This document shows, in pieces, positions 1 through 64,000 of a stretch of DNA of 64,000 nt. This stretch comes from Cordylochernes scorpioides (lineage: Eukaryota; Arthropoda; Arachnida; Pseudoscorpiones; Chernetidae), in assembly GCA_030710605.1 (NCBI GenBank), contig CP092870.1, positions 15,848,684-15,912,683 of the forward strand, in the 5' to 3' direction. A program made the translations under genes and the position numbers. How positions within the stretch are numbered: position 1 is the stretch's first letter; every line of letters starts with the position of its first letter. The notes beneath the pieces are model-generated. The model searched no databases, was not told the origin of the DNA, and saw nothing but the letters and a program-made list of their open reading frames with translations.

Positions 1-469
1 TTCATTTAAATTTAGCTTCATTTTGTGTCTGTCGTTTTTTTTCTTCTCATAAATAGGCTGATGCTGTATTTGTGTACTCAATTGTTGCTTTTTGTGTCTG
101 GTTTCTTTTTTGCAGTATTTTTTTGGAATCCATTTTTTTTTCATCAATTGTTTCCTCACATGCTTGGAATTTTCTTTTTATGCCTGTCCTGGCTTTCAGT
201 TTTATAGTTTTCCTCTGCTTGGTTCTTATTTTACCTTTTTTTTCAGCGTCTTCTGTCATGCCTCGAAAAGGCCGTGGAAGACTCACTCCCCTAACAGCTA
301 GGCGTGCTAATATGACTCGCCGCAGACACAAAACCCCAATTGCTATTTCTCTTGTTTACTTTTTTACCAATGCCTATAATTTTTCACCTGAAAGATTTTT
401 TATTTTATTTGTTATTCAATAAATTATTATCACTTATTTTTGGTCTTCTTTTTACTTACTTATTTTACT
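1..469. other. AT-rich sequence without a recognisable gene
   Basis: T-rich sequence with short open frames on both strands, none showing a recognisable domain or coding composition. The runs of T and lack of family features suggest non-coding or old repeat DNA. Confidence 0.5.
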
Positions 470-548
470 GGGGGTTGGTGGAAGGATGGTCTAAGCCGTT
501 GGTTTTCGACCGCTACGACCCGGGTTCGATTCCCGCATTGGGCACTTT
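470..548 (+). repeat. tRNA-like SINE head
   Basis: Contains a clear Pol III B-box-like GGGTTCGATTCCC near 524 and an upstream A-box-like TGGTCTAAGCC, followed by a T-rich stretch. The cloverleaf folds poorly, with weak anticodon-stem pairing, so this is a tRNA-derived repeat rather than a functional tRNA gene. It lies just upstream of the dispersed repeat at 571-775 and may be the head of that SINE. Confidence 0.45.
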
Positions 549-570
549 TTTCTGAAAAATTAAAAAAAAA

Positions 571-775
571 ATGCTCCAATGGCTTCCGATTCTTGCAAAA
601 GTCCAACCCCACCAGCAAGCGCAAGTAATCAAACGGGGCTCTGGCACATTTGTAAATGCAAAGTCGAACTGCTTTTCACATGTTAAGACATGTGGTGTAC
701 TTACAGTTAAAGCAGTCGCCTACTCTACCCACCATGATTATCAAGGCCTGTACCACGTGTACTAGGGATAAGCAA
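571..775 (+). repeat. Dispersed repeat, copy 1 (SINE body?)
   Basis: About 200 bp recur in inverted orientation and diverged at 6577-6775. Shared landmarks are the segment about hundreds of bases downstream of the tRNA-like head that reads CACGTGTACTAGGGATAAG at its end, and its reverse complement at the start of the other copy. The apparent reading frame through it is not supported by any domain. Confidence 0.6.
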
Positions 776-1090
776 AAAAAAATTATTTTACTCATTGATC
801 TATACATACAATTATTTGCATACAATTATTTACATACAAATATATGCATACAATTATATACATACACTTTTCTACATTTTTGCACTCTGCAGTCTAATAT
901 GTTGTTAATAATAGGGGTTTTAGACAAATATCAACTGTTGAAATTTGATTTTCCAAAATAGTTGAATTATCGAAAGTGTCAAATTAGTTTGTCATATGAT
1001 AGGCCGTAGGTCGAGACATCCAAAAAATGGTCGAATTATCGTGCGTTGAATTAATTAGATTATATTGTATATATAAAAATATAGAATTGT
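776..1090. other. AT-rich sequence; diverged dispersed repeat
   Basis: No gene seen. The stretch around 955-1045 (GGTCGAATTATCG, CATATGATAGGC) recurs diverged at about 2385-2465, so at least part is a dispersed repeat. Confidence 0.5.
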
Positions 1091-1668
1091 TGTTTTTAAT
1101 GAGGTCTTTTAAATGAATTTATTCCTTTAATATGTTGTCATATCTGCATTTTTTTTCCATTTCCAAAATATTTATTTACACTTTCACCAATGCCTATAGG
1201 ATCTTTGCGATGGAACAGGTATGGTGTTCTAGCGCATGTGCTCTCATGTCCTTGAAGCACATATACTGACAGTACCCAAAGTTGAACACACTGTATAATG
1301 TCTGAAATATATGACTATAAAGAGGGCTCAAGGCCAAACCTTTGCTACAAGAGCCTGTGTTTACGCACAGACGCCTTTATGTTTTTAATGAGGTCTTTTA
1401 AATGAATTTATTCCTTTAATATGTTGTCATATCTGCATTTTTTTTTCATTTCCAAAATATTTATTTACACTTTCACCAATGCCTATAGGATCTTTGCGAT
1501 GGAACAGGTATGGTGTTCTAGCGCATGTGCTCTCATGTCCTTGAAGCACATATACTGACAGTACCCAAAGTTGAACACACTGTATAATGTCTGAAATATA
1601 TGACTATAAAGAGGGCTCAAGGCCAAACCTTTGCTACAAGAGCCTGTGTTTACGCACAGACGACTTTA
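1091..1668 (+). repeat. 289-bp tandem direct duplication
   Basis: The sequence at 1091-1379 is repeated almost exactly at 1380-1668 with a period of 289 bp. Partial diverged copies of the unit start recur near 1740 and 2493. Near identity of the two full units points to a recent local duplication within an older dispersed repeat family. Confidence 0.9.
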
Positions 1669-2880
1669 TGTGACTTTTTCAAGTGTGCGAACTTTGGATA
1701 GCATACATGTAAAGTTGAACCCAAGTATATATAAAATGTAGTTTTTAATGAGGTCATTTAAATGAATTCCTATTATAAATCGTCTCCTCTGAAATATAGT
1801 TTGTAAATTTATATTCTAATTTATTTTATCCTTTTTTTCATTTCCAGAATATATATTTACACTTTCCACCAATGCCTAAAGTTTCTCACCTGAAAGAAAA
1901 AAAACTCCGCCTTTGCCGGTCCCAAGCCAGGATGAAAAAGGAGGAGGGGGAGCAGTAACAAGCTCACTAAAAAAACCTGGGCTCAGCTGGCCCGGCTGAT
2001 AGTACCTTGTAAGGGCTCCTAATCCAGGGATACATTCTTTTGGAGCTAAGTCAGTGGCCTGCCACTGAGTAGTGCTCCCAGTCTTGATGACAAAGGCAGA
2101 CGCATTCTACTTCACCCAATCGTGATGGTTGTTAATTTCAAGCTTTACAAGCTTGACACTCTAATATGATTGAGTGAAGATAAGAAAGGAGAAAAAAATA
2201 TTTTTTGTATTTTTTTTTGGCAATAATCTATTTATTATCAATTAATTTGATTTTGGTCTTTATTTATTATTCCCCTGCTCTATACATACATTTTGTACAT
2301 TTACAATGTCAGCCATTTTCTCTGTAATACCTTTTTAGCAGTGAAGTTATATTTGAGCAACAAACAATTGTTGAAATTTAAAATGGTCGAATTATCGATA
2401 GTGTTGAATTACACTTTGTTATATGATAGGCTGTAGGTCAAGACAACAAAACATGGTCGAATTATCGAGGTTATATTGTATATATAAAACTAGAAATGTA
2501 GTTTTAATGAGGTCCTTGAAATATTTTCATTCCTTTTATATGTTGTCTTATCTGCGATATAGTAGCATTTTTTGCAATTTTATTTGCTGATTTGTGTCAT
2601 TTTTTTACTCTAAATATATTTATTTAAACTCTTCAACTAATGCCTATAGTTTCTTTCCTGAAATTGCTTAGCAAACATGAGTTGGTTGTATTGTTATGCT
2701 TCGGAGATATTTTAATCCTAAGCAGGGTCTTTACGAATGGTACACGTATGGTTACACAGTGCATGTGCTCTCATGTTCTTGAAGTAGTGTAGGTGTGTTG
2801 TTTGCACTTTTATTTTCTGATTTGTTAGTATTTTTCTTATTTTTTCATTTTAAATAATTTTTTAGGCATAGGAACCAATG
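1669..2880. other. AT-rich diverged repeat family
   Basis: No gene seen. It contains partial copies of the family starting with TTTTAATGAGGTC (near 1740 and 2493) and the recurrent phrase CCAATGCCTA followed by TTTCTCACCTG or similar (near 1868, 2638 and 2876). It looks like several nested or truncated members of one non-autonomous family. Confidence 0.55.
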
Positions 2881-2946
2881 CCTATAGTTTCTCACCTGCG
2901 GGCCCTTCGAGTAAACCCGGGGCGTTGCCCGGGTCACTCGGCTAGT
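2881..2946 (+). repeat. GC-rich hairpin terminus, Helitron-like 3' end
   Basis: A short GC-rich hairpin, GGGGCGTTGCCCGGG, is followed by GTCACTCGGCTAG. The layout of hairpin, about ten bases, then CTAG matches the 3' ends of the Helitron-like elements elsewhere in this window (46575-46598, 47402-47438). It plausibly closes the AT-rich repeat to its left. Confidence 0.45.
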
Positions 2947-4019
2947 TATGTAATATAACTCTACTTAATGTTAATTAACGATTAAACTGATTATCAAGAT
3001 ATAATGTTTTACGTGAATATTTTTATATATTCTCACAATATACTGTATATAATGGCACTTGCCACCTCACACCTTTATTTCACCAAAGTCTTATAAAAGC
3101 GTTGTAAATCAAATTTGCTATCTCGGCATTTTTCCAACTTCTCACCTCGCGATCATATTTTACAAACTTAAAATTGTTAAAATGTTTATTCCAAGTTTGT
3201 AAAATATTTTATCAACTATATATCTAATATAACTGTGATATTTTAAATATTTATAATACTTGGTTCTGGAGAGAGATGACTCACAGCTTTGGTATATTCA
3301 GGTTTTCCACTGCCAACTGATCCATCAAGGAAAAATTACTTTGTACCCAAATTGCCAATGGCACATATTATGGCATCATAGGCAGTCTTTTACTCTGAGT
3401 TCACTCACTCTACCATTTCAGTTTATACTTGTGGCGACCACACTTTGCTTCAGCGAGCGCTAACTGGGACAAAGCTTCACTAAACATACGGGCAGTAGTG
3501 TGACGGCCTCGGCAACCGCGAACCTGACTACGCATGCGCGGGCGGCGCCCACGCGCGTCGTCAACAACAAGGCTTGCTTCCAGCGCCCGTTACTTCTTTT
3601 CTCTTTATATATTTCTGGCTTTAAATAAATTAATTTAAATTAGAAAAATAATTATAATTTTATCAGCGGCCTTTCCACAAGCCACACCAACACGCACGCA
3701 ACCATCCCACATACTCAAAGATCTTCGTATGTTTCCTCGGCATGATAAACACCACTTCGTCCTCCAAGGATAATCCTCCTTCGTACCGGATATTCAGGTC
3801 TTTAAAGCTTATTTTTCCAAGAGCAATAGCGACCGCAGATAGATTCCGGTCCTGTTTTTGCGTTGACTAAACATTCTTTAAATGATACTTTCTTAAGCTA
3901 TTGTCTTAGTAAGCAGCTACTTCTCGTAAATTTGCATAGTGGTATCAGCGTACATAGATACCTTGCGTTTAAAATAAATAGTTTAATTTTAATTCATTTG
4001 ATACTCGTGTTTATATATA
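2947..4019. other. No gene recognised
   Basis: AT-rich with a small GC-rich patch near 3480-3590 (GCATGCGCGGGCGGCGCC). Short open frames show no domain. I see no repeat shared with the rest of the window. Confidence 0.45.
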
Positions 4020-4147
4020 CAGTTAAACCTGTCTATAGCGCCCCCTCTTGGGACTCACCAAAATAGGGTGCTATAGACAGGTCACTTTTAATGTAAATCA
4101 CATCGTAGTACGTATTTAAAATCGGGCGTTATAGAAAGATTTAACTG
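4020..4147. mobile_element. 128-bp MITE with TA target duplication
   Basis: Terminal inverted repeats begin CAGTTAAACCTGTCTATA on the left and end with the imperfect complement TATAGAAAGATTTAACTG. TA dinucleotides flank both ends, and a further internal inverted repeat lies at 4027-4082. Size, TIRs and TA duplication fit a non-autonomous Tc1/mariner/pogo-type element with no coding capacity. Confidence 0.8.
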
Positions 4148-4735
4148 TATATAAAATATAAATGTAAGGTTTTTTTTCTGTGTGTGTTTGCTCCATATAA
4201 TATTTTACCATATTAGATTACCTTTTACTAGTCTGTATATGGACAAAGGTCTGGAAGGTGAGTCGCTATTATATTGTTTCGACCCCAGAATACAGAAATG
4301 GCCAAATAACAAACTAATTTGCATATTTTCGGTAAAAATAGAAATTATGTGTGTGAAATGATGATTTATCGATACATTTTTATCATATTTGACTTATGAA
4401 GCATCAAATTTTATGGTTTGTAAATTCAAAAGATTAAATAAAACTTTTTAATTCGCTTTTTCTTGAAACAGCTTCTATGTTATAATATACATAAAGAGGA
4501 ATACTTGAAGCATTGGCTTCCAAAAGGTGTATATCATTCTTAAAATGTCAAAGTGATATACAACATTGTATTTGTGAAATGTTTATAGACTGGGGCGTCA
4601 AAATGTTTCTGTTGGTCACCCGGTGTGTGGAAGACTACTCCCGTCCTCCAACAAGGGCGAGATTGAGCTCCTCCAAATCTGACAGAGAGATGATGTTTCA
4701 ATATTATCAACATAGGAGATAGTATAATAGATATT
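4148..4735. other. No gene recognised
   Basis: AT-rich sequence with no convincing coding region and no repeat I can match inside the window. Confidence 0.4.
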
Positions 4736-4918
4736 TCTTGAAAATAAAGATACTTCGGCCAGTAAATATTTTTTATTACCTCGACGTTTCGACAAAAAGT
4801 TTTTTGTCCTCGTCAGAAGCAAACAAAAATTAAAACATTTGGCAAAAACTTTTTGTCGAAACGTCGAGGTAATAAAAAAAGATTAACTGGCCGAAGTATC
4901 TTTATTTTCAAGAAATAT
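4736..4918. mobile_element. Fold-back element with hammerhead-like core
   Basis: Two arms of about 75 bp (from about 4736, and from about 4842 to 4918) are near-perfect inverted repeats, both containing CGACGTTTCGACAAAAAGT or its complement. On the minus strand the left arm and adjoining loop read CTGACGAG (4810-4817), a long stem II, then GAAAC (4786-4790) directly followed by GTC. That is a hammerhead core lacking helix III. Such cores are known in terminal repeats of Penelope-like elements, so a Penelope-derived fold-back is a reasonable inference. Confidence 0.6.
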
Positions 4919-5280
4919 GAATGCCGGCCAGGCAGCCTCTATCTTTAGTATAATAGATAGTTTAACATTGTTATTTGACCTCCTTGGAGCGTTGGGAAGT
5001 CGCTAGGTCTAACGGCTGGAGCCGTCGTCCGGGTGGAGAGGGCGGCTGTGTGGCGTCTCCGTCCGGCCCGGGCACACAAAGAGGTAAAGACATTGTTATT
5101 TTGGTATCGTTTTGATTATCTGCCACTTTGCAGCCTTCTTGCTTCGCTCGCCCTTGAAGCACCATCCTGGGATGAACTTACGGGATAGCCAATCCTCGAA
5201 CCTAATTAGTCTTTTCTGCCACTTATTTAGAGTAACATATATTTTGAATTATTGTCATTTTTAAATATATTTTCGTGATG
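4919..5280. other. No gene recognised
   Basis: Mixed composition with a GC-rich patch at about 5000-5075. A short minus-strand frame is present but shows no domain. Confidence 0.4.
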
Positions 5281-5396
5281 TTTGTGTAATTCCAAAATAT
5301 AGGTCAAAGCTAGACGCCATCTATTGACCGTCGCCACAAACTAGCTGCCTCGGGTTGGTGACAAAGACACAACACCAGCTTTGACAAACTGAGAAG

Positions 5397-5455
5397 CGTC
5401 CACCTAGAGACCATGGTTTCGGGCTATTGGCCCTCGTCAGTCTCGGGCGGACTTT
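5397..5455 (-). ncRNA. Predicted type I hammerhead ribozyme
   Basis: On the minus strand: CTGACGAG (5433-5440), stem II GGCC-AATA-GCC, then CGAAAC (GAAAC at 5416-5420), a two-base-pair helix III CC-AT-GG, and the cleavage triplet GTC (5409-5411). The flanks 5441-5455 and 5397-5408 pair as helix I with a few mismatches or bulges. All conserved core bases are present. Short-helix-III hammerheads of this kind are established in Penelope-like retroelements; the host element here is not otherwise recognisable. Confidence 0.75.
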
Positions 5456-5459
5456 ATTC

Positions 5460-5700
5460 CATTAGATTAATAAGGGATCTAATGGAATCTTTACACTCTG
5501 TTAAAGAGGTGTTTAGCTGGTAAATTGGCTAGGACAAATCTATGGCCAAAATATAGATGGAAATTTTGCCGGGAAGATATTGATCTCTAAAGACAAAGGT
5601 CGCCTCTCCCGACAATATAGACGTCAGAGCTAGACGCCGTCATCATTGTCCCAACCATAGATTACAAGTATCCCGCACGTGTTTTAAATTTAGTGCACAT
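5460..5700. other. Possible body of the ribozyme-bearing repeat
   Basis: No coding region. The phrase AGCTAGACGCC occurs both at about 5309 and at 5630, upstream and downstream of the hammerhead, suggesting direct repeats of one element on either side. Confidence 0.4.
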
Positions 5701-5756
5701 GGCATCTGCCCGGTAAGCGGAACACTGTGGGTTTGATTCCCATCACTGGACATTTT
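5701..5756 (+). repeat. tRNA-like fragment (tRNA-Thr type)
   Basis: ATCTGCCCGGTAAGCGGAA followed by GTGGGTTTGATTCCCATC matches the anticodon and T arms of the better preserved tRNA-Thr-like sequence at 30132-30206. The 5' half is degraded. It is followed by a T-rich stretch. Read as a SINE or pseudogene relic. Confidence 0.55.
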
Positions 5757-6576
5757 ATTTTTCCGTTTATCATTACTCTTCACAATTCATCCTTTCATAC
5801 TTCATCCTTAAAATTTGAAATAATCGTTATTTCTCCTTAAAATAAATTTCGATTTTTCGTTCAAAAGAAACACGTGAGGGATACTTTACAAATGGCGTTC
5901 TACAATCATAAGCCGCATTATATTGTATTATAAATAGATTAAAAGATCAAATTTGAACTTGGATCGTAAGAAGATCGGTTACAAAACGTCACCAGGGGGT
6001 GCTATCTGAACGCGGACTTTTTCTCATCAAATTGTCTTCTTTCTAATTATCTCAGGCGGACAAAAAATGTAAACAAGTTGGCAACACGGAGAGAATGTGC
6101 ACTTAAAAACTTGTTAACATTGTCTCTCATTAAATCCTCCTCACAAGTTATAAACAACGCCCAACAAAACGGAGCCAAAAAACGGGCGGGGCGAGAGCCA
6201 AACGTCAATTAGGCTTAGCACCAACATTCGTCTGCTCCAAAGGTGGAATTGTTCGCAGACGAAATATTAATGGCTTGTTGGAATATTGCCATCTAATATC
6301 GAACTCAACAATTGAAAAACGTGAGGATTAATAATAAAAAAGATTTCCACATTTTTTCTCTTTATAACGCCGGTAACGAAAATTGAAAATTTTAAATAAA
6401 GGCTGTAAGTTAGCCAGGCTAGGTGGTGTGCCAAGTTTTAGATTGACGCTGCGTGACACGTGCGCCCCACCATTCTTATGGCTATAAAGCCATGTTGTAA
6501 CATCTGCTTATAGCCAGTATTTTGAATATGGATACGAATTTTATAATTCTACATGGGTCAATCATTTTTTCAACTT
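5757..6576. other. No gene recognised
   Basis: AT-rich with a GC-rich patch near 6170-6200. No long open frame and no repeat matched elsewhere in the window. Confidence 0.4.
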
Positions 6577-6775
6577 ATCCCTAGTACACGTGATACCGGC
6601 CATGATAATCGTTGTGGGTAGTTGGCCACTGTCTCTAAGTGCACCACATATCTACACATGTAGAAAACAGCTAGAGTTTTGCACTTTCAAGATGACAGAG
6701 CCCTGTTTAGTTACTTGCACATATTGGTGAGGTTGGACTTGTGCAAATATGGAGAGCCATTGAGGTAGGAAAATG
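6577..6775 (-). repeat. Dispersed repeat, copy 2 (inverted)
   Basis: Diverged reverse-complement copy of 571-775. The two copies sit about 6 kb apart in opposite orientation. The apparent minus-strand reading frame is an artefact shared by both. Confidence 0.6.
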
Positions 6776-6845
6776 TGTTCGATGGCTCCCTGGGTCGAGC
6801 GCACCACTTCTGTGATGCCATCGGGGAGCCTGGCAAGACATTGGA

Positions 6846-7240
6846 AGACAATCGACAATTTAAACATTTATTGATTCTTCTAATCAATTGCAACAGATAG
6901 AAAAAATAAAGAAGTAAATACAGGGTAGATAAAATGTAGGGAAATATATACAGTTGTATATATATAAATTTCTTCAGCAAGGGAGGCTTCCCCACCTTGA
7001 GACTCCTCCAGACAAAGTCTTCTTGAACGCTCCACAGTTCCACGCCGAGAAGGTACCTATAGATGCGCGACCTTGCAGACGCCAGGATGGCCAGGGCGTC
7101 ATCATCCTGGCCTCGACCGAAGACATTAGAAGAAACATTCGATCAGCATCCAGCTGTCTTCAAAATCAACAGCACTACGTCACTCCTGGTAGACCAGGCT
7201 TCCATGGTAGACCAAATGTCAGAGGAGAAACCTAGAGAGA
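6846..7240 (-). pseudogene. 5'-truncated Tx1-type LINE, ORF2 3' end plus 3' UTR
   Basis: On the minus strand about 60 codons (about 7130 down to 6950) align with the C-terminus of the intact Tx1 ORF2 at 19733-23152: DDDALAILASARSRIYRY here against DDALTILASAKLRVYRHF there. An AT-rich 3' UTR follows, ending TTTAAATTGTCGATTGTC at 6846, very like the intact element's terminal TTTAATTGTCAATTGTC. A stop, truncation and loss of everything upstream make it a dead-on-arrival copy. Family membership is clear but subfamily differs from copies A-E. Confidence 0.75.
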
Positions 7241-7682
7241 CGTCAACACTCAGGATTATTCTTAGAACTGAATTTGGGGAGAGAAATAAGCCATAAATAC
7301 ACTCATGGACAAAACTTATGGAAGTGGAAAGTCTTTGATATCGCCTGTTGTCTAATTAATTGAAGGAGATAGAGGCAATTTTGTTCGCAAAGGTTATCTC
7401 GTATGTCTTCAATAAAGATCGCTGTGAATCAAATATCTTTCAGAGTTATTGTCTGAATTCTAATATACATGCTAAAAGGTACAATTTTCTTCATTTTTGT
7501 GTCCATTAGTGTATATACACCACAAATATACGTATTTCATCATAATCTGTATAACGACCTAGTGAAGTTTTACTTTGATAAAGTACTATATGCCTTTCTC
7601 ATATAGTTCGACTTAATATAAATTAACACGACAAAACTAATTATCAAATTACTATATACTCTTTACTATTAAAAACAAAGTA
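7241..7682. other. AT-rich sequence left of the array
   Basis: No gene. This is the left boundary of the unit array: the flank found upstream of LINE copies B, C and E is absent and copy A starts abruptly at about 7683. Confidence 0.5.
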
Positions 7683-8508
7683 GGCACAACCCTCTGGACC
7701 TTCCTCTTCCGCAAGAGGGCGGAGAGGATCACCATCCGAAACCTCCCCTTCTTTGTGGAAGACGCCACCATCATCGAGGCGCTGCGGCCATATGGGCGCG
7801 TGACATCCATCGCCTCCATGCAGTTCAAGGTGGGTGAATACACCTACGCAGACGGTCGCCGCGAGGCCTACGTCCTCCTCCACGGCGGCGTAAAAATAGA
7901 GAGACTGCCCACCCGCCTGGTCGTTAAGACCAAAGAGGACACCCTGCCGGCCTTCCTGACCTTTGGCATTAAGTGCTCGAAGTGTAAAGAGGTAGGGTCA
8001 CCGCAGGGCAAAGTGCCCAGTGCTCGTCAATTAGACCACTGGGCCCAGGCAAGCAACACCCTCCTCCCCTACCGATGCCAAGTCACCCACCGCACCTCAG
8101 CAGCCCAGGCAGCCAGCACCTGGGCCTGCTGCACCAGCTCTCCCTACTCCACCTGGGGAGGTGCCAATCAAAGCTCCCGCGGCCCCCCCTCTCCACGGCG
8201 CCTCAGCCTGCTGGACCAGCATCCCCTACTCAACCAGCCATCGTAGCTTCTCCTCCTTATCTTTCTGCCCCGAGGACCCTCGTGAGCGAGATGGCTCCTA
8301 CAAACATCGAGATGATGGACGAGGAGAATCGGGAAGAGGAGAGAACCGATTTGTCCTCATGGCGCCGAATGCCGAAGCTCACAGCCGCCCAGAGGCCCGC
8401 TTTGATCAGGCTGATCCGCGCCTTAATGTACTTGCGACCTGGCTCCAACTCCTCCATCTACAAGCGGCTCGTGAAGGCCCGGGAAAACTTGAAGAAAAGG
8501 TTCAATGA
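7683..8508 (+). pseudogene. Tx1 gag (ORF1) fragment, copy A
   Basis: Begins inside the conserved gag segment (KRAERITIRNLPFFVEDATI) and runs through the GRREAYVLLHGGVK block to the zinc-knuckle region, where CSKCKEVGSP replaces the CCHC and is frameshifted. It continues through a proline-rich linker to a C-terminal helical region before ORF2. Several frameshifts separate these parts. Homologous to residues of the intact copy at 18405-19736. It cannot encode a working nucleic-acid-binding gag. Confidence 0.8.
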
Positions 8509-10465
8509 ACTTCCGCGTCGCCACCATCAACGCGCGTGGGCTCGCCACTCGTGAGAGGAGCCTGGTACTCTGCCATCTTCTGAAACAACATCAAGTGGAC
8601 ATCGCGTTCGTCCAGAAAACGAATATCTCCTACCTGGACCACGCCCAAGACCTCTGCCTCGGCTACGGTGCCGCAGTGACACCACCCGTAGCCATCTCGG
8701 GATCCGGACTCGCCTGCCTCTTCGGGCCAGGTATCGCCATTCTGCGTCAGCGTGTCCTGTGGCCGGGCCACATTACCTTGGCCATCTTCGATGTCCACGG
8801 ACAGGAGATGGCTTTTATCAATGTCCATCTTTCTCATAACTCTCACGAGCGGCTAGAGCAACTAGAGCTTATTGCGGTAACTGCCATCCAAGAAGAAGCC
8901 TGGGTTCTCGGCGACTTTAATATCAGGGAAGATAGGAAAATCTCTTCGGCCTCCATGGATGCCCTCACCTCTCTACAGGATCTGGCTACGCTGGTCGACG
9001 CAGCCACCCTGTTCGACGCCGCCCACCTGCCCACCAGGGTCGCTAGTCATGGCGAGCGCATTGAGAGCAACCGACTGGACAGAATCCTTGTTCCTGCGGG
9101 CTTCCTGGATCGTGTGAATAGCCACACGACAACCCACTATCATCTCTCCGATCACCGAGCCCTGCTGCTCCAGGTGGGTCCGCCCGCCCCCTCCCCCCAG
9201 CCTTGCATAGCCGCGCTGCTTCGCTTTGGCTGGTGCAAGATCACCTGGCTGGTTACATCAGGGACCTGGAGGAGAACATCAGAGACCTAGAAGATGTGGC
9301 GATATGGCAGAGATGGACGGGCATCAAGGCGAGACTGCTCGCCGAGGCAAGATCTCTCCACGTCTCACGCGCCGCGGTTGCTGATGACGGTTACGTCTCC
9401 CGGGCTCGAAGATACATTAAGGCGCAGCTGGAAGCCTCATCGGTTAAGGCTGAATACCCGACCTTGCCCAACTTCGTACGTGTGATGAATCCTCGCCGAC
9501 ATGCCATTATCATCAGGGACGACGACGGCCGCGTCATCGAAGGCCCCGAGCTGCGGCGAAAGGCCTTTGAGGTATTCCGGCCCCGCTTCGCCCGCGCAAC
9601 CTGTGATCCTGCGGAGGGCGCGGCTTTCATCAGAGGCACAACCACCTCCATCGAATTGGACGAGGACGACCCACTCCACTGGGCTGAAATCTCTGCGGCT
9701 GAGGTAGCCACCCCCATCAGACACCTCCCTCGCGGGAGAGCTCTCGGCTGGGACGGACTGCCCTGCGAACTCCTCGCTGCCTATGAGGAAATCTTCACGG
9801 ACGCCCTGAGCCATGTCTTCGCCGCTTCTCAGCTTCGCGGTGCCCTGCCTCCATCCATGCGGCGAAACGCAATATGCCTGATCCCCAAAGCCCGCAGCGG
9901 TCGCGGCTTGGATGGCTATAGGCCAATCTCGCTCCCGTCGGCAGACTACAGGGTGACATCCATCCTCCTCCGTCGCCTCAAGCCCCACCTACCAGCCTTG
10001 GTGCCGGAGTCCTAGACCTACGCCGTGCTCGGAAGGTCCCCCTTCTGGGACATCGCCCGGATAACTGATGCCGTCGAGGAGGCTACTGCTGGGGGCTCGC
10101 CTCTGGCCGTCGTGGGCGTCGACCTCGAGTCCGCCTTCGACTCCCTGGATCGCGGCTTCCTTCTATCCTTGATGGTGTCCCTGCGCCTTCCACCTGCCTT
10201 CGTGGTTTGGTCACTGCTCTTGTACGCCGGGGCGGACGCGACAATAAGGGCAGGTCAACATCAAACGGCTGCCATACATCTCCTCAATGGCCTGAGACAG
10301 GGCTGTGCCGTCAGTGCCGCCGCGCTCTTTAGCATCGCGACGGGGCCACTGCTATGTCGCCTGGAGATGATCCTCGGCGTGGGCAATGTCATCGCCTACG
10401 CAGACGACATCGCCCTTCTGGTCCATCGCGACGAGCAGTTCGTGGAAGTCCTCGAAGACGGCCTT
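8505..10465 (+). pseudogene. Tx1 ORF2 (EN-RT), copy A
   Basis: The ATG at 8505 overlaps the gag stop as ATGA. The APE endonuclease runs from NFRVATINARGL through VLGDFNI to SDHRALLL, but the catalytic QET is QKT (Lys codon 8616-8618). A one-base deletion near 9230 breaks the frame and a Gln-to-stop change lies at 10013-10015. The RT fingers and palm resume (GVDLESAFDSLDRGFLLSL, NGLRQGCAVSAA, AYADDIALL). Homology stops just past VLEDG at about 10460, so RT thumb and C-terminal domains are missing. Confidence 0.88.
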
Positions 10466-11491
10466 AAGGCGATAAATAAAGTGGTCGGAGGGGCCAGACA
10501 CATATTCCAGCTCACCAGGAAGAATGGACATGTCCTGGTGCGTCTGACAAGCAAGTCTCTAGTGGAAGGCCTCATTGAGGGGGCCTTGAAATCGAAGGCA
10601 CGATCCTTAGGACCTTTCCTTTCCGTAAAAGGTCGAGAAACTAACCATCGGGAATCTCCCTTTCTACCTGGAGGATGCCGTTATCATCGACGCCCTGCGG
10701 CCCTATGGGCGCGTTACGTCCATCGCCCCCTAACAACTCAAAGCTGGGGTATATGGCTACACAGACGACCGTCGTGATGCCGACATCAAAACTAAAGGCG
10801 ACACCTTGCCGTCGTTCCTGACCTTCGGAATAAGGTGCTATAAATGCAACAACCAGGGTCACCGCAGAGCCAACTGCCTAATGCTTGCTAGGACCACCGG
10901 CCCCAAGCAAGTATCATCACTCTCCCCCACAGATGTCCCATCACCGACCGCGCCTCAGCTGCCCAGCCAGCTAGCACCCGCGCCTTCTGCACCAGCACCC
11001 CCTGTTCCATCTGTGGAGGTACCAAGTAATGTTCCCGCGGCTCACACTTCGCCCTGTCGCTCCACCGCGCCTCAGCCTCCTGAACCAACGTCCGCTTCTC
11101 CCCATGAGGAGGGGAGTCAGCTCCAGCCGTAGTAGCCCCACCACTTTCCCTACCTGCCCTGGGAACTTATGAACTCCAGACCTCTCCTGAGCCTTTTGAG
11201 ACTTCTACCCTATGAAGAAGGAAAACGAGGATCAGCTAGACAAGATATTTGACCAGCTGAATGATTCATCTTTCCTGAGCCCCCTATATAAGAAGGGAAT
11301 GTTTTACAGGGATGACATCGTGTACGGGACTCTTTACCCCCCCTGATAGGGAGTTTCTACTCGAGGAACTCTCGTCTGAAAACAGGATAATTCTCTCCGA
11401 ATTCCTCAACATTGTCATCGAGCATGTTGGGGATAAGAAATCAAGAATTGGCAAGGGCTTGTCCACACTCAAGGCGGCCTGTAGCTCCTGA
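10466..11491 (+). pseudogene. Second gag-like segment fused behind RT, copy A
   Basis: Starts at KVVGGARHIFQLTRKNGH, homologous to the middle of gag (GPRGITQFNRMNGH in the intact copy). It continues through a frameshift to a preserved knuckle CYKCNNQGHRRANC (CX2CX4HX4C), a proline-rich linker, and a C-terminal helical segment (MKKENEDQLDKIFDQ) ending at TGA 11489-11491. It is diverged from the first gag half of the same element, so it is not a simple tandem duplication of it. Confidence 0.8.
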
Positions 11492-11624
11492 TAGGATCCA
11501 GATGTCCCTTCGAAGAGGGCTTCGTCTGGTGTAAATATTTTCTTTATTTTTTTCTAATTTCACCCAAACTCTCATTTTGCTGTTGACTAGATGTCAATAA
11601 ACTTATTTTAATTGTCAAATTGTC

Positions 11625-11680
11625 GCACCACTATACCACTCAGAATACACACCACTAAACCACTCACAACGCACACATAA
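11625..11680 (+). repeat. 25-bp minisatellite, short tract behind copy A
   Basis: About two degenerate units of the CCACTAAACCACTCACA repeat between the LINE 3' end and the shared flank. Confidence 0.8.
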
Positions 11681-12039
11681 TTTATATCATAGAGTTCTAT
11701 TTTTTATTTAAAATTTGGGGAAGCCATTTTACCTCTGGCGATCTGATCAACCCCTGACGTCATGAGTCCTGTCAAGACGACCAACAGTAGATATGCCTAA
11801 GACCAATCGCCAGCTCGGCTTAAAAAATGACCCATAGTCAAATCGTCATCGCTAAACCATGGCCTAGGTGGCATACCTATGGCCAGTTGTCGTGACAGGA
11901 CAAGTTTTCACCAGGAGGTAGTCAGACCCGAGGTTCATAGAGGCTTCCCCGGCGGGCGCTGGGCCGGCAATGGCAACAATCGGTCGTTTCTAGGAACTCT
12001 ATATATTCTATCTATCGAAGGATGAATCAATCCGTGTCA

Positions 12040-12226
12040 GATATATTCATTATGAATCTTGGATCAAACTTATTTATTGATATCTTCCCATATTTCGACG
12101 TTGTTGCCTCTGCTAGGGACATCCGCTACAAACACTATTCACTTGGAATTCTATCCACAGCCTCGGATTATTGGAAGAATAAATAGTTTTGATCCAAGAT
12201 ATAGGCGATCTCTTCCTAATTGATAT
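12040..12226 (+). other. Recurrent short coding-like segment in the flank
   Basis: Frameshifted relative of the open frame at 25509-25709. See that entry for description. Equivalent copies lie near 35870-36090, 45960-46170 and 59545-59755. Confidence 0.35.
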
Positions 12227-12540
12227 ATAAGAATGTAAAAATGAATAAACTGTAATGAAACATTATTTTGAATAATATAAAAATTGACTTGTTAATATAA
12301 TGCCTTTTTAGCGCAACCTGAAACTGAACTATTGAATGAAGATTTATTATAATTATGTATTTTATATTTATAATTGATAATATAATTTATGTATAATTTT
12401 AATGGGTACATTAACAAGGTTCTTTCTACGGAATTTTTATTCTTTGTTCAAAAATCACTTCATTAGGTACCGCTCAAAAAGAGCAACCTAATTTATGATA
12501 ATTGCAACAATAAATGTTAAGGTTATTCACATATTAAAAC

Positions 12541-12617
12541 AAAGTGTCCAATGCGGGATTTGATCCCGGTTAATGGCTGTCGGGAATCGAGGGTTTTAAC
12601 CCCTCGTCCACCGACTT
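12541..12617 (-). repeat. tRNA-like segment in the array flank
   Basis: Reverse-complement reading gives an A-box-like GTGGACGAGGGGTTAAAAC region and a B-box-like GGGATCAAATCCCGC. Diverged copies lie at 28038-28110, 36386-36461 and 47620-47692. Pairing of the acceptor stem is poor. Likely a tRNA-derived repeat carried by the duplicated unit. Confidence 0.45.
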
Positions 12618-13235
12618 CTTTCCTTCTGTTCTTTCTGCGGAACATTCACTCTAGCAGCAACATATAAAAATAAGAAAGATTAAAAGGGAACCTTCACTAT
12701 TTTCCATTAAAACTTTTAATCAAAATGTTATCAGTTTAACAAATAGGTGTATAGGTGAAGTTCAACATTAAAATATAGGCTATTGAGAGCCTAATCAAAT
12801 TAAACCAATACCTAATTTACATTTTTTGTGAAAGAAACATGAGAGATCTGGAATGAATTCTTCACTATAATTTGAAAATATAGCCAAAAATCTGATTAAC
12901 TTTATTGTTTTCATAAAGCCTGATGCTAATATTACTGCATATGTTTGTTAATAATGCATCCTAGGGAATTTTCATCCCAGGGATATTTCATCCAAGGAAA
13001 ATTCAAATTAACCAAGTACTAGAATAATTTACCTATTTCAGGTATTAGGGACGGTGAAATATTGCTGGATCATGTTTGATAGACAATAACAAAAGTCTTT
13101 CGAGAATCATTCACTCGAGCAGAACATTGGAAAAAAACAAATTTGTTTGGTCAAAAATAAGCTATTTTGATAATAAATAAATCCTTATGAGATAATAAAG
13201 ATGTATTTATAAATGTAATATATAATATTCATTTT

Positions 13236-14582
13236 ATGTGTCGCCATGCTGGCGAGGAGAATGCAAATTCTGCCGCGGCGGACGGAATTTTTGCCAATCC
13301 TTCTGCTAACGGCGCTGAAAAGACCGCAAAGAACTGGGCTGATAGAATGGAGGAGGTAGAGAAAAACAAGGATGGCTACACCGTGGTGAGGAATAAGAAG
13401 AGACGCCGTGACTCGGGGACATCTAACACCACAACGGCGCAGACCAGCAGCGCCGAAACAAGCGGAACTACCAGCGAAGCGCCACGAAAACGCAAGACTG
13501 GAACGCGGTCACCGCAGGCCCAGGAAATCAGGGTCACGCGAGCCCACATCGCGGACGCCAGGCCTCCTCCACCCAGGGTCAGTGCATGTACATCGAGCAC
13601 TGCCTGACTTCACTCACTACCAGTATATCCAGGCAATAAAGTGGTCGGCGGGGCCAAAAACATCACCCAACTGAACGAAATGAACAGCCACGCCCTGCTT
13701 AGCCTGACCACTAAGGCCCTTGAGGAGCGCCTCATCGATGGAGGCCTTGAAATCGAAGGCAAAACCCTCAGGACCTTCCCCTTCCGCAAGAGGGCGGAGA
13801 GGATCACCATCGGAAGCCTCCCCTTCTTTGTGGAAGACGCCACCATCATCGAGGCGCTGCGGACATATGGGCACGTGACCTCCATCGCCTCCATGCAGTT
13901 CAAGGTGGGTGAATACACCTACGCAGACCGTCGCCGCGAGGACTACGTCCTCCTCCACGGCAGCGTAAAAATGGAGAGACTGCCCACCCGCCTGGACGTT
14001 AAGACCAAAGAGGACACCCTGCTGGCCTTCCTGACCTTTGGCATTAAGTGCTCGAAGTGTAACAAGTAGGGTCACCGCAGGGCCAATTGCCCAGTGCTCG
14101 TCAATTAGACCACTGGCCCCAGGCAAGCAACACCCTCCTCCGCTACCGATGCCAAGTTACCCACCGCACCTCAGCAACCCAGGCAGCCAGCACCTGCGCC
14201 CGCTGCACCAGCACTCCCTACTCCACCTGGGGAGGTGCCAATCAAAGCTCCCACGGCCCCTCGCTCCACGGCGCCTCAGCCTGCTGGACCAGCATCCCCT
14301 ACTTAACCAGCCATCGTAGCCACTCCTCCTCTTCTTTCTGCCCCGAGGACCCTCGTGAGCGAGACGGCTCCTACAAACATCGAGATGATGGACGTGGAGA
14401 ATCGGGAAGAGGAGAGAACCGATTTGTCCTCATGACGCCGAATGCCGAAGCTCACAGCCGCCCAGAGGCCCGCTGTAATCAAGCTGATCCGCGCCTTAAT
14501 GAACTTGCGACCTGGCTCCAACTCCTTCATCTACAAGCGGCACTTGAAGGCCCAGAAAAAACTTGAAGAAAAGGTTCAATGA
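13236..14582 (+). pseudogene. Tx1 gag (ORF1), copy B
   Basis: Opens with the basic N-terminal part (NWADRMEEVEKNKDGYTVV, then KKRRRD), matching NWADSEMVEVEDNDGYTLV in the intact copy. The frame is lost at about 13600 and regained at about 13641 (ITQLNEMNSHALLSLTTK). A stop falls inside the zinc knuckle: CSKCNK followed by TAG at about 14067. The linker and C-terminal helix lie beyond. Both lesions recur in copy C, and the first in D and E. Confidence 0.85.
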
Positions 14583-16478
14583 ACTTCCGCGTCGCCACCA
14601 TCAACGCGCGTGGGCTCGCCACTCGGGGGAAGAGCCTGGTACTCTGCCATCTTCTGAAATAACATCAAGTGGACATCGCGTTCGTCCAGAAAACGAATAT
14701 CTCCTACCTGGACCACGCCCAAGACCTCTGCCTCGGCTACGGTGCCGCAGTGAGGCCACCTGTAGCCATCTCGGGATCCGGACTCGCCTGCATCTTCGGG
14801 CCAGGTATCGCCGTTCTGCGTCAGCGTGTCCTGTGGCCGGGTCACATCACCTTGGCCGTCTTCGATGTCCACGGACAGGAGATGGCTTTTATCAATGTCC
14901 ATCTTTCTCATAACTCTCACGAGCGGCTAGAGCAACTAGAGCTTATTGCGGTAACTGCCATCCAAGAGGAAGTCTGGGTCCTCGGCGACTCTAATATCAG
15001 GGAAGATAGGGAATTCTCTTCGTCCTCCATGGATTCCCTCACCTCTCTACAGGATCTGGCGACGCAGCCACCCTGTTCGACGCCGCCCACCTGCCCACCA
15101 GGGTCGCTAGTCACGGCGAGCGCATTGAGAGCAACCGACTGGACTGAATCCTAGTTCCCGCGGGCTTCCTGGATCGTGTGAACAGACACACGACAACCCA
15201 CTATCATCTCTCCGATCACCGAGCCCTGCTGCTCCAGGTTGATCCGCCCGCTCCCTCCTCCCAGCCTTGCATAGCCGCGCTGCTTCGCTCGGGGCTGGTG
15301 CAAGAACACCTGGCTGGCTACATCAGGGACCTGGAGGAGAACATCAGCGACCTAGAAGATGTGGCGATATGGGAGAGATGGACGGACATCAAGGCTGGAC
15401 TACTCGCCGAGCCAAGATCTCTCCACGTCTCACGCGCCGCAGCTGCTGATGACGGTTATGTCGCCCGGGCTCGGAGATACATTGCGGCGCAGCTGGAAGC
15501 ATCGTCGGTTAAGGCCGACTACCCGACCTTGCCTAACATCGCACGTGTGATGAATCCTCGCCGACATGCCATCATCATCAGGGACGACGACGGCCGCGTC
15601 ATCGAAGGCCCCGAGCTGCGGCGAAAGGCCTTTGAGGTCTTCCGGCCCCGCTTCGCCCGCGCAACCTGTGATCCGGCGGAAGGCGCGGCTTTCATCAGAA
15701 GCACAACGACCTCCATCGAATTGAACGAGGACGACCCACTCCACCGGGCTGAAATCTCTGCGGCTGAGGTAGCTACCGCCATCCACCGCCTCCCTCGCGG
15801 GAGAGCTCTCGGCTGGGACGGACTGCCTTGAAGCATGTCTTCGCCGCTTCTCAGCTTCGCGGTGCCCTGCCTCTATCCATGCGGCGAAACGCAATATGCC
15901 TGATCCCCAAAGCTCGCAGAAATCGCAGCTATAGGCCCGTCTCGCTCCCGTTGGCAGACTACAGGGTGGCATCCATCCTCCTCAGTCGCCTCAAGCCCCA
16001 CCTACCAGCCTTGGTGCCGGAGTCCCAGACCAACGCCGTGCCCGGAAGGTCCTCCTCCTGGAACATGGCCCGGATAACTGATGCCGTCGAGGAGGCTACT
16101 GCTGGCGGCTCGCCGCTGGCCGTCGTGGGCGTCGACCTCGAGTCCGCCTTCGACTCCCTGAATCGCGGCTTCCTTCTATCCTTGATGGTGTCCCTGCGCC
16201 TCCCACCGGCCTTCGTGGGTTGGACACTGCTCTTGTACGCCGGGGCGGACGCGACAATAAGGGCAGGTCAACATCAAACGGCTGCCATACATCTCCTCAA
16301 TGGCCTGAGACAGGGCTGTGCCGTCAGCGCAGCCGCGCTCTTCATCATCGCGACGGGGCCACTGCTACGTCGCCTGGATATGATTCTCGGCGTGGGCAAT
16401 GTCATTGCCTACGCAGACGACATCGCCCTTCTGGTCCATCGCGACGAGCAGTTCGTGTAAGTCCTCGAAGACGGCCTT
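14579..16478 (+). pseudogene. Tx1 ORF2 (EN-RT), copy B
   Basis: Starts at the ATGA overlap. A CAA-to-TAA stop (near 14660) and the catalytic QET-to-QKT change (Lys codon 14690-14692) lie early in the endonuclease. Later segments are 14669-15154, 15178-15831 and 15828-16460, separated by indels. RT motifs remain (SAFDSLNRGFLLSL, GLRQGCAVSAAALF, AYADDIALL). The frame stops at TAA straight after DEQFV, just before the fusion to the second gag-like part. Confidence 0.88.
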
Positions 16479-17552
16479 AAGGCGATAGATAAAGTGGTCG
16501 GAGTGACCAGACACATAATCCAGCTCACCAGGATGAATGGACATGTCCTGGTGGGTCTGACAAGTAAGTCTCTAGCGGAACGCCTCATTGACGGGGGCCT
16601 TGAAATCGAAGCCACGATCCTTAGGACCTCTACCTTCTGTAAAAGGTCGAGAAACTAACCATCGGAAATATCCTTTTCTACGTGGAGGATGCCGTCATCA
16701 TCGACGCCCTGCGGCCTTATGAGCGCGTTTCCTCCATCGCCCCCAAGAAACTCAAAGCTGGGGAGTATGGCAAACACTGATGCCCGTCGTGAGGCCTACA
16801 TCCACGAAAGCATAAAAATCTAGAGGCTGCCCACCCGCCTCGACATTAAAACTAAAGGCGACACCTTGCCGGCGTTCCTGACCTTCGGAATAAGGTTCTC
16901 CAAATGCAACAACCGGGGTCACCGCAAAGCCAACTGCCCAATGCTTGCTAGGCAGACAATCGGTCTCAAGCATGCATCACCACCCTCCCCCACTGATGTA
17001 TCTTCACCGACCACGCCTCAGCAGCCCAGACAGATAGCACCCGCGTCTTCTGCACCAGCACCCCCTGCTCCATCTGTGGAGGTGCCAAGTAATGGTTTCG
17101 CGGCTCACACTTCGCCCCGTCGCTCCACCGCGCCTCAGCCTCCTGAACCAACGTCCGCTTCTCCCCATGAGGAGGGGAGTCAGCTCCAGCCGTAGTAGCC
17201 CCACCACTTTCCCTACCTGCCCTGGGAACTTATGAGCTCCAGACCTCTTTTGAGCCTTTTGAGACTTCTACCCCCATGAAGAAGGAAAACGAGGATCCGC
17301 TAGACAAGATATTCGACCAACTGATTTATTCATCTTTTCTGAGCCCCTATATAAGAAGTAAATGTTTTACAGGGATGACATCGTGTACGGGACTCTATAC
17401 CGCCCGATAGTGAGTTTCTCCTCGAGCAACTCTCGCCTGGAAACAAGGTAATTCTCTCCGAATTTCTCAACATTGTCATCGAGCATGTTGGGGATAAGAA
17501 ATCAAGAATTGGCAAGGGCTTGTCCACACTCAAGGCGGCCTGTAGCTTCTGA
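16479..17552 (+). pseudogene. Second gag-like segment, copy B
   Basis: Begins KVVGVTRHIIQLTRMNGH and carries frameshifts, then CSKCNNRGHRKANC (an intact CX2CX4HX4C knuckle), a proline-rich linker, and a C-terminal segment from MKKENEDPLDKIFDQ to TGA 17550-17552. It is more diverged than the other copies. Confidence 0.78.
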
Positions 17553-17685
17553 TAGGATCCAGATGTCCCTTCGAAGAGGGCTTCGTCTGGTGTAAATATT
17601 TTCTTTATTTTTTTCTAATTTGACCCTAACTCTCATTTTGCTGTTGACTAGGTGTCAATAAACTTATTTTAATTGTCAAATTGTC

Positions 17686-17918
17686 ACACCACTAAACCCC
17701 TCACAGTTACACACCACTAAACCACTCATAGTTACACACCACTAAACCACTCAAAATTACACACCACTAAACCACTCACAGTTACACACCACTAAACCAC
17801 TCACAGTTACACACCACTATACCACTCACAGTTACACACCACTATACCACTCACAGTTACACACCACTAAACCACTCACAGTTACATACCACTAAACCAC
17901 TCACAATACACACCACTA
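17686..17918 (+). repeat. 25-bp minisatellite left of the intact Tx1 element
   Basis: About nine units with core CCACTAAACCACTCACAG, some with CCACTATACC. The last unit is cut at ACACCACTA, where the intact Tx1 element begins. The array resumes on the other side at 23256. Confidence 0.92.
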
Positions 17919-18144
17919 TCGAGCGGCCACGCTTTTTTTAGCTCCGCCGTTTTTCACCTTTGGCAGGTGTAAAAATGCCGAAAGGTGTGTAGAAAGTGAT
18001 ACCGGCTGAAAGCCCTGAACGAGCTGCTCGTGAGCCTGAAAGGCTCAGCTCGAAACCTCAAACCGGTGCTGAGATATCAGCGAAAATTGCTTTACAGAAG
18101 AGTTCTTCTGAAGAAATTAAAGAAAATTCTAAACACTTGCAAAT
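17919..18144 (+). promoter_or_regulatory. 5' UTR and likely internal promoter of the intact Tx1 element
   Basis: Non-coding or N-terminal leader sequence absent from the chimeric copies. The first plausible start, ATG at 17975, is followed after five codons by TAG. The same frame then stays open from 17993 to about 18130, reading ESPERAAREPERLSSKPQTG. Either the leader is untranslated or the ORF1 N-terminus carries a nonsense change. Promoter role is inferred from position only. Confidence 0.4.
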
Positions 18145-18404
18145 TTGCCTGCTGGCAAGGAGTATGCAAATCCGGCCGCCGCGCGTGACGTCACGGCGCC
18201 AACGACTGCTGCTGCTACCAGCGACATTCCAGCCTCGCTCAACTGGGCCGACAGCGAGATGGTGGAGGTGGAAGACAACGACGGCTACACCCTAGTGAAG
18301 GGCAAGAAAAGGCGCCGCACTTCAACATCGGAGCTAGCTGCTAAGCAGCCTGGCAAGCCTGCTGAAATGCCCAGCTCCCAGCAGCCAAAGCGGCCAACAG
18401 GGCA
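18145..18404 (+). pseudogene. N-terminal gag segment, frameshifted from the main ORF1
   Basis: Reads LPAGKEYANPAAARD then NWADSEMVEVEDNDGYTLV and a basic GKKRRR patch in one frame. It aligns to the opening of ORF1 in copies B and C (AGEENANSAAANG, NWADRMEEVEKNEDGYTVV). It is out of frame with the main gag frame that starts at about 18405, with a one-base difference around 18385-18404. So ORF1 of this otherwise intact copy has a broken N-terminus, or translation starts further downstream. Confidence 0.7.
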
Positions 18405-19736
18405 GTGCCGCCTAAGGAGATCAAGGCAACACGCGCGAATATCGCCGAAGCCAAGGCGAGACAGAACACCACCAGCCACGAAAACTACGTCTTCGTGGAA
18501 CTGTGCCCTGACATCCCGGACTACTCCTACCTCCGGGCAATGAGCGCGCTATTTGGGGGGCCAAGAGGCATCACGCAGTTCAATAGAATGAACGGACACT
18601 ACGTCGTGGGCCTCGAGAGCAAGGACCTTGCGAACCGTCTGGTCGCGGACGGCCTGGAGATCGAGGGAACGACCCTCAAGGTCTTCCCCTTCCGCAAGAG
18701 GGCCGAGCGAATCGTCATCGCCAACCTGCCCGGATTCGTAGAGGACAGCGCCGTCGTGAGCGCCCTGAACACCTTCGAAAGGATCACCTCCATCGCCCCC
18801 ATCTTGGTCAAAATGGGGGAGTTCACCTTCAACGACGGCCGCCGGGAGGCCTTCATACTGCTCAAAGAAGGCGTCAAACTGGACAGGCTGCCCACCCGCC
18901 TGGAAATCAAGTCCAAAGGAGACACCCTGCCGGCCTTCCTCTCCTTCGGCATCAAGTGCTCGAAATGCGGGAAGCAGGGTCACCGCAGAGCCAACTGCCC
19001 AGCGCTCGCCAGGCAAGGGAACGGCAGCCCCAGGCAAGCAGCGTCTCCCACCGACGCAAGGCCTCCCCCCCCTCCTCCTCCTCAGTGGCCAAGGAAGCCG
19101 GCACGTGGGCCCGCAACACCGGCGTCCCCTGTCCAACCGGCGAAGACATCAGCCGAGGCTCCGGCGATCCCCTCGGCGCCCCATCCTGCCGAACCGTTGG
19201 ATCTCGCCCAGCCCGCCCCTGCTGCCCACCCTGCTCCACCTGGGGAGATGCCAACCAAAGCTCCCGCGGCCCCTCGCTCCACGGCGCCGCAGCCTGCTGG
19301 ACCAGCACCCCCTACTCAACCAGCCATCGTTGCCTCTCCTCCTCATCTTCCTGCCCCGAGGACCCTCGTGAGCGAGACGGCTCCTACAAACATCGAGATG
19401 ATGGACGTGGAGAACCGGGAAGAGGAGAGAACCCATTCGTCTTCAACATCCCAAGGGCGCAATAAGATCAGGGCCACACTCGACGACTTTATCGAGAGAG
19501 CCCCCAGCACCCTGTTTGACGAACTCGAGAAGCTTGGCCTCCAAAGGGAAAGAGTACTGCATGCCCTCCCCTCTACTTCGAAATTCGACACCCTGATGCC
19601 GGAGCTCACAGCCGTCCAGAGGCCCGTCTTAACCAGGCTGATCAGCGCCTTAATAAACCTGCGACCTGGCTCCAACACCTCCATCTACAAGCGGCTCGTG
19701 GAAGCCCGGAAAAAACTTGAACAAAGAGCTCAATGA
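18405..19736 (+). CDS. Tx1 ORF1, gag-like nucleic-acid-binding protein
   Basis: About 443 codons open, 1332 bp. In order: EIKATRANIAEAKARQ and a segment around GPRGITQFNRMNGHYVVG; the Tx1-type block RIVIANLPGFVEDSAVV to GRREAFILLKEGVKLDRLPTR split by short loops; a single zinc knuckle CSKCGKQGHRRANC (CX2CX4HX4C); a long proline-rich linker (about residues 215-325); and a C-terminal helical region. The stop TGA overlaps the ORF2 ATG as ATGA. The first codon at 18405 is GTG, so the true N-terminus is probably upstream, across a frameshift. Role by family: binding the element RNA and forming the RNP. Confidence 0.88.
   Translation: MPPKEIKATRANIAEAKARQNTTSHENYVFVELCPDIPDYSYLRAMSALFGGPRGITQFNRMNGHYVVGLESKDLANRLVADGLEIEGTTLKVFPFRKRAERIVIANLPGFVEDSAVVSALNTFERITSIAPILVKMGEFTFNDGRREAFILLKEGVKLDRLPTRLEIKSKGDTLPAFLSFGIKCSKCGKQGHRRANCPALARQGNGSPRQAASPTDARPPPPPPPQWPRKPARGPATPASPVQPAKTSAEAPAIPSAPHPAEPLDLAQPAPAAHPAPPGEMPTKAPAAPRSTAPQPAGPAPPTQPAIVASPPHLPAPRTLVSETAPTNIEMMDVENREEERTHSSSTSQGRNKIRATLDDFIERAPSTLFDELEKLGLQRERVLHALPSTSKFDTLMPELTAVQRPVLTRLISALINLRPGSNTSIYKRLVEARKKLEQRAQ
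19733..19736 (+). promoter_or_regulatory. ATGA stop-start overlap between ORF1 and ORF2
   Basis: The ORF2 ATG overlaps the ORF1 TGA by one ATGA tetranucleotide. The same arrangement is kept at 8505, 14579, 32288 and 55999. Stop-start reinitiation of this type is established for some two-ORF LINEs; here it is inferred from sequence. Confidence 0.75.
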
Positions 19737-22700
19737 ACTTCCGCGTTGCCACCATCAACGCGCGTGGGCTCGCCACTCGTGGGAGGAGCCTAGTACTCTG
19801 TCATCTCCTCAGACAACACCAAGTGGACATCGCGTTTGTCCAGGAGACAAATAGCTTCTATCTTGACCAAGGCCAAGACCTCTGCCTCGGCTACAGCGCT
19901 GTAGTCACGCCACCCGAAGCCATCTCGGGATCTGGACTCGCCTGCGTCTTCGGGCCAGGCGTCGCCGTGCTACGGCAGCGTGTCCTGTGGCCGGGCCACA
20001 TTGCCTTGACCGCCATCGATGTCCACGGCGAGGAGATGACCATCATCAACGCCCTTCTGGCACACGACTCCCGCGAGCGGCTAGAGCAATTGGAGCTCCT
20101 GGCGGCAACAGCGATCCAGGAGAGGGCCTGGGTCCTCGGGGATCTCAACATCAGGGAGCCTTCGTCGTCCTCCGCGGATGCCCTCGCCTCTCTTCTGGAC
20201 CTGGCTGCGCTGGTGGACGTAGCCACCCAGTTTGATGCCGCCCACCTGCCCACCAGAGTCGCTAGCCGCGGCGACCAAATTGAGAGCAGCCGCCTGGACC
20301 GGATCCTCGTCCCTGCTGGAGTCCTGGATCGTGTGACCACCTACGCGACCAGCCACTACCACCTCTCAGACCACCGCCTCGTGCTGCTCCAGGGGGGCCC
20401 GCCCGCCGTCTCCCCTCACCAGCCTCGCTTGGCCGCGATGCTCCGCTCGGGCCTCGCCCTAGAACACCTGGCTGGCTGCATTCGGGAGTTGGGTGAAGAC
20501 CTTGCGCACGACGACGATGACGGGATCCTGTTGTGGGACAGGTGGACCACCATTAAGGCGGGGCTGTTAGCGGAGGCCAGATCCCTCCATGACCCGCGAC
20601 ACGCTGCCAGCGACGGCTACGTCGTCCGAGCAAGGGGATACATCGCGGCGCAGCTCGAGGCCTCCTCCATCCGGGCCGACTACCCGTCGCTGCCGGACCT
20701 GGCGCGCGCGATCAATCTTCGACGCCCGGTCAGCGTCATCAGGGACGACGACGACAACGTCATCGAGGGCCCCGAGCTTCGGCGGAAGGCGTACGCGATC
20801 TTCCAGCCCCGCTTCGCCCGTCCCACCAGCGACCCAGCTGCGGGAGCCGCCTTCATCGGCACCAGCATGATCACCCCCATCAGCGAGCTGGGCGAGGAGG
20901 ACCCTCTCCACCGGCCCGAAATCTGCCCCAGCGAGATTGCCGCTGCCATCCGCCGCCTTCCTCGCGGAAAGGCCCCCGGCTGGGACGGCTTGCTATGCGA
21001 ACTCCTCGCCGCCTTCGAGGACTTTTTCGCCGAAACTCTGGCCCGAGTGTTCGCGGCTTCACGGCTCCGCGGAGCCCTGCCTCCGTCGACGCGGCGCAGC
21101 TCCATCTGCCTGGTGCCCAAGGCCCGCGGCGGTCGCGGCCTTGACGGATACAGGCCCATCGCACTGCCCTCGACCGACTACAGGGTGCTGGCTGCCATTC
21201 TCCACCGGCGCCTCAAGCCCCACCTACGCGCCCTGGTACCAGACTGCCAGACGTACGCCGTCCCCGGGAGGTCTCCGTCCTGGAACATCGCCAGGGTGAC
21301 GGATGCTGTTGAGGAGGCAACCGCCATGGGCTCGCCTCTGGCCGTCATGGGCGTCGACCTGGAGTCCGCCTTCGACTCCCTGGACCGCGGCTTCCTGAAG
21401 TCCCTGATGACGTCCTTCCGCCTCCCGCCGGCCTTCATGGGCTGGATCGACATCTTGTACGCCGGGGCGGACGCGACAATCCGGGCTGGAGGATTTCACA
21501 CCACCGCCTTCCCCCTCCTCAACGGCCTCAGGCAGGGCTGCGCCGTGAGTGCCGCGCTCTTTAGCATCGCTACGGGGCCGCTGCTACGTCGCCTGGAGTT
21601 GACCCTCGGCGTGGGCAACGTCATCGCCTACGCCGACGACATCGTCCTCCTACTCCATCGCGACGAAGAATTCGAGCGGATGGCGACCGTCCTCGAATAC
21701 TTCAAGCGGGCCTCCGGTATCGCCGTCAACCTCGGGAAGAGCGCGGGCCTTTGGTGCGGCGCCTGGCGCAACCGCGGCGACTCCCCTCTCGGCGCCTCCT
21801 GGTCGACCACCTCCATCAGGGTCCTCGGGCTCGACATCGCCCCCAGGAGCTCCGTAGCCCATCAGGAGCAGCATCTTCTCGCCCTCCTGGAGTCCGCCTG
21901 CCGCAGATGGACTCCCTTCACCCGCGGCCTATCCCTCGTCGGGCGAGCTAGAGCGGCGAACTCGCTGGTGGGATTCACCATCCAGCATCACCTGCACGGG
22001 TACCTGCCATCACCCCCGACCATCGCCAAGCTGCAGGCCCGACTAGCGAGGTTCGTCTGGGGGCCCGAGCACACGGCGTGGCTTCCCGCAGCCGTCATGG
22101 CGAGGCCCGTTGCCACCGGAGGCCTCGGCCTCCTCGACCTGGCAATCCAACTCCAGCTCGCCTGCTTCAAGGGTGTGCAGGTCGCGCTCCGCGGAGGCAG
22201 GAACGGCTTCGACTGGCTGGTCGCCAGCAGCAGCGAGGCCTGGATCCGCCCTCCACCAGACGGCACGCGTCTCCAGCCCCGCCGTCTCCGGTTGCTGAAG
22301 CTGTGGGAGAGGGCCTCCGAGATCCTGACCCTCAATCACCGGGCGGTCCCCACATCTCAGCTGCTGGACATCCCAATCATCGGCGGCTGCCGGTTCCTTC
22401 GCCCTCCCGACCTCCTGGCCCCCGCGCGCTGGCTCGGAGCCCGAGTCCGGGACCTTCTGGCCGAGGACCGTCACATCGCCCGCCCTACACGCTCCGCCCT
22501 GGCTGACGCCGCGGCCCTTGGCGCCTTCTGCCGGAGGCTGACCGCCGAGAACGACGAGGGCTTCCGGGAAACTTCCTTGGCTGCTGCTGTGGTGCTGCGC
22601 GGGACGGCCACGCCGTTCCTCAACGGCCTCACGACCCGCTCGGCCCGACGGGCCCTAGATCGTCCGCGGCTCGCGGCCACGCCGATCTCCCGATTCCTAG

Positions 22701-23152
22701 CGAGATGGGCACCCACCATCAGCCCACCATCCAGGATCGACTGGGCCTCGCTTCGGCGCTGCGCCTTCTCGGGCCATGAGGCCGACGTAGCCTTCAAGTT
22801 GGCCCTCCACGCTCTACCCCATCCGGCCCATCCTGCCTCGGCCGGCCCCTCGTGTCCTGCCTGCGGGTCCGTCGACCGCTCCCTCGGCCACCGCTACTGG
22901 AGCTGCTCTTCCATCAGGCCCCTCATCAGAGAGGCCTTTCACATCATCGGGCGGCCCCCTGACCTGCAGGCTTGGATCTTCGGCGGGTCCGGCCTTGAGG
23001 ACGACGCCCTGACCATCCTGGCGTCGGCAAAGCTGCGCGTTTATCGCCACTTTGTCCAGGTTGGGCTCGGTGGAGCGGAGGACCCGCTCATCTCCTGGAC
23101 GAGGACCCTCGTGCGCAGGGGATGCCTTCCTTCATCCTCCATCATCTTATAA
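19733..23152 (+). CDS. Tx1 ORF2, endonuclease-reverse transcriptase
   Basis: Intact 1139-codon frame starting at the ATG inside the ATGA overlap with ORF1. The APE-like endonuclease covers roughly residues 1-220, with NFRVATINARGL, catalytic Glu38 in VQETN, VLGDLNI near 137 and SDH near 212. The RT covers about 400-700: GRGLDGYRPIALPSTDYR, GVDLESAFDSLDRGFL, NGLRQGCAVSAALF and YADD at 633-636. Tx1-type thumb motifs GLWCGAW and LSLVGRARAAN follow. A C-terminal zinc motif CX2CX8HX4C sits at 1041-1058 (CPACGSVDRSLGHRYWSC). Known function is target-primed reverse transcription: EN nicks the target and RT copies the element RNA. All expected catalytic residues are present, so this copy may still supply activity. 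Upstream ORF1 is frameshifted near its N-terminus. Confidence 0.95.
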   Translation: MNFRVATINARGLATRGRSLVLCHLLRQHQVDIAFVQETNSFYLDQGQDLCLGYSAVVTPPEAISGSGLACVFGPGVAVLRQRVLWPGHIALTAIDVHGEEMTIINALLAHDSRERLEQLELLAATAIQERAWVLGDLNIREPSSSSADALASLLDLAALVDVATQFDAAHLPTRVASRGDQIESSRLDRILVPAGVLDRVTTYATSHYHLSDHRLVLLQGGPPAVSPHQPRLAAMLRSGLALEHLAGCIRELGEDLAHDDDDGILLWDRWTTIKAGLLAEARSLHDPRHAASDGYVVRARGYIAAQLEASSIRADYPSLPDLARAINLRRPVSVIRDDDDNVIEGPELRRKAYAIFQPRFARPTSDPAAGAAFIGTSMITPISELGEEDPLHRPEICPSEIAAAIRRLPRGKAPGWDGLLCELLAAFEDFFAETLARVFAASRLRGALPPSTRRSSICLVPKARGGRGLDGYRPIALPSTDYRVLAAILHRRLKPHLRALVPDCQTYAVPGRSPSWNIARVTDAVEEATAMGSPLAVMGVDLESAFDSLDRGFLKSLMTSFRLPPAFMGWIDILYAGADATIRAGGFHTTAFPLLNGLRQGCAVSAALFSIATGPLLRRLELTLGVGNVIAYADDIVLLLHRDEEFERMATVLEYFKRASGIAVNLGKSAGLWCGAWRNRGDSPLGASWSTTSIRVLGLDIAPRSSVAHQEQHLLALLESACRRWTPFTRGLSLVGRARAANSLVGFTIQHHLHGYLPSPPTIAKLQARLARFVWGPEHTAWLPAAVMARPVATGGLGLLDLAIQLQLACFKGVQVALRGGRNGFDWLVASSSEAWIRPPPDGTRLQPRRLRLLKLWERASEILTLNHRAVPTSQLLDIPIIGGCRFLRPPDLLAPARWLGARVRDLLAEDRHIARPTRSALADAAALGAFCRRLTAENDEGFRETSLAAAVVLRGTATPFLNGLTTRSARRALDRPRLAATPISRFLARWAPTISPPSRIDWASLRRCAFSGHEADVAFKLALHALPHPAHPASAGPSCPACGSVDRSLGHRYWSCSSIRPLIREAFHIIGRPPDLQAWIFGGSGLEDDALTILASAKLRVYRHFVQVGLGGAEDPLISWTRTLVRRGCLPSSSIIL

Positions 23153-23255
23153 ATATGTAAATATTTCAACATTTTTCGTTCTTTCTTAAATTGTTCTCTT
23201 GAATAATTTGTAATATTGTCGAGATGACAATAAAAATGTTTAATTGTCAATTGTC
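23153..23255 (+). promoter_or_regulatory. 3' UTR of the intact Tx1 element
   Basis: AT-rich, about 100 bp, ending GACAATAAAAATG then TTTAATTGTCAATTGTC, followed at once by minisatellite. Related ends close copies A-E and the fragment at 6846. This is the expected RT recognition end. Confidence 0.7.
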
Positions 23256-25150
23256 ACACCAGTATACCACTCACAGTTACACACCACTAAACCACTCACA
23301 GTTACACACCACTAAACCACTAACAGTTACACACCACTATACCACTCACAGTTACACACCACTATACCACTCACAGTTACACACCACTAAACCACTCACA
23401 GTTACACACCACTAAACCACTCACAGTTACACACCACTAAACCACTCACAGTTACACACCACTATACCACTCACAGTTACACACCACTATACCACTCACA
23501 GTTACATACCACTAAACCACTCACAGTTACACACCACTATACCACTCACAGTTACACACCACTAAACCACTCACAGTTACATACCACTATACCACTCACA
23601 GTTACACACCACTATACCACTCACAGTTACACACCACTAAACCACTCACAGTTACACACCACTATACCACTCACAGTTACACACCACTAAACCACTCACA
23701 GTTACACACCACTATACCACTCACAGTTACACACCACTATACCACTCACAGTTACACACCACTAAACCACTCACAGTTACACACCACTATACCACTCACA
23801 GTTACACACCACTAAACCACTCACAGTTACATACCACTAAACCACTCACAGTTACACACCACTAAACCACTCACAGTTACATACCACTAAACCACTCACA
23901 GTTACACACCACTAAACCACTCACAGTTACATACCACTAAACCACTCACAGTTACACACCACTAAACCACTCACAGTTACATACCACTATACCACTCACA
24001 GTTACACACCACTAAACCACTCACAGTTACATACCACTAAACCACTCACAGTTACACACCACTAAACCACTCACAGTTACATACCACTAAACCACTCACA
24101 GTTACACACCACTAAACCACTCACAGTTACATACCACTAAACCACTCACAGTTACACACCACTAAACCACTCACAGTTACATACCACTATACCACTCACA
24201 GTTACACACCACTAAACCACTCACAGTTACATACCACTAAACCACTCACAGTTACACACCACTAAACCACTCACAGTTACATACCACTAAACCACTCACA
24301 GTTACACACCACTAAACCACTCACAGTTACATACCACTATACCACTCACAGTTACACACCACTAAACCACTCACAGTTACATACCACTAAACCACTCACA
24401 GTTACACACCACTAAACCACTCACAGTTACATACCACTAAACCACTCACAGTTACACACCACTAAACCACTCACAGTTACATACCACTCAACCACTCACA
24501 GTTACACACCACTAAACCACTCACAGTTACATACCACTAAACCACTCACAGTTACACACCACTAAACCACTCACAGTTACACACCACTAAACCACTCACA
24601 GTTACATACCACTAAACCACTCACAGTTACACACCACTAAACCACTCACAGTTACACACCACTAAACCACTCACAGTTACATACCACTAAACCACTCACA
24701 GTTACATACCACTAAACCACTCACAGTTACATACCACTAAACCACTCACAGTTACATACCACTAAACCACTCACAGTTACATACCACTAAACCACTCACA
24801 GTTACACACCACTAAACCACTCACAGTTACACACCACTAAACCACTCACAGTTACACACCACTAAACCACTCACAGTTACATACCACTAAACCACTCACA
24901 GTTACACACCACTAAACCACTCACAGTTACATACCACTAAACCACTCACATTTACATACCACTAAACCACTCACAGTTACATACCACTAAACCACTCACA
25001 GTTACACACCACTAAACCACTCACAGTTACACACCACTAAACCACTCACAGTTACATACCACTAAACCACTCACAGTTACACACCACTAAACCACTCACA
25101 GTTACACACCACTATACCACTCACAGTTACACACCACTAAACCACTCACA
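23256..25150 (+). repeat. Large 25-bp minisatellite array
   Basis: About 76 units of 25 bp around the core CCACTAAACCACTCACAG. Two variant positions mark the units: ACACACC versus ACATACC at the junction, and CCACTAAACC versus CCACTATACC. The left part (to about 23800) mixes AAA and ATA forms. From about 23830 to 24560 the ACACACC and ACATACC forms alternate strictly, making a 50-bp higher-order repeat. The same unit follows every LINE copy here in two to ten repeats. Confidence 0.97.
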
Positions 25151-25992
25151 ACGCACATAATTTATATCATAGAGTTCTATTTTTTATTTTAAAATTTGGG
25201 GAAGCCATTTTATCTCTGGCGAACTGATCAACCCCTGATGTCATGAGTCCTGCCAAGACGACCAACAGTAGATATGCCTAAGACCATTCGCCAGCTCGGC
25301 TAAAAAATGACCTATAGTCAAATCGTCATCGCTAAACCATGGCCTAGGTGGCATACCTATGGCCAGTTGTCGTGACAGGACAAGTTTTCACCAAGAAGTA
25401 GTCAGACCCGAGGTTCATAGAGGCTTCCCCGGCGGGCGCTGGGCCGGCAATGGCAACAATTGGTCGTTTCTAGGAACTCTATAGACTTTATACTCTATTT
25501 ATCGAAGGATGAAGCAATTCGTGTCTGATATATTAATTATGAATCTTGGATCAAACTTATTTATTGATATCTTCCAGTTTTTCTACATTGTTGCCTCTGC
25601 TAGGAACATCCACTACAAACACTATCACTTGGAATTCTATCCACAGCCTCGGATTATTGGAAGAATAAATAGCGTTGATCCAAGATATAGGCGCTCTCTT
25701 CCTAATTGATATATAAGAATGTAAAAATGAATAAATTGTAATGAAACATTATTTAGAATAATAGAAAAATTTACTTGTTAATATAATGCCCTTTTAGCGC
25801 AAGCTGAAACTGAACTATTGAATGAAGATTTATTATAATTATGTATTTTATATTTATAATTGATAATATAATTAATGTATAATTTTAATGGGTACATCAA
25901 CAAGGTTCTTTCTACGGAATTTTTGTTCTTTGTTCAAAAATCACTTTATTAGGTACCGCTCAAAAAGAGCAACCTAGTTTATGATATTTAAA
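25151..25992 (+). repeat. Shared array flank, after the minisatellite
   Basis: Same sequence as 11681-12490, from ACGCACATAATTTATATCAT through the GC-rich CGGCGGGCGCTGGGCCGGC to TACCGCTCAAAAAGAGCAAC near 25956. It is interrupted after about 25992 by the inverted-repeat composite described next; the flank resumes at about 28018. Confidence 0.88.
25509..25709 (+). other. Short open frame in the shared flank, best-preserved copy
   Basis: Reads from ATG through NIHYKHYHLEFYPQPRIIG and INSVDPRYRRSLPN to a stop. It is preceded at about 25560-25580 by a pyrimidine-rich TCTTCCAG that could be a 3' splice site. Frameshifted versions occupy the same place in four other units. I do not recognise the peptide. 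It might be a relic exon carried in the duplicated unit or a chance frame. Confidence 0.3.
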
Positions 25993-26287
25993 ACAATGAA
26001 TAATATTACAAAACTATTTTAGACGCGTAATATTCTTTTTAAAATAAAACAATTTCTACTGCCCTTACTGCAATGGAAAAATTAAAGGGAGGGCCTGGCT
26101 CAGCAGTGGTGAACCCTCCCAGCGGTTTCGCCAGTTTAATCTACCATACCGCTGTTATATTGCATTTTTGGAACTTCCTTTTATAGTGATACTGATGCTT
26201 GACTCTTCGAATGGGTATATTAAATGAACTATGGACATAAGCTTTTAGGGCAGTAGAAATTGTTTTATTTTAAAAAGAATAAATTAA

Positions 26288-26538
26288 GAAAAAGGCATCT
26301 CCGTATCGTGCAACTGAAAGTTGCTAATGGCTTGCGCCATCTATCGGAATATCAACTATTCTCGTTGATTTTTAATTATTCCAGAATTGGCCGTGGTTAG
26401 CTTTTCTTGATTAATCAAGAATGGGTATTCGGCCAATTCTGGAATAATAAAAATCAACGAGAATAGTTGATATTTATTCCGATAGATGGCGCAAGCCATC
26501 AGCAACTTTCAGTTGCACGATAAGGAGATGCCTTTTTT
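26288..26538. repeat. Large palindrome with about 38-bp spacer
   Basis: Arms 26288-26392 and 26431-26538 are near-perfect inverted repeats of about 105 bp (TTGCGCCATCTATCGGAAT and complement among others). The spacer starts at GTGGTTAGC, within a base of the predicted hammerhead cleavage site of the related copy at 26730. The right arm plus spacer repeats directly at 26731-26881. Confidence 0.85.
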
Positions 26539-26694
26539 CATAATTATGCACCTTATCCCAGTACAATATCACATTTGTACTATTATTTCACATTGTGTCG
26601 CGGTCTTACGCAATTCTGGCCTTAAATACCCATTTCATTATTTTTCAGGATGCCTTGAATGACCAGTTTTTTGGTCGTTGAGGTACAGCTTGCA

Positions 26695-26734
26695 CCACGC
26701 TGATGAGGGCCAACAGCCCGAAACGCGTCCGTGG
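26695..26734 (+). ncRNA. Predicted type I hammerhead ribozyme
   Basis: CCACG (26695-26699), CTGATGAG (26700-26707), stem II GGGC-CAACA-GCCC, CGAAAC, a minimal helix III region GCG, and the cleavage triplet GTC ending at 26729, then CGTGG pairing perfectly with CCACG as helix I. All core nucleotides are canonical. The downstream repeat body begins at the predicted cleavage point, matching what is known of hammerheads in Penelope-like elements. Confidence 0.85.
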
Positions 26735-26881
26735 TTAGCTTTTCTTGATTAATCAAGAATGGGTATTCGGCCAATTCTGGAATATTTAAAAATCAACGAG
26801 AATAGTTGATATTTATTCCGATAGATGGCGCAAGCCATCAGCAACTTTCAGTTGCACGATAAGGAGATACCTTTTTTCATA
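26730..26881 (+). repeat. Repeat body downstream of the hammerhead
   Basis: About 150 bp nearly identical to 26393-26541, ending in AGTTGCACGATAAGGAGAT and a T run. Confidence 0.8.
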
Positions 26882-27002
26882 GAATAGTTTTGTAATTTGA
26901 TAACAGATGGCGCGCTAGTGCATCGTAATATAATTGTTTGAATAAATGACAAATCGATATTTGCGGAAGAGCGATTGCTCGAAGCATATTATATATTTAT
27001 AA

Positions 27003-27200
27003 CTAGCGGACGTACCCGGCTTCGCCCGGGTTTTACCCGAGTAAAAGTTTGTCTAACGAATCTCTCGATAAAGTGAACATTTTCTTCCCGGTCCCTTGAA
27101 AAATACTCGATAAGTTGAATAAAATCAATATTAATTGGTTCCCTCGGTAATTGGAAGTTAAAGGAATAGTATCTTGCCTTGGAATTGTATCATTATTCTT
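27003..27200 (-). mobile_element. Helitron-like element, 3' fragment
   Basis: On the minus strand it ends with a GC hairpin, CCCGGGCGAAGCCGGG, then TACGTCCGCTAG. Only the 3' ~200 bp are present before the next copy begins. Confidence 0.65.
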
Positions 27201-27703
27201 GTATGGATGTACCCGGCTTCGCCCGGGTTTTACCCGAGTAAAGGTTTGTTTAACGAATCTCTCGATAAAGTGAACATTTTTTCCCGGTCCCTTGAAAAAT
27301 ACTCGATAAGTTGAATAAAATCAATATTAATTGGTTCCCTCGGTAATTGGAAGTTAAAGGAATAGTATCTTGCCTTTGAATTGTATCATTATTCTTGTCC
27401 CAAATAAATTGCCGTGTCATCCTGAATTTTGTCTTTCCTAATTTTCTACATTACAAAATCATCGTATCATCATGATAATATTTAGAGCAGATTGTTGAAT
27501 TATAACAGATAAATTAGAATATTTATCTTGATTATTTCTAGGCGAAAAGTTATTTCAAAAATTTTATTTGCTAGAAACCTTCCCAGTACTATACTGAATA
27601 ACTTCCCAAAGTTTCATGGCGATCCAATGAGTGGTTTGGTCAGGCATAAAGGACAAACAAACAAACAAACAGACACACATACATTCATTTTTATATATAT
27701 AGA
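27201..27703 (-). mobile_element. Helitron-like non-autonomous element
   Basis: About 500 bp. Minus-strand 5' end is TCTATATATATAAAAATG and the 3' end carries the CCCGGGCGAAGCCGGG hairpin; its final CTAG is altered here. 5'-TC, 3' hairpin near CTAG, and no TIR or TSD fit a Helitron-like element. The related open frame on the plus strand (for example 27528-27713) has no domain and is not a gene. RTE-type SINE is the alternative. Confidence 0.6.
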
Positions 27704-28017
27704 TTATATGTAATTTTGCTGTCCTAAAAGCGCATGTCCATAGTTCTTTTAAAATACCCATTCGAAGAGTCAAGCATCAGTCTCACTATAAAAGGAAGTT
27801 CCAAAAATGCAATATAACAGCGGTATGGTAGATTAAACTGGCGAAACCGCTGGGAGGGTTCACCACTGATGAGCCAGGCCCTCCCTTTAATTTTTCCATT
27901 GCAGTAAGGGCAGTAGAAATAGTTTTATTTAAAAAAAATATTACGCGTCTAAAATAGTTTTGTAATTTGATAACAGATGGCGCGCTAGTGCATCGTAATG
28001 AATAATATATGAAGGTT

Positions 28018-28269
28018 ATTCACATATTAAAACAAAGTGTCCAATGCAGGATTTGATCCCGGTTCATGGCTGTCGGGAATTGAGGGATTTAACCACTACG
28101 CAACCGACTTCTGTTCTTTCTGTGGAACATTCACTCGAGCAGCAACATATAAAAATAAGAAAGATTATGAAAGGGAACCTTCACTCTTTTCCATTGAAAC
28201 TTCTTATTAAAATGTTATGAGTTTAACAAGTAGGTGTATAGGTGAAGTTGAACTTTAAAATATATACTA
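28018..28269 (+). repeat. Shared array flank, continued
   Basis: Matches 12520-12778, including the tRNA-like stretch (28038-28110) and the AAGTAGGTGTATAGGTGAAG landmark, then a Helitron-like insert at the CTAG of 28270. Confidence 0.85.
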
Positions 28270-28776
28270 CTAGCGGACGTACCCGACTTCGCCCGAGTTT
28301 TACCCGAGTAAAGGTTTGTCTTAACGAATCTCTCGATAAAGTGAACATTTTTTCCCGGTCTCTTGAAAAATACTCGATAAGTTGAATAAAATCAATATTA
28401 ATTGGTTCCCTCGGTAATTGGAAGTTAAAGGAATAGTATCTTCGCCTTGGAATTGTTTCATTATTCTTGTCTCAAATAAATTGCCGTGTCATCCTGAGAT
28501 AATCTTACTTTTGATAAATAATATTTAAGATAACAAACTTAGTGATAAGAAAACTTGTTATCATCGTCACAATGGGGGCGCTGCTTGCGAGTTAAATCTA
28601 CAAATCTGCAAATAACTCTAAGGATATTCAAGATATTCATGATATTATTTTTAAAAAACCTTCCCGGTGATATACCTAATAATATCCCAAAATTACACGG
28701 CGATTGGATGTATGGTTTTTGAATCTATAGAGTACAGACAGACAGACAGACAGACATTCAATTTTATATATATAGA
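28270..28776 (-). mobile_element. Helitron-like element, variant with different 5' half
   Basis: Shares the 3' ~230 bp with the copies at 27201 and 28777 but has an unrelated 5' half (landmark ATGGGGGCGCTGCTTGCGAG near 28571). It abuts the next element exactly: TCTATATATA of this one meets CTAG of the next at 28776/28777. Confidence 0.65.
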
Positions 28777-29266
28777 CTAGCGGACGTACCCGGCTTCGCC
28801 CGGGTTTTACCCGAGTGAAGGTTTGTCTAACGAATCTCTCGATAAAGTGAACATTTTTTCCCGGTCCCTTGAAAAATACTCGATAAGTTGAATAAAATCA
28901 ATATTAATTTGTTCACTCGGTAATTGGAAGTTAAAGGAATAGTATCTTGCCTTGGAGTTGTATCATTATTCTTGTCTCAAATAAATTGCCGTGTCATCCT
29001 GAATTTTGTCTTTCTTAATTTTCTACATTACAAAATCATCGTATCCTCATGATAATATTTAGAGCAGATTGTTGAATTATAACAGATAAATTAGAATATT
29101 TATCTTGATTATTTTTAGGCGAAAAGTTATTTCAAAAATTTTATTTGCTAGAAACCTTCCCAGTACTATACTAAATAACTTCCCAAAGTTTCATGGCGTT
29201 CCAATGAGTGGTTTGGTCAGGCATAAAGGACAGACAGACACACATACATTCATTTATATATATATA
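28777..29266 (-). mobile_element. Helitron-like element
   Basis: Full ~490-bp member with both ends and the CCCGGGCGAAGCCGGG hairpin. Directly head-to-tail with its neighbours. Confidence 0.65.
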
Positions 29267-29939
29267 CTAGCGGACGTACCCGGCTTCGCCCGAGGTTTTA
29301 CCCGAGTAAAGGTTTGTCTAACGAACATTTGTGTGTTAAAACAATTCTCTAAAAACTTATATTTAAAAAAAGATATATTTTGATAATTTGAAACTCGTAA
29401 ATTTGAATGTCTCGATAAAGTGAACATTTTTTCCCGGTCCCTGTGTGCAGTGTCATCCTGAATTTTGTCTTTCCTAATTTTCTACATTAGAAAATCATAG
29501 TTTTATCTAGTGAACATTTTTTCCCGGTCCCTTGAAAAATACTCGAAGTGTTGAATAAAATCAATATTAATTAGTTCCCTCGGTAATTGGAAGTTAAAGG
29601 AATAGTATCTTCGCCTTGGAATTGTATCATTATTCTTGTCTCAAATAAATTGCCGTGTCATCCTGAGATAATCTTACTTTTGATAAATAATATTTAAGAT
29701 AACAAACTTAGTGATAAGAAAACTTGTTAACATCGTCACAATGGGGGCGCTGCTTGCGAGTTAAATCTACAAATCTGCAAATAACTCTAAGGATATTCAA
29801 GATATTCATGAAATTATTTTTCAAAAACCTTCCCGGTGATATACCTAATAATATGCCAAAATTTCACGGCGATTGGATGTATGGTTTTTGAATCTATAGA
29901 GTACAGACAGACAGACAGACATTCAATTTTATATATATA
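29267..29939 (-). mobile_element. Rearranged Helitron-like element
   Basis: Contains the 3' hairpin end at 29267, then scrambled internal pieces of the family, and the variant 5' half seen at 28500-28776 (ATGGGGGCGCTGCTTGCGAG near 29741). Probably two members recombined. Confidence 0.55.
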
Positions 29940-30480
29940 CTAGACGAATGGCCCGGGCAACGCCCGGGTTTTACCCGAGTGTGCGTAAATATATTTTTAA
30001 AATGTTTTCAATTAAAATACTATTCGTTACAATTATAAATTGGCGCCGTGGATGTCTCTCTTGTGAAACGTCCCGCCCCAAACTGTGTGTGTCTTGAAAA
30101 TATAAAATTAAAAATGTGAACGGAAAAATATGTCCAGGGTAGCCTAGTGGTCATGGAATCTGCCCGGTAAGCGGAAGGTCGTGGGTTCGATTCCCATCCC
30201 TTGACACTTCTTTTATTTTATCCATTCTGACCAAAATCTATCCGTGAACTTCACACAGTGAACTTCACACAGAGAGAATAAGGCAATTATATAAGTAGAT
30301 AATCCAAATTGTGCCTTATCACACACTATTTTTTTATTTGGCCGTATTACCTTGTGTTTATAATCTATGACGTAATGCCGGCGGCGCGCGCCCGTTGGCT
30401 GCCGGCGAGCACGTGACCTCCCTGTGCGCGCGCATCCTTGACAGAACCGGCCGGCCCATGACGGTCGTGACTATATATGT
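29940..30480 (-). mobile_element. Helitron-like element of a second subfamily with a tRNA-Thr-like passenger
   Basis: Minus-strand 3' end is CCCGGGCGTTGCCCGGG then CCATTCGTCTAG. Sequence next to it (GCCGTGGATGTCTCTCTTGTG near 30045) matches 47220-47438 in inverted orientation. A tRNA-Thr-like sequence lies at 30132-30206. The outer end is not sharply defined. Confidence 0.5.
30132..30206 (+). tRNA. tRNA-Thr-like sequence (GGT), probably degenerate
   Basis: 75 nt. Acceptor stem has six of seven pairs with a C-T mismatch at pair 4. The T arm GTGGG-TTCGATT-CCCAT is perfect. The anticodon stem TCTGC-GCGGA is paired with loop CCGGTAA giving anticodon GGT. Position 33 is C instead of the near-universal T and the D stem is weak. 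A T-rich run follows. Probably a SINE-type or pseudogene copy. Confidence 0.5.
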
Positions 30481-30485
30481 TGATA

Positions 30486-30949
30486 TAGATATAGATAGAT
30501 TGAAAGCTTAATCAAACCAATACCTAATTTACATTTTTGGTGAAATAAACATGAGAGATCTGGAATGAATTCTTCACTATAATTTGAAAATAGAGCCAAA
30601 AATCAGATTAACTTAATTGTTTTCATAAAGCCTGATGCTAATATCACTGCATATGCTTGTTGATAATGCATCCTGGGGAATTTAATCCCAGGGATATTTC
30701 ATCCTAGAAAAATTCAAATTAACCAAGTACTAGACTGATTTAACTGTTTTAGGTATTAGTAATGATGAAATATTGCTGTATCATGTTTGATAGACAATAA
30801 CAAAATTCTTTCAAGGATCATTCACTCGAGAAGAACATTGGGAAAAGAATCAAATTTGTTTGGTCAAAAAACTATATTGATAATAAATAAATCCTTATGA
30901 GATAATAAATATGTATATTCAAATGTGATATAGAATAATATTTTATGTC
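30486..30949 (+). repeat. Shared array flank directly upstream of copy C
   Basis: Matches 12785-13239, 37137-37397 plus 42188-42325, and 54247-54703. Landmarks AATCAAACCAATACCTAATT and GAGAGATCTGGAATGAATTC. Confidence 0.88.
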
Positions 30950-32291
30950 TCGCCATGCTGGCGAGGAGAATGCAAATTCTGCCGCGGCGAACGGAATTGT
31001 TGCCAAGTCTTCTGCTAACGGCGCTGAAAAGACCGCAAAGAACTGGGCTGATAGAATGGAGGAGGTAGAGAAAAACGAGGACGGCTACACCGTGGTGAGG
31101 AATAAGAAGAGACGCCGTGACTCGGAGACATCTAACACCACAACGGCGCAGACCAGCAGCGCCGGAACAAACGGAACTACCAGCGAAGCGCCGCGAAAAC
31201 GAAAGACTGGAACGCGGTCATCGCAGGCCCAGGAAATCAGGGCCACGCGAGCGCACATCGCGGACGCCAGGCCTCCTCCACCCAGGGGCAGTGCATGTAC
31301 ATCGAGCACTGCCTGACTTCACTCACTACCAGTATATCCAGGCGATAAAGTGGTGGGCGGGGCCAAAAACATCACGCAACTGACCAGAATGAACAGCCAC
31401 GTCCTGCTTGGCCTGACCACTAAGGCCCTTGCGGAGCGCCTCATCGATGGAGGCCTTGAAATCGAAGGTACAACCCTCAGGACCTGCCCCTTCCGCAAGA
31501 GAGCGGGAAGGATCACCATCGGAAACCTCACCTTCTTTGTGTAAGACGCCACCATCATCGAGGCGCTCTGGCCATATGGGCACGTGACATCCATCGCCTC
31601 CATGCAGTTCAAGGTGGGTGAATACACCTACACAGACGGCCGTCGCGAGGCCTACGTCCTCCTCCACGGCGGCGTAAAAATGGAGAGACTGCCCACCCGC
31701 CTGGACGTTAAGACCAAAGAGGACACCCTGCCGGCCTTCCTGACCTTCGGCATTAAGTGCTCGAAGTGTAACAAGTAGGGTCACCGCAGGGCCAACTGCC
31801 CAGTGCTCGTCAATTAGACCACTGGCCCCAGGCAAGCAACTCCCTCCTCCCCTACCGATGCCAAGTCACCCACCGCACCTCAGCAGCCCAGGCAGCAAGC
31901 ACCTGGGCCCGCTGCACCAGCACTCCCTACTCCACCTGGGGAGGTGCCAATCAAAGCTCTCGCGGCACCCCCTCTCCACAGCGCCTCAGCCTGCTGGACC
32001 AGCATCCCCTACTCAACCAGCCATCGTAGCCTCTCCTCCTCATCTTCCTGCCCCGAGTTCCCTCGTGTGCGAGACGGCTCCTACAAACATCGAGATGATG
32101 GACGTGGAGAATCGGGAAGAGGAGAGAACCGATTTGTCCTCATGGCGCCGAATGCCGAAGCTCACAGCCGCCCAGAGGCCCGCTTTGATCAGGCTGATCC
32201 GCTCCTTAATGAACTTGCGACCTGGCTCCAACTCCTCCATCTACAAGCGGCTCGTGAAGGCCCGGGAAAACTTGAAGAAAAGGTTCAATGA
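30945..32291 (+). pseudogene. Tx1 gag (ORF1), copy C
   Basis: N-terminal segment open for 123 codons from ATG 30945 (NWADRMEEVEKNEDGYTVV), then a frame loss near 31300. A middle block follows (ITQLTRMNSHVLLGLTTK), with a TAA at about 31542. The zinc knuckle is again broken by TAG (CSKCNK then stop, about 31776). The frame loss and the knuckle stop are the same as in copy B. Confidence 0.85.
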
Positions 32292-34238
32292 ACTTCCGCG
32301 TCGCCACCATCAACGCGCGTGGGCTCGCCACTCGTGGAAGGAGCCTGGTACTCTGCCATCTTCTGAAATAACATCAAGTGGACATCGCGTTCGTCCAGAA
32401 AACGAATATATCCTACCTGGACCACGCCCAAGACCTCTGCCTCGGCTACGGTGCCGCAGTGAGGCCACCCGTAGCCATCTCGGGATCCGGACTCGCCTGC
32501 ATCTTCGGGCCAGGTATCGCCGTTCCGCGTCAGTGTGTCCTGTGGCCGGGTCACATTACCTTGGCCGTCTCCGATGTCCATGGACAAGAGATGGCTTTTA
32601 TCAATGTCCATCTTTCTCATAACTCTCACGAGCGGCTAGAGCAACTAGAGCTTATTGCGGTAACTGCCATCCAAGAGGAAGCCTGGGTCCTCGGCGACTC
32701 TAATATCAGGGAAGATAGGAAATTCTCTTCGGCCTCCATGGATGCCCTCACCTCTCTACAGGATCTGGCTACGCAGCCACCCTATTCGACGCCGCCCACC
32801 TGCCCACCAGGATCGCTAGTCACGGCGAGCGCAATGAGAGCCACGGACTGGACAGAATCCTAGTTCCTGCGGGCTTCCTGGATCGTGTGAACAGCCACAC
32901 GACAACCCACTATCATCTCTCCGATCACCGAGCCCTGCTGCTCCAGGTGGGTCCGCCCGCCCCCTCCCCCCAGCCTTGCATAGCCGCGCTGCTTCGCTTT
33001 GGCTGGTGCAAGATCACCTGGCTGGTTACATCAGGGACCTGGAGGAGAACATCAGAGACCTAGAAGATGTGGCGATATGGCAGAGATGGACGGGCATCAA
33101 GGCGAGACTGCTCGCCGAGGCAAGATCTCTCCACGTCTCACGCGCCGCAGTTGCTGATGACGGTTACGTCGCCCGGGCTCGTAGATACATTGCGGCGCAG
33201 CTGGAAGCCTCATCGGTTAAGGCTGAATACCCGACCTTGCCTAACATCGTACGTGTGATGAATCCTCGCCGACATGCCATTATCATCAGGGACGACGACG
33301 GCCGCGTCATCGAAGGCCCCGAGCTGCGGCGAAAGGCCTTTGAGGTCTTCCGGCCCCGCTTCGCCCGCGCCACCTGTGATCCGGCAGAGGGCGCGGCTTT
33401 CATCAGAGGCACAACGACCTCCATCGAATTGGTCGAGGACGACCCACTCCACTGGGCTGAAATCTCTGCGGCTGAGGTAGCCACCGCCATCCGCCACCTC
33501 CCTCGCGGGAGAGCTCTCGGCTGGGACGGACTGCCCTGCGAACTCCTCGCCGCCTATGAGGAAATCTTCACGGACGCCCTGAGCCATGTCTTCGCCGCTT
33601 CTCAGCTTCGCGGTGCCCTGCCTCTATCCATGCGGCGAAACGCAATATGCCTGATCCCCAAAGCCCGCAGCGGTCGCGGCTTGGATGGCTATAGGCCCAT
33701 CTCACTCACGTCGGTAGACTACAGGGTGACATCCATCCTCCTCCGTCGCCTCAAGCCCCACCTACCAGCCTTGATGCCGGAGTACCAGACCTACGCCGTG
33801 CTCGGAAGGTCCCCCTCCTGGAACATTTCCCGGATAACTGATGCCGTCGAGGAGGCTACTGCTGGGGGCTCGCCGCTGGCCGTTGTGGGCGTCGACCTCG
33901 AGACCGCCTTCGACTCCCTGGATCGCGGCTTCCTTCTATCCTTGATGGTGTCCCTGCGCCTTCCACCTGCCTTCGTGGGTTGGACACTGCTCTTGTACGC
34001 CGGGGCGGACGCGACAATAAGGGCAGGTCAACATCAAACGGCTGCCATACATCTCCTCAATGGCCTGAGACAGGGCTGTGCCGTCAGCACCTCCGCGCTC
34101 TTCAGCATCGCGACGAAGCCACTGCTACGTCGCCTGGAGATGATCCTCGGCGTGGGCAATGTCATCGCCTACGCAGACGACATCGCCCTTCTGGTCCATC
34201 GCGACGCGCAGTTCGTGTAAGTCCTCGAAGACGGCCTT
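32288..34238 (+). pseudogene. Tx1 ORF2 (EN-RT), copy C
   Basis: Shares with copy B the early TAA (near 32370), and with A, B and E the QET-to-QKT change (Lys codon 32399-32401). A 414-codon open stretch at 32976-34220 covers the EN-RT linker and RT through AYADDIALL, then stops at TAA after DAQFV. RT motifs GVDLETAFDSLDRGFLLSL and GLRQGCAVSTSALF are present; the thumb is absent. Confidence 0.88.
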
Positions 34239-35280
34239 AAGGCGATAGATAAAGTGGTCGGAGGGGCCAGACACATAATCCAGCTCACCAGGATGAATGG
34301 ACATGTCCTGGTGGGTCTGACAAGCAAGTCTCTAGCGGAACGCCTCATTGACGGGGGCCTTGAAATCGAAGGCACGATCCTTAGGACCTTTCCCTTCCGT
34401 AAATGGTCAAGAAACTAACCATCGGAAATCTCCCTTTATACCTGGAGGATGCCGTCATCATCGACGCCCTGCGGCCTTATGGGCGCGTTACGTCCATCGC
34501 TCCCTAGCAACTCAAAGCTGGGGTATATAGCTACACAGACGTCCGTCGTGATGCCGTCATCAAAACTAAAGGCGACACCTTGCCGTCGTTCCTGACCTTC
34601 GGAATAAGGTGCTCTTAATGCAACAACCAGCGTCACCGCAGAGCCAACTGCCTAATGCTTGCTAGGACCACCGGCCCCAAGCAAGTATCATCACCCTCTC
34701 CCACAGATGTCCCATCACCGACCGCGCCTCAGCTGCCCAGCCAGCTAGCACCCGAGCCTTCTGCACCAGCACCCCCTGTTCCGTCTGTGGAGGTACCACC
34801 TTCGCCCCGTCGCTCCACCGCGCCTCAGCCTGCTGAACCAACGTCCGCTTCTCCCCATGAGGAGGGGAATCAGCTCCAGCCGTAGTAGCCCCTCCATTTT
34901 CACTACATGCCCTGGGAACTTATGAACTCCAGACCTCTCCTGAGCCTTTTGAGACTTCTACCCTATGAAGAAGGAAAACGAGGATCAGCTAGACAAGAGC
35001 TAGCCAAGATATTTGACCAACTGAATGATTCATCTTTCCTGAGCCCCCTATATAAGAAGGGAATGTTTTACAGGGATGACATCGTGTACGGGACTCTTTA
35101 CCCCCTCCCCCCCCCCCCCCCCCCCCCCCCCGGTAGGGAGTTTCTACTCGTGGAAATATCTCGTCTGAAAACAAGGTAATTCTCTCCGAATTTCTCAACA
35201 TTGTCATCGAGCATGTTGGGGATAAGAAATCAAGAATTGGCAAGGGCTTGTCCACACTCAAGGCGGCCTGTAGCTTCTGA
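34239..35280 (+). pseudogene. Second gag-like segment, copy C
   Basis: KVVGGARHIIQLTRMNGH onward, with a broken knuckle (a stop after RCS at about 34616), a proline-rich linker and the C-terminal MKKENEDQLDK segment. The acidic loop region is interrupted by a run of 25 C at 35107-35131. Confidence 0.78.
35107..35131 (+). repeat. Poly-C tract of 25
   Basis: Uninterrupted C run inside the second gag-like segment of copy C where sister copies have 6-8 C. Real slippage or an assembly or sequencing artefact. Confidence 0.9.
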
Positions 35281-35413
35281 TAGGATCCAGATGTCCCTTC
35301 GAAGAGGGCTTCGTCTGGTGTAAATATTTTCTTTATTTTTTTCTAATTTCACCCAAACTCTCATTTTTCTGTTGACTAGGTGTCAATAAACTTATTTTAA
35401 TTGTCAAATTGTC

Positions 35414-35508
35414 ACACCACTAAACCACTCACAGTTACACACCACTAAACCACTCACAATACACACCACTATACCATTTAAAATTACACACCACTAAACC
35501 ACTCACAA
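35414..35508 (+). repeat. 25-bp minisatellite behind copy C
   Basis: About four units, including one degenerate CCATTTAAAATTAC. Confidence 0.85.
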
Positions 35509-36624
35509 CGCACATAATTTATATCATAGAGTTCTATTTTTTATTTTAAAATTTGGGGAAGCCATTTTATCTCTGGCGATCTGATCAACCCCTGACGTCA
35601 TGAGTCCTGCCAAGACGACCAACAGTAGATATGCCTAAGACCAATCGCCAGCTCGGCTAAAAAATGACCTATAGTCAAATCGTCATCGCTAAACCATGGC
35701 CTAGGTGGCATACCTATGGCCCGTTGTCGTGACAGGAGAAGTTTTCACCAAGAAGTAGTCAGACCCGAGGTTCATAGAGGCTTCCCCGGCGGGCGCTGGG
35801 CCGGCAATGGCAACAATTGGTCGTTTCTAAGAACTCTATAGACTTTATATTTCTCTATCGATCGAATGATAAAGCAATCCCTGTCTGATACATTAATTAT
35901 GAAAGCTTATATTGGATCAAACTTATTTATTGATATCTTCCAGTGTTTCGACGTCGTTTCCTCTGCTAGGAACATCCACTTCAAACACTATCACTTGGAA
36001 TTCTATCCACAGCTGATCACCTCGGATGAATAAATAGTTTTGATCCAAGATATAGGCGATCTCTTCCTAATTGATATGTATAAGAATGTAAAGATAAATA
36101 AATTGAAATGAAACATTATTTAGAATAATGGAAAACTTGACTTTTTAATATAATGCCAGTTTAGCGCAAACTGAAACTTAACTATTGAATGAAGATTTAT
36201 TATAATTATGTATTTTATATTTAGAATTGATAATATAATTTATGAATAATTTTTAATGGTCACATCAACATGGTTCTTTCTACGGAATTTTTGTTCAAAA
36301 ATCACTTTATTAGGTACCGCTCAAAAAGAGCAACCTAGTGTTTGATAATTGCAACAATAAATGTGAAGGTTATTCACATATTAAAACAAAGTGTCCAATG
36401 CGGGATTTGATCCCGGTTAATGGCTGTCGCGAATCGAGGGATTTAACCACTCGTCCACCGACTTCTTTCTTTCTGTTCTTTCTGCGGAACATTCACTCGA
36501 CAATATATAAAAATAAGAAAGATTAAAGGGAACCTTCACTCTTTTCCATTGAAACTTCTTAATAAAATGGTATGAGTTTAACAAGTAGGTGTATAGGTGA
36601 AGTTGAACATTAAAATATATACTA
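35509..36624 (+). repeat. Shared array flank after copy C
   Basis: Matches 11681-12778 and 25151-25992. Includes the tRNA-like stretch at 36386-36461 and the diverged coding-like segment at about 35870-36090. Confidence 0.88.
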
Positions 36625-37136
36625 CTAGCGGACGTACCCGGCTTCGCCCGGGATTTACCCGAGTAAAGGTTTGTCTAACGAATCTCTCGGTAAAGTGAAC
36701 ATTTTTTCCCGGTCCCTTGAAAAATACTCGATAAGTTGAATAAAATCAACATTAATTGGTTCCCTCGGTAATTGGAAGTTAAAGGAATAGTATCTTGCCT
36801 TGGAATTGTATCATTATTCTTGTGTCAAATAAATTGCCGTGTCATCCTGAATTTTGTCTTTCCTAATTTTCTACATTACAAAATCATCGTATCATCATGA
36901 TAATATTTAGAGCAGATTGTTGAATCATAACAGATAAATTAGAATATTTATCTTGATTATTTTTAGGCGAAATGTTATTTCAAAATTTTTATTTGTTAGA
37001 AACCTTCCCAGTACTATAGTAAATAACTACCCAAAGTTTCATGGCGTTCCAATGAGTGGTTTGGTCAGGCATAAAGGACAGACAGACACACATACATTCA
37101 ATTTTATATATATAGATTCAATTTTATATATATAGA
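36625..37136 (-). mobile_element. Helitron-like element at the conserved flank site
   Basis: About 510 bp, hairpin end at 36625 (CTAG) and TATATATATAGA end on the right. Inserted at the same flank position as 28270 and 52458. Confidence 0.65.
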
Positions 37137-37397
37137 TAGATAGATTGAAAGCTTAATCAAACCAATACCTAATTTAAATTTTTGGTGAAATAAACATGAG
37201 AGATCTGGAATGAATTCTTCACTATAATTTGAAAATAGAGCCAAAAATCAGATTAACTTAATGCCTGATGCTAATATTACTGCATATGTTTGTTGATAAT
37301 GCATCCTGGGGAATTTCATCCCAGGGATATTTCATCCTAGAAAAATTCAAATTAACCAAGTACTAGACTGATTTAACTGTTTTCGGTATTAGTAATG
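37137..37397 (+). repeat. Shared array flank, left half of the BEL-interrupted copy
   Basis: Matches 30486-30770. The BEL element splits this flank after AATG at 37394-37397; the rest continues at 42184. Confidence 0.88.
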
Positions 37398-38283
37398 TGT
37401 TAAAAATAGATAATTTATAATTGTATGCTTTATAGATTTTCCTCTATTATTATTATGTATATATATTTTTATTTTATTTTTGTTGCCTCTTTCTCTTAAT
37501 GGGTGGAAAGGAATAAAGAATGGAAAGAGCAAGATTTGTAAACAAACAAGACATCGCCCCCCCATCCCATGCGCGAGCACCTATGCGCGGTGACGGGGAG
37601 AAAAAAGAAGAAAAGGACAACCGGCAGCGCTGGTGTATAGGCTCGGGGAAATATGAGCTCCCGGGAAATATGAGCTCCCGCCAAATATGAGCTCCCGCCT
37701 CAGAAGGAATGAGTAACCACGTGTGAATGAAACAAAGAAGATAACGAGAAGAGAGTCGTTATAGAATTGCGCACCAATTAAGTGGGTTGCGATATAGTTT
37801 CCTGTTAAGGAACAGAAGAATTAATCTGGAAAATTATCTCAAGTGTGAAGAATTATTTCAAGTGAATTCACGATCAAATTTATCGACAGAATTGAAAACA
37901 AGATTTGTTTTTTATAAAACGGAAGCTTAGATAAGTATTTGCAAACTTTGTTTGAAAAAGATTTTGCCTTTCCACCCCTAGTTATTTTGCTCTCTACATT
38001 ATTTGTTTGTATGTATATTTAACTTGTATCACTTGTTTTGTTTATTCTAATTTTAAATATATTTAACCTTTTGGCCAATTTGATTATCACCCTTTTTATC
38101 TGTTTATTTATTTTTATTTTTAATGCCCAGTCATTTTTGATAAGCAAAATAAAATATATATTTAGGCCATTTTTGTTAAATTGTATTTTTACAACTTGTG
38201 CAAACACAACTGGTGAATCTCTATTTTCAATCTGGGTAAGATTGACCTTCCCCACATTATTTTTTTTTTTTTCAAATTCAACA
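37398..38283 (+). repeat. BEL 5' LTR
   Basis: 886 bp, TGTTAAAAATAG at the left and TCAAATTCAACA at the right. Contains the internal GAAATATGAGCTCCCG repeated three times near 37649-37697. Confidence 0.95.
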
Positions 38284-38310
38284 TTTTTGGTGAGCCAGAC
38301 GTGATTTCAC
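38284..38310 (+). promoter_or_regulatory. Likely primer-binding site of the BEL element
   Basis: Starts a few bases after the LTR with TGGTGAGCCAGACGTGATT. Position and TGG start fit a tRNA primer site; I cannot assign the tRNA. Confidence 0.5.
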
Positions 38311-38337
38311 CTTGTGGTGTTTATACAATTTGTGGAG

Positions 38338-41253
38338 ATGGATAAGCTTAAAAGAGAAAGAACTCCCTTAAGGAATACTATAACTCGTACCACAAATGAA
38401 ATAAAATCAGGTCTAAGTCTAAAGGAAGTGGATATAATTTTAATAAGGGCCAAATTTGAAAGGTTAACCATTCTTAATGATAGACTGATATTGATTGATG
38501 ATAAAATAAAAGAGATCTTATTGGATGATCCGAGGTCCACAGAAGCTCAAATCAATGATGAGATGGAACTATGTGAGACTTATAGCCTACAAGTAGGAAT
38601 TGTCGCACAGAAGGTGAAAGAATATGAGTCTAAATTGGCAGCACCCTGTGATGATAAAATGTCACAATCTAGCACTTCAGATGTTAAAAGACAAATTAAA
38701 CTTCCAAAATTTGAACTAAAAAAGTATACAGGTGAGCTAGAGGAATGGCTATCATGGTGGAGTCATTTTGAAAAAATACATTTAGATGAGTCACTGTCTG
38801 ATGTTGATAAATTTGAATACTTAATACAATCCATGGTTGTTGGGTCAAAGGCCCACAGACTTGTGACTAGCTTCCCTCTTACCCAAAAGAATTACAACAA
38901 AGTCATTGGAGACTTAAAAGATAGGTTTGGAGACAGAGATATGCTGACTGAGTTGTATGTGCGCAAGCTTTTAAAGTTAGTCATTGCCAGTGCCAGGTCT
39001 GAAAAAAGAACCTTGGCTCAACTTTATGATGATTTGGTTGCACATCTCCATTCTTTGGGATCTCTGGGAGTGGATACTAAGTCTGGGGGTGGTGCTTTCT
39101 TGTACCCGTTGGTGGAGTCAAGTTTGCCACTTGAACTTATCAAAATATGGCAACGTTCCCGTACTCCTTTCAAAGAAAGAGATTACTCCGAGATTGAAGA
39201 GGGAATTGAACATAGTGGGGCTAAAGCTTTTGATAAATTAGAGGGTCTGATAGAATTTTTAAAGCAGGAAGTTAAAAATGCAGAACGCATTTCCTTTGTT
39301 GCTGAAGGATTTGAACCTTCCCTTCCTCTAAAACAGGGAAAGAGAGAAAATAATCCCCCTAAGATCCACAAAGCGTCTGCATTATTTGTTGGAAAGACCA
39401 ACTTACCGTGTTTATTTTGTGATAAAGATAACCATCTTAGCCAAAACTGTTTTAAGGCAGCCAAGATGTTGGAATCGGACAGATTAAAGAGGGTACAGGA
39501 TGCGAAAGTTTGCTTTAAATGCTTGAGAAAGAATCATTTGAAGAAGGATTGCAGATCTTTTGTAAGATGCAAGCGTTGCCAAGGACCTCATTTTGAGATA
39601 TTGTGCAGAGGAACCTCACATAGTCAGGAAGATTTAAATTGGAGGTCAGATAACAGATCTCACAATAGTTTAGCAGAGCAGAATGAGGGGAACAGTGAGC
39701 CTGTAACAGCAATGGCGAATCAAGTATGCACAAATAATATCTCTTTAATGACTCTAATTGTAAAAATTAAAGGGCCGAAACGTTCCAAAATGGTAAGAGT
39801 GCTTTTAGACTCTGGTAGCCAAAAATCTTACATCAGAAGGTCTCTAGCTAAGGAGTTAGACTTACCCAAGGTGGGAGAAGTCAAATTGAATAAATTTTTG
39901 TTTGGAGGGCAAACCACAGGAGAAAAGGCTCATTCAATATTTTATTTCCAGTTGGACAATGTTGATGAGGGAAAGGCTTTCAAAATGGAAGCGTTAGAGG
40001 AAACAATAATTTGTGGCAATATTTCACCCGTTGAAACAGGACCCAGGCAATGGGAATTGGATAAGAAAGGAATCACTTTGACTAAGGTAGACAATAATAA
40101 AACCGAAATAGACATCCTAATCGGTGGAGACTATTATGGGCAACTTCTCACAGGAAAAATTGAACAGCTGGCAGGAGGATTGACCGCAATTCAAACAGTT
40201 CTTGGTTGGACTTTAATAGGTAATACCTCATCAGAGAGACCAGAGACAAGTGCTCAAATGGTTATCACCTTACTTACAACCCAACAGAGAGTAACATCCT
40301 TACGGGAATTAGAAACAATAGGGATACGAGATCCTACAGAGGTCATCTCTGAGAAAGAGAAAAATGTTCTCATGCAAGAAAGGTTTCATGAGAAAATCTG
40401 TCGAGGCCATGATGGACGTTATCCTGTATCTCTTCCATGGAAGGAAGGAATTGGGACGATACCTAATAACTTGGAAATAGCCAAAAGGCGCTTGGAGGCT
40501 ATGACTCAAAAGTTGACACAAAAGGGTCAGTTTGTTCCTTATGATGAAGTCTTCCGATCCTGGTTCAGGGAAAACCTTATTGAAGAAGTTGACGGGGAAG
40601 GCATCAAACCTATTGGACATTATCTACCACATCGCCCGATATATAAGGTTCAGAGTGAGACTACTCCTATTAGACCCGTTTACGATGCATCATGTAAAGC
40701 AAGTAAGAGAAGTTTGTCTCTAAATGAATGTTTAGAGACTGGACCTAATCTGATTGAACTTTTACCTGAAATCCTGATAAGATTTAGGGAAAAGAAAATA
40801 GGAGCCATCGCTGACATCCGCAAAGCTTTTCAGACCTTAGGTATAGAGGAGAAGGAAAGATTCCACAAGGAATACCTCGCCATGCTCGTACAAAAGGGGA
40901 ATGAAACAGAGGGTAGAAGGTTTCTTCCAGGCGAAGTTGTGCTGATTGGTCGAGATGATCAAAAAAGAATATTCTGGCCACTAGGCAGAATCTTGGAACT
41001 GTACCCTGGGAAGGATGGCAGAGAACGTGTAGCTAGAGTTAGGACTGCTACGGGTGAATTTGTAAGACCGTCAAAGAGACTTTTCTCTTTGGAACTTGGT
41101 TCTGATATTTCCAGGGAGGTGAGATTACCTAAGACAGAAGGGATCAAAGCCCAGGAGATTCCAACAGATGGAGAACAGTCAATTTTTACTAGGTCTGGAA
41201 GAGAAGTGAAAAAACCTACGAGATTGGGGGTGTACACCAATAATCTTTCCTAA
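38338..41253 (+). CDS. BEL gag-protease fused in frame to the integrase C-terminal tail
   Basis: 971 codons from ATG 38338 (MDKLKRERTPLRN). In order: a coiled N-terminal gag; a BEL gag block (LPKFELKKYTGELEEWLSWW, FGDRDMLTELYV); zinc knuckles CLFCDKDNHLSQNC and CFKCLRKNHLKKDC plus a third Cys-rich CKRCQGPHFEILC; and an aspartic protease with active motif LLDSGSQKSYI at about 39807. Then comes the start of RT (GHYLPHRPIYK, RPVYDASCKAS, GAIADIRKAFQ). At about 40862 homology jumps to the integrase-tail type sequence RRFLPGEVVLIGRDDQ and WPLGRILELYPGKDG. RT catalytic YVDD, RNase H and the integrase core are missing but the frame stays open. It can make gag and protease but needs RT and integrase from another copy. 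Confidence 0.92.
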   Translation: MDKLKRERTPLRNTITRTTNEIKSGLSLKEVDIILIRAKFERLTILNDRLILIDDKIKEILLDDPRSTEAQINDEMELCETYSLQVGIVAQKVKEYESKLAAPCDDKMSQSSTSDVKRQIKLPKFELKKYTGELEEWLSWWSHFEKIHLDESLSDVDKFEYLIQSMVVGSKAHRLVTSFPLTQKNYNKVIGDLKDRFGDRDMLTELYVRKLLKLVIASARSEKRTLAQLYDDLVAHLHSLGSLGVDTKSGGGAFLYPLVESSLPLELIKIWQRSRTPFKERDYSEIEEGIEHSGAKAFDKLEGLIEFLKQEVKNAERISFVAEGFEPSLPLKQGKRENNPPKIHKASALFVGKTNLPCLFCDKDNHLSQNCFKAAKMLESDRLKRVQDAKVCFKCLRKNHLKKDCRSFVRCKRCQGPHFEILCRGTSHSQEDLNWRSDNRSHNSLAEQNEGNSEPVTAMANQVCTNNISLMTLIVKIKGPKRSKMVRVLLDSGSQKSYIRRSLAKELDLPKVGEVKLNKFLFGGQTTGEKAHSIFYFQLDNVDEGKAFKMEALEETIICGNISPVETGPRQWELDKKGITLTKVDNNKTEIDILIGGDYYGQLLTGKIEQLAGGLTAIQTVLGWTLIGNTSSERPETSAQMVITLLTTQQRVTSLRELETIGIRDPTEVISEKEKNVLMQERFHEKICRGHDGRYPVSLPWKEGIGTIPNNLEIAKRRLEAMTQKLTQKGQFVPYDEVFRSWFRENLIEEVDGEGIKPIGHYLPHRPIYKVQSETTPIRPVYDASCKASKRSLSLNECLETGPNLIELLPEILIRFREKKIGAIADIRKAFQTLGIEEKERFHKEYLAMLVQKGNETEGRRFLPGEVVLIGRDDQKRIFWPLGRILELYPGKDGRERVARVRTATGEFVRPSKRLFSLELGSDISREVRLPKTEGIKAQEIPTDGEQSIFTRSGREVKKPTRLGVYTNNLS

Positions 41254-41282
41254 TTAAGATTTTTTTTTTTGTATTCCCATAC

Positions 41283-41297
41283 AAAAAGGTGGGAGTA
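41283..41297 (+). promoter_or_regulatory. Polypurine tract of the BEL element
   Basis: AAAAAGGTGGGAG immediately before the 3' LTR; position and purine content fit the plus-strand primer. Confidence 0.65.
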
Positions 41298-42183
41298 TGT
41301 TAAAAATAGATAATTTATAATTGTATGCTTTATAGATTTTCCTCTATTATTATTATGTATATATTTTTTTATTTTATTTTTGTTGCCTCTTTCTCTTAAT
41401 GGGTGGAAAGGAATAAAGAATGGAAAGAGCAAGATTTGTAAACAAACAAGACATCGCCCCCCCATCCCATGCGCGAGCACCTATGCGCGGTGACGGGGAG
41501 AAAAAAGAAGAAAAGGACAACCGGCAGCGCTGGTGTATAGGCTCGGGGAAATATGAGCTCCCGGGAAATATGAGCTCCCGCCAAATATGAGCTCCCGCCT
41601 CAGAAGGAATGAGTAACCACGTGTGAATGAAACAAAGAAGATAACGAGAAGAGAGTCGTTATAGAATTGCGCACCAATTAAGTGGGTTGCGATATAGTTT
41701 CCTGTTAAGGAACAGAAGAATTAATCTGGAAAATTATCTCAAGTGTGAAGAATTATTTCAAGTGAATTCACGATCAAATTTATCGACAGAATTGAAAACA
41801 AGATTTGTTTTTATAAAACGGAAGCTTAGATAAGTATTTGCAAACTTTGTTTGAAAAAGATTTTGCCTTTCCACCCCTAGTTATTTTGCTCTCTACATTA
41901 TTTGTTTGTATGTATATTTAACTTGTATCACTTGTTTTGTTTATTCTAATTTTAAATATATCTAACCTTTTGGCCAATTTGATTATCACCCTTTTTATCT
42001 GTTTATTTATTTTTATTTTTAATGCCCAGTCATTTTTGACAAGCAAAATAAAATATATATTTAGGCCATTTTTGTTAAATTGTATTTCTACAACTTGTGC
42101 AAACACAACTGGTGAATCTCTATTTTCAATCTGGGTAAGATTGACCTTCCCCACATTATTTATTTTTTTTTTCAAATTCAACA
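41298..42183 (+). repeat. BEL 3' LTR
   Basis: 886 bp, nearly identical to 37398-38283. Confidence 0.95.
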
Positions 42184-42187
42184 AATG

Positions 42188-42325
42188 ATAAAATATTGCT
42201 GTATCATGTTTGATAGACAATAACAAAATTCTTTCTAGGATCATTCACTCGAGCAGAACATTGGAAAAAATCAAATTTGTTTGGTCAAAAAACTATATTG
42301 ATATTAAATAAATCCTTATGAGAAT
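42188..42325 (+). repeat. Shared array flank, right half behind the BEL insertion
   Basis: Continues the flank to CCTTATGAG, where it joins LINE copy D at the gag N-terminus. The last ~60 bp of flank and first bases of LINE seen in copies B and C are deleted. Confidence 0.85.
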
Positions 42326-42724
42326 GCAAATTCTGCCGCGGCGAACGGAATTGTTGCCAAGCCTTCTGCTAACGGCGCTGAAAAGACCGCAAAGAACTGG
42401 GCTGATAGAATGGAGGAGGTAGAGAAAAACGAGGACGGCTAAACCGTGGTGAGGAATAAGAAGAGACGCCGTGACTCGGGGACATCTAACACCACAACGG
42501 CGCAGACCAGCAGCGCCGGAACAAGCGGAACTACCAGCGAAGCGCCGCGAAAACGCAAGACAGGAACGCGGTCAGCGCAGGCCCAGGAAATCAGGGCCAC
42601 GCGAGCGCACATCGCGGACGCCAGGCCTCCTCCACCCAGGGGCAGTGCGTGTACATCGAGCACTGCCTGACTTCACTCACTACCAGTATATCCAGGCGAT
42701 AAAGTGGTGGGCGGAGCCAAAAAC
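42323..42724 (+). pseudogene. Tx1 gag N-terminal fragment, copy D
   Basis: Carries NWADRMEEVEKNEDG followed at once by TAA (42440), then the KKRRRDSGTS part. The deletion junction at about 42724 joins it to the middle of the endonuclease. Confidence 0.8.
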
Positions 42725-44375
42725 GATGCCCACGGACAGGATATGGCTTTATCAATGTCCATCTTTCTCATATCTCTCACGAGCGGCTAGAGAAAATAGA
42801 GCTTATTGCGGTAACTGCCATCCAAGAGAAAGCCTGGGTCCTCGGCGACTTTAATATCAAGGAAGATAGGAAAATCTCTTCGGACTCCCTGGATGCCCTC
42901 ACCTCTCTACAGGATCTGGCTACGCTGGTGGACGCAGCCACCCTGTTCGACGCCGCCCACCTGCCCACCAGGGTCGCTAGTCACGGCGAGCGCATTGAGA
43001 GCAACCGACTGGACAGAATCCTAGTTCCTGCGGGCTTCCTGGATCGTGTGAATAGCCACACGACAACCCACTATCATCTCTCCGATCACCGAGCCCTGCT
43101 GCTCCAGGTGGGTCCTGCCGCCCCCTCCCCCCAGCCTTGCATAGCCGCGCTGCTTCGCTCGGGGCTGGTGCAAGCACACCTAGCTGGCTAAATCAGGGAC
43201 CTGGAGGAGAACATCAGCGACCTAGAAGATGTGGCGATATGGGTGAGATGGACGGGCATCAAGGCGAGACTGCTCGCCGAGGCAAGATCTCTCTGCGTCT
43301 CACGCGCCGCAGTTGCTGATGACGGTTACGTCGCCCGGGCTCGGAGATATATTCCGGCGCAGCTGGAAGCCTCATCGGTTAAGGCTGAATACCCGACCTT
43401 GCCTAACATCGTACGTGTGATGAATCCTCGCCGACATGCCATTATCATCAGGGACGACGACGGCCGCGTCATCGAAGGCCCCGGGCTGCGGCGAGGTCTT
43501 CCGGCCCCGCTTCGCCCGCGCAACCTGTGATCCGGCGGAGGGCGCGGCTTTCATCAGAGGCACAACCACCTCCATCGAATTGGACGAGGACGACCCACTC
43601 CACTGGGCTGAAATCTCTGCGGCTGAGGTAGCCACCTCCCTCGCGGGAGAGCTCTCGGCTGGGACGGACTGCCCTGCGAACTCCTCGCCGCCTATGAGGA
43701 AATCTTCACGGACGCCCTGAGCCATGTCTTCGCCGCTTCTCAGCTTCGCGGTGCCCTGCCTCCATCCATGCGGCGAAACGCAATATGCCTGATCCCCAAA
43801 GCCTGCAGCGGTCGTTGCTTGGATGGCTATAGGCCCATCTCGCTCCCGTCGGTAGACTACAGGGTGGCATCCATCCTCCTCCGTCGCCTCAAGCCCCACC
43901 TACCAGCCTTGATGCCGGAGTCCTAGACCTACGCCGTGCTCGGAAGGTCCCCCTCCTGGAACATTTCCCGGATAACTGATGCCGTCGAGGAGGCTACTGC
44001 TGGGGCTCGCCGCTGGCCATCGTGGGCGTCGACCTCGAGTCCGCCTTCGACTCCCTGGATCGCGGCTTCCTTCTATCCTTGATGGTGTCCCTGCGCCTCC
44101 AACCGGCCTTCGTGGGTTGGACACTGCTCTTGTACGCCAGGGCGGACGCGCCAATAAGGGCAGGTCAACATCAAACGGCTGCCATACATCTCCTCAATGG
44201 CCTGAGACAGGGCTGTGCTGTCAGCGCCGCCGCGCTCTTCATCATCGCGACGGGGCCACTGCTACGTCGCCTGGAGATGATCCTCGGCGTGGGCAATGTC
44301 ATCGCCTACGCAGACGACATCGCCCTTCTGGTCCATCGCGACGAGCAGTTCGTGTAAGTCCTCGAAGACGGCCTT
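42725..44375 (+). pseudogene. Tx1 EN-RT fragment, copy D
   Basis: Starts midway through the endonuclease (VLGDFNI, then SDHRALLL) and runs into RT with several breaks: a TAA near 43190, a small deletion at about 43490-43500, and TAG near 43925. AYADDIALL remains, with TAA after DEQFV at 44355-44357 as in copies B and C. Confidence 0.85.
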
Positions 44376-45403
44376 AAGGCGATAGATAAAGTGGTCGGAG
44401 GGGCCAGACACATAATCCAGCTCACCAGGATGAATGGACATGTCCTGGTAGGTCTGACAAGCAAGTCTCTAGCGGAACGCCTCATTGACGGGGGCCTTGA
44501 AATCGAAGGCACGATCCTTAGGACCTTTCCCTTCCGTAAAAGGTCGAGAAACTAACCATCGGAAATCTCCCTTTCTACCTGGAGGATGCCGTCATCATCG
44601 ACGCCCTGCGGCCTTATGGGCGCGTTACGTCCATCGCCCCCTAGCAACTCAAAGCTGGGGTATATGGCTACACAGACGACCGTCGTGATGCCGACATCAA
44701 AACTAAAGGCGACACCTTGCCGTCGTTCACGACCTTCGGAATAAGGTGCTCTTAATGCAACAACCAGGGTCACCACATAGCCAACTGCCTAATGCTTGCT
44801 AAGACCACCGGCCCCAAGTAAGTATCATCACCCTCCCCCACAGATGTCCCATCACCAACCGCGCCTCAGCTGCCCAGCCAGCTAGCACCCGCGCCTCCTG
44901 CACCAGCACCCCCTGTTCCATCTGTGGAGGTACCAAGTAATGTTCCCGCGGTTCACACTTCGCCCCGTCGCTCCACCGCGCCTCAGCCTGCTGAACCAAC
45001 GTCCGCTTCTCCCCATGAGGAGGGGAGTCAGCTCCAGCCGTAGTAGCCCCTCCACTTTCACTACCTGCCCTGGGAACTTATGAACTCCAGACCTCTCCTG
45101 AGCCTTTTGAGACTTCTACCCTATGAAGAAGGAAAACGAGGATCAGCTAGACAAGATATTTGACCAACTGAATGATTCATCTTTCCTGAGCCCCCTATAT
45201 AAGAAAGGAATGTTTTACAGGGATGACATCGTGTACGGGACTCTTTACCCCCCCCGGTAGGGAGTTTCTACTCGAGGAACTCTCGTCTGAAAAACAAGAT
45301 AATTCTCTCCGAATTTCTCAACATTGTCATCGAGCATGTTGGGGATAAGAACTCCGAAATTAGCAAAGGCTTGTCCACACTCAAGGCGGCCTGTAGCTCC
45401 TGA
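44376..45403 (+). pseudogene. Second gag-like segment, copy D
   Basis: KVVGGARHIIQLTRMNGH to the C-terminal MKKENEDQLDK segment, with frameshifts and a broken knuckle. Ends at TGA 45401-45403. Confidence 0.78.
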
Positions 45404-45536
45404 TAGGATCCAGATGTCCCTTCGAAGAGAGCTTCGTCTGGTGTAAATATTTTCTTTATTTTTTTCTAATTTCACCCTAACTCTCATTTTGCTGTTGACT
45501 AGGTGTCAATAAACTTATTTTAATTGTCAAATTGTC

Positions 45537-45615
45537 GCACCACTAAACCACTCACAGTTACACACCACTAAACCACTATACCACTCAAAATTACACACCA
45601 CTAAACCACTCACAA
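45537..45615 (+). repeat. 25-bp minisatellite behind copy D
   Basis: About three units. Confidence 0.85.
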
Positions 45616-46310
45616 CGCACATAATTTATATCATAGAGTTATATTTTTTATTTTAAAATTTGGGGAAGCCATTTTACCTTTGGCGATCTGATCAACCCCT
45701 GACGTCATGAGTCCTGCCAAGACGACCAACAGTAGATATGCCTAAGACCAATCGCCAGCTCGGCTAAAAAAATGACCCATAGTCAAATCGTCATGGCCTA
45801 GGTGGCATACCTATGGCCAGTTGTCGTGAGAGGACAAGTTTTCACCAAGAAGTAGTCAGACCCGAGGTTCATAGAGGCTTCCCCGGCGGGCGCTGGGCCG
45901 GCAATGGCCACAATTGGTCGTTTCTAATAACTCTATAGACTTTATATTTCTCTATCGATCGAATGATAAAGCAATCCGTGTCTGATACATTAATTATGAA
46001 AGATTATATTGGATCAAACTTATTTATTGATATCTTCCAGTGTTTCGACGTTGTTTCCTCTGCTAGGAACACCCACTACAAACACTATCACTTGGAATTC
46101 TATCCACAGCTGATCACCTCGGATGAATAAATAGTATTGATCCAATATATAGGCGATCTCTTTCTAATTGATATGTATAAGAATGTAAAGATAAATTGTA
46201 ATGAAACATTATTTAGAATAATGGAAAAATTGACTTGTTATTATAATGCCAGTTTAGAGCAAGCTGAAACTGAACTATTAAATTACGATTTATTATAATT
46301 ATATATTTTA
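45616..46310 (+). repeat. Shared array flank after copy D, first part
   Basis: Matches 35509-36230. Interrupted by Helitron-like elements at 46311; the flank resumes at about 47439. Confidence 0.87.
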
Positions 46311-46598
46311 TCTACTTATATATTTGCCTTATTCTGTCTGTTTGTCTGTTTGTCTGAAGCTCACGGATGGGATTTTTCATAACCATCGGTGGTTCAGTGG
46401 TAGAATGCTCGCCTGCCACGCGGGCGGCCCGGGTTCGATTCCCGGCCGATGCATTTTTTTTTTTTTTACAATTTTTAAAACTCATTTATATATTAAACAA
46501 GAATGACATCCACGGCGCCAATTTATAAATGTAACGAATAGTATTTGAATAAAAGCATTTAATCGGGTAAAACCCGGGCGTTGCCCGGGTCATTCGTA
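46311..46598 (+). mobile_element. Helitron-like element carrying tRNA-Gly, copy 1
   Basis: 288 bp, 5' TCTACTTATATATTTGCC, a near-intact tRNA-Gly (46383-46453) with its T run, then GACATCCACGGCGCC and a 3' CCCGGGCGTTGCCCGGG hairpin plus TCATTCGTA. It is followed directly by a second copy. No terminal inverted repeats or target duplication are visible. The 5' TC and hairpin-3' layout fits Helitron; the expected terminal CTAG is degraded here but present in the related end at 47435-47438. Confidence 0.6.
46383..46453 (+). tRNA. tRNA-Gly (GCC), near-intact
   Basis: 71 nt without CCA. Anticodon stem and loop CTCGC-CTGCCAC-GCGGG give GCC. A box TGGTTCAGTGG and B box GGTTCGATTCC are canonical, and a run of T follows (Pol III terminator). 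The only visible defect is C at position 1, which breaks the first acceptor pair with C72. It lies in a mobile element, so it may be a passenger or pseudogene rather than a working host tRNA. Confidence 0.75.
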
Positions 46599-46890
46599 TC
46601 TACTTTTATATTTGCCTTATTCTGTCTGTTTGTTTGTCTGTTTGTCTCAAGCTCACGGATGGGATTTTTCATAACCATCGGTGGTTCAGTGGTAGAATGC
46701 TCGCCTGCCACGCGGGCGGCCCGTGTTCGATTCCCGGCCGCTGCATTTTTTTTTTTTTTTACAATTTTTAAAACTCATTTATATATTATACAAGAATGAC
46801 ATCCACGGCGCCAATTTATAATTGTAACGAATAGTATTTGAATAAAAGCATTTAATCGGGTAAAACCCGGGCGTTGCCCGGGTCATTCGT
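46599..46890 (+). mobile_element. Helitron-like element carrying tRNA-Gly, copy 2
   Basis: Head-to-tail duplicate of 46311-46598, with extra changes in the tRNA and a longer T run. Confidence 0.6.
46675..46745 (+). pseudogene. tRNA-Gly (GCC)-like, degenerate
   Basis: Same as 46383-46453 but with changes in the T arm (CCCGTGTTCGATT) and acceptor 3' side (CCGCTGCA) that disrupt pairing. C1 is shared with copy 1, so that defect predates the duplication. Confidence 0.7.
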
Positions 46891-47438
46891 ATATAATAAT
46901 TGTATAAACGAATGCAAGACAAAATCACCGCGAATGTTTCTTTTTTTTTAAGGCAATTTCTTTTTAAGGCAATTATCGTTATTTATCGTTAATTTTTGTT
47001 TCGATTTTATTGAAAAAAAAACGATATGGTGCCTTTAAAAAATGATCTTTATTACTATGCAGTTTTCTATTTAGTCAATATACCTAAGTTCATGTTGCAA
47101 ATGTAATTATCTCTATCGATTTAGTAGGTGAAATGCAAAAAAAATCGACATGATTAAATCTTTATGAAAATTCACATTTTTATTTTTATATTTTCAAGAC
47201 ACACACAGTTTGGGGCGGGACGTTTCACAAGAGAGACATCCACGGCGACAATTTATAATTGTAACGAATAGTATTTTAATTAAAACATTTTAAAAACACA
47301 CAGTTTGGAACGGGACGTTTCACAAGAGTGACATCCATGGCGCCAATTTATAATTGTAACGATTAGTATTTGAATTAAAAGTTTTTAAAATATATACGCA
47401 CTCGGGTAAAACCCGGGCGTTGCCCGGGCCATTCGTCT
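46891..47438 (+). mobile_element. Further Helitron-like element or tandem relic
   Basis: Contains two tandem ~115-bp repeats (GGCGGGACGTTTCACAAGAG and its GGAACGGGACG version) and a 3' end CCCGGGCGTTGCCCGGG then CCATTCGTCTAG. It is related in inverted orientation to 29940-30130. No coding region. Confidence 0.55.
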
Positions 47439-47845
47439 AGTATATTTATAATTGATAATATAATTAATGTATAATTTTAACGCGGCCACATCAACAAGGT
47501 TCTTTCTACGGAATTTTTGTTCTTTTTTCCAAAATTACTTTATTAGGTACCGCTCAAAAAGAGCAACCTAGTTTATGATAATTGCAACAATGAATGTGAA
47601 GGTTAATATATTAAACACAGTGTCCAATGCGGGATTTGATCCCGGTTCATGGCTGTCGGGAATCGAGGGATTTAACCACTACGCAACCGACTTCTTTCTG
47701 CGAAACATTCACTCGAGCAGCAACATATAAAAATAAGAAAGATTATGAAAGGGAACCTTCACTATTTTCCATTGAAACTCCCTATTAGAATGTTAAGAGT
47801 TTAACAAGTAGGTGTATAGGTAAAGTTGAACATTAAAATATATAC
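47439..47845 (+). repeat. Shared array flank, resumed
   Basis: Matches 12370-12770 and 36230-36624, including the tRNA-like stretch (47620-47692). Ends with TATAC, the target of the Gypsy insertion. Confidence 0.87.
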
Positions 47846-48063
47846 TGTTGTAATGGGTATGAGTTATCTGAAAAAAACTCGCTAAGACTTACAAGTTGAA
47901 CTGAATGTTTATTTAATCTAGTAATCTCCTTTTATACACGATAGAGATAAAAAGGAAATAATTTACATAAGTTAAAAACAATTGACAAATGGCATGATTT
48001 TGCATAGTCAATAATAGATAATAAATATAATACATAACATATTTTATATAACATATCACAACA
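47846..48063 (-). repeat. Gypsy 3' LTR
   Basis: 218 bp; differs from the other LTR at about ten sites by eye. Confidence 0.93.
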
Positions 48064-48076
48064 TGTTTCCCCTCTG
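48064..48076 (-). promoter_or_regulatory. Gypsy polypurine tract
   Basis: Minus-strand GCAGAGGGGAAAC directly upstream of the 3' LTR. Confidence 0.7.
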
Positions 48077-48174
48077 CTACAACAATACAACAATTAGAGA
48101 ATGTCACGAATTTGTACAACCATCAACAATCAGATCAGTCAAATCAAAAGACCGTTGACATGCCTCCCTTCTGC

Positions 48175-49470
48175 TTAAAAACAAAATCTTTGTGGTTTTC
48201 TTAATTCTCTTCCGAACCTTGAAAACCGGGGCCTTTCGGATGGTTCTGGTGAAATCCCAGCGGATGTAGTCGCTTTTTCCCTCTGGTTAATATTGGTCTC
48301 TTCACTCGACCGCTGTATCGGGGCTGTAGATGACTCTCCTATCGTTGGACTGTCGCAATGCAGATGTTGAGCTTCTGGGGAGCCGGTAATTGGTTCTAAA
48401 GATAACTGCCTTTTTTCGTTGACTCCATCTTTCGGCCTAATAAATTGTTGATTTCTTATTAACTTATTTCCTGATGGTGTTACGACTTCAAAGCTCTGAG
48501 GAGAATTAGCCTGCGCTGAAATCTTCACCGGTGTCCATGTCTCCCTTGGATGCATTTGACACCATGCATCCTCTCCTACATTGACCTTGGGATAGCTTTT
48601 ACTGTTTCTGTCATAATGCTCTTTCATTGAGCTCTGTCTTTTTCTTTTGGCATTCTCTATACTTCTCCAATTAGTTTGATAAGGTTTATATAGCGGTGTA
48701 ATTCTGGGGATTTGACATCGAAGGCTCCTCGATAAACATAGCTGTGCGGGTGAAGGTAGGTCATTTTTTGGTGTATTCCTATATGCCAGAATAGCCAGAT
48801 ATGGGTCGGACCCTTCATCTCTACATTTAATTAATTGATTTTTTATTGTTTGAATGTTTCTTTCGGCCAGACCATTAGATCTATGGACTTGAAAATAGCT
48901 GTTTTATACCCCATTTTATACAGAAGTCAGTCATAATTTCTGAGCGAAACGGTGGTCCATTGTCGGACATCATGGTTTCCGGAATCCCGAATCGTGCAAA
49001 TGTTTCTCTCAATTTATTTTTTACATTAATCGCCGTAGGTGGGTTTAATGCAAATACCTCCGGGTAGCCACTATATCTGTCGACCACTAACAAATGGGGC
49101 TTTGTCTTAATATAAAATATGTCCAATGATACTGTCTGCCATGGATAATCTGGAACTGGGAAAGGTTTTAACGGCTGCCGTATTTTCGATTTCTGATATT
49201 TTTGACAAATTTCACAATTTTTACTTTTTCAGCAATGTCGATGGACATTCGCGGCCAAAACAAAGATTCTCGCGCCAAACCCTGAATTGCAGATATCCCT
49301 TGGTGCGATTGGTGCAACAAATTGAGCATATTATTCCTTTGTGTCATCGGAATCACTATGGCCGATCCTATACATAATAGATCATTCCATAAATATAAAC
49401 GGTGTCTGAAATCGAAAAATGCTTTGGCATCTTCATCGACGTCTTTTTTTGCATATTGGCCACCCCTCAA
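48175..49470 (-). pseudogene. Gypsy integrase remnant
   Basis: Three frames cover the region. First comes a zinc-binding part with HQGISAIQGLARESLFWPRM (about 49250-49340). The core domain follows with VVDRYSGYPEVFAL and FGIPETMMSDNGPPFRSE, then a C-terminal tail (RPRFSRFGRELRKPQRF) ending at 48175. Catalytic Asp positions are visible in the core but the frames are separated by indels. Confidence 0.85.
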
Positions 49471-50266
49471 TCACATAATCAATCACTTTAACTAAAGCAG
49501 GATCCTCTCGGGTATCTTTCTGCAGCGTTGCCAGTTTTTCGTCCGATATATTAACACGTACCATCTTGACCATTCTTTTGTCCTCAAGAAAAGGCGTTGG
49601 TAGTTCGTCCATGGGGTGAGTATCCCTGGATAGGGTATCAGCCACAATCAAGTATTTTCCTGGTTTGTACTGCAATTTGAAGTCAAATGCTATAAGCTTC
49701 ATTACTAATCTTTGTAGACGCGGAGATATATCACTCAGCGGTTTTTTGACTAGAGGCAATAAAGGCTGGTGATCCGTCTGGACAACGAAAGTGTGTCCTG
49801 ATAATAGATATTCAAACTTTTTTCATCCATAATAAACACTCAGTAACTCCTTCTCAATCTGAGACTACTGTTTCTGCGAGTCGCTAAATGACGCGGATGC
49901 GAATGCTAGAGGTCGATCTTCCTGTAGCAGAGCAGCTCCCATTGCATCTTTGCTGGCGTCACATTGCAAGATCAACATCTTGCTTTTGTCAAAATGTGCC
50001 AATGAAGGAGCATTCCTAACACATTCCTTAATATGATCGAATTCCCCATCCTGTTTAGGCCCCCAATGCCAGACAACATTCTTTCTTAATATTCCTCTTA
50101 TATTGGATGTGGACGCCGTTAAATATGGAATGAATTTTCCTAAGTAATTATAAAGACCCATGATTCTTTGAAGTGACTTTTTATCCTCTGGCTTTTTAAA
50201 GGTAATTAATTTATCAATCTTATTTGGCTCTGGATCAATTCCATTTTGTGAAATCAAATGGCCCAA
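49433..50266 (-). pseudogene. Gypsy RT connection and RNase H remnant
   Basis: Contains the RT C-terminal GHLISQNGIDPEPNKIDKL and MGLYNYLGKFIPYL, then the RNase H start (LQCDASKDAMGAALLQEDR). A frame break follows, then the RNase H end (QRLVMKLIAFDFKLQYKPGK, VADTLSRD). Confidence 0.85.
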
Positions 50267-50301
50267 GAAACGAACCTTCGTTAGACATATTTGAGTCTTT
50301 G

Positions 50302-50748
50302 TTAAATCAAATTTGATATTTTTTCTTTTGCTTTTTCTAGAATTCCCTTTAATTTTTTATTGTGCTCTTGAATGGTATCCGCATATATCAGCAAATCGTC
50401 TACATATGTAATATTTTGAAAGCTATCCCTAAAGATATTCGTCATTTTCTCAACAAAAATTTGTGCAGATATTTTCAAACCAAATGGCAATCGATTATAT
50501 CTGAATTTACCAAATGGCGTGGTCATCACCAACAGATCTCTGCATTCCTTTGCAACCGGAATATGCCAATAGGCTGATTTCACGTCTAACACGGTATAAT
50601 ACTTAGATTTGGGTATCTCGTGCAATAGTTCAGCTGGAGCCGGAGTCTGGAAGTGTCTTCCCACAAGGGCCTCATTTAATTTACGAGGATCCAGGCATAT
50701 TCTGATTTGACCAGATTTTTTTTCACAACGACCATAGGATGAGACCAC
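50302..50748 (-). pseudogene. Gypsy reverse transcriptase core
   Basis: 148 codons: RICLDPRKLNEALVGRHF, TVLDVKSAYWHIPVA, MTTPFGKFRYNRLPFGLK, and the catalytic NITYVDDLLIYA. It is out of frame with the upstream gag-protease frame by an indel in an A run near 50715. Confidence 0.88.
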
Positions 50749-52151
50749 TCTGTTTCATGATATATTTTTGTAACGATTTCTTGCTTCACCATTTTTTCCA
50801 ATTCAGACTGAACTTCGGCTCCGAGGCTTGTTGGGATGCGCCTGGGAGGGGCATGCACAGGCGAATATTCAGGCTTTATGTAAATCTTACATTCCGAGTT
50901 GATTAATCCTACTCCATGAAACACTTCGTGGTATTGTTCGAGGATTTTTTGAGTTTCAGAACACAATTTCATTTCATCCGTGTTTATATGATTAATTCGC
51001 CTCAATATTTCAAGCTTCTCGCAAGTATCGCCCGTGATAAGTGTCTGCGCCTCTACATCGGCTACGATAAATTCAAACATTCCTTTCTTTTCACCATATT
51101 GGCATAGCACATTGCATTTGCCGACGATAGGCAATTCTGTATTTCCATATGCGAACGCCTTTAATGACGTGGGTCTGATTTCTGGTCTTGATGGCCATTG
51201 GTCTATTACTTTATGAGGAAGCACATTTATCTGTGCACCAGTGTCCAAATGTACCGTGGTCTTCTTTCCATTAATGATTATTACCGCGGACCACTTGTCC
51301 GACCCAACAGTCTTTACAACAACTTTATTTAGATTTATATTGTCACGGGATTCTTCAGCTTCACTTTCCGCTAAGAGATTTCTTATACGTTTTGTTCGGC
51401 AAACTACTGCGAAATGATTGGTTTTCCCGCATGCATTACACTTCTTCCCATAGGCTGGACACTTTCCATAATTGTGTCGTTGTCCACACCACTTACATGG
51501 TTCTATTATTCTTTCTCTTCTCGGGTTTATAACCCTTGGTCCTGCTTCTGCATTTTCCATTCGAATTCTATCTTTCACCCAATTACGTTTTTCAATTTTT
51601 TCAATCATTTTTTGCTCATTCAACGATGCTACTTGTGAGGATGTTGACTCGGAGATCATAGCTATCGAAATTGCCCTTGGTAGTGTCAACTGTGGATCTT
51701 CTAACAACTTTCTTTTCATTTCTCGGTCAAGTATTCCAATTATAAGACGATCCCTTATGAGAGATTCTGTTAAATTCTCGAATTCACATTCTTGTGCCAG
51801 ATGCTTTAATTCTGTGACAAATTCCATGATTCCTTGCCTTTCTTTTTTTACACAGGTAAAAAATGCATTTCTCCTTTGAATCGTATTTTTGAAGGGCTTA
51901 AAATGGTTCGTTAACATATCAAGCATTTCCTTTACATTTGGGTAAGTATCATTTTCACTTATGTGAAATGTCTTATATATCATAACTGTTTTCTCACCAA
52001 CAATATGCTTCAAAATTGCTCGCTGACGCACCAGCGGCATGCTTTCTAAATTTACCGCTATTGCAAAAATTTCAAACGACTCTCTCCAGGTCTCCCATTT
52101 TTTCTCGTTGCTGTATGGGATAAATTCTGCCGGCGGCTTGATTCCTTCCAT
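50676..52151 (-). pseudogene. Gypsy gag-protease
   Basis: About 490 codons from ATG 52151 (MEGIKPPAEFIPYSNEKKW). The capsid-like part runs to about residue 190. Two zinc knuckles follow: CKWCGQRHNYGKC and CNACGKTNHFAVVC. The protease has motif HLDTGAQINVLP (DTG). The frame continues to the start of RT (APPRRIPTSLGAEVQSELEK, TEWSHPMVVVKK) before shifting. Gag and protease are open, the rest is not. Confidence 0.88.
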
Positions 52152-52211
52152 TCTACTCACTGTTGAATTGATCTGTTTTAATTCGATACTTTTCTTGTCA
52201 TAATCCGGAAT

Positions 52212-52230
52212 TATCCTGTCGTCTGCGCCA
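52212..52230 (-). promoter_or_regulatory. Gypsy primer-binding site
   Basis: Minus-strand TGGCGCAGACGACAGGAT directly after the 5' LTR. It resembles the tRNA-Ser-type primer sites of several insect Gypsy elements (inference). Confidence 0.6.
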
Positions 52231-52450
52231 TGTTGTAATGGGTATGAGTTATCTGAACAAAACTCGCTACGAGTTACAAGTTGAACTGAATGTTTATTTA
52301 ATCTAGTAATCTCCTTTTATACACGATAGAGATAAGAAGGAAATAATTTACATAAGTTAAAAACAATTGACAAATGGCATGATTTTGCACATAGTCAATA
52401 ATAGATAATAAATATAATACATAACATATGTTATTTAACATATCACAACA
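52231..52450 (-). repeat. Gypsy 5' LTR
   Basis: 220 bp, TGTTGTAATGGG at the left and CATATCACAACA at the right on the plus strand. Confidence 0.93.
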
Positions 52451-52457
52451 TATACTA

Positions 52458-52940
52458 CTAGCGGACGTACCCGGCTTCGCCCGGGTTTTACCCGAGTAAA
52501 GGTTTGTCTAACGAATCTCTCGGTTAAGTGAATATTTTTCCCGGTCCCTTGAAAAATACTCGATACGTTGAATAAAATCAATATTAATTGGTTCCCTCGG
52601 TAATTGGAAGTTAAAGGAATAGTATCTTGCCTTGGAATTGTATCATTATTCTTGTCTCAAATGAATTGCCGTGTCATCCTGAATTTTGTCTTTCCTAATT
52701 TTCTACATTACAAAATCATCGTATCATCATGATAATATTTAGAGCAGATTGTTGAATTATAACAGATAAATTAGAATATTTATCTTGATTATTTTTAGGC
52801 GAAAAGTTATTTCAAAAAAGTTATTTGCTAGAAACCTTCCCAGTACTATAGTAAATAACTTCACAAAGTTTCATGGCGTTCCAATGAGTGGTTTGGTCAG
52901 GCATAAAGGACAGACAGACACACATGCATTCATATATATA
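52458..52940 (-). mobile_element. Helitron-like element at the conserved flank site
   Basis: Same family and same flank position as 28270 and 36625. Its right end meets the inverted-repeat element at 52941. Confidence 0.65.
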
Positions 52941-53338
52941 TTAAAAATAAGGCTTATTTTGGATTTAAATATGATTATTTATTTACCGATATTTCGATGG
53001 ATCAATCTTCCATCTTTTACGAGGTGTTTTGCAGTGAAGCACGCAGCAGATATATATACAGCAGATATATATACCCAGTTTAGAACCTCTTAGATGATTA
53101 TGCTATTTACATGGTTATTTTATTCCATTTTTAATCGGATATCTATTACTACTATTTGTATATTTGTTACACAGTTATTTCAATTTTCATGATATTTTAT
53201 TTGTTTAATTAATTCGATATCTCTTAATTTTCATTAGTCATTTACATATATCACTTAGTCATTTACATATATCACTTTTTCTTTAATTAATTTGATATCT
53301 CTTAATTTCAATAGTCATTTACATATATCACTTTTATT

Positions 53339-53731
53339 TTGATTATATTTACTCTGTTTAGATTGTATATATTAGATGGTTCATCGCCCAATAAGCTTAG
53401 ATGCGTCAAGTGTGCTGAAGAACACCATTCGAAGGATTGTCCAAGAAAGTCGAAACAGCTCCCACCAAAGTGCGCCAACTGCGGAGAGGCGCACACAGCC
53501 AATTACCGCGGATGCCCAAATTTTCCGAAGCCACAACAACAGCAGCTAAGGCCTCCCAGACAAAACTCCCCTAACACCATAACTCAAGCAAGCTCCACTA
53601 AAACAGAAGAAGCAATTGTTGAAAAACAAAAGGCAGGTTACGCTGAAACTGCAAAAAAGAAAACTACTCATTCTGACACCAGGGAACTGTGCGAAAAGTT
53701 ATTAGAAATTATCAAAACTTTCTTACAATGA
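53339..53731 (+). pseudogene. Jockey-type LINE ORF1, C-terminal fragment
   Basis: Open for about 115 meaningful codons. Zinc knuckles CVKCAEEHHSKDC and CANCGEAHTANYRGC are of the Jockey/CR1 gag type, followed by a Gln/Pro-rich tail and a stop at 53729-53731 that overlaps the next ATG (ATGA). The N-terminal gag is missing. Confidence 0.8.
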
Positions 53732-53990
53732 AAGGCAAATTACCTTTAAAAATCGTGTTCTGGAATTGCAACGGAATCAAACTCAAAAAAGAAGAATTCC
53801 TACAGTTGGTGACCTCAGCCACCGAATCCGACGACCTGGACCCAATGGCTAGCTGACAGCCAAACACCCAACAACTGCCCTCCTGTAAGGTTCGGGGGGG
53901 GGCCACTCCAGCATTACAACTCGCCATGTGTAAATAATCTGGACAAGGTGACTCGCGAGCTGTGCTCGAATGTAACACCTGCAAATTGAG
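53728..53990 (+). pseudogene. Jockey ORF2 start joined to 3' UTR
   Basis: MKGKLPLKIVFWNCNGIKLK is the opening of an APE endonuclease (LKIVFWNCNGI). After about 30 codons (near 53815) it passes into 3'-end sequence with no RT, ending in AATAAATAAATAA at 53994. Almost all of ORF2 has been deleted. Confidence 0.75.
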
Positions 53991-54188
53991 ATGAAATAAA
54001 TAAATAAATAAGCTTAGAAGACGTCTAGTGGCTCACCTGGGGCGCGCGACCTGCTGCGTGCTTCACTGCAAAACACCTCGTAAAAGATGGAAGATTGATC
54101 CATCGAAATATCGGTAAATAAATAATCATATTTAAATCCAAAATAAGCCTTATTTTTAAAATATAAATGTATTATGGATTGCTCTATA

Positions 54189-54195
<7 letters not shown>

Positions 54196-54246
<51 letters not shown>
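54196..54246. repeat. (AT)n microsatellite
   Basis: About 25 TA units at the boundary between the TIR element and the resumed array flank. Confidence 0.9.
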
Positions 54247-54248
<2 letters not shown>

Positions 54249-54703
54249 TTGAAAGCTTAATCAAACCAATACCTAATTTAAATTTTTGGTGAAATAAACA
54301 TGAGAGATCTGGAATGAATTCTTCACTATAATTTGAAAATAGAGCCAAAAATCAGATTAACTTAATTGTTTTCATAAAGCCTGATGCTAATATTACTGCA
54401 TATGTTTGTTGATAATGCATCCTGGAGAATTTCATCCCAGGGATATTTCATCCTAGAAAAATTCAAATTAACCAAGTACTAGACTGATTTAACTGTTTTA
54501 GGTATTAGTAATGATGAATTATTGCTGTATCATGTTTGATAGACAATAACAAAATTATTTCTAGGATCATTCACTCGAGCAGAACATTGGAAAAAAATCA
54601 AATTTGTTTGGCCATAAAACTATATTGATAATAAATAAATCCTTATGAGATAATAAATATGTATATTCAAATGTAATATAGAATATTTATTTTATGTCTT
54701 TTA
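54247..54703 (+). repeat. Shared array flank upstream of copy E
   Basis: Matches 30486-30948. The final bases and the LINE left end are replaced by TTTTATTCC, so copy E starts slightly inside gag. Confidence 0.88.
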
Positions 54704-54709
54704 TTCCAA

Positions 54710-56002
54710 GCCTTCTGCTAACGGCGCTGAAAAGACCGCAAAGAACTGGGCTGATAGAATGGAGGAGGTAGAGAAAAACGAGGACGGCTACACCGTGGTG
54801 AGGAATAAGAAGAGACGCCGTGACTCGGGGACATCTAAGACCACAACGGCGCAGACCAGCAGCGCCGGAACAAGCGGAACCACCAGCGAAGCGCCGCGAA
54901 AACGCAAGACTGGAACGCGGTCACCGCAGGCCCAGGAAATCAGGGCCACGCGAGCGCACATCGCGGACGCCAGGCCTCCTCCACCCAGGGGCAGTGCGTG
55001 TACCTCGAGCACTGCCTGACTTCACTCACTACCAGTATATCCAGGCAATAAAGTGGTGGACGGGGCCAAAAACATCACCCAACTGACCAGAATGAACAGC
55101 CACGCCCTGCTTGGCCTGACCACTATGGCCCTTGCGGAGCGCCTCATCGATGGAGGCCTTGAAATCGAAGGCACAACCCTCAGGACCTTCCCCTTCGGCA
55201 AGAGAGCGGAGAGGATCACCATCCGAAACCTCCCCTTCTTTGTGGAAGACGCCACCATCATCGAGGCGCTGCGGCCATATGGGCGCGTGACATCCATCGC
55301 CTCCATGCAGTTCAAGGTGGGTGAATACACCTACGCAGACGGCCGTCGCGAGGCCTACGTCCTCCTCCACGGCGGCGTAAAAATGGAGAGACTGCCCACC
55401 CGCCTGGACGTTAAGACCAAAGAGGACACCCTGCCGGCCTTCCTGACCTTCGACAATTAAGTGCTCGAAGTGTAACAAGTAGGGTCACCGCAGGGCCAAC
55501 TGCCCAGGGCTCGTCAATTAGACCACTGGCCCCAGGCAAGCAACACCCTCCTCCCCTACCGATGCCAAGTCACCCACCGCACCTCAGCAGCCTAGGCAGC
55601 CAGCACCTGGGCCCGCTGCACCAGCACTCCCTACTCCACCTGATAGGTGTCAATCAAAGCTCCCGCGCCCCCCCCCCCCCCTCTCCACGGCGCCTCAGCC
55701 TGCTGGACCAGCATCCCCTACTCAACCAGCCATCGTAGCCTCTCCTCCTTATCTTTCTGCCCCGAGCACCCTCGTGAGCGAGACGACTCCTACAAACATC
55801 GAGATGATGGACAAGGAGAATCGGGAAGAGGAGAGAACCGATTTGTCCTCATGGCGCCGAATGCCGAAGCTCACAGCCGCCCAGAGGCCCGCTTTGATCA
55901 GGCTGATCCGCTCCTTAATGAACTTGCGACCTGGCTCCAACTCCTCCATCTACAAGCGGCTCGTGAAGGCCCAGAAAAAAACTTGAAGAAAAGGTTCAAT
56001 GA
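54710..56002 (+). pseudogene. Tx1 gag (ORF1), copy E
   Basis: Starts at NWADRMEEVEKNEDGYTVV after a lost N-terminus. The shared frame loss is at about 55010. A long middle block follows (55053-55460, RITIRNLPFFVEDATIIEAL to GRREAYVLLHGGVKMERLP). The knuckle is broken (TTTCGACAATTAAGTGCTC adds a base, and TAG follows). Linker and C-terminal helix precede ATGA. Confidence 0.85.
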
Positions 56003-57714
56003 ACTTCCGCGTCGCCACCATCAACGCGCGTGGGCTCGCCACTCGTGAGAGGAGCCTGGTACTCTGCCATCTTCTGAAACAACATCAAGTGGACATCGCG
56101 TTCGTCCAGAAAACGAATATCTCCTACCTGGACCACGCCCAAGACCTCTGCCTCGGCTACGGTGCCGCAGTGACGCGATCCGTAGCCATCTCGGGATCCG
56201 GACACGCCTGCCTCTTCGGGCCAGGTATCGCCATTCTGCGTCAGCGTGTCCTGGGGCCGGGTCACATTACCTTGGCCGTCTCCGTTGTCCACGGACAGGA
56301 GATGGCTTTTATCAATGTCCATCTTTCTCATAACCCTCACGAGCGGCTAGAGAAACTAGAGCTTATTGCGGTAACTGCCATCCAAGAGGAAGCCTGGGTC
56401 CTCGGCGACTTTAATATCAGAGAAGATAGGAAAATCTCTTCGGACTCCCTGGATGCCCTTACCTCTCTACAGGATCTGGCTACGCTGGTGGACGCAGCCA
56501 CCCTATTCGACGCCGCCCACCTGCCCACCAGGGTCGCTAGTCACGGCGAGCGCATTGAGAGCAACCGACTGGACAGAATCCTAGTTCCTGCGGGCTTCCT
56601 GGATCGTGTGAATAGCCACACGACAACCCACTATCATCTCTCCGATCACCGAGCCCTGCTGCTCCAGCCTTGCATAGCCGCGCTGCTTCGCTCGGGGCTG
56701 GAGCAAAAACACCTGGCTGGCTACATCAGGGACCTAGAGGAGAACATCAGCGACCTAGAAGATGTGGCGATATGGGAGAGATGGACGGGCATCAAGGCGA
56801 GACTGCTCGCCGAGGCAAGATCTCTCCACGTCTCACGCGCCGCAGTTGCTGATGATGGTTACGTCGCCCGGGCTCGGAGATACATTGCGGCGCAGCTGGA
56901 AGCCTCATCGGTTAAGGCCGACTACCCGACCTTGCCTAACATCGTACGTGTGATGAATTCTCGCCGACAAGCCATTATCATCAGGGACGACGACGGCCGC
57001 TTCATCGAAGGCCCCGAGCTGCGGCAAAAGGCCTTTGAGGTCTTCCGGCCCCGCTTCGCCCGCGCAACCTGTGATCCGGCGGAGGGCGCGGCTTTCATCA
57101 GAGGTACAACCACCTCCATCGAATTGGACGAGGACGACCCACTCCACCGGACTGATGTCTCTGCGGCTGAGGTAGCCATCGCCATCCGCCACCTCCCTCG
57201 CGGGAGAGCTCCCGGCTGGGACGGACTGCCCTGCGAACTCCTCGCCACCTATGAGGAAATCTTCACGGACGCCCTGAGCCATGTCTTCGCCGCTTCTCAG
57301 CTTCGCGGTGCCCTGCCTCCATCCATGCGGCGAAACGCAATATGCCTAATCCCCAAAGCCCGCAGCAGTCGCGGCTTGGATGGCTATAGGCCCATCTCGC
57401 TCCCGTCGGTAGACTACAGGGTGGCATCCATCCTCCTCCGTCGCTACAAGCCCCACCTACCAGCCTTGGTGCCGGAGTCCCAGACCTACGCCGTGCTCGG
57501 AAGGTCCCCCTCCTGGAACATTTCCCGGATAACTGATGCCGTCGAAGCGGCTATTGCTGGGGGCTCGCCGCTGGCCGTCGTGGGCGTCGACCTCGAGACA
57601 GCCTTCGACTCCCTGGATCGCGGCTTCCTTCTATCCTTGATGCTGTCCCTGCGCCTCCCACCGGCCTTCGTGGGTTGGACATGCTCTTGTACGCCGGGGC
57701 GGACGCGACAATAA
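55999..57714 (+). pseudogene. Tx1 EN-RT, copy E, open for 571 codons
   Basis: Complete APE endonuclease and the front of RT in one frame. The catalytic position is Lys (QKT, codon 56110-56112) as in the other chimeric copies. WVLGDFNI and SDHRALLL are present, and RT motifs run to GVDLETAFDSLDRGFLLSL. A one-base deletion at about 57680 (GACATGCTC where sisters have GACACTGCTC) shifts the frame. Confidence 0.9.
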
Positions 57715-58112
57715 GGGCAGGTCAACATCAAACGGCTGCCATACATCTCCTCAATGGCCTGAGACAGGGCTGTAGCGTTAGCGCCGCCGCGCTCTTCAGC
57801 ATCGCGACGGGGCGACTGCTACGTCGCCTGGAGATGATCCTCGGCGTGGGCAATGCCATCGCCTACGCAGACGACATCGCCCATCTGGTCCATCGCGACG
57901 AGCGGTTCGTGGAAGTCCTCGAAGACGGCCTTAAGGCGATAGATAAAGAGGTCGGAGGGGCCAGACACATATTCCAGCTCACCAGGAAGAATGGACATGT
58001 CCTGGTGCGTCTGACAAGCAAGTCTCTAGCGGAAAGCCTCATTGACGGGGGCCTTGAAATCGAAGGCACGATCCTTAGGACCTTTCCCTTCCGTAAAAGG
58101 TCGAGAAACTAA
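57675..58112 (+). pseudogene. RT palm fused in frame to a second gag-like segment, copy E
   Basis: One open frame runs through GLRQGCSVSAAALF and AYADDIAHL of RT, across the join at about 57933, and into gag-like EVGGARHIFQLTRKNGHV and GGLEIEGTILRTFPFRKR. It is the clearest view of the RT-gag fusion. Thumb, C-terminal CCHC and N-terminal half of the second gag are all missing. Confidence 0.88.
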
Positions 58113-58959
58113 CCATCGGAAATCTCCCTTTCTACCTGGAGGATGCCGTCATCATCGACGCCCTGCGACTTTATGGGCGCGTTACGTCCATCGCCCCCTA
58201 GCAACTCAAAGCTGGGGTATATGGCTACACAGACGACCGTCGTGATGCCGACATCAAAACTAAAGGCGACACCGTGCCGTCGTTCCTGACCTTCGGAATA
58301 AGGTGCTCTAAATGCAACAACCAGGGTCACCGCAGAGCCAACTGCCTAATGCTTGCTAGGACCACCGGCCCCAAGCAAGTATCATCACCCTCCCCCACAG
58401 ATGTCCCATCACCGACGGCGCCTCAGCTGCCCAGCCAGCTAGCACCCGCGCCTTCTGCACCAGCACCCCCTGTTCCATCTGTGGAGGTACCAAGTAATGT
58501 TCCCGCGGCTCACACTTCGCCCCGTCGCTCCACCGCGCCTTAGCCTGCTGAACCAACGACCGCTTCTCCCCATGAGGAGGGGAGTCAGCTCCAGCAGTAG
58601 TAGCCCCTCCACTTTCACTACCTGCCCTGGGAATTTATGAACTCCAGACCTCTCCTGAGCCTTTTGAGACTCTTACCCTATGAAGAAGGAAAACGAGGAT
58701 CAGCTAGAAAAGATATTTGACCAAAAGATTTATTTATCTTTCCTGAGCCCCCTATATAAGAAGGGAATGTTTTACCGGGATGACATCGTGTACGGGACTC
58801 TTTACCCCCCCTGATAGGGAGTTTCTCCTCGAGCAACTCTTGCCTGGAAACAAGGTAATTCTCTCCGAATTTCTCAACATTGTCATCGAGCATGTTGGGG
58901 ATAAGAAATCAAGAATTGGCAAGGGCTTGTCCACACTCAAGGCGGCCTGTAGCTCCTGA
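58113..58959 (+). pseudogene. Second gag-like segment continued, copy E
   Basis: Knuckle CSKCNNQGHRRANC intact (58274-58543 frame), then proline-rich linker and the frameshifted C-terminal MKKENEDQLEKIFDQ segment ending at TGA 58957-58959. Confidence 0.78.
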
Positions 58960-59092
58960 TAGGGTCCAGAAGTCCCTTGGAAGAGGGCTTCGTCTGATGT
59001 AAATATTTTCTTTATTTTTTTCTAATTTTACCCAAACTCTCATTTTGCTGTTGGCTGGGTGTCAATAAACTTATTTTTATTGTCAAATTGTC

Positions 59093-59190
59093 ACACCACT
59101 AAACCACTCACAGTTACACACCACTAAACCACTCACAATACACACCACTATACCACTCAAAATTACACACCACTAAACCACTCACAAAGC
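59093..59190 (+). repeat. 25-bp minisatellite behind copy E
   Basis: About four units. Confidence 0.85.
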
Positions 59191-60022
59191 ACATAATTTA
59201 TATCATAGAGTTCTATTTTTTATTTTAAAATTTGGGGAAGCCATTTTACCTCTGGCGATCTGATCAACCCCTGACGTCATAAGGCCTGCCAAGACGACCA
59301 ACAGTATATATGCCTAAGACCAATCGCCAGCTCGGCTAAAAAATGACCCATAGTCAAATCGTCATCGCTAAACCATGGCCTAGGTGGCATATCTATGGCC
59401 AGTTGTCGTGACAGGACAAGTTTTCCCCAAGAGGTAGTCAGACCCGAAGTTCATAGAGGCTTCCCCGGCGGGCGCTGGGCCGGCAATGGCAACAATTGGT
59501 CGTTTCTAAGAACTCTATAGACTTTATATTTCTCTATCGATCGAATGATGAAGCAATCCGTGTCTGATACATTAATTATGAAAGCTTATATTGGATCAAA
59601 CTTATTTATTGATATCTTCCGGTATTTCGACGTTGTTTCCTCTGCTAGGAACATCCACTATAAACACTATCACTTGGAATTCTATCCACAGCTCATCACC
59701 TCGGATGAATAAATAGTTTTTATCCAAGATATAGGCGATCTCTTCCTAATTGATATGTATAAGAATGTAAAAATGAATAAATTGTAATGAAACATTATTT
59801 AGAATAATGGAAAATTTGACTTGTTAAAATAATGCCAGTTTAGCGCAAGCTGAAACTGAACTGTTAAATTACGATTTATTATAATTATATATTTAATATT
59901 TATAGTTGATAATATAATTAATGTATAATTTTAATGGCCACATCAACAAGGTTCTTTCTACGGAATTTTTGTTCTTTGTTCCAAAAACACTTTATTAGGT
60001 ACCGCTCAAAAAGAGCAACCTA
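59191..60022 (+). repeat. Last shared array flank, cut by the Penelope-like element
   Basis: Matches 11681-12490 up to TACCGCTCAAAAAGAGCAAC, where the Penelope-like element begins. Confidence 0.88.
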
Positions 60023-62890
60023 GCTTACGATATTATAATCAATAAAATAAAAGAAGACGAGTTTCTTAAACAATTTTAAATAAACGCAAGCTTTCGGGTG
60101 AAAACCCTTCGACAGGCAGTATAAAGCAAACGCATACAAACATGGTACACATGGCAGATAAAAATATATACATCTATGATATTTATATAACTTTGGTAAA
60201 GAGAATTGCAAATAAGAAATTCACATCATTATGAAATAATGCATATAGAGAATATATTCTTCAAAAAGAGACGCTAATTTTATAATTAGAAACGGGAATA
60301 TCGTTGAAATATAGTACATGACTGACACGGGCAACTATAGGGAGAACTACATGAAGGCCAGGAGAGCATGATAGGCTTCAGGGAGGTCGATTTTTCTGTT
60401 GATGCTGCCTTGCTTATGGGATTCTATGGATTCTAGTATGAGTCTTTGATGTTGATTACGGATGCGTCTGTAATGTATTGTAGGGTGTTTGATGTTAAAA
60501 GTATGGCCTGTGTCCTGTATGTGTTGATATATGAGAGATTTGGAGTAATGGTTAGATATGTTACGGGAGTGCTAAGACATCCTGATGGCAACAGTTCTAC
60601 CCGTCTCACCTACGTAAGTAGCGGAGCATTGCTCACATGAGACGGAATAGACCGCGCCATCAGAACGTAGGGGATCCATGGGAACAAGGGGCTTAGTGTG
60701 AGGATGCCGGAGGGATGTGAGGAGGTTGGGGGAGTTTTTATAATAGGTACGGATGCCGTATGATTTGAGGTGTCTAGCTATATCTACTGCGGGGGGGGGA
60801 GTAGGGAAGGAAACATATAGATCTATAAGTTGTGGATGAAACAGGGGCGCCCGGTGTGTATATATGTCTATTAATAAAAGCAAGGGGGGGAAAAGCTTTG
60901 GAGAGGTGAGATATGATATTGTTTTTTTTTTCTATAGTTTTAAAAATATCTAGGGAACAGTGGGTATGGATTCTTTTAGTAAGGGTCTTAACTATATTAA
61001 CTTTATGGGAGGTGGGGCAGTGTGAATTAAAGTGAGTGTAACTAGGGGGGCATTGCTTTTTATAATAAACTGTGGTATGGTATGATGAAGGGGTACGGAT
61101 AATAAGGATATCTAAGAAAGGAATAACACTATTGGATTCTATCTCTAGAGTAAAGGAAATATTATGATTGTAGCTATTAAGATTTGACAATATGGAGCTC
61201 TCCTGGCCTTTCTTGCAAATGCAAAACACATCATCTATATATCTACGCCATAATTGAATATCAGAAGGGAGAGTGCGGGTGATCCAGTGGTCTATTTGTA
61301 ATAAAACAATTTCGGCTACTATGGAGGATAGAGGGCTGCCCATCGGGGAGCCCTTAATCTGCCTGTAGTGATTCTGTGAGAATGTGTGAAAGTATTCATG
61401 TTTAAGCATATATCAGTGAGTTGTACTATAGATGAGGAGGTTTGGGAATCAATGTTCTGTGTGTTGAGAAATTGTGATAAACTGCTAGTGATAAGTTCAT
61501 GTGGCGGGCTAAGGTAAAGGGAGGTGACATCAAATGAGCACATAATGGTAGAAGGGTCGGGGGTCTTAGCGGTTATTTCACTGATAAAACGGGGGGTACT
61601 ATTGATGGAGTAAGTGTTGTTATAGCTGCTTAATATTGGGGATAGGTAACTGGATAGATACTTAGCTAGAGGAAATGCAGGAGATAAATGGTAAGCTATG
61701 ATAGGGCGAAGAGGTATCTCTGGTTTGTGAATCTTAGGGAGGCCGTATATGTAAGCTGAGCTGTGTATGTTAGCAGTAAAGAGGTTGTAATCATTTGGAG
61801 TAATATTCTTGTTCTTTTTTAAGCGGAGCAGCGAAGTTTTATATGCCTTAGTGATGGAGAGACTGACCTGGTTTGATATGAGGGAGAAGGTAGAGCTATC
61901 ACTGAGGAGGTCATGCATTTTTGAAAGGTAACTATTTTGATTCAAGATAATAGTATTAAATCCCTTATCAGAACGTGTGATTAATATGGATTTGTTGTGT
62001 TTTAGTCTCTGAAGTGTGGTGAGATCTGCACGGTTATTGGGGGGAGGGCAATAGGGTTTAGATAAAGATTTAGTCACCATGTTCCTGATGGAGAATTTAT
62101 CTTGGAGGCTGAAAGATTTGACAGATGATTCAATAGCACTGATGGTTTCTGGGAGGTTGGGCTTGGTAGGAATACGGAATTTAAGGCCCCTCTCCAATAG
62201 GGTGACATCCGATGGTGACAGTATTTGGCTCGATAGGTTGACGACGGATGAAGACCTTTGTTCAAGGTCCTGGGTGACTAGGAAATGCAAGGAATATTTC
62301 TTTTTCCAGAAAATCAGTTTCTTGTGGTGCCTAGCCAAAATCGTTTTTTCTTGAGAGATAACATCCTGAGTGATCTTAGTAATATGATTGGCCAGTTCAG
62401 ATGGAGGGATATCTTGGGATAATAGGAACAGCAGACCTTTGATCGATTTTGTGAGCAGTCTGATATTGGAGAAACATCCCTGAATTCTAGCGCTGAGTAA
62501 CTTATGCTGGGTTTTTCTGATGATATCTTTTGAAAATGGGTTGCCAACTGGGTCTTTCAGTCTGAGAGAAGGTGGAATGAAGTCAACATTTTTACAGAAA
62601 CGGTTGAACCTAAGATGGCATCTCCATCGTGATAACTGCAAGGATTTTTTGTAGGTTAGCCATAAGTACTTATCAGTATCGTTCACAGAATGATTCATAG
62701 CGAAAAGCAACTTTTAATAATAATAAATAAGAGATTCTTCTCAGCAAGGTATATTATAATCAATAAAATAAAAGAAGACGAGTTTCTTAAACAATTTTAA
62801 ATAAACGCAAGCTTTCGGGTGAAAACCCTTCGACAGGCAGTATAAAGCAAACGCGACGATACAAACATGGTACACATGGCAGACAAGAAT
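60022..62890 (-). mobile_element. Penelope-like retroelement with terminal direct repeats
   Basis: About 150-bp direct repeats at 60024-60175 and 62752-62895 (landmark AAATAAACGCAAGCTTTCGG) flank a minus-strand coding region with Penelope-type RT and a GIY-YIG endonuclease. Frameshifts and a nonsense codon break the protein. On the minus strand the repeats contain CTGTCGA, a stem GGGTTTTCACCC and GAAA, reading like a decayed hammerhead. The right repeat is cut by the Tc1 element. Confidence 0.9.
60348..62698 (-). pseudogene. Penelope-like RT with GIY-YIG endonuclease, broken
   Basis: Minus-strand frames 62698-61319, then 61409-60774, then 60883-60348. The N-terminal part has no known catalytic motif. 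RT motifs are LITRSDKGFNTIILNQNSYL, AYIYGLPKIHKPEIPLRPI, CSFDVTSLYLSPP (motif A), KGSPMGSPLSSIVAEI (B) and WRRYIDDVFCI (C). The C-terminal GIY-YIG domain opens with DGAVYSVSCEQCSATYVGET, then a TAG at about 60572, and continues to a stop at 60348. Frameshifts near 61390 and 60860. Confidence 0.9.
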
Positions 62891-62895
62891 ATATA

Positions 62896-64000
62896 CACTG
62901 CGTGACATTGAAAATGGAACACCAAGAAATAGTGGCCAGAAAATTATGCAAATTTCAGGGTAGACGCGCCTAACCGAGTTATGCAAATGATGTAAAATGT
63001 GCAGCTCTTGTGCGCACATGGAGTAAGATATAAGGGAAGGAACTTGCAGAAAGGACAGTATTCGTGTCGTTATTTCTTCAAGGAAAATCATTGTAGAAAT
63101 TTTGTTCTTGTGTCAAAAGACACGTGTAATAACAGAGAATGCCAGGTCATCGTAAACGGAGGCAGTTCAAGCAGACAGACGCTTTTACGAGGGGCATGGT
63201 GATCGGACTGAAAAGGGCAGGTTGGTCCATACGTCAAATCGCAGCTGATACACACCTTGGTGCGTCCACGGTGCACCGACTGTGGGAAGATGGTTGGAAC
63301 AAGGAAATGTGGCAATTTATAGGAATGCCGGTGCAACCAGAGTGACGTCAGCACGTGTGGATCGGCGTATCCTTCGACAAGCAGTGGCGGCCCCACAAGC
63401 CACTTGTACCGCCATCCTGCAACATGTGCAAGACACCCTAGATCATTCCATCTCGACCAGAACCATTTCCCGTCGATTGGTTGCTAATGGCTTGCACTCA
63501 TGCCGTCCGCTAAGAAGACTGCCATTGACCCCACCGAATAGGCGCCAACGTTTGGAATGGTGCCGGGCTAGATCGACGTGGATGACGGAATGGCACAGGG
63601 TCGTGTTCTCAGATGAGTCGCGTTTCTGCTTGTCCAGTGATAGTCGCCGTGTACGCGTGTGGCGTCGACGCGGAGAAAGGTCCAATCCGGCAGCAATTGT
63701 GGAACGCCCCACCGTGCGACAACGTGGAATCATGGTTTGGGGCGCAATCGCGTATGATTCCAGGTCACCTTTACTTCGTATTCAGGGCACTATGACGGCC
63801 CAACGATACGTTGATGATGTGCTGCGACCGGTGACACTCCCCTACCTTCAGGGGTTACCCAATGCCCTTTATCAGCAGGATAACGCCCGACCGCACACTG
63901 CTCGCATTAGCCAACAAGCTCTACAAGATGTACAGATGCTTCCCTGGCCACCGTACTCTCCTGATCTCTCACCAATCGAGCACGTCTGGGACATCATTGG
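62896..64000 (+). mobile_element. Tc1-like DNA transposon, right end beyond the window
   Basis: Begins CACTGCGTGACATTGAAAA after a TA (62894-62895), inserted in the right terminal repeat of the Penelope-like element. The uninterrupted repeat at 60164 (AATATATACATC) gives the empty site. Carries a transposase gene. The right inverted repeat is not in view. Confidence 0.88.
63139..64000 (+). pseudogene. Tc1-like transposase, one frameshift, truncated by window end
   Basis: ATG at 63139 (MPGHRKRRQFKQTDAFTRGM) opens a helix-turn-helix part (RAGWSIRQIAADTHLGASTV) up to about 63285. There a one-base difference (GAAGATGGTTGGAAC) shifts the frame. The rest is open to the window edge from about 63300: NAGATRVTSARVDRRIL, the first catalytic Asp in VVFSDESRF, the second in YQQDNARPHTA, and the Glu in YSPDLSPIEHVWDI. 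The last two are 34 residues apart by the usual count (DD34E type). Cut-and-paste transposition at TA is the known family activity. Confidence 0.88.

Follow-up and report, generated by a model that had tools for sequence, protein, structure and literature searches.

A tandem array of fused LINE segments and a dispersed gag-only LINE derivative in the pseudoscorpion Cordylochernes scorpioides

Results

Organization of the array

The window, a 64,000-nucleotide stretch of the C. scorpioides genome, holds five copies (A–E) of a segment composed of two LINE pieces. Based on blastn alignment of the units, their spacers are contiguous and common to the units, and A–E belong to one head-to-tail array on contig C8, which comprises six units with a further copy, copy 6 (Table 1). 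The period from A to B is 6,075 bp. With its homologous spacers and head-to-tail units, the locus is a tandem array derived from transposable elements (TEs), and its copies are not dispersed insertions. The gag-endonuclease (EN)-reverse transcriptase (RT)-gag order proposed in the initial annotation is present in only some copies: the start of gag1 is absent from A, B is split by later insertions, and D keeps approximately 400 bp of gag1 (42320–42724, equivalent to unit positions 13257–13661) before jumping at 42723/42724 into the EN, where 42724 corresponds to unit position 8789.

Table 1. Features of the array and of element F (window positions)
Feature	Position	Strand	Evidence or remarks
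Unit A, gag1, 5' part missing	7682..8504	+	blastn to units B, C, E and F ORF1; knuckle TAG as in B, C, E, copy 6
Unit A, endonuclease and RT cut after YADD	8505..10461	+	8369-10442 has 77% DNA identity to F; Pfam RVT_1 1.3e-11 in 10025-10774
Unit A, gag2 with own C-terminal part and 3'UTR, from gag-only family	10462..11624	+	genome matches; gag-only loci L032-L050
Unit A, 25-bp CA-rich minisatellite, host repeat R	11625..11676	+	TRF; also in L052 and L053 without match to F
Unit A, 3' part of dispersed host repeat R	11677..13134	+	genome searches; contiguous in L052 1609-3090
Array-specific flank and tandem junction	13135..13240	.	unit leaves host DNA at ~13234; gag1 starts 13241
Unit B: gag1, EN, cut RT, gag2, 3'UTR; join 16475	13241..17684	+	
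Element F, insertion in 25-bp repeats of unit B only	17919..23254	+	ORFs; Pfam Exo_endo_phos and RVT_1
F ORF1	18405-19736	+	443 aa
F ORF2	19733-23152	+	1139 aa
Unit B, remainder: R and spacer, broken by other insertions	25151..30945	+	25107-26001, 28001-28264, 30499-31506 align to 11626-13797
Unit C: gag1, EN, cut RT, gag2, 3'UTR; join 34235	30950..35412	+	
Unit C spacer: 25-bp repeats, R, then LTR element 37398-42183 in spacer	35413..42319	+	
Unit D: N-terminal part of gag1 ending at 42723, deletion reaching into EN, then cut RT, gag2, 3'UTR; join 44372	42320..45538	+	
Unit D spacer: 25-bp repeats and R, interrupted by further repeats, among them an LTR element	45539..54692	+	46246-46311, 47441-47850, 54242-55212 align to spacer
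Unit E: gag1, EN, cut RT, gag2, 3'UTR; join 57929	54700..59091	+	
Unit E, 25-bp repeats and R, truncated by a different element	59092..60046	+	

The homology of copy 6 ends at unit position 13234, and most matches to host repeat R outside the array end at query 352–354, equivalent to about 13134 (40 scored); the genome searches with R scored 40 of 1166 and 40 of 1229 first-look candidates. The left edge of copy A is not accounted for by the explanations given here. The spacers have diverged about as much as the element parts, with identities of 88.9–97.9% and 91.6–96.7%, respectively (all pairs computed; gag1 without D). Moreover, the ranking of units by pair identity in the spacer differs from that in the element parts, so exchange between units of the array is likely. 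The gag2 of B is the most diverged (91.6–92.2%) and lies outside the group of the other five in the tree, despite the common join and deletion.

The join and the lesions of the founder

As the initial annotation had read it, the RT homology stops just after YADD; gag2 was found to set in at 10462, which places the join of copy A at 10461/10462. Its claim that the five copies share one join was also borne out: the 20 letters spanning the join show no differences among A–E and copy 6. The genome search for the same join that it had suggested, run as a pattern search of the 2.6-Gb genome, located the exact 20-mer at six places, all within the C8 array, adding one copy to the right of the window (C8:15919104) and giving no exact match outside the array. 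Inexact matches numbered 21, with 2–3 mismatches each, against 32 for a reversed-pattern control. No second join of the RT-gag2 type was found by this pattern search or by a protein database search with 410 candidates of restricted length, among which P0066, overlapping window copy E, was the sole match for the join. As a gene model, P0066 extends into a transposase as well, and it does not testify to expression. In the last 2–17 nt preceding the join the assignment is ambiguous; filler may have been left there by either a deletion or template switching.

The gag1 and gag2 parts share about 66–71% DNA identity, and their split in the tree is fully supported; the two halves are a fusion of different gag lineages and not a duplication of one gag, in agreement with the original reading. 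A TAG stop occupies the gag1 zinc knuckle in all five copies that have the region (A–C, E and copy 6). A 1-nt deletion located 174 nt (58 codons) inside gag2 is common to all six copies and absent from the gag-only element at the C3 locus described below and from four other gag-only loci, the only ones compared; A carries an additional, earlier 1-nt deletion. As had been noted, the reading frame runs open through the join in A and E, but because of the shared deletion the frame is not kept as far as the knuckle. The second knuckle, described as intact, is exact (CSKCNNQGHRRANC) in E and copy 6; in A it reads CYKC, in C and D it contains a stop, and none was found in B within the first 620 nt of gag2. 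Since the lesions are common to all copies with the respective region, the founder was dead in both gags before amplification, and the join was therefore multiplied by tandem copying, not by retrotransposition. Most likely, the chimera does nothing.

An intact ORF2-bearing relative

Element F is flanked on both sides by the 25-bp repeats (17685–17918 and 23255–25150), and its flanks have a CA richness of 0.52 and 0.55, where the threshold is 0.28. Its ORF2 encodes an AP-type endonuclease (PF03372, 1.8e-08), and the nearest solved structures are LINE-1 ORF2p (1.3e-33), ahead of R2 (7.4e-16). Together with the gag-only loci, the flanks of F indicate target-specific insertion.

A dispersed gag-only family as the source of gag2

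A free-standing source element for the second half, which the initial annotation had proposed to look for, was found in the form of a dispersed gag-only LINE derivative of approximately 1.8 kb, with its own 3'UTR and lying mostly within CA-rich repeats. Among 40 scored genome matches, 34 cover only the gag2 side of the join, and 27 of these begin at query base 103, which is 10462. We fetched 19 of the 34 dispersed matches (L032–L050). None of the 19 has ORF2 directly behind gag (the L033 stretch ends inside gag); at L034 a fragment of an ORF2 end follows after 1.7 kb, beyond a second gag, and L044 has an antisense fragment at a distance of 3 kb. A 3'UTR match follows gag at 14 of the 19 loci. 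The element is 1747–2094 bp long at the 11 loci with both ends scored, eight of them measuring 1777–1827 bp. Compared with the autonomous partner over the 5' 260 nt (4 loci) and the 3' 60 nt (3 loci and copy A), the ends outscored every one of 300 shuffles in all 20 comparisons; a percent-identity test, in which gaps were penalized too lightly, could not tell them from shuffles. The flanks are CA-rich (at or above the 95th percentile) on the 5' side at 15 of 16 scored loci and on the 3' side at 9 of 12, out of 19. L036 has an open frame of 403 codons; dN/dS against it is 0.55–0.75 (11 loci), and decayed array copies give 0.53–0.84 (EN-RT part, 3 pairs). In having ORF1 without ORF2, ends as in the partner and dispersed copies of standard length, the gag2 source is HAL1-like.

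Uncut stacks elsewhere

At 5 of the 19 loci (L032, L034, L038, L039 and L045), the 3' part of an ORF2 ends 0.2–0.6 kb upstream of the gag-only element; L034 and L038 sit on the same contig and are close sisters. At C3:161.17 Mb (L051 and L032), both subfamilies stand uncut and in order inside the same host repeat R, with 2012 bp between the points that are joined in the array. We initially accepted C3 as a sister of the founder because of the common flanks. Its standing as a certain sister was downgraded, as R is dispersed and four other relatives of the ORF2-bearing element (El1) score equal or higher: the C3 El1 is fifth among non-array RT matches, at 88% (best 91%). The C3 gag-only element (El2) is the best non-array match to the start of gag2 and is not grouped with the array gag2 in the tree. 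In two of the four El1 relatives fetched (L056 and L057), ORF2 runs to the LINE 3' end, followed by 25-bp repeats and R in the same orientation; R was absent from the stretches fetched for L055 and L058, and in none of the four cases does a gag-only element follow.

Discussion

The order of parts in the window probably goes back to a dead unit, formed by a deletion in a stack of two elements and then copied into a six-fold tandem array. An ORF2-bearing LINE, El1, a relative of F, would have inserted into the CA-rich 25-bp minisatellite of host repeat R, and a gag-only non-autonomous LINE, El2, directly behind it in the same minisatellite and orientation. A deletion of about 2 kb would then have taken the 3' half of the RT and the 3' end of El1 together with the 5' end of El2, fusing the RT directly behind YADD with the middle of gag2. 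A point against this reading is that no unit retains any of the lost sequence. The segment from inside El1 gag1 to approximately 100 bp past R was almost certainly amplified in tandem, presumably by unequal exchange, to six units, which would afterward have decayed and taken further insertions.

Template switching offers a different, and unlikely, origin of the join. Here, in the course of target-primed reverse transcription, the RT would copy a gag-only RNA from its 3' end and, while within gag, switch to an ORF2-bearing RNA; the chimeric cDNA would be inserted once in R and the locus amplified in tandem. The two parts have the same orientation, a LINE 3' end lies on the outside and the junction is very short, all of which is consistent with such a jump, and LINE-1 5' chimeras with other RNAs, formed by template switching or RNA ligation, are a precedent described in PMC13174262. 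However, it calls for a rare event while uncut stacks of both element types exist, and the pattern and protein searches gave no further join of this kind. Given these uncut stacks, template switching is less well supported, and a deletion appears to be the likelier cause of the join.

A real mobile gag-EN-cut RT-gag family, the new LINE architecture of the initial annotation, is highly improbable. That the window holds five copies with a common join, that the frame is open over the join in A and E, and that the EN-RT of E is open for 571 aa gave it some appeal, but all six exact joins found lie in one tandem array with common spacers, the RT is without everything that F has behind YADD, and the founder already carried the gag1 stop and the gag2 frameshift. 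We ruled it out for this assembly on the single array, common spacers and founder lesions; the copies did not prove to be independent insertions. Equally remote is a nested insertion, in which a gag-only element truncated at its 5' end landed in the RT of an element with an ORF2. It would explain that gag2 starts inside its own gag and ends in a 3'UTR, but the rest of ORF2 should then follow the gag2 3' end, where host repeat R stands; none of the units yielded an ORF2 remnant behind gag2, and this reading was likewise ruled out. Deletion in a stack followed by tandem copying is the reading we favor.

Gag-only LINE derivatives are best known from mammalian HAL1 and from Drosophila HeT-A, a gag-only non-LTR element that stands beside RT-bearing TART/TAHRE in head-to-tail stacks. 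As with HeT-A, the gag-only element here lies beside RT-bearing partners in stacks; unlike HeT-A, it shows no telomeric habit among the scored sites, which are spread inside contigs, and the array itself lies at 15.86 Mb of a 104-Mb contig. Particular Tx1/R1 families use microsatellites as targets. Known targets of target-specific LINEs include microsatellites according to PMC4640811, and we liken our elements to the Tx1/R1 LINEs in that paper by the AP-type endonuclease and insertion into repeats; they differ in a target that is CA-rich in general, including the 25-bp minisatellite. With the mammalian 'half-L1' HAL1, as presented in PMC5753468, the gag2 source shares the form of an ORF1-only LINE derivative with its own 3' end, and it differs in its arthropod host, its CA-rich target and, at 5 of 19 loci, its placement right after an ORF2-bearing relative. 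Growth of TE-derived satellites and tandem arrays by unequal crossover or repair between copies has been proposed in the review PMC9659126. Like the arrays treated there, the C8 array consists of head-to-tail units with LINE pieces; it is set apart by its large unit (~6 kb), in which a host repeat accompanies two LINE lineages fused to each other, and by having six units only.

The array is in itself ordinary, and the gag-only family is a modest find. A striking 'new architecture' in a sequence can stem from one deletion and tandem copying. Tentatively, the ORF2-bearing LINE and its putative gag-only partner might form a two-part arachnid system, with the same ends and both aimed at CA-rich repeats, landing behind one another in stacks that break, fuse and can seed large arrays; this could be a HAL1/HeT-A-like strategy that arose independently outside mammals and flies. 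C. scorpioides adds a pseudoscorpion example of a dispersed LINE derivative with gag only. The tendency of this element to lie behind ORF2-bearing relatives would make trans-mobilization and stacking testable outside mammals and flies.

A single join in a decayed tandem array

Comparison of the junctions bore out the claim of the initial annotation that copies A–E share one join between the endonuclease and cut reverse transcriptase (EN-RT) and the second gag (gag2). RT homology to F, an intact LINE relative, and to the relatives of F extends to ~10442–10450, followed by a further dozen F-like letters before gag2. The cut RT keeps YADD, and the ~490 residues present behind it in F are lost. 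Similarly, the two gag halves are different, as proposed: sequences at the gag1 (first gag) and gag2 positions share ~66–71% DNA identity, and a fully supported split divides them in a tree of 30 gags, computed without L033, L043, or the gag1 of A and D, the bootstrap of which had yet to converge.

The genome searched comprises 2.62 Gb in 24 contigs, including contig C8, on which the window occupies 15848684–15912683. With a 241-base query across the join, 40 of 2289 first-look candidates were scored; six matched the full query, all at C8:15.859–15.919 Mb (A–E and copy 6, to the right of the window), and the other 34 matched the gag2 side only, with the match beginning at query base 103 in 27 of them and at 104–122 in 7. 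A pattern search for the exact 20-letter join found the same six places; its 21 further matches all carried 2–3 mismatches, and a reversed control pattern gave 32 matches. Among 410 protein database candidates of limited length, the sole match passing for the join region was P0066, a protein model overlapping copy E, with stretches 100% identical to it and further residues matching the transposase frame at the right end of the window. This 962-aa gene model, which spans the dead fusion and the transposase frame (Pfam labels per database), is probably an annotation artefact.

Unit B follows unit A with a period of 6,075 bp. The spacer repeats, whole or partial, in the B–C, C–D, D–E, and E–copy 6 gaps and is also present behind copy 6; these recurring spacers are interrupted by later insertions. 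In copy D, gag1 is largely missing, as is the beginning of EN. Copy A begins inside gag1. Copy 6 departs from the unit at position 13234, at the gag1 start (13241 in the others), so the amplified segment runs from inside gag1 to that point. Identity is 88.9–97.9% for the spacer versus 91.6–96.7% for element parts (all pairs computed; gag1 without D). Unit pairs rank differently by spacer than by element parts, and the gag2 of B, the most diverged, falls outside the tree group of the other five gag2 copies; some exchange between units is therefore likely.

Positions of features in the window
Feature	Position	Strand	Description
Copy A	start 7682; join 10461/10462		
Spacer	11677–13240		
Copy B	join 16475		
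F	17919–23254		ORF1 443 aa; ORF2 1139 aa, AP-endonuclease and RT domains
CA-rich repeats behind F	23255–25150		~76 copies of 25 bp, 96% matching
tRNA-Thr-like gene	30132–30207		
Copy C	join 34235		
LTR element, C–D spacer	37398–42183		two ~886-bp repeats, 99.3% identical; a single 979-aa frame has DUF1759, DUF1758, and DUF5641 matches and no RT or integrase match; presumably Pao/BEL
Copy D	join 44372		
Tandem pair, 293 bp	46309–46892		tRNA-Gly(GCC)-like gene in each copy
Element with direct repeats	47846–52451	minus	221-bp repeats (96%); gag-protease frame 50676–52160
Copy E	join 57929		
RT element	60030–62897	minus	between 147-bp direct repeats (96%); we take it to be Penelope-like from its look
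Transposase frame	63288–63998		

The gag1 knuckle carries a TAG, relative to F ORF1, in all five copies with this region (A, B, C, E, and copy 6). El1, the ORF2-bearing LINE at an uncut locus on contig C3, has a normal codon there. Additionally, compared with the open frame of L036, a gag-only locus, an identical 1-nt deletion lies 58 codons behind the join in 6/6 copies and is absent from L037, L039, L041, L044, and El2, the gag-only LINE derivative at C3 (the only other loci compared). These common lesions indicate that both gags were broken before amplification. The reported open fusion frame of A and E is present but cannot reach the knuckle. In the EN-RT part, no single lesion recurs in all six copies, and in E the frame stays open over 571 aa. 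Collectively, the fusion is real and of single origin, and it was multiplied by tandem copying once already broken; the LINE family of new architecture that had been proposed is not borne out.

A dispersed gag-only source

A free-standing source of gag2 was found. Of the 34 dispersed gag2-side matches, 19 were fetched as 8-kb stretches; these are gag-only elements with the order gag, own C-terminal part, and 3′UTR, the last matched behind gag in 14/19. None of the 19 has ORF2 directly behind gag (the L033 stretch ends within gag). At a greater distance, a piece of the ORF2 end follows a second gag in L034 (1.7 kb on), and L044 carries an ORF2 fragment in antisense (3 kb on). Element length is 1747–2094 bp in the 11 loci with both ends scored. 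Both the 5′ end (260 nt) and the 3′ end (60 nt) resembled F/El1-type ends beyond 300 shuffles in 20/20 comparisons, a likeness that a cruder test did not bring out. Flanks of the 19 loci are CA-rich (at least the 95th percentile of background) in 15 of 16 scored on the 5′ side and 9 of 12 on the 3′ side. Protein matches of the L036 frame were all from C. scorpioides (37/37, among 7992 candidates scored). The gag-only dN/dS of 0.55–0.75 (11 loci) shows no clear difference from the 0.53–0.84 of the decayed array copies (EN-RT, 3 pairs) and so does not demonstrate selection.

Host repeat and origin of the join

The 25-bp repeats and the spacer to ~13134 belong to a dispersed host repeat, R, for which two genome searches gave 1166 and 1229 first-look candidates, with 40 scored in each. 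R is present without a match to F at L052 (681–3090) and L053. Within R lies a 25-bp CA-rich minisatellite that is a landing site for several LINEs. F and the C3 El1 and El2 precede the 25-bp repeats of R in the same orientation, and so do L056 and L057 among the four El1 relatives fetched; the stretches of the other two (L055, L058) contain no R. Target-specific LINE lineages, Tx1 and R1 clades among them, are summarised in PMC4640811, and TE-derived satellites are reviewed in PMC9659126. F lies within the 25-bp repeats of unit B and of no other unit, and its insertion is therefore probably later than array formation. TRF counts 9 repeat copies before F, as against ~2–4 in each of units A, C, D, and E. 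The F ORF2 is 42–92% identical to named C. scorpioides protein relatives.

The C3 locus, at 161.17 Mb, holds an El1-type element that extends from the 5′UTR through the ORF2 end and 3′UTR into 25-bp repeats; its EN-RT has an internal gap, and it bears separate lesions. Next comes a gag-only element that retains a 5′ end, then 25-bp repeats and R. At this locus, 2012 bp separate the two points that abut in the array, and in 5/19 gag-only loci, two of them close sisters, an ORF2 3′ part ends 0.2–0.6 kb upstream of the gag-only element. Given these arrangements, a deletion within a stack of ORF2-bearing and gag-only elements would be the simplest route to the join. Template switching between the RNAs of the two elements is a less likely route; such switching is described for LINE-1 chimeras in PMC13174262. 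C3 need not be a direct sister of the array: although no other non-array match scored better for the gag2 start, El1 ranks only fifth among non-array RT matches, and El2 does not group with array gag2 in the tree.

The top-ranked open-access papers on Cordylochernes or pseudoscorpion elements, and the one listed on gag-only or chimeric LINEs, yielded nothing on this system, which leaves absence unproven. HAL1, according to PMC5753468, codes for ORF1p only and had several separate origins in mammals. The gag-only partner is the part of the present finding that merits follow-up.
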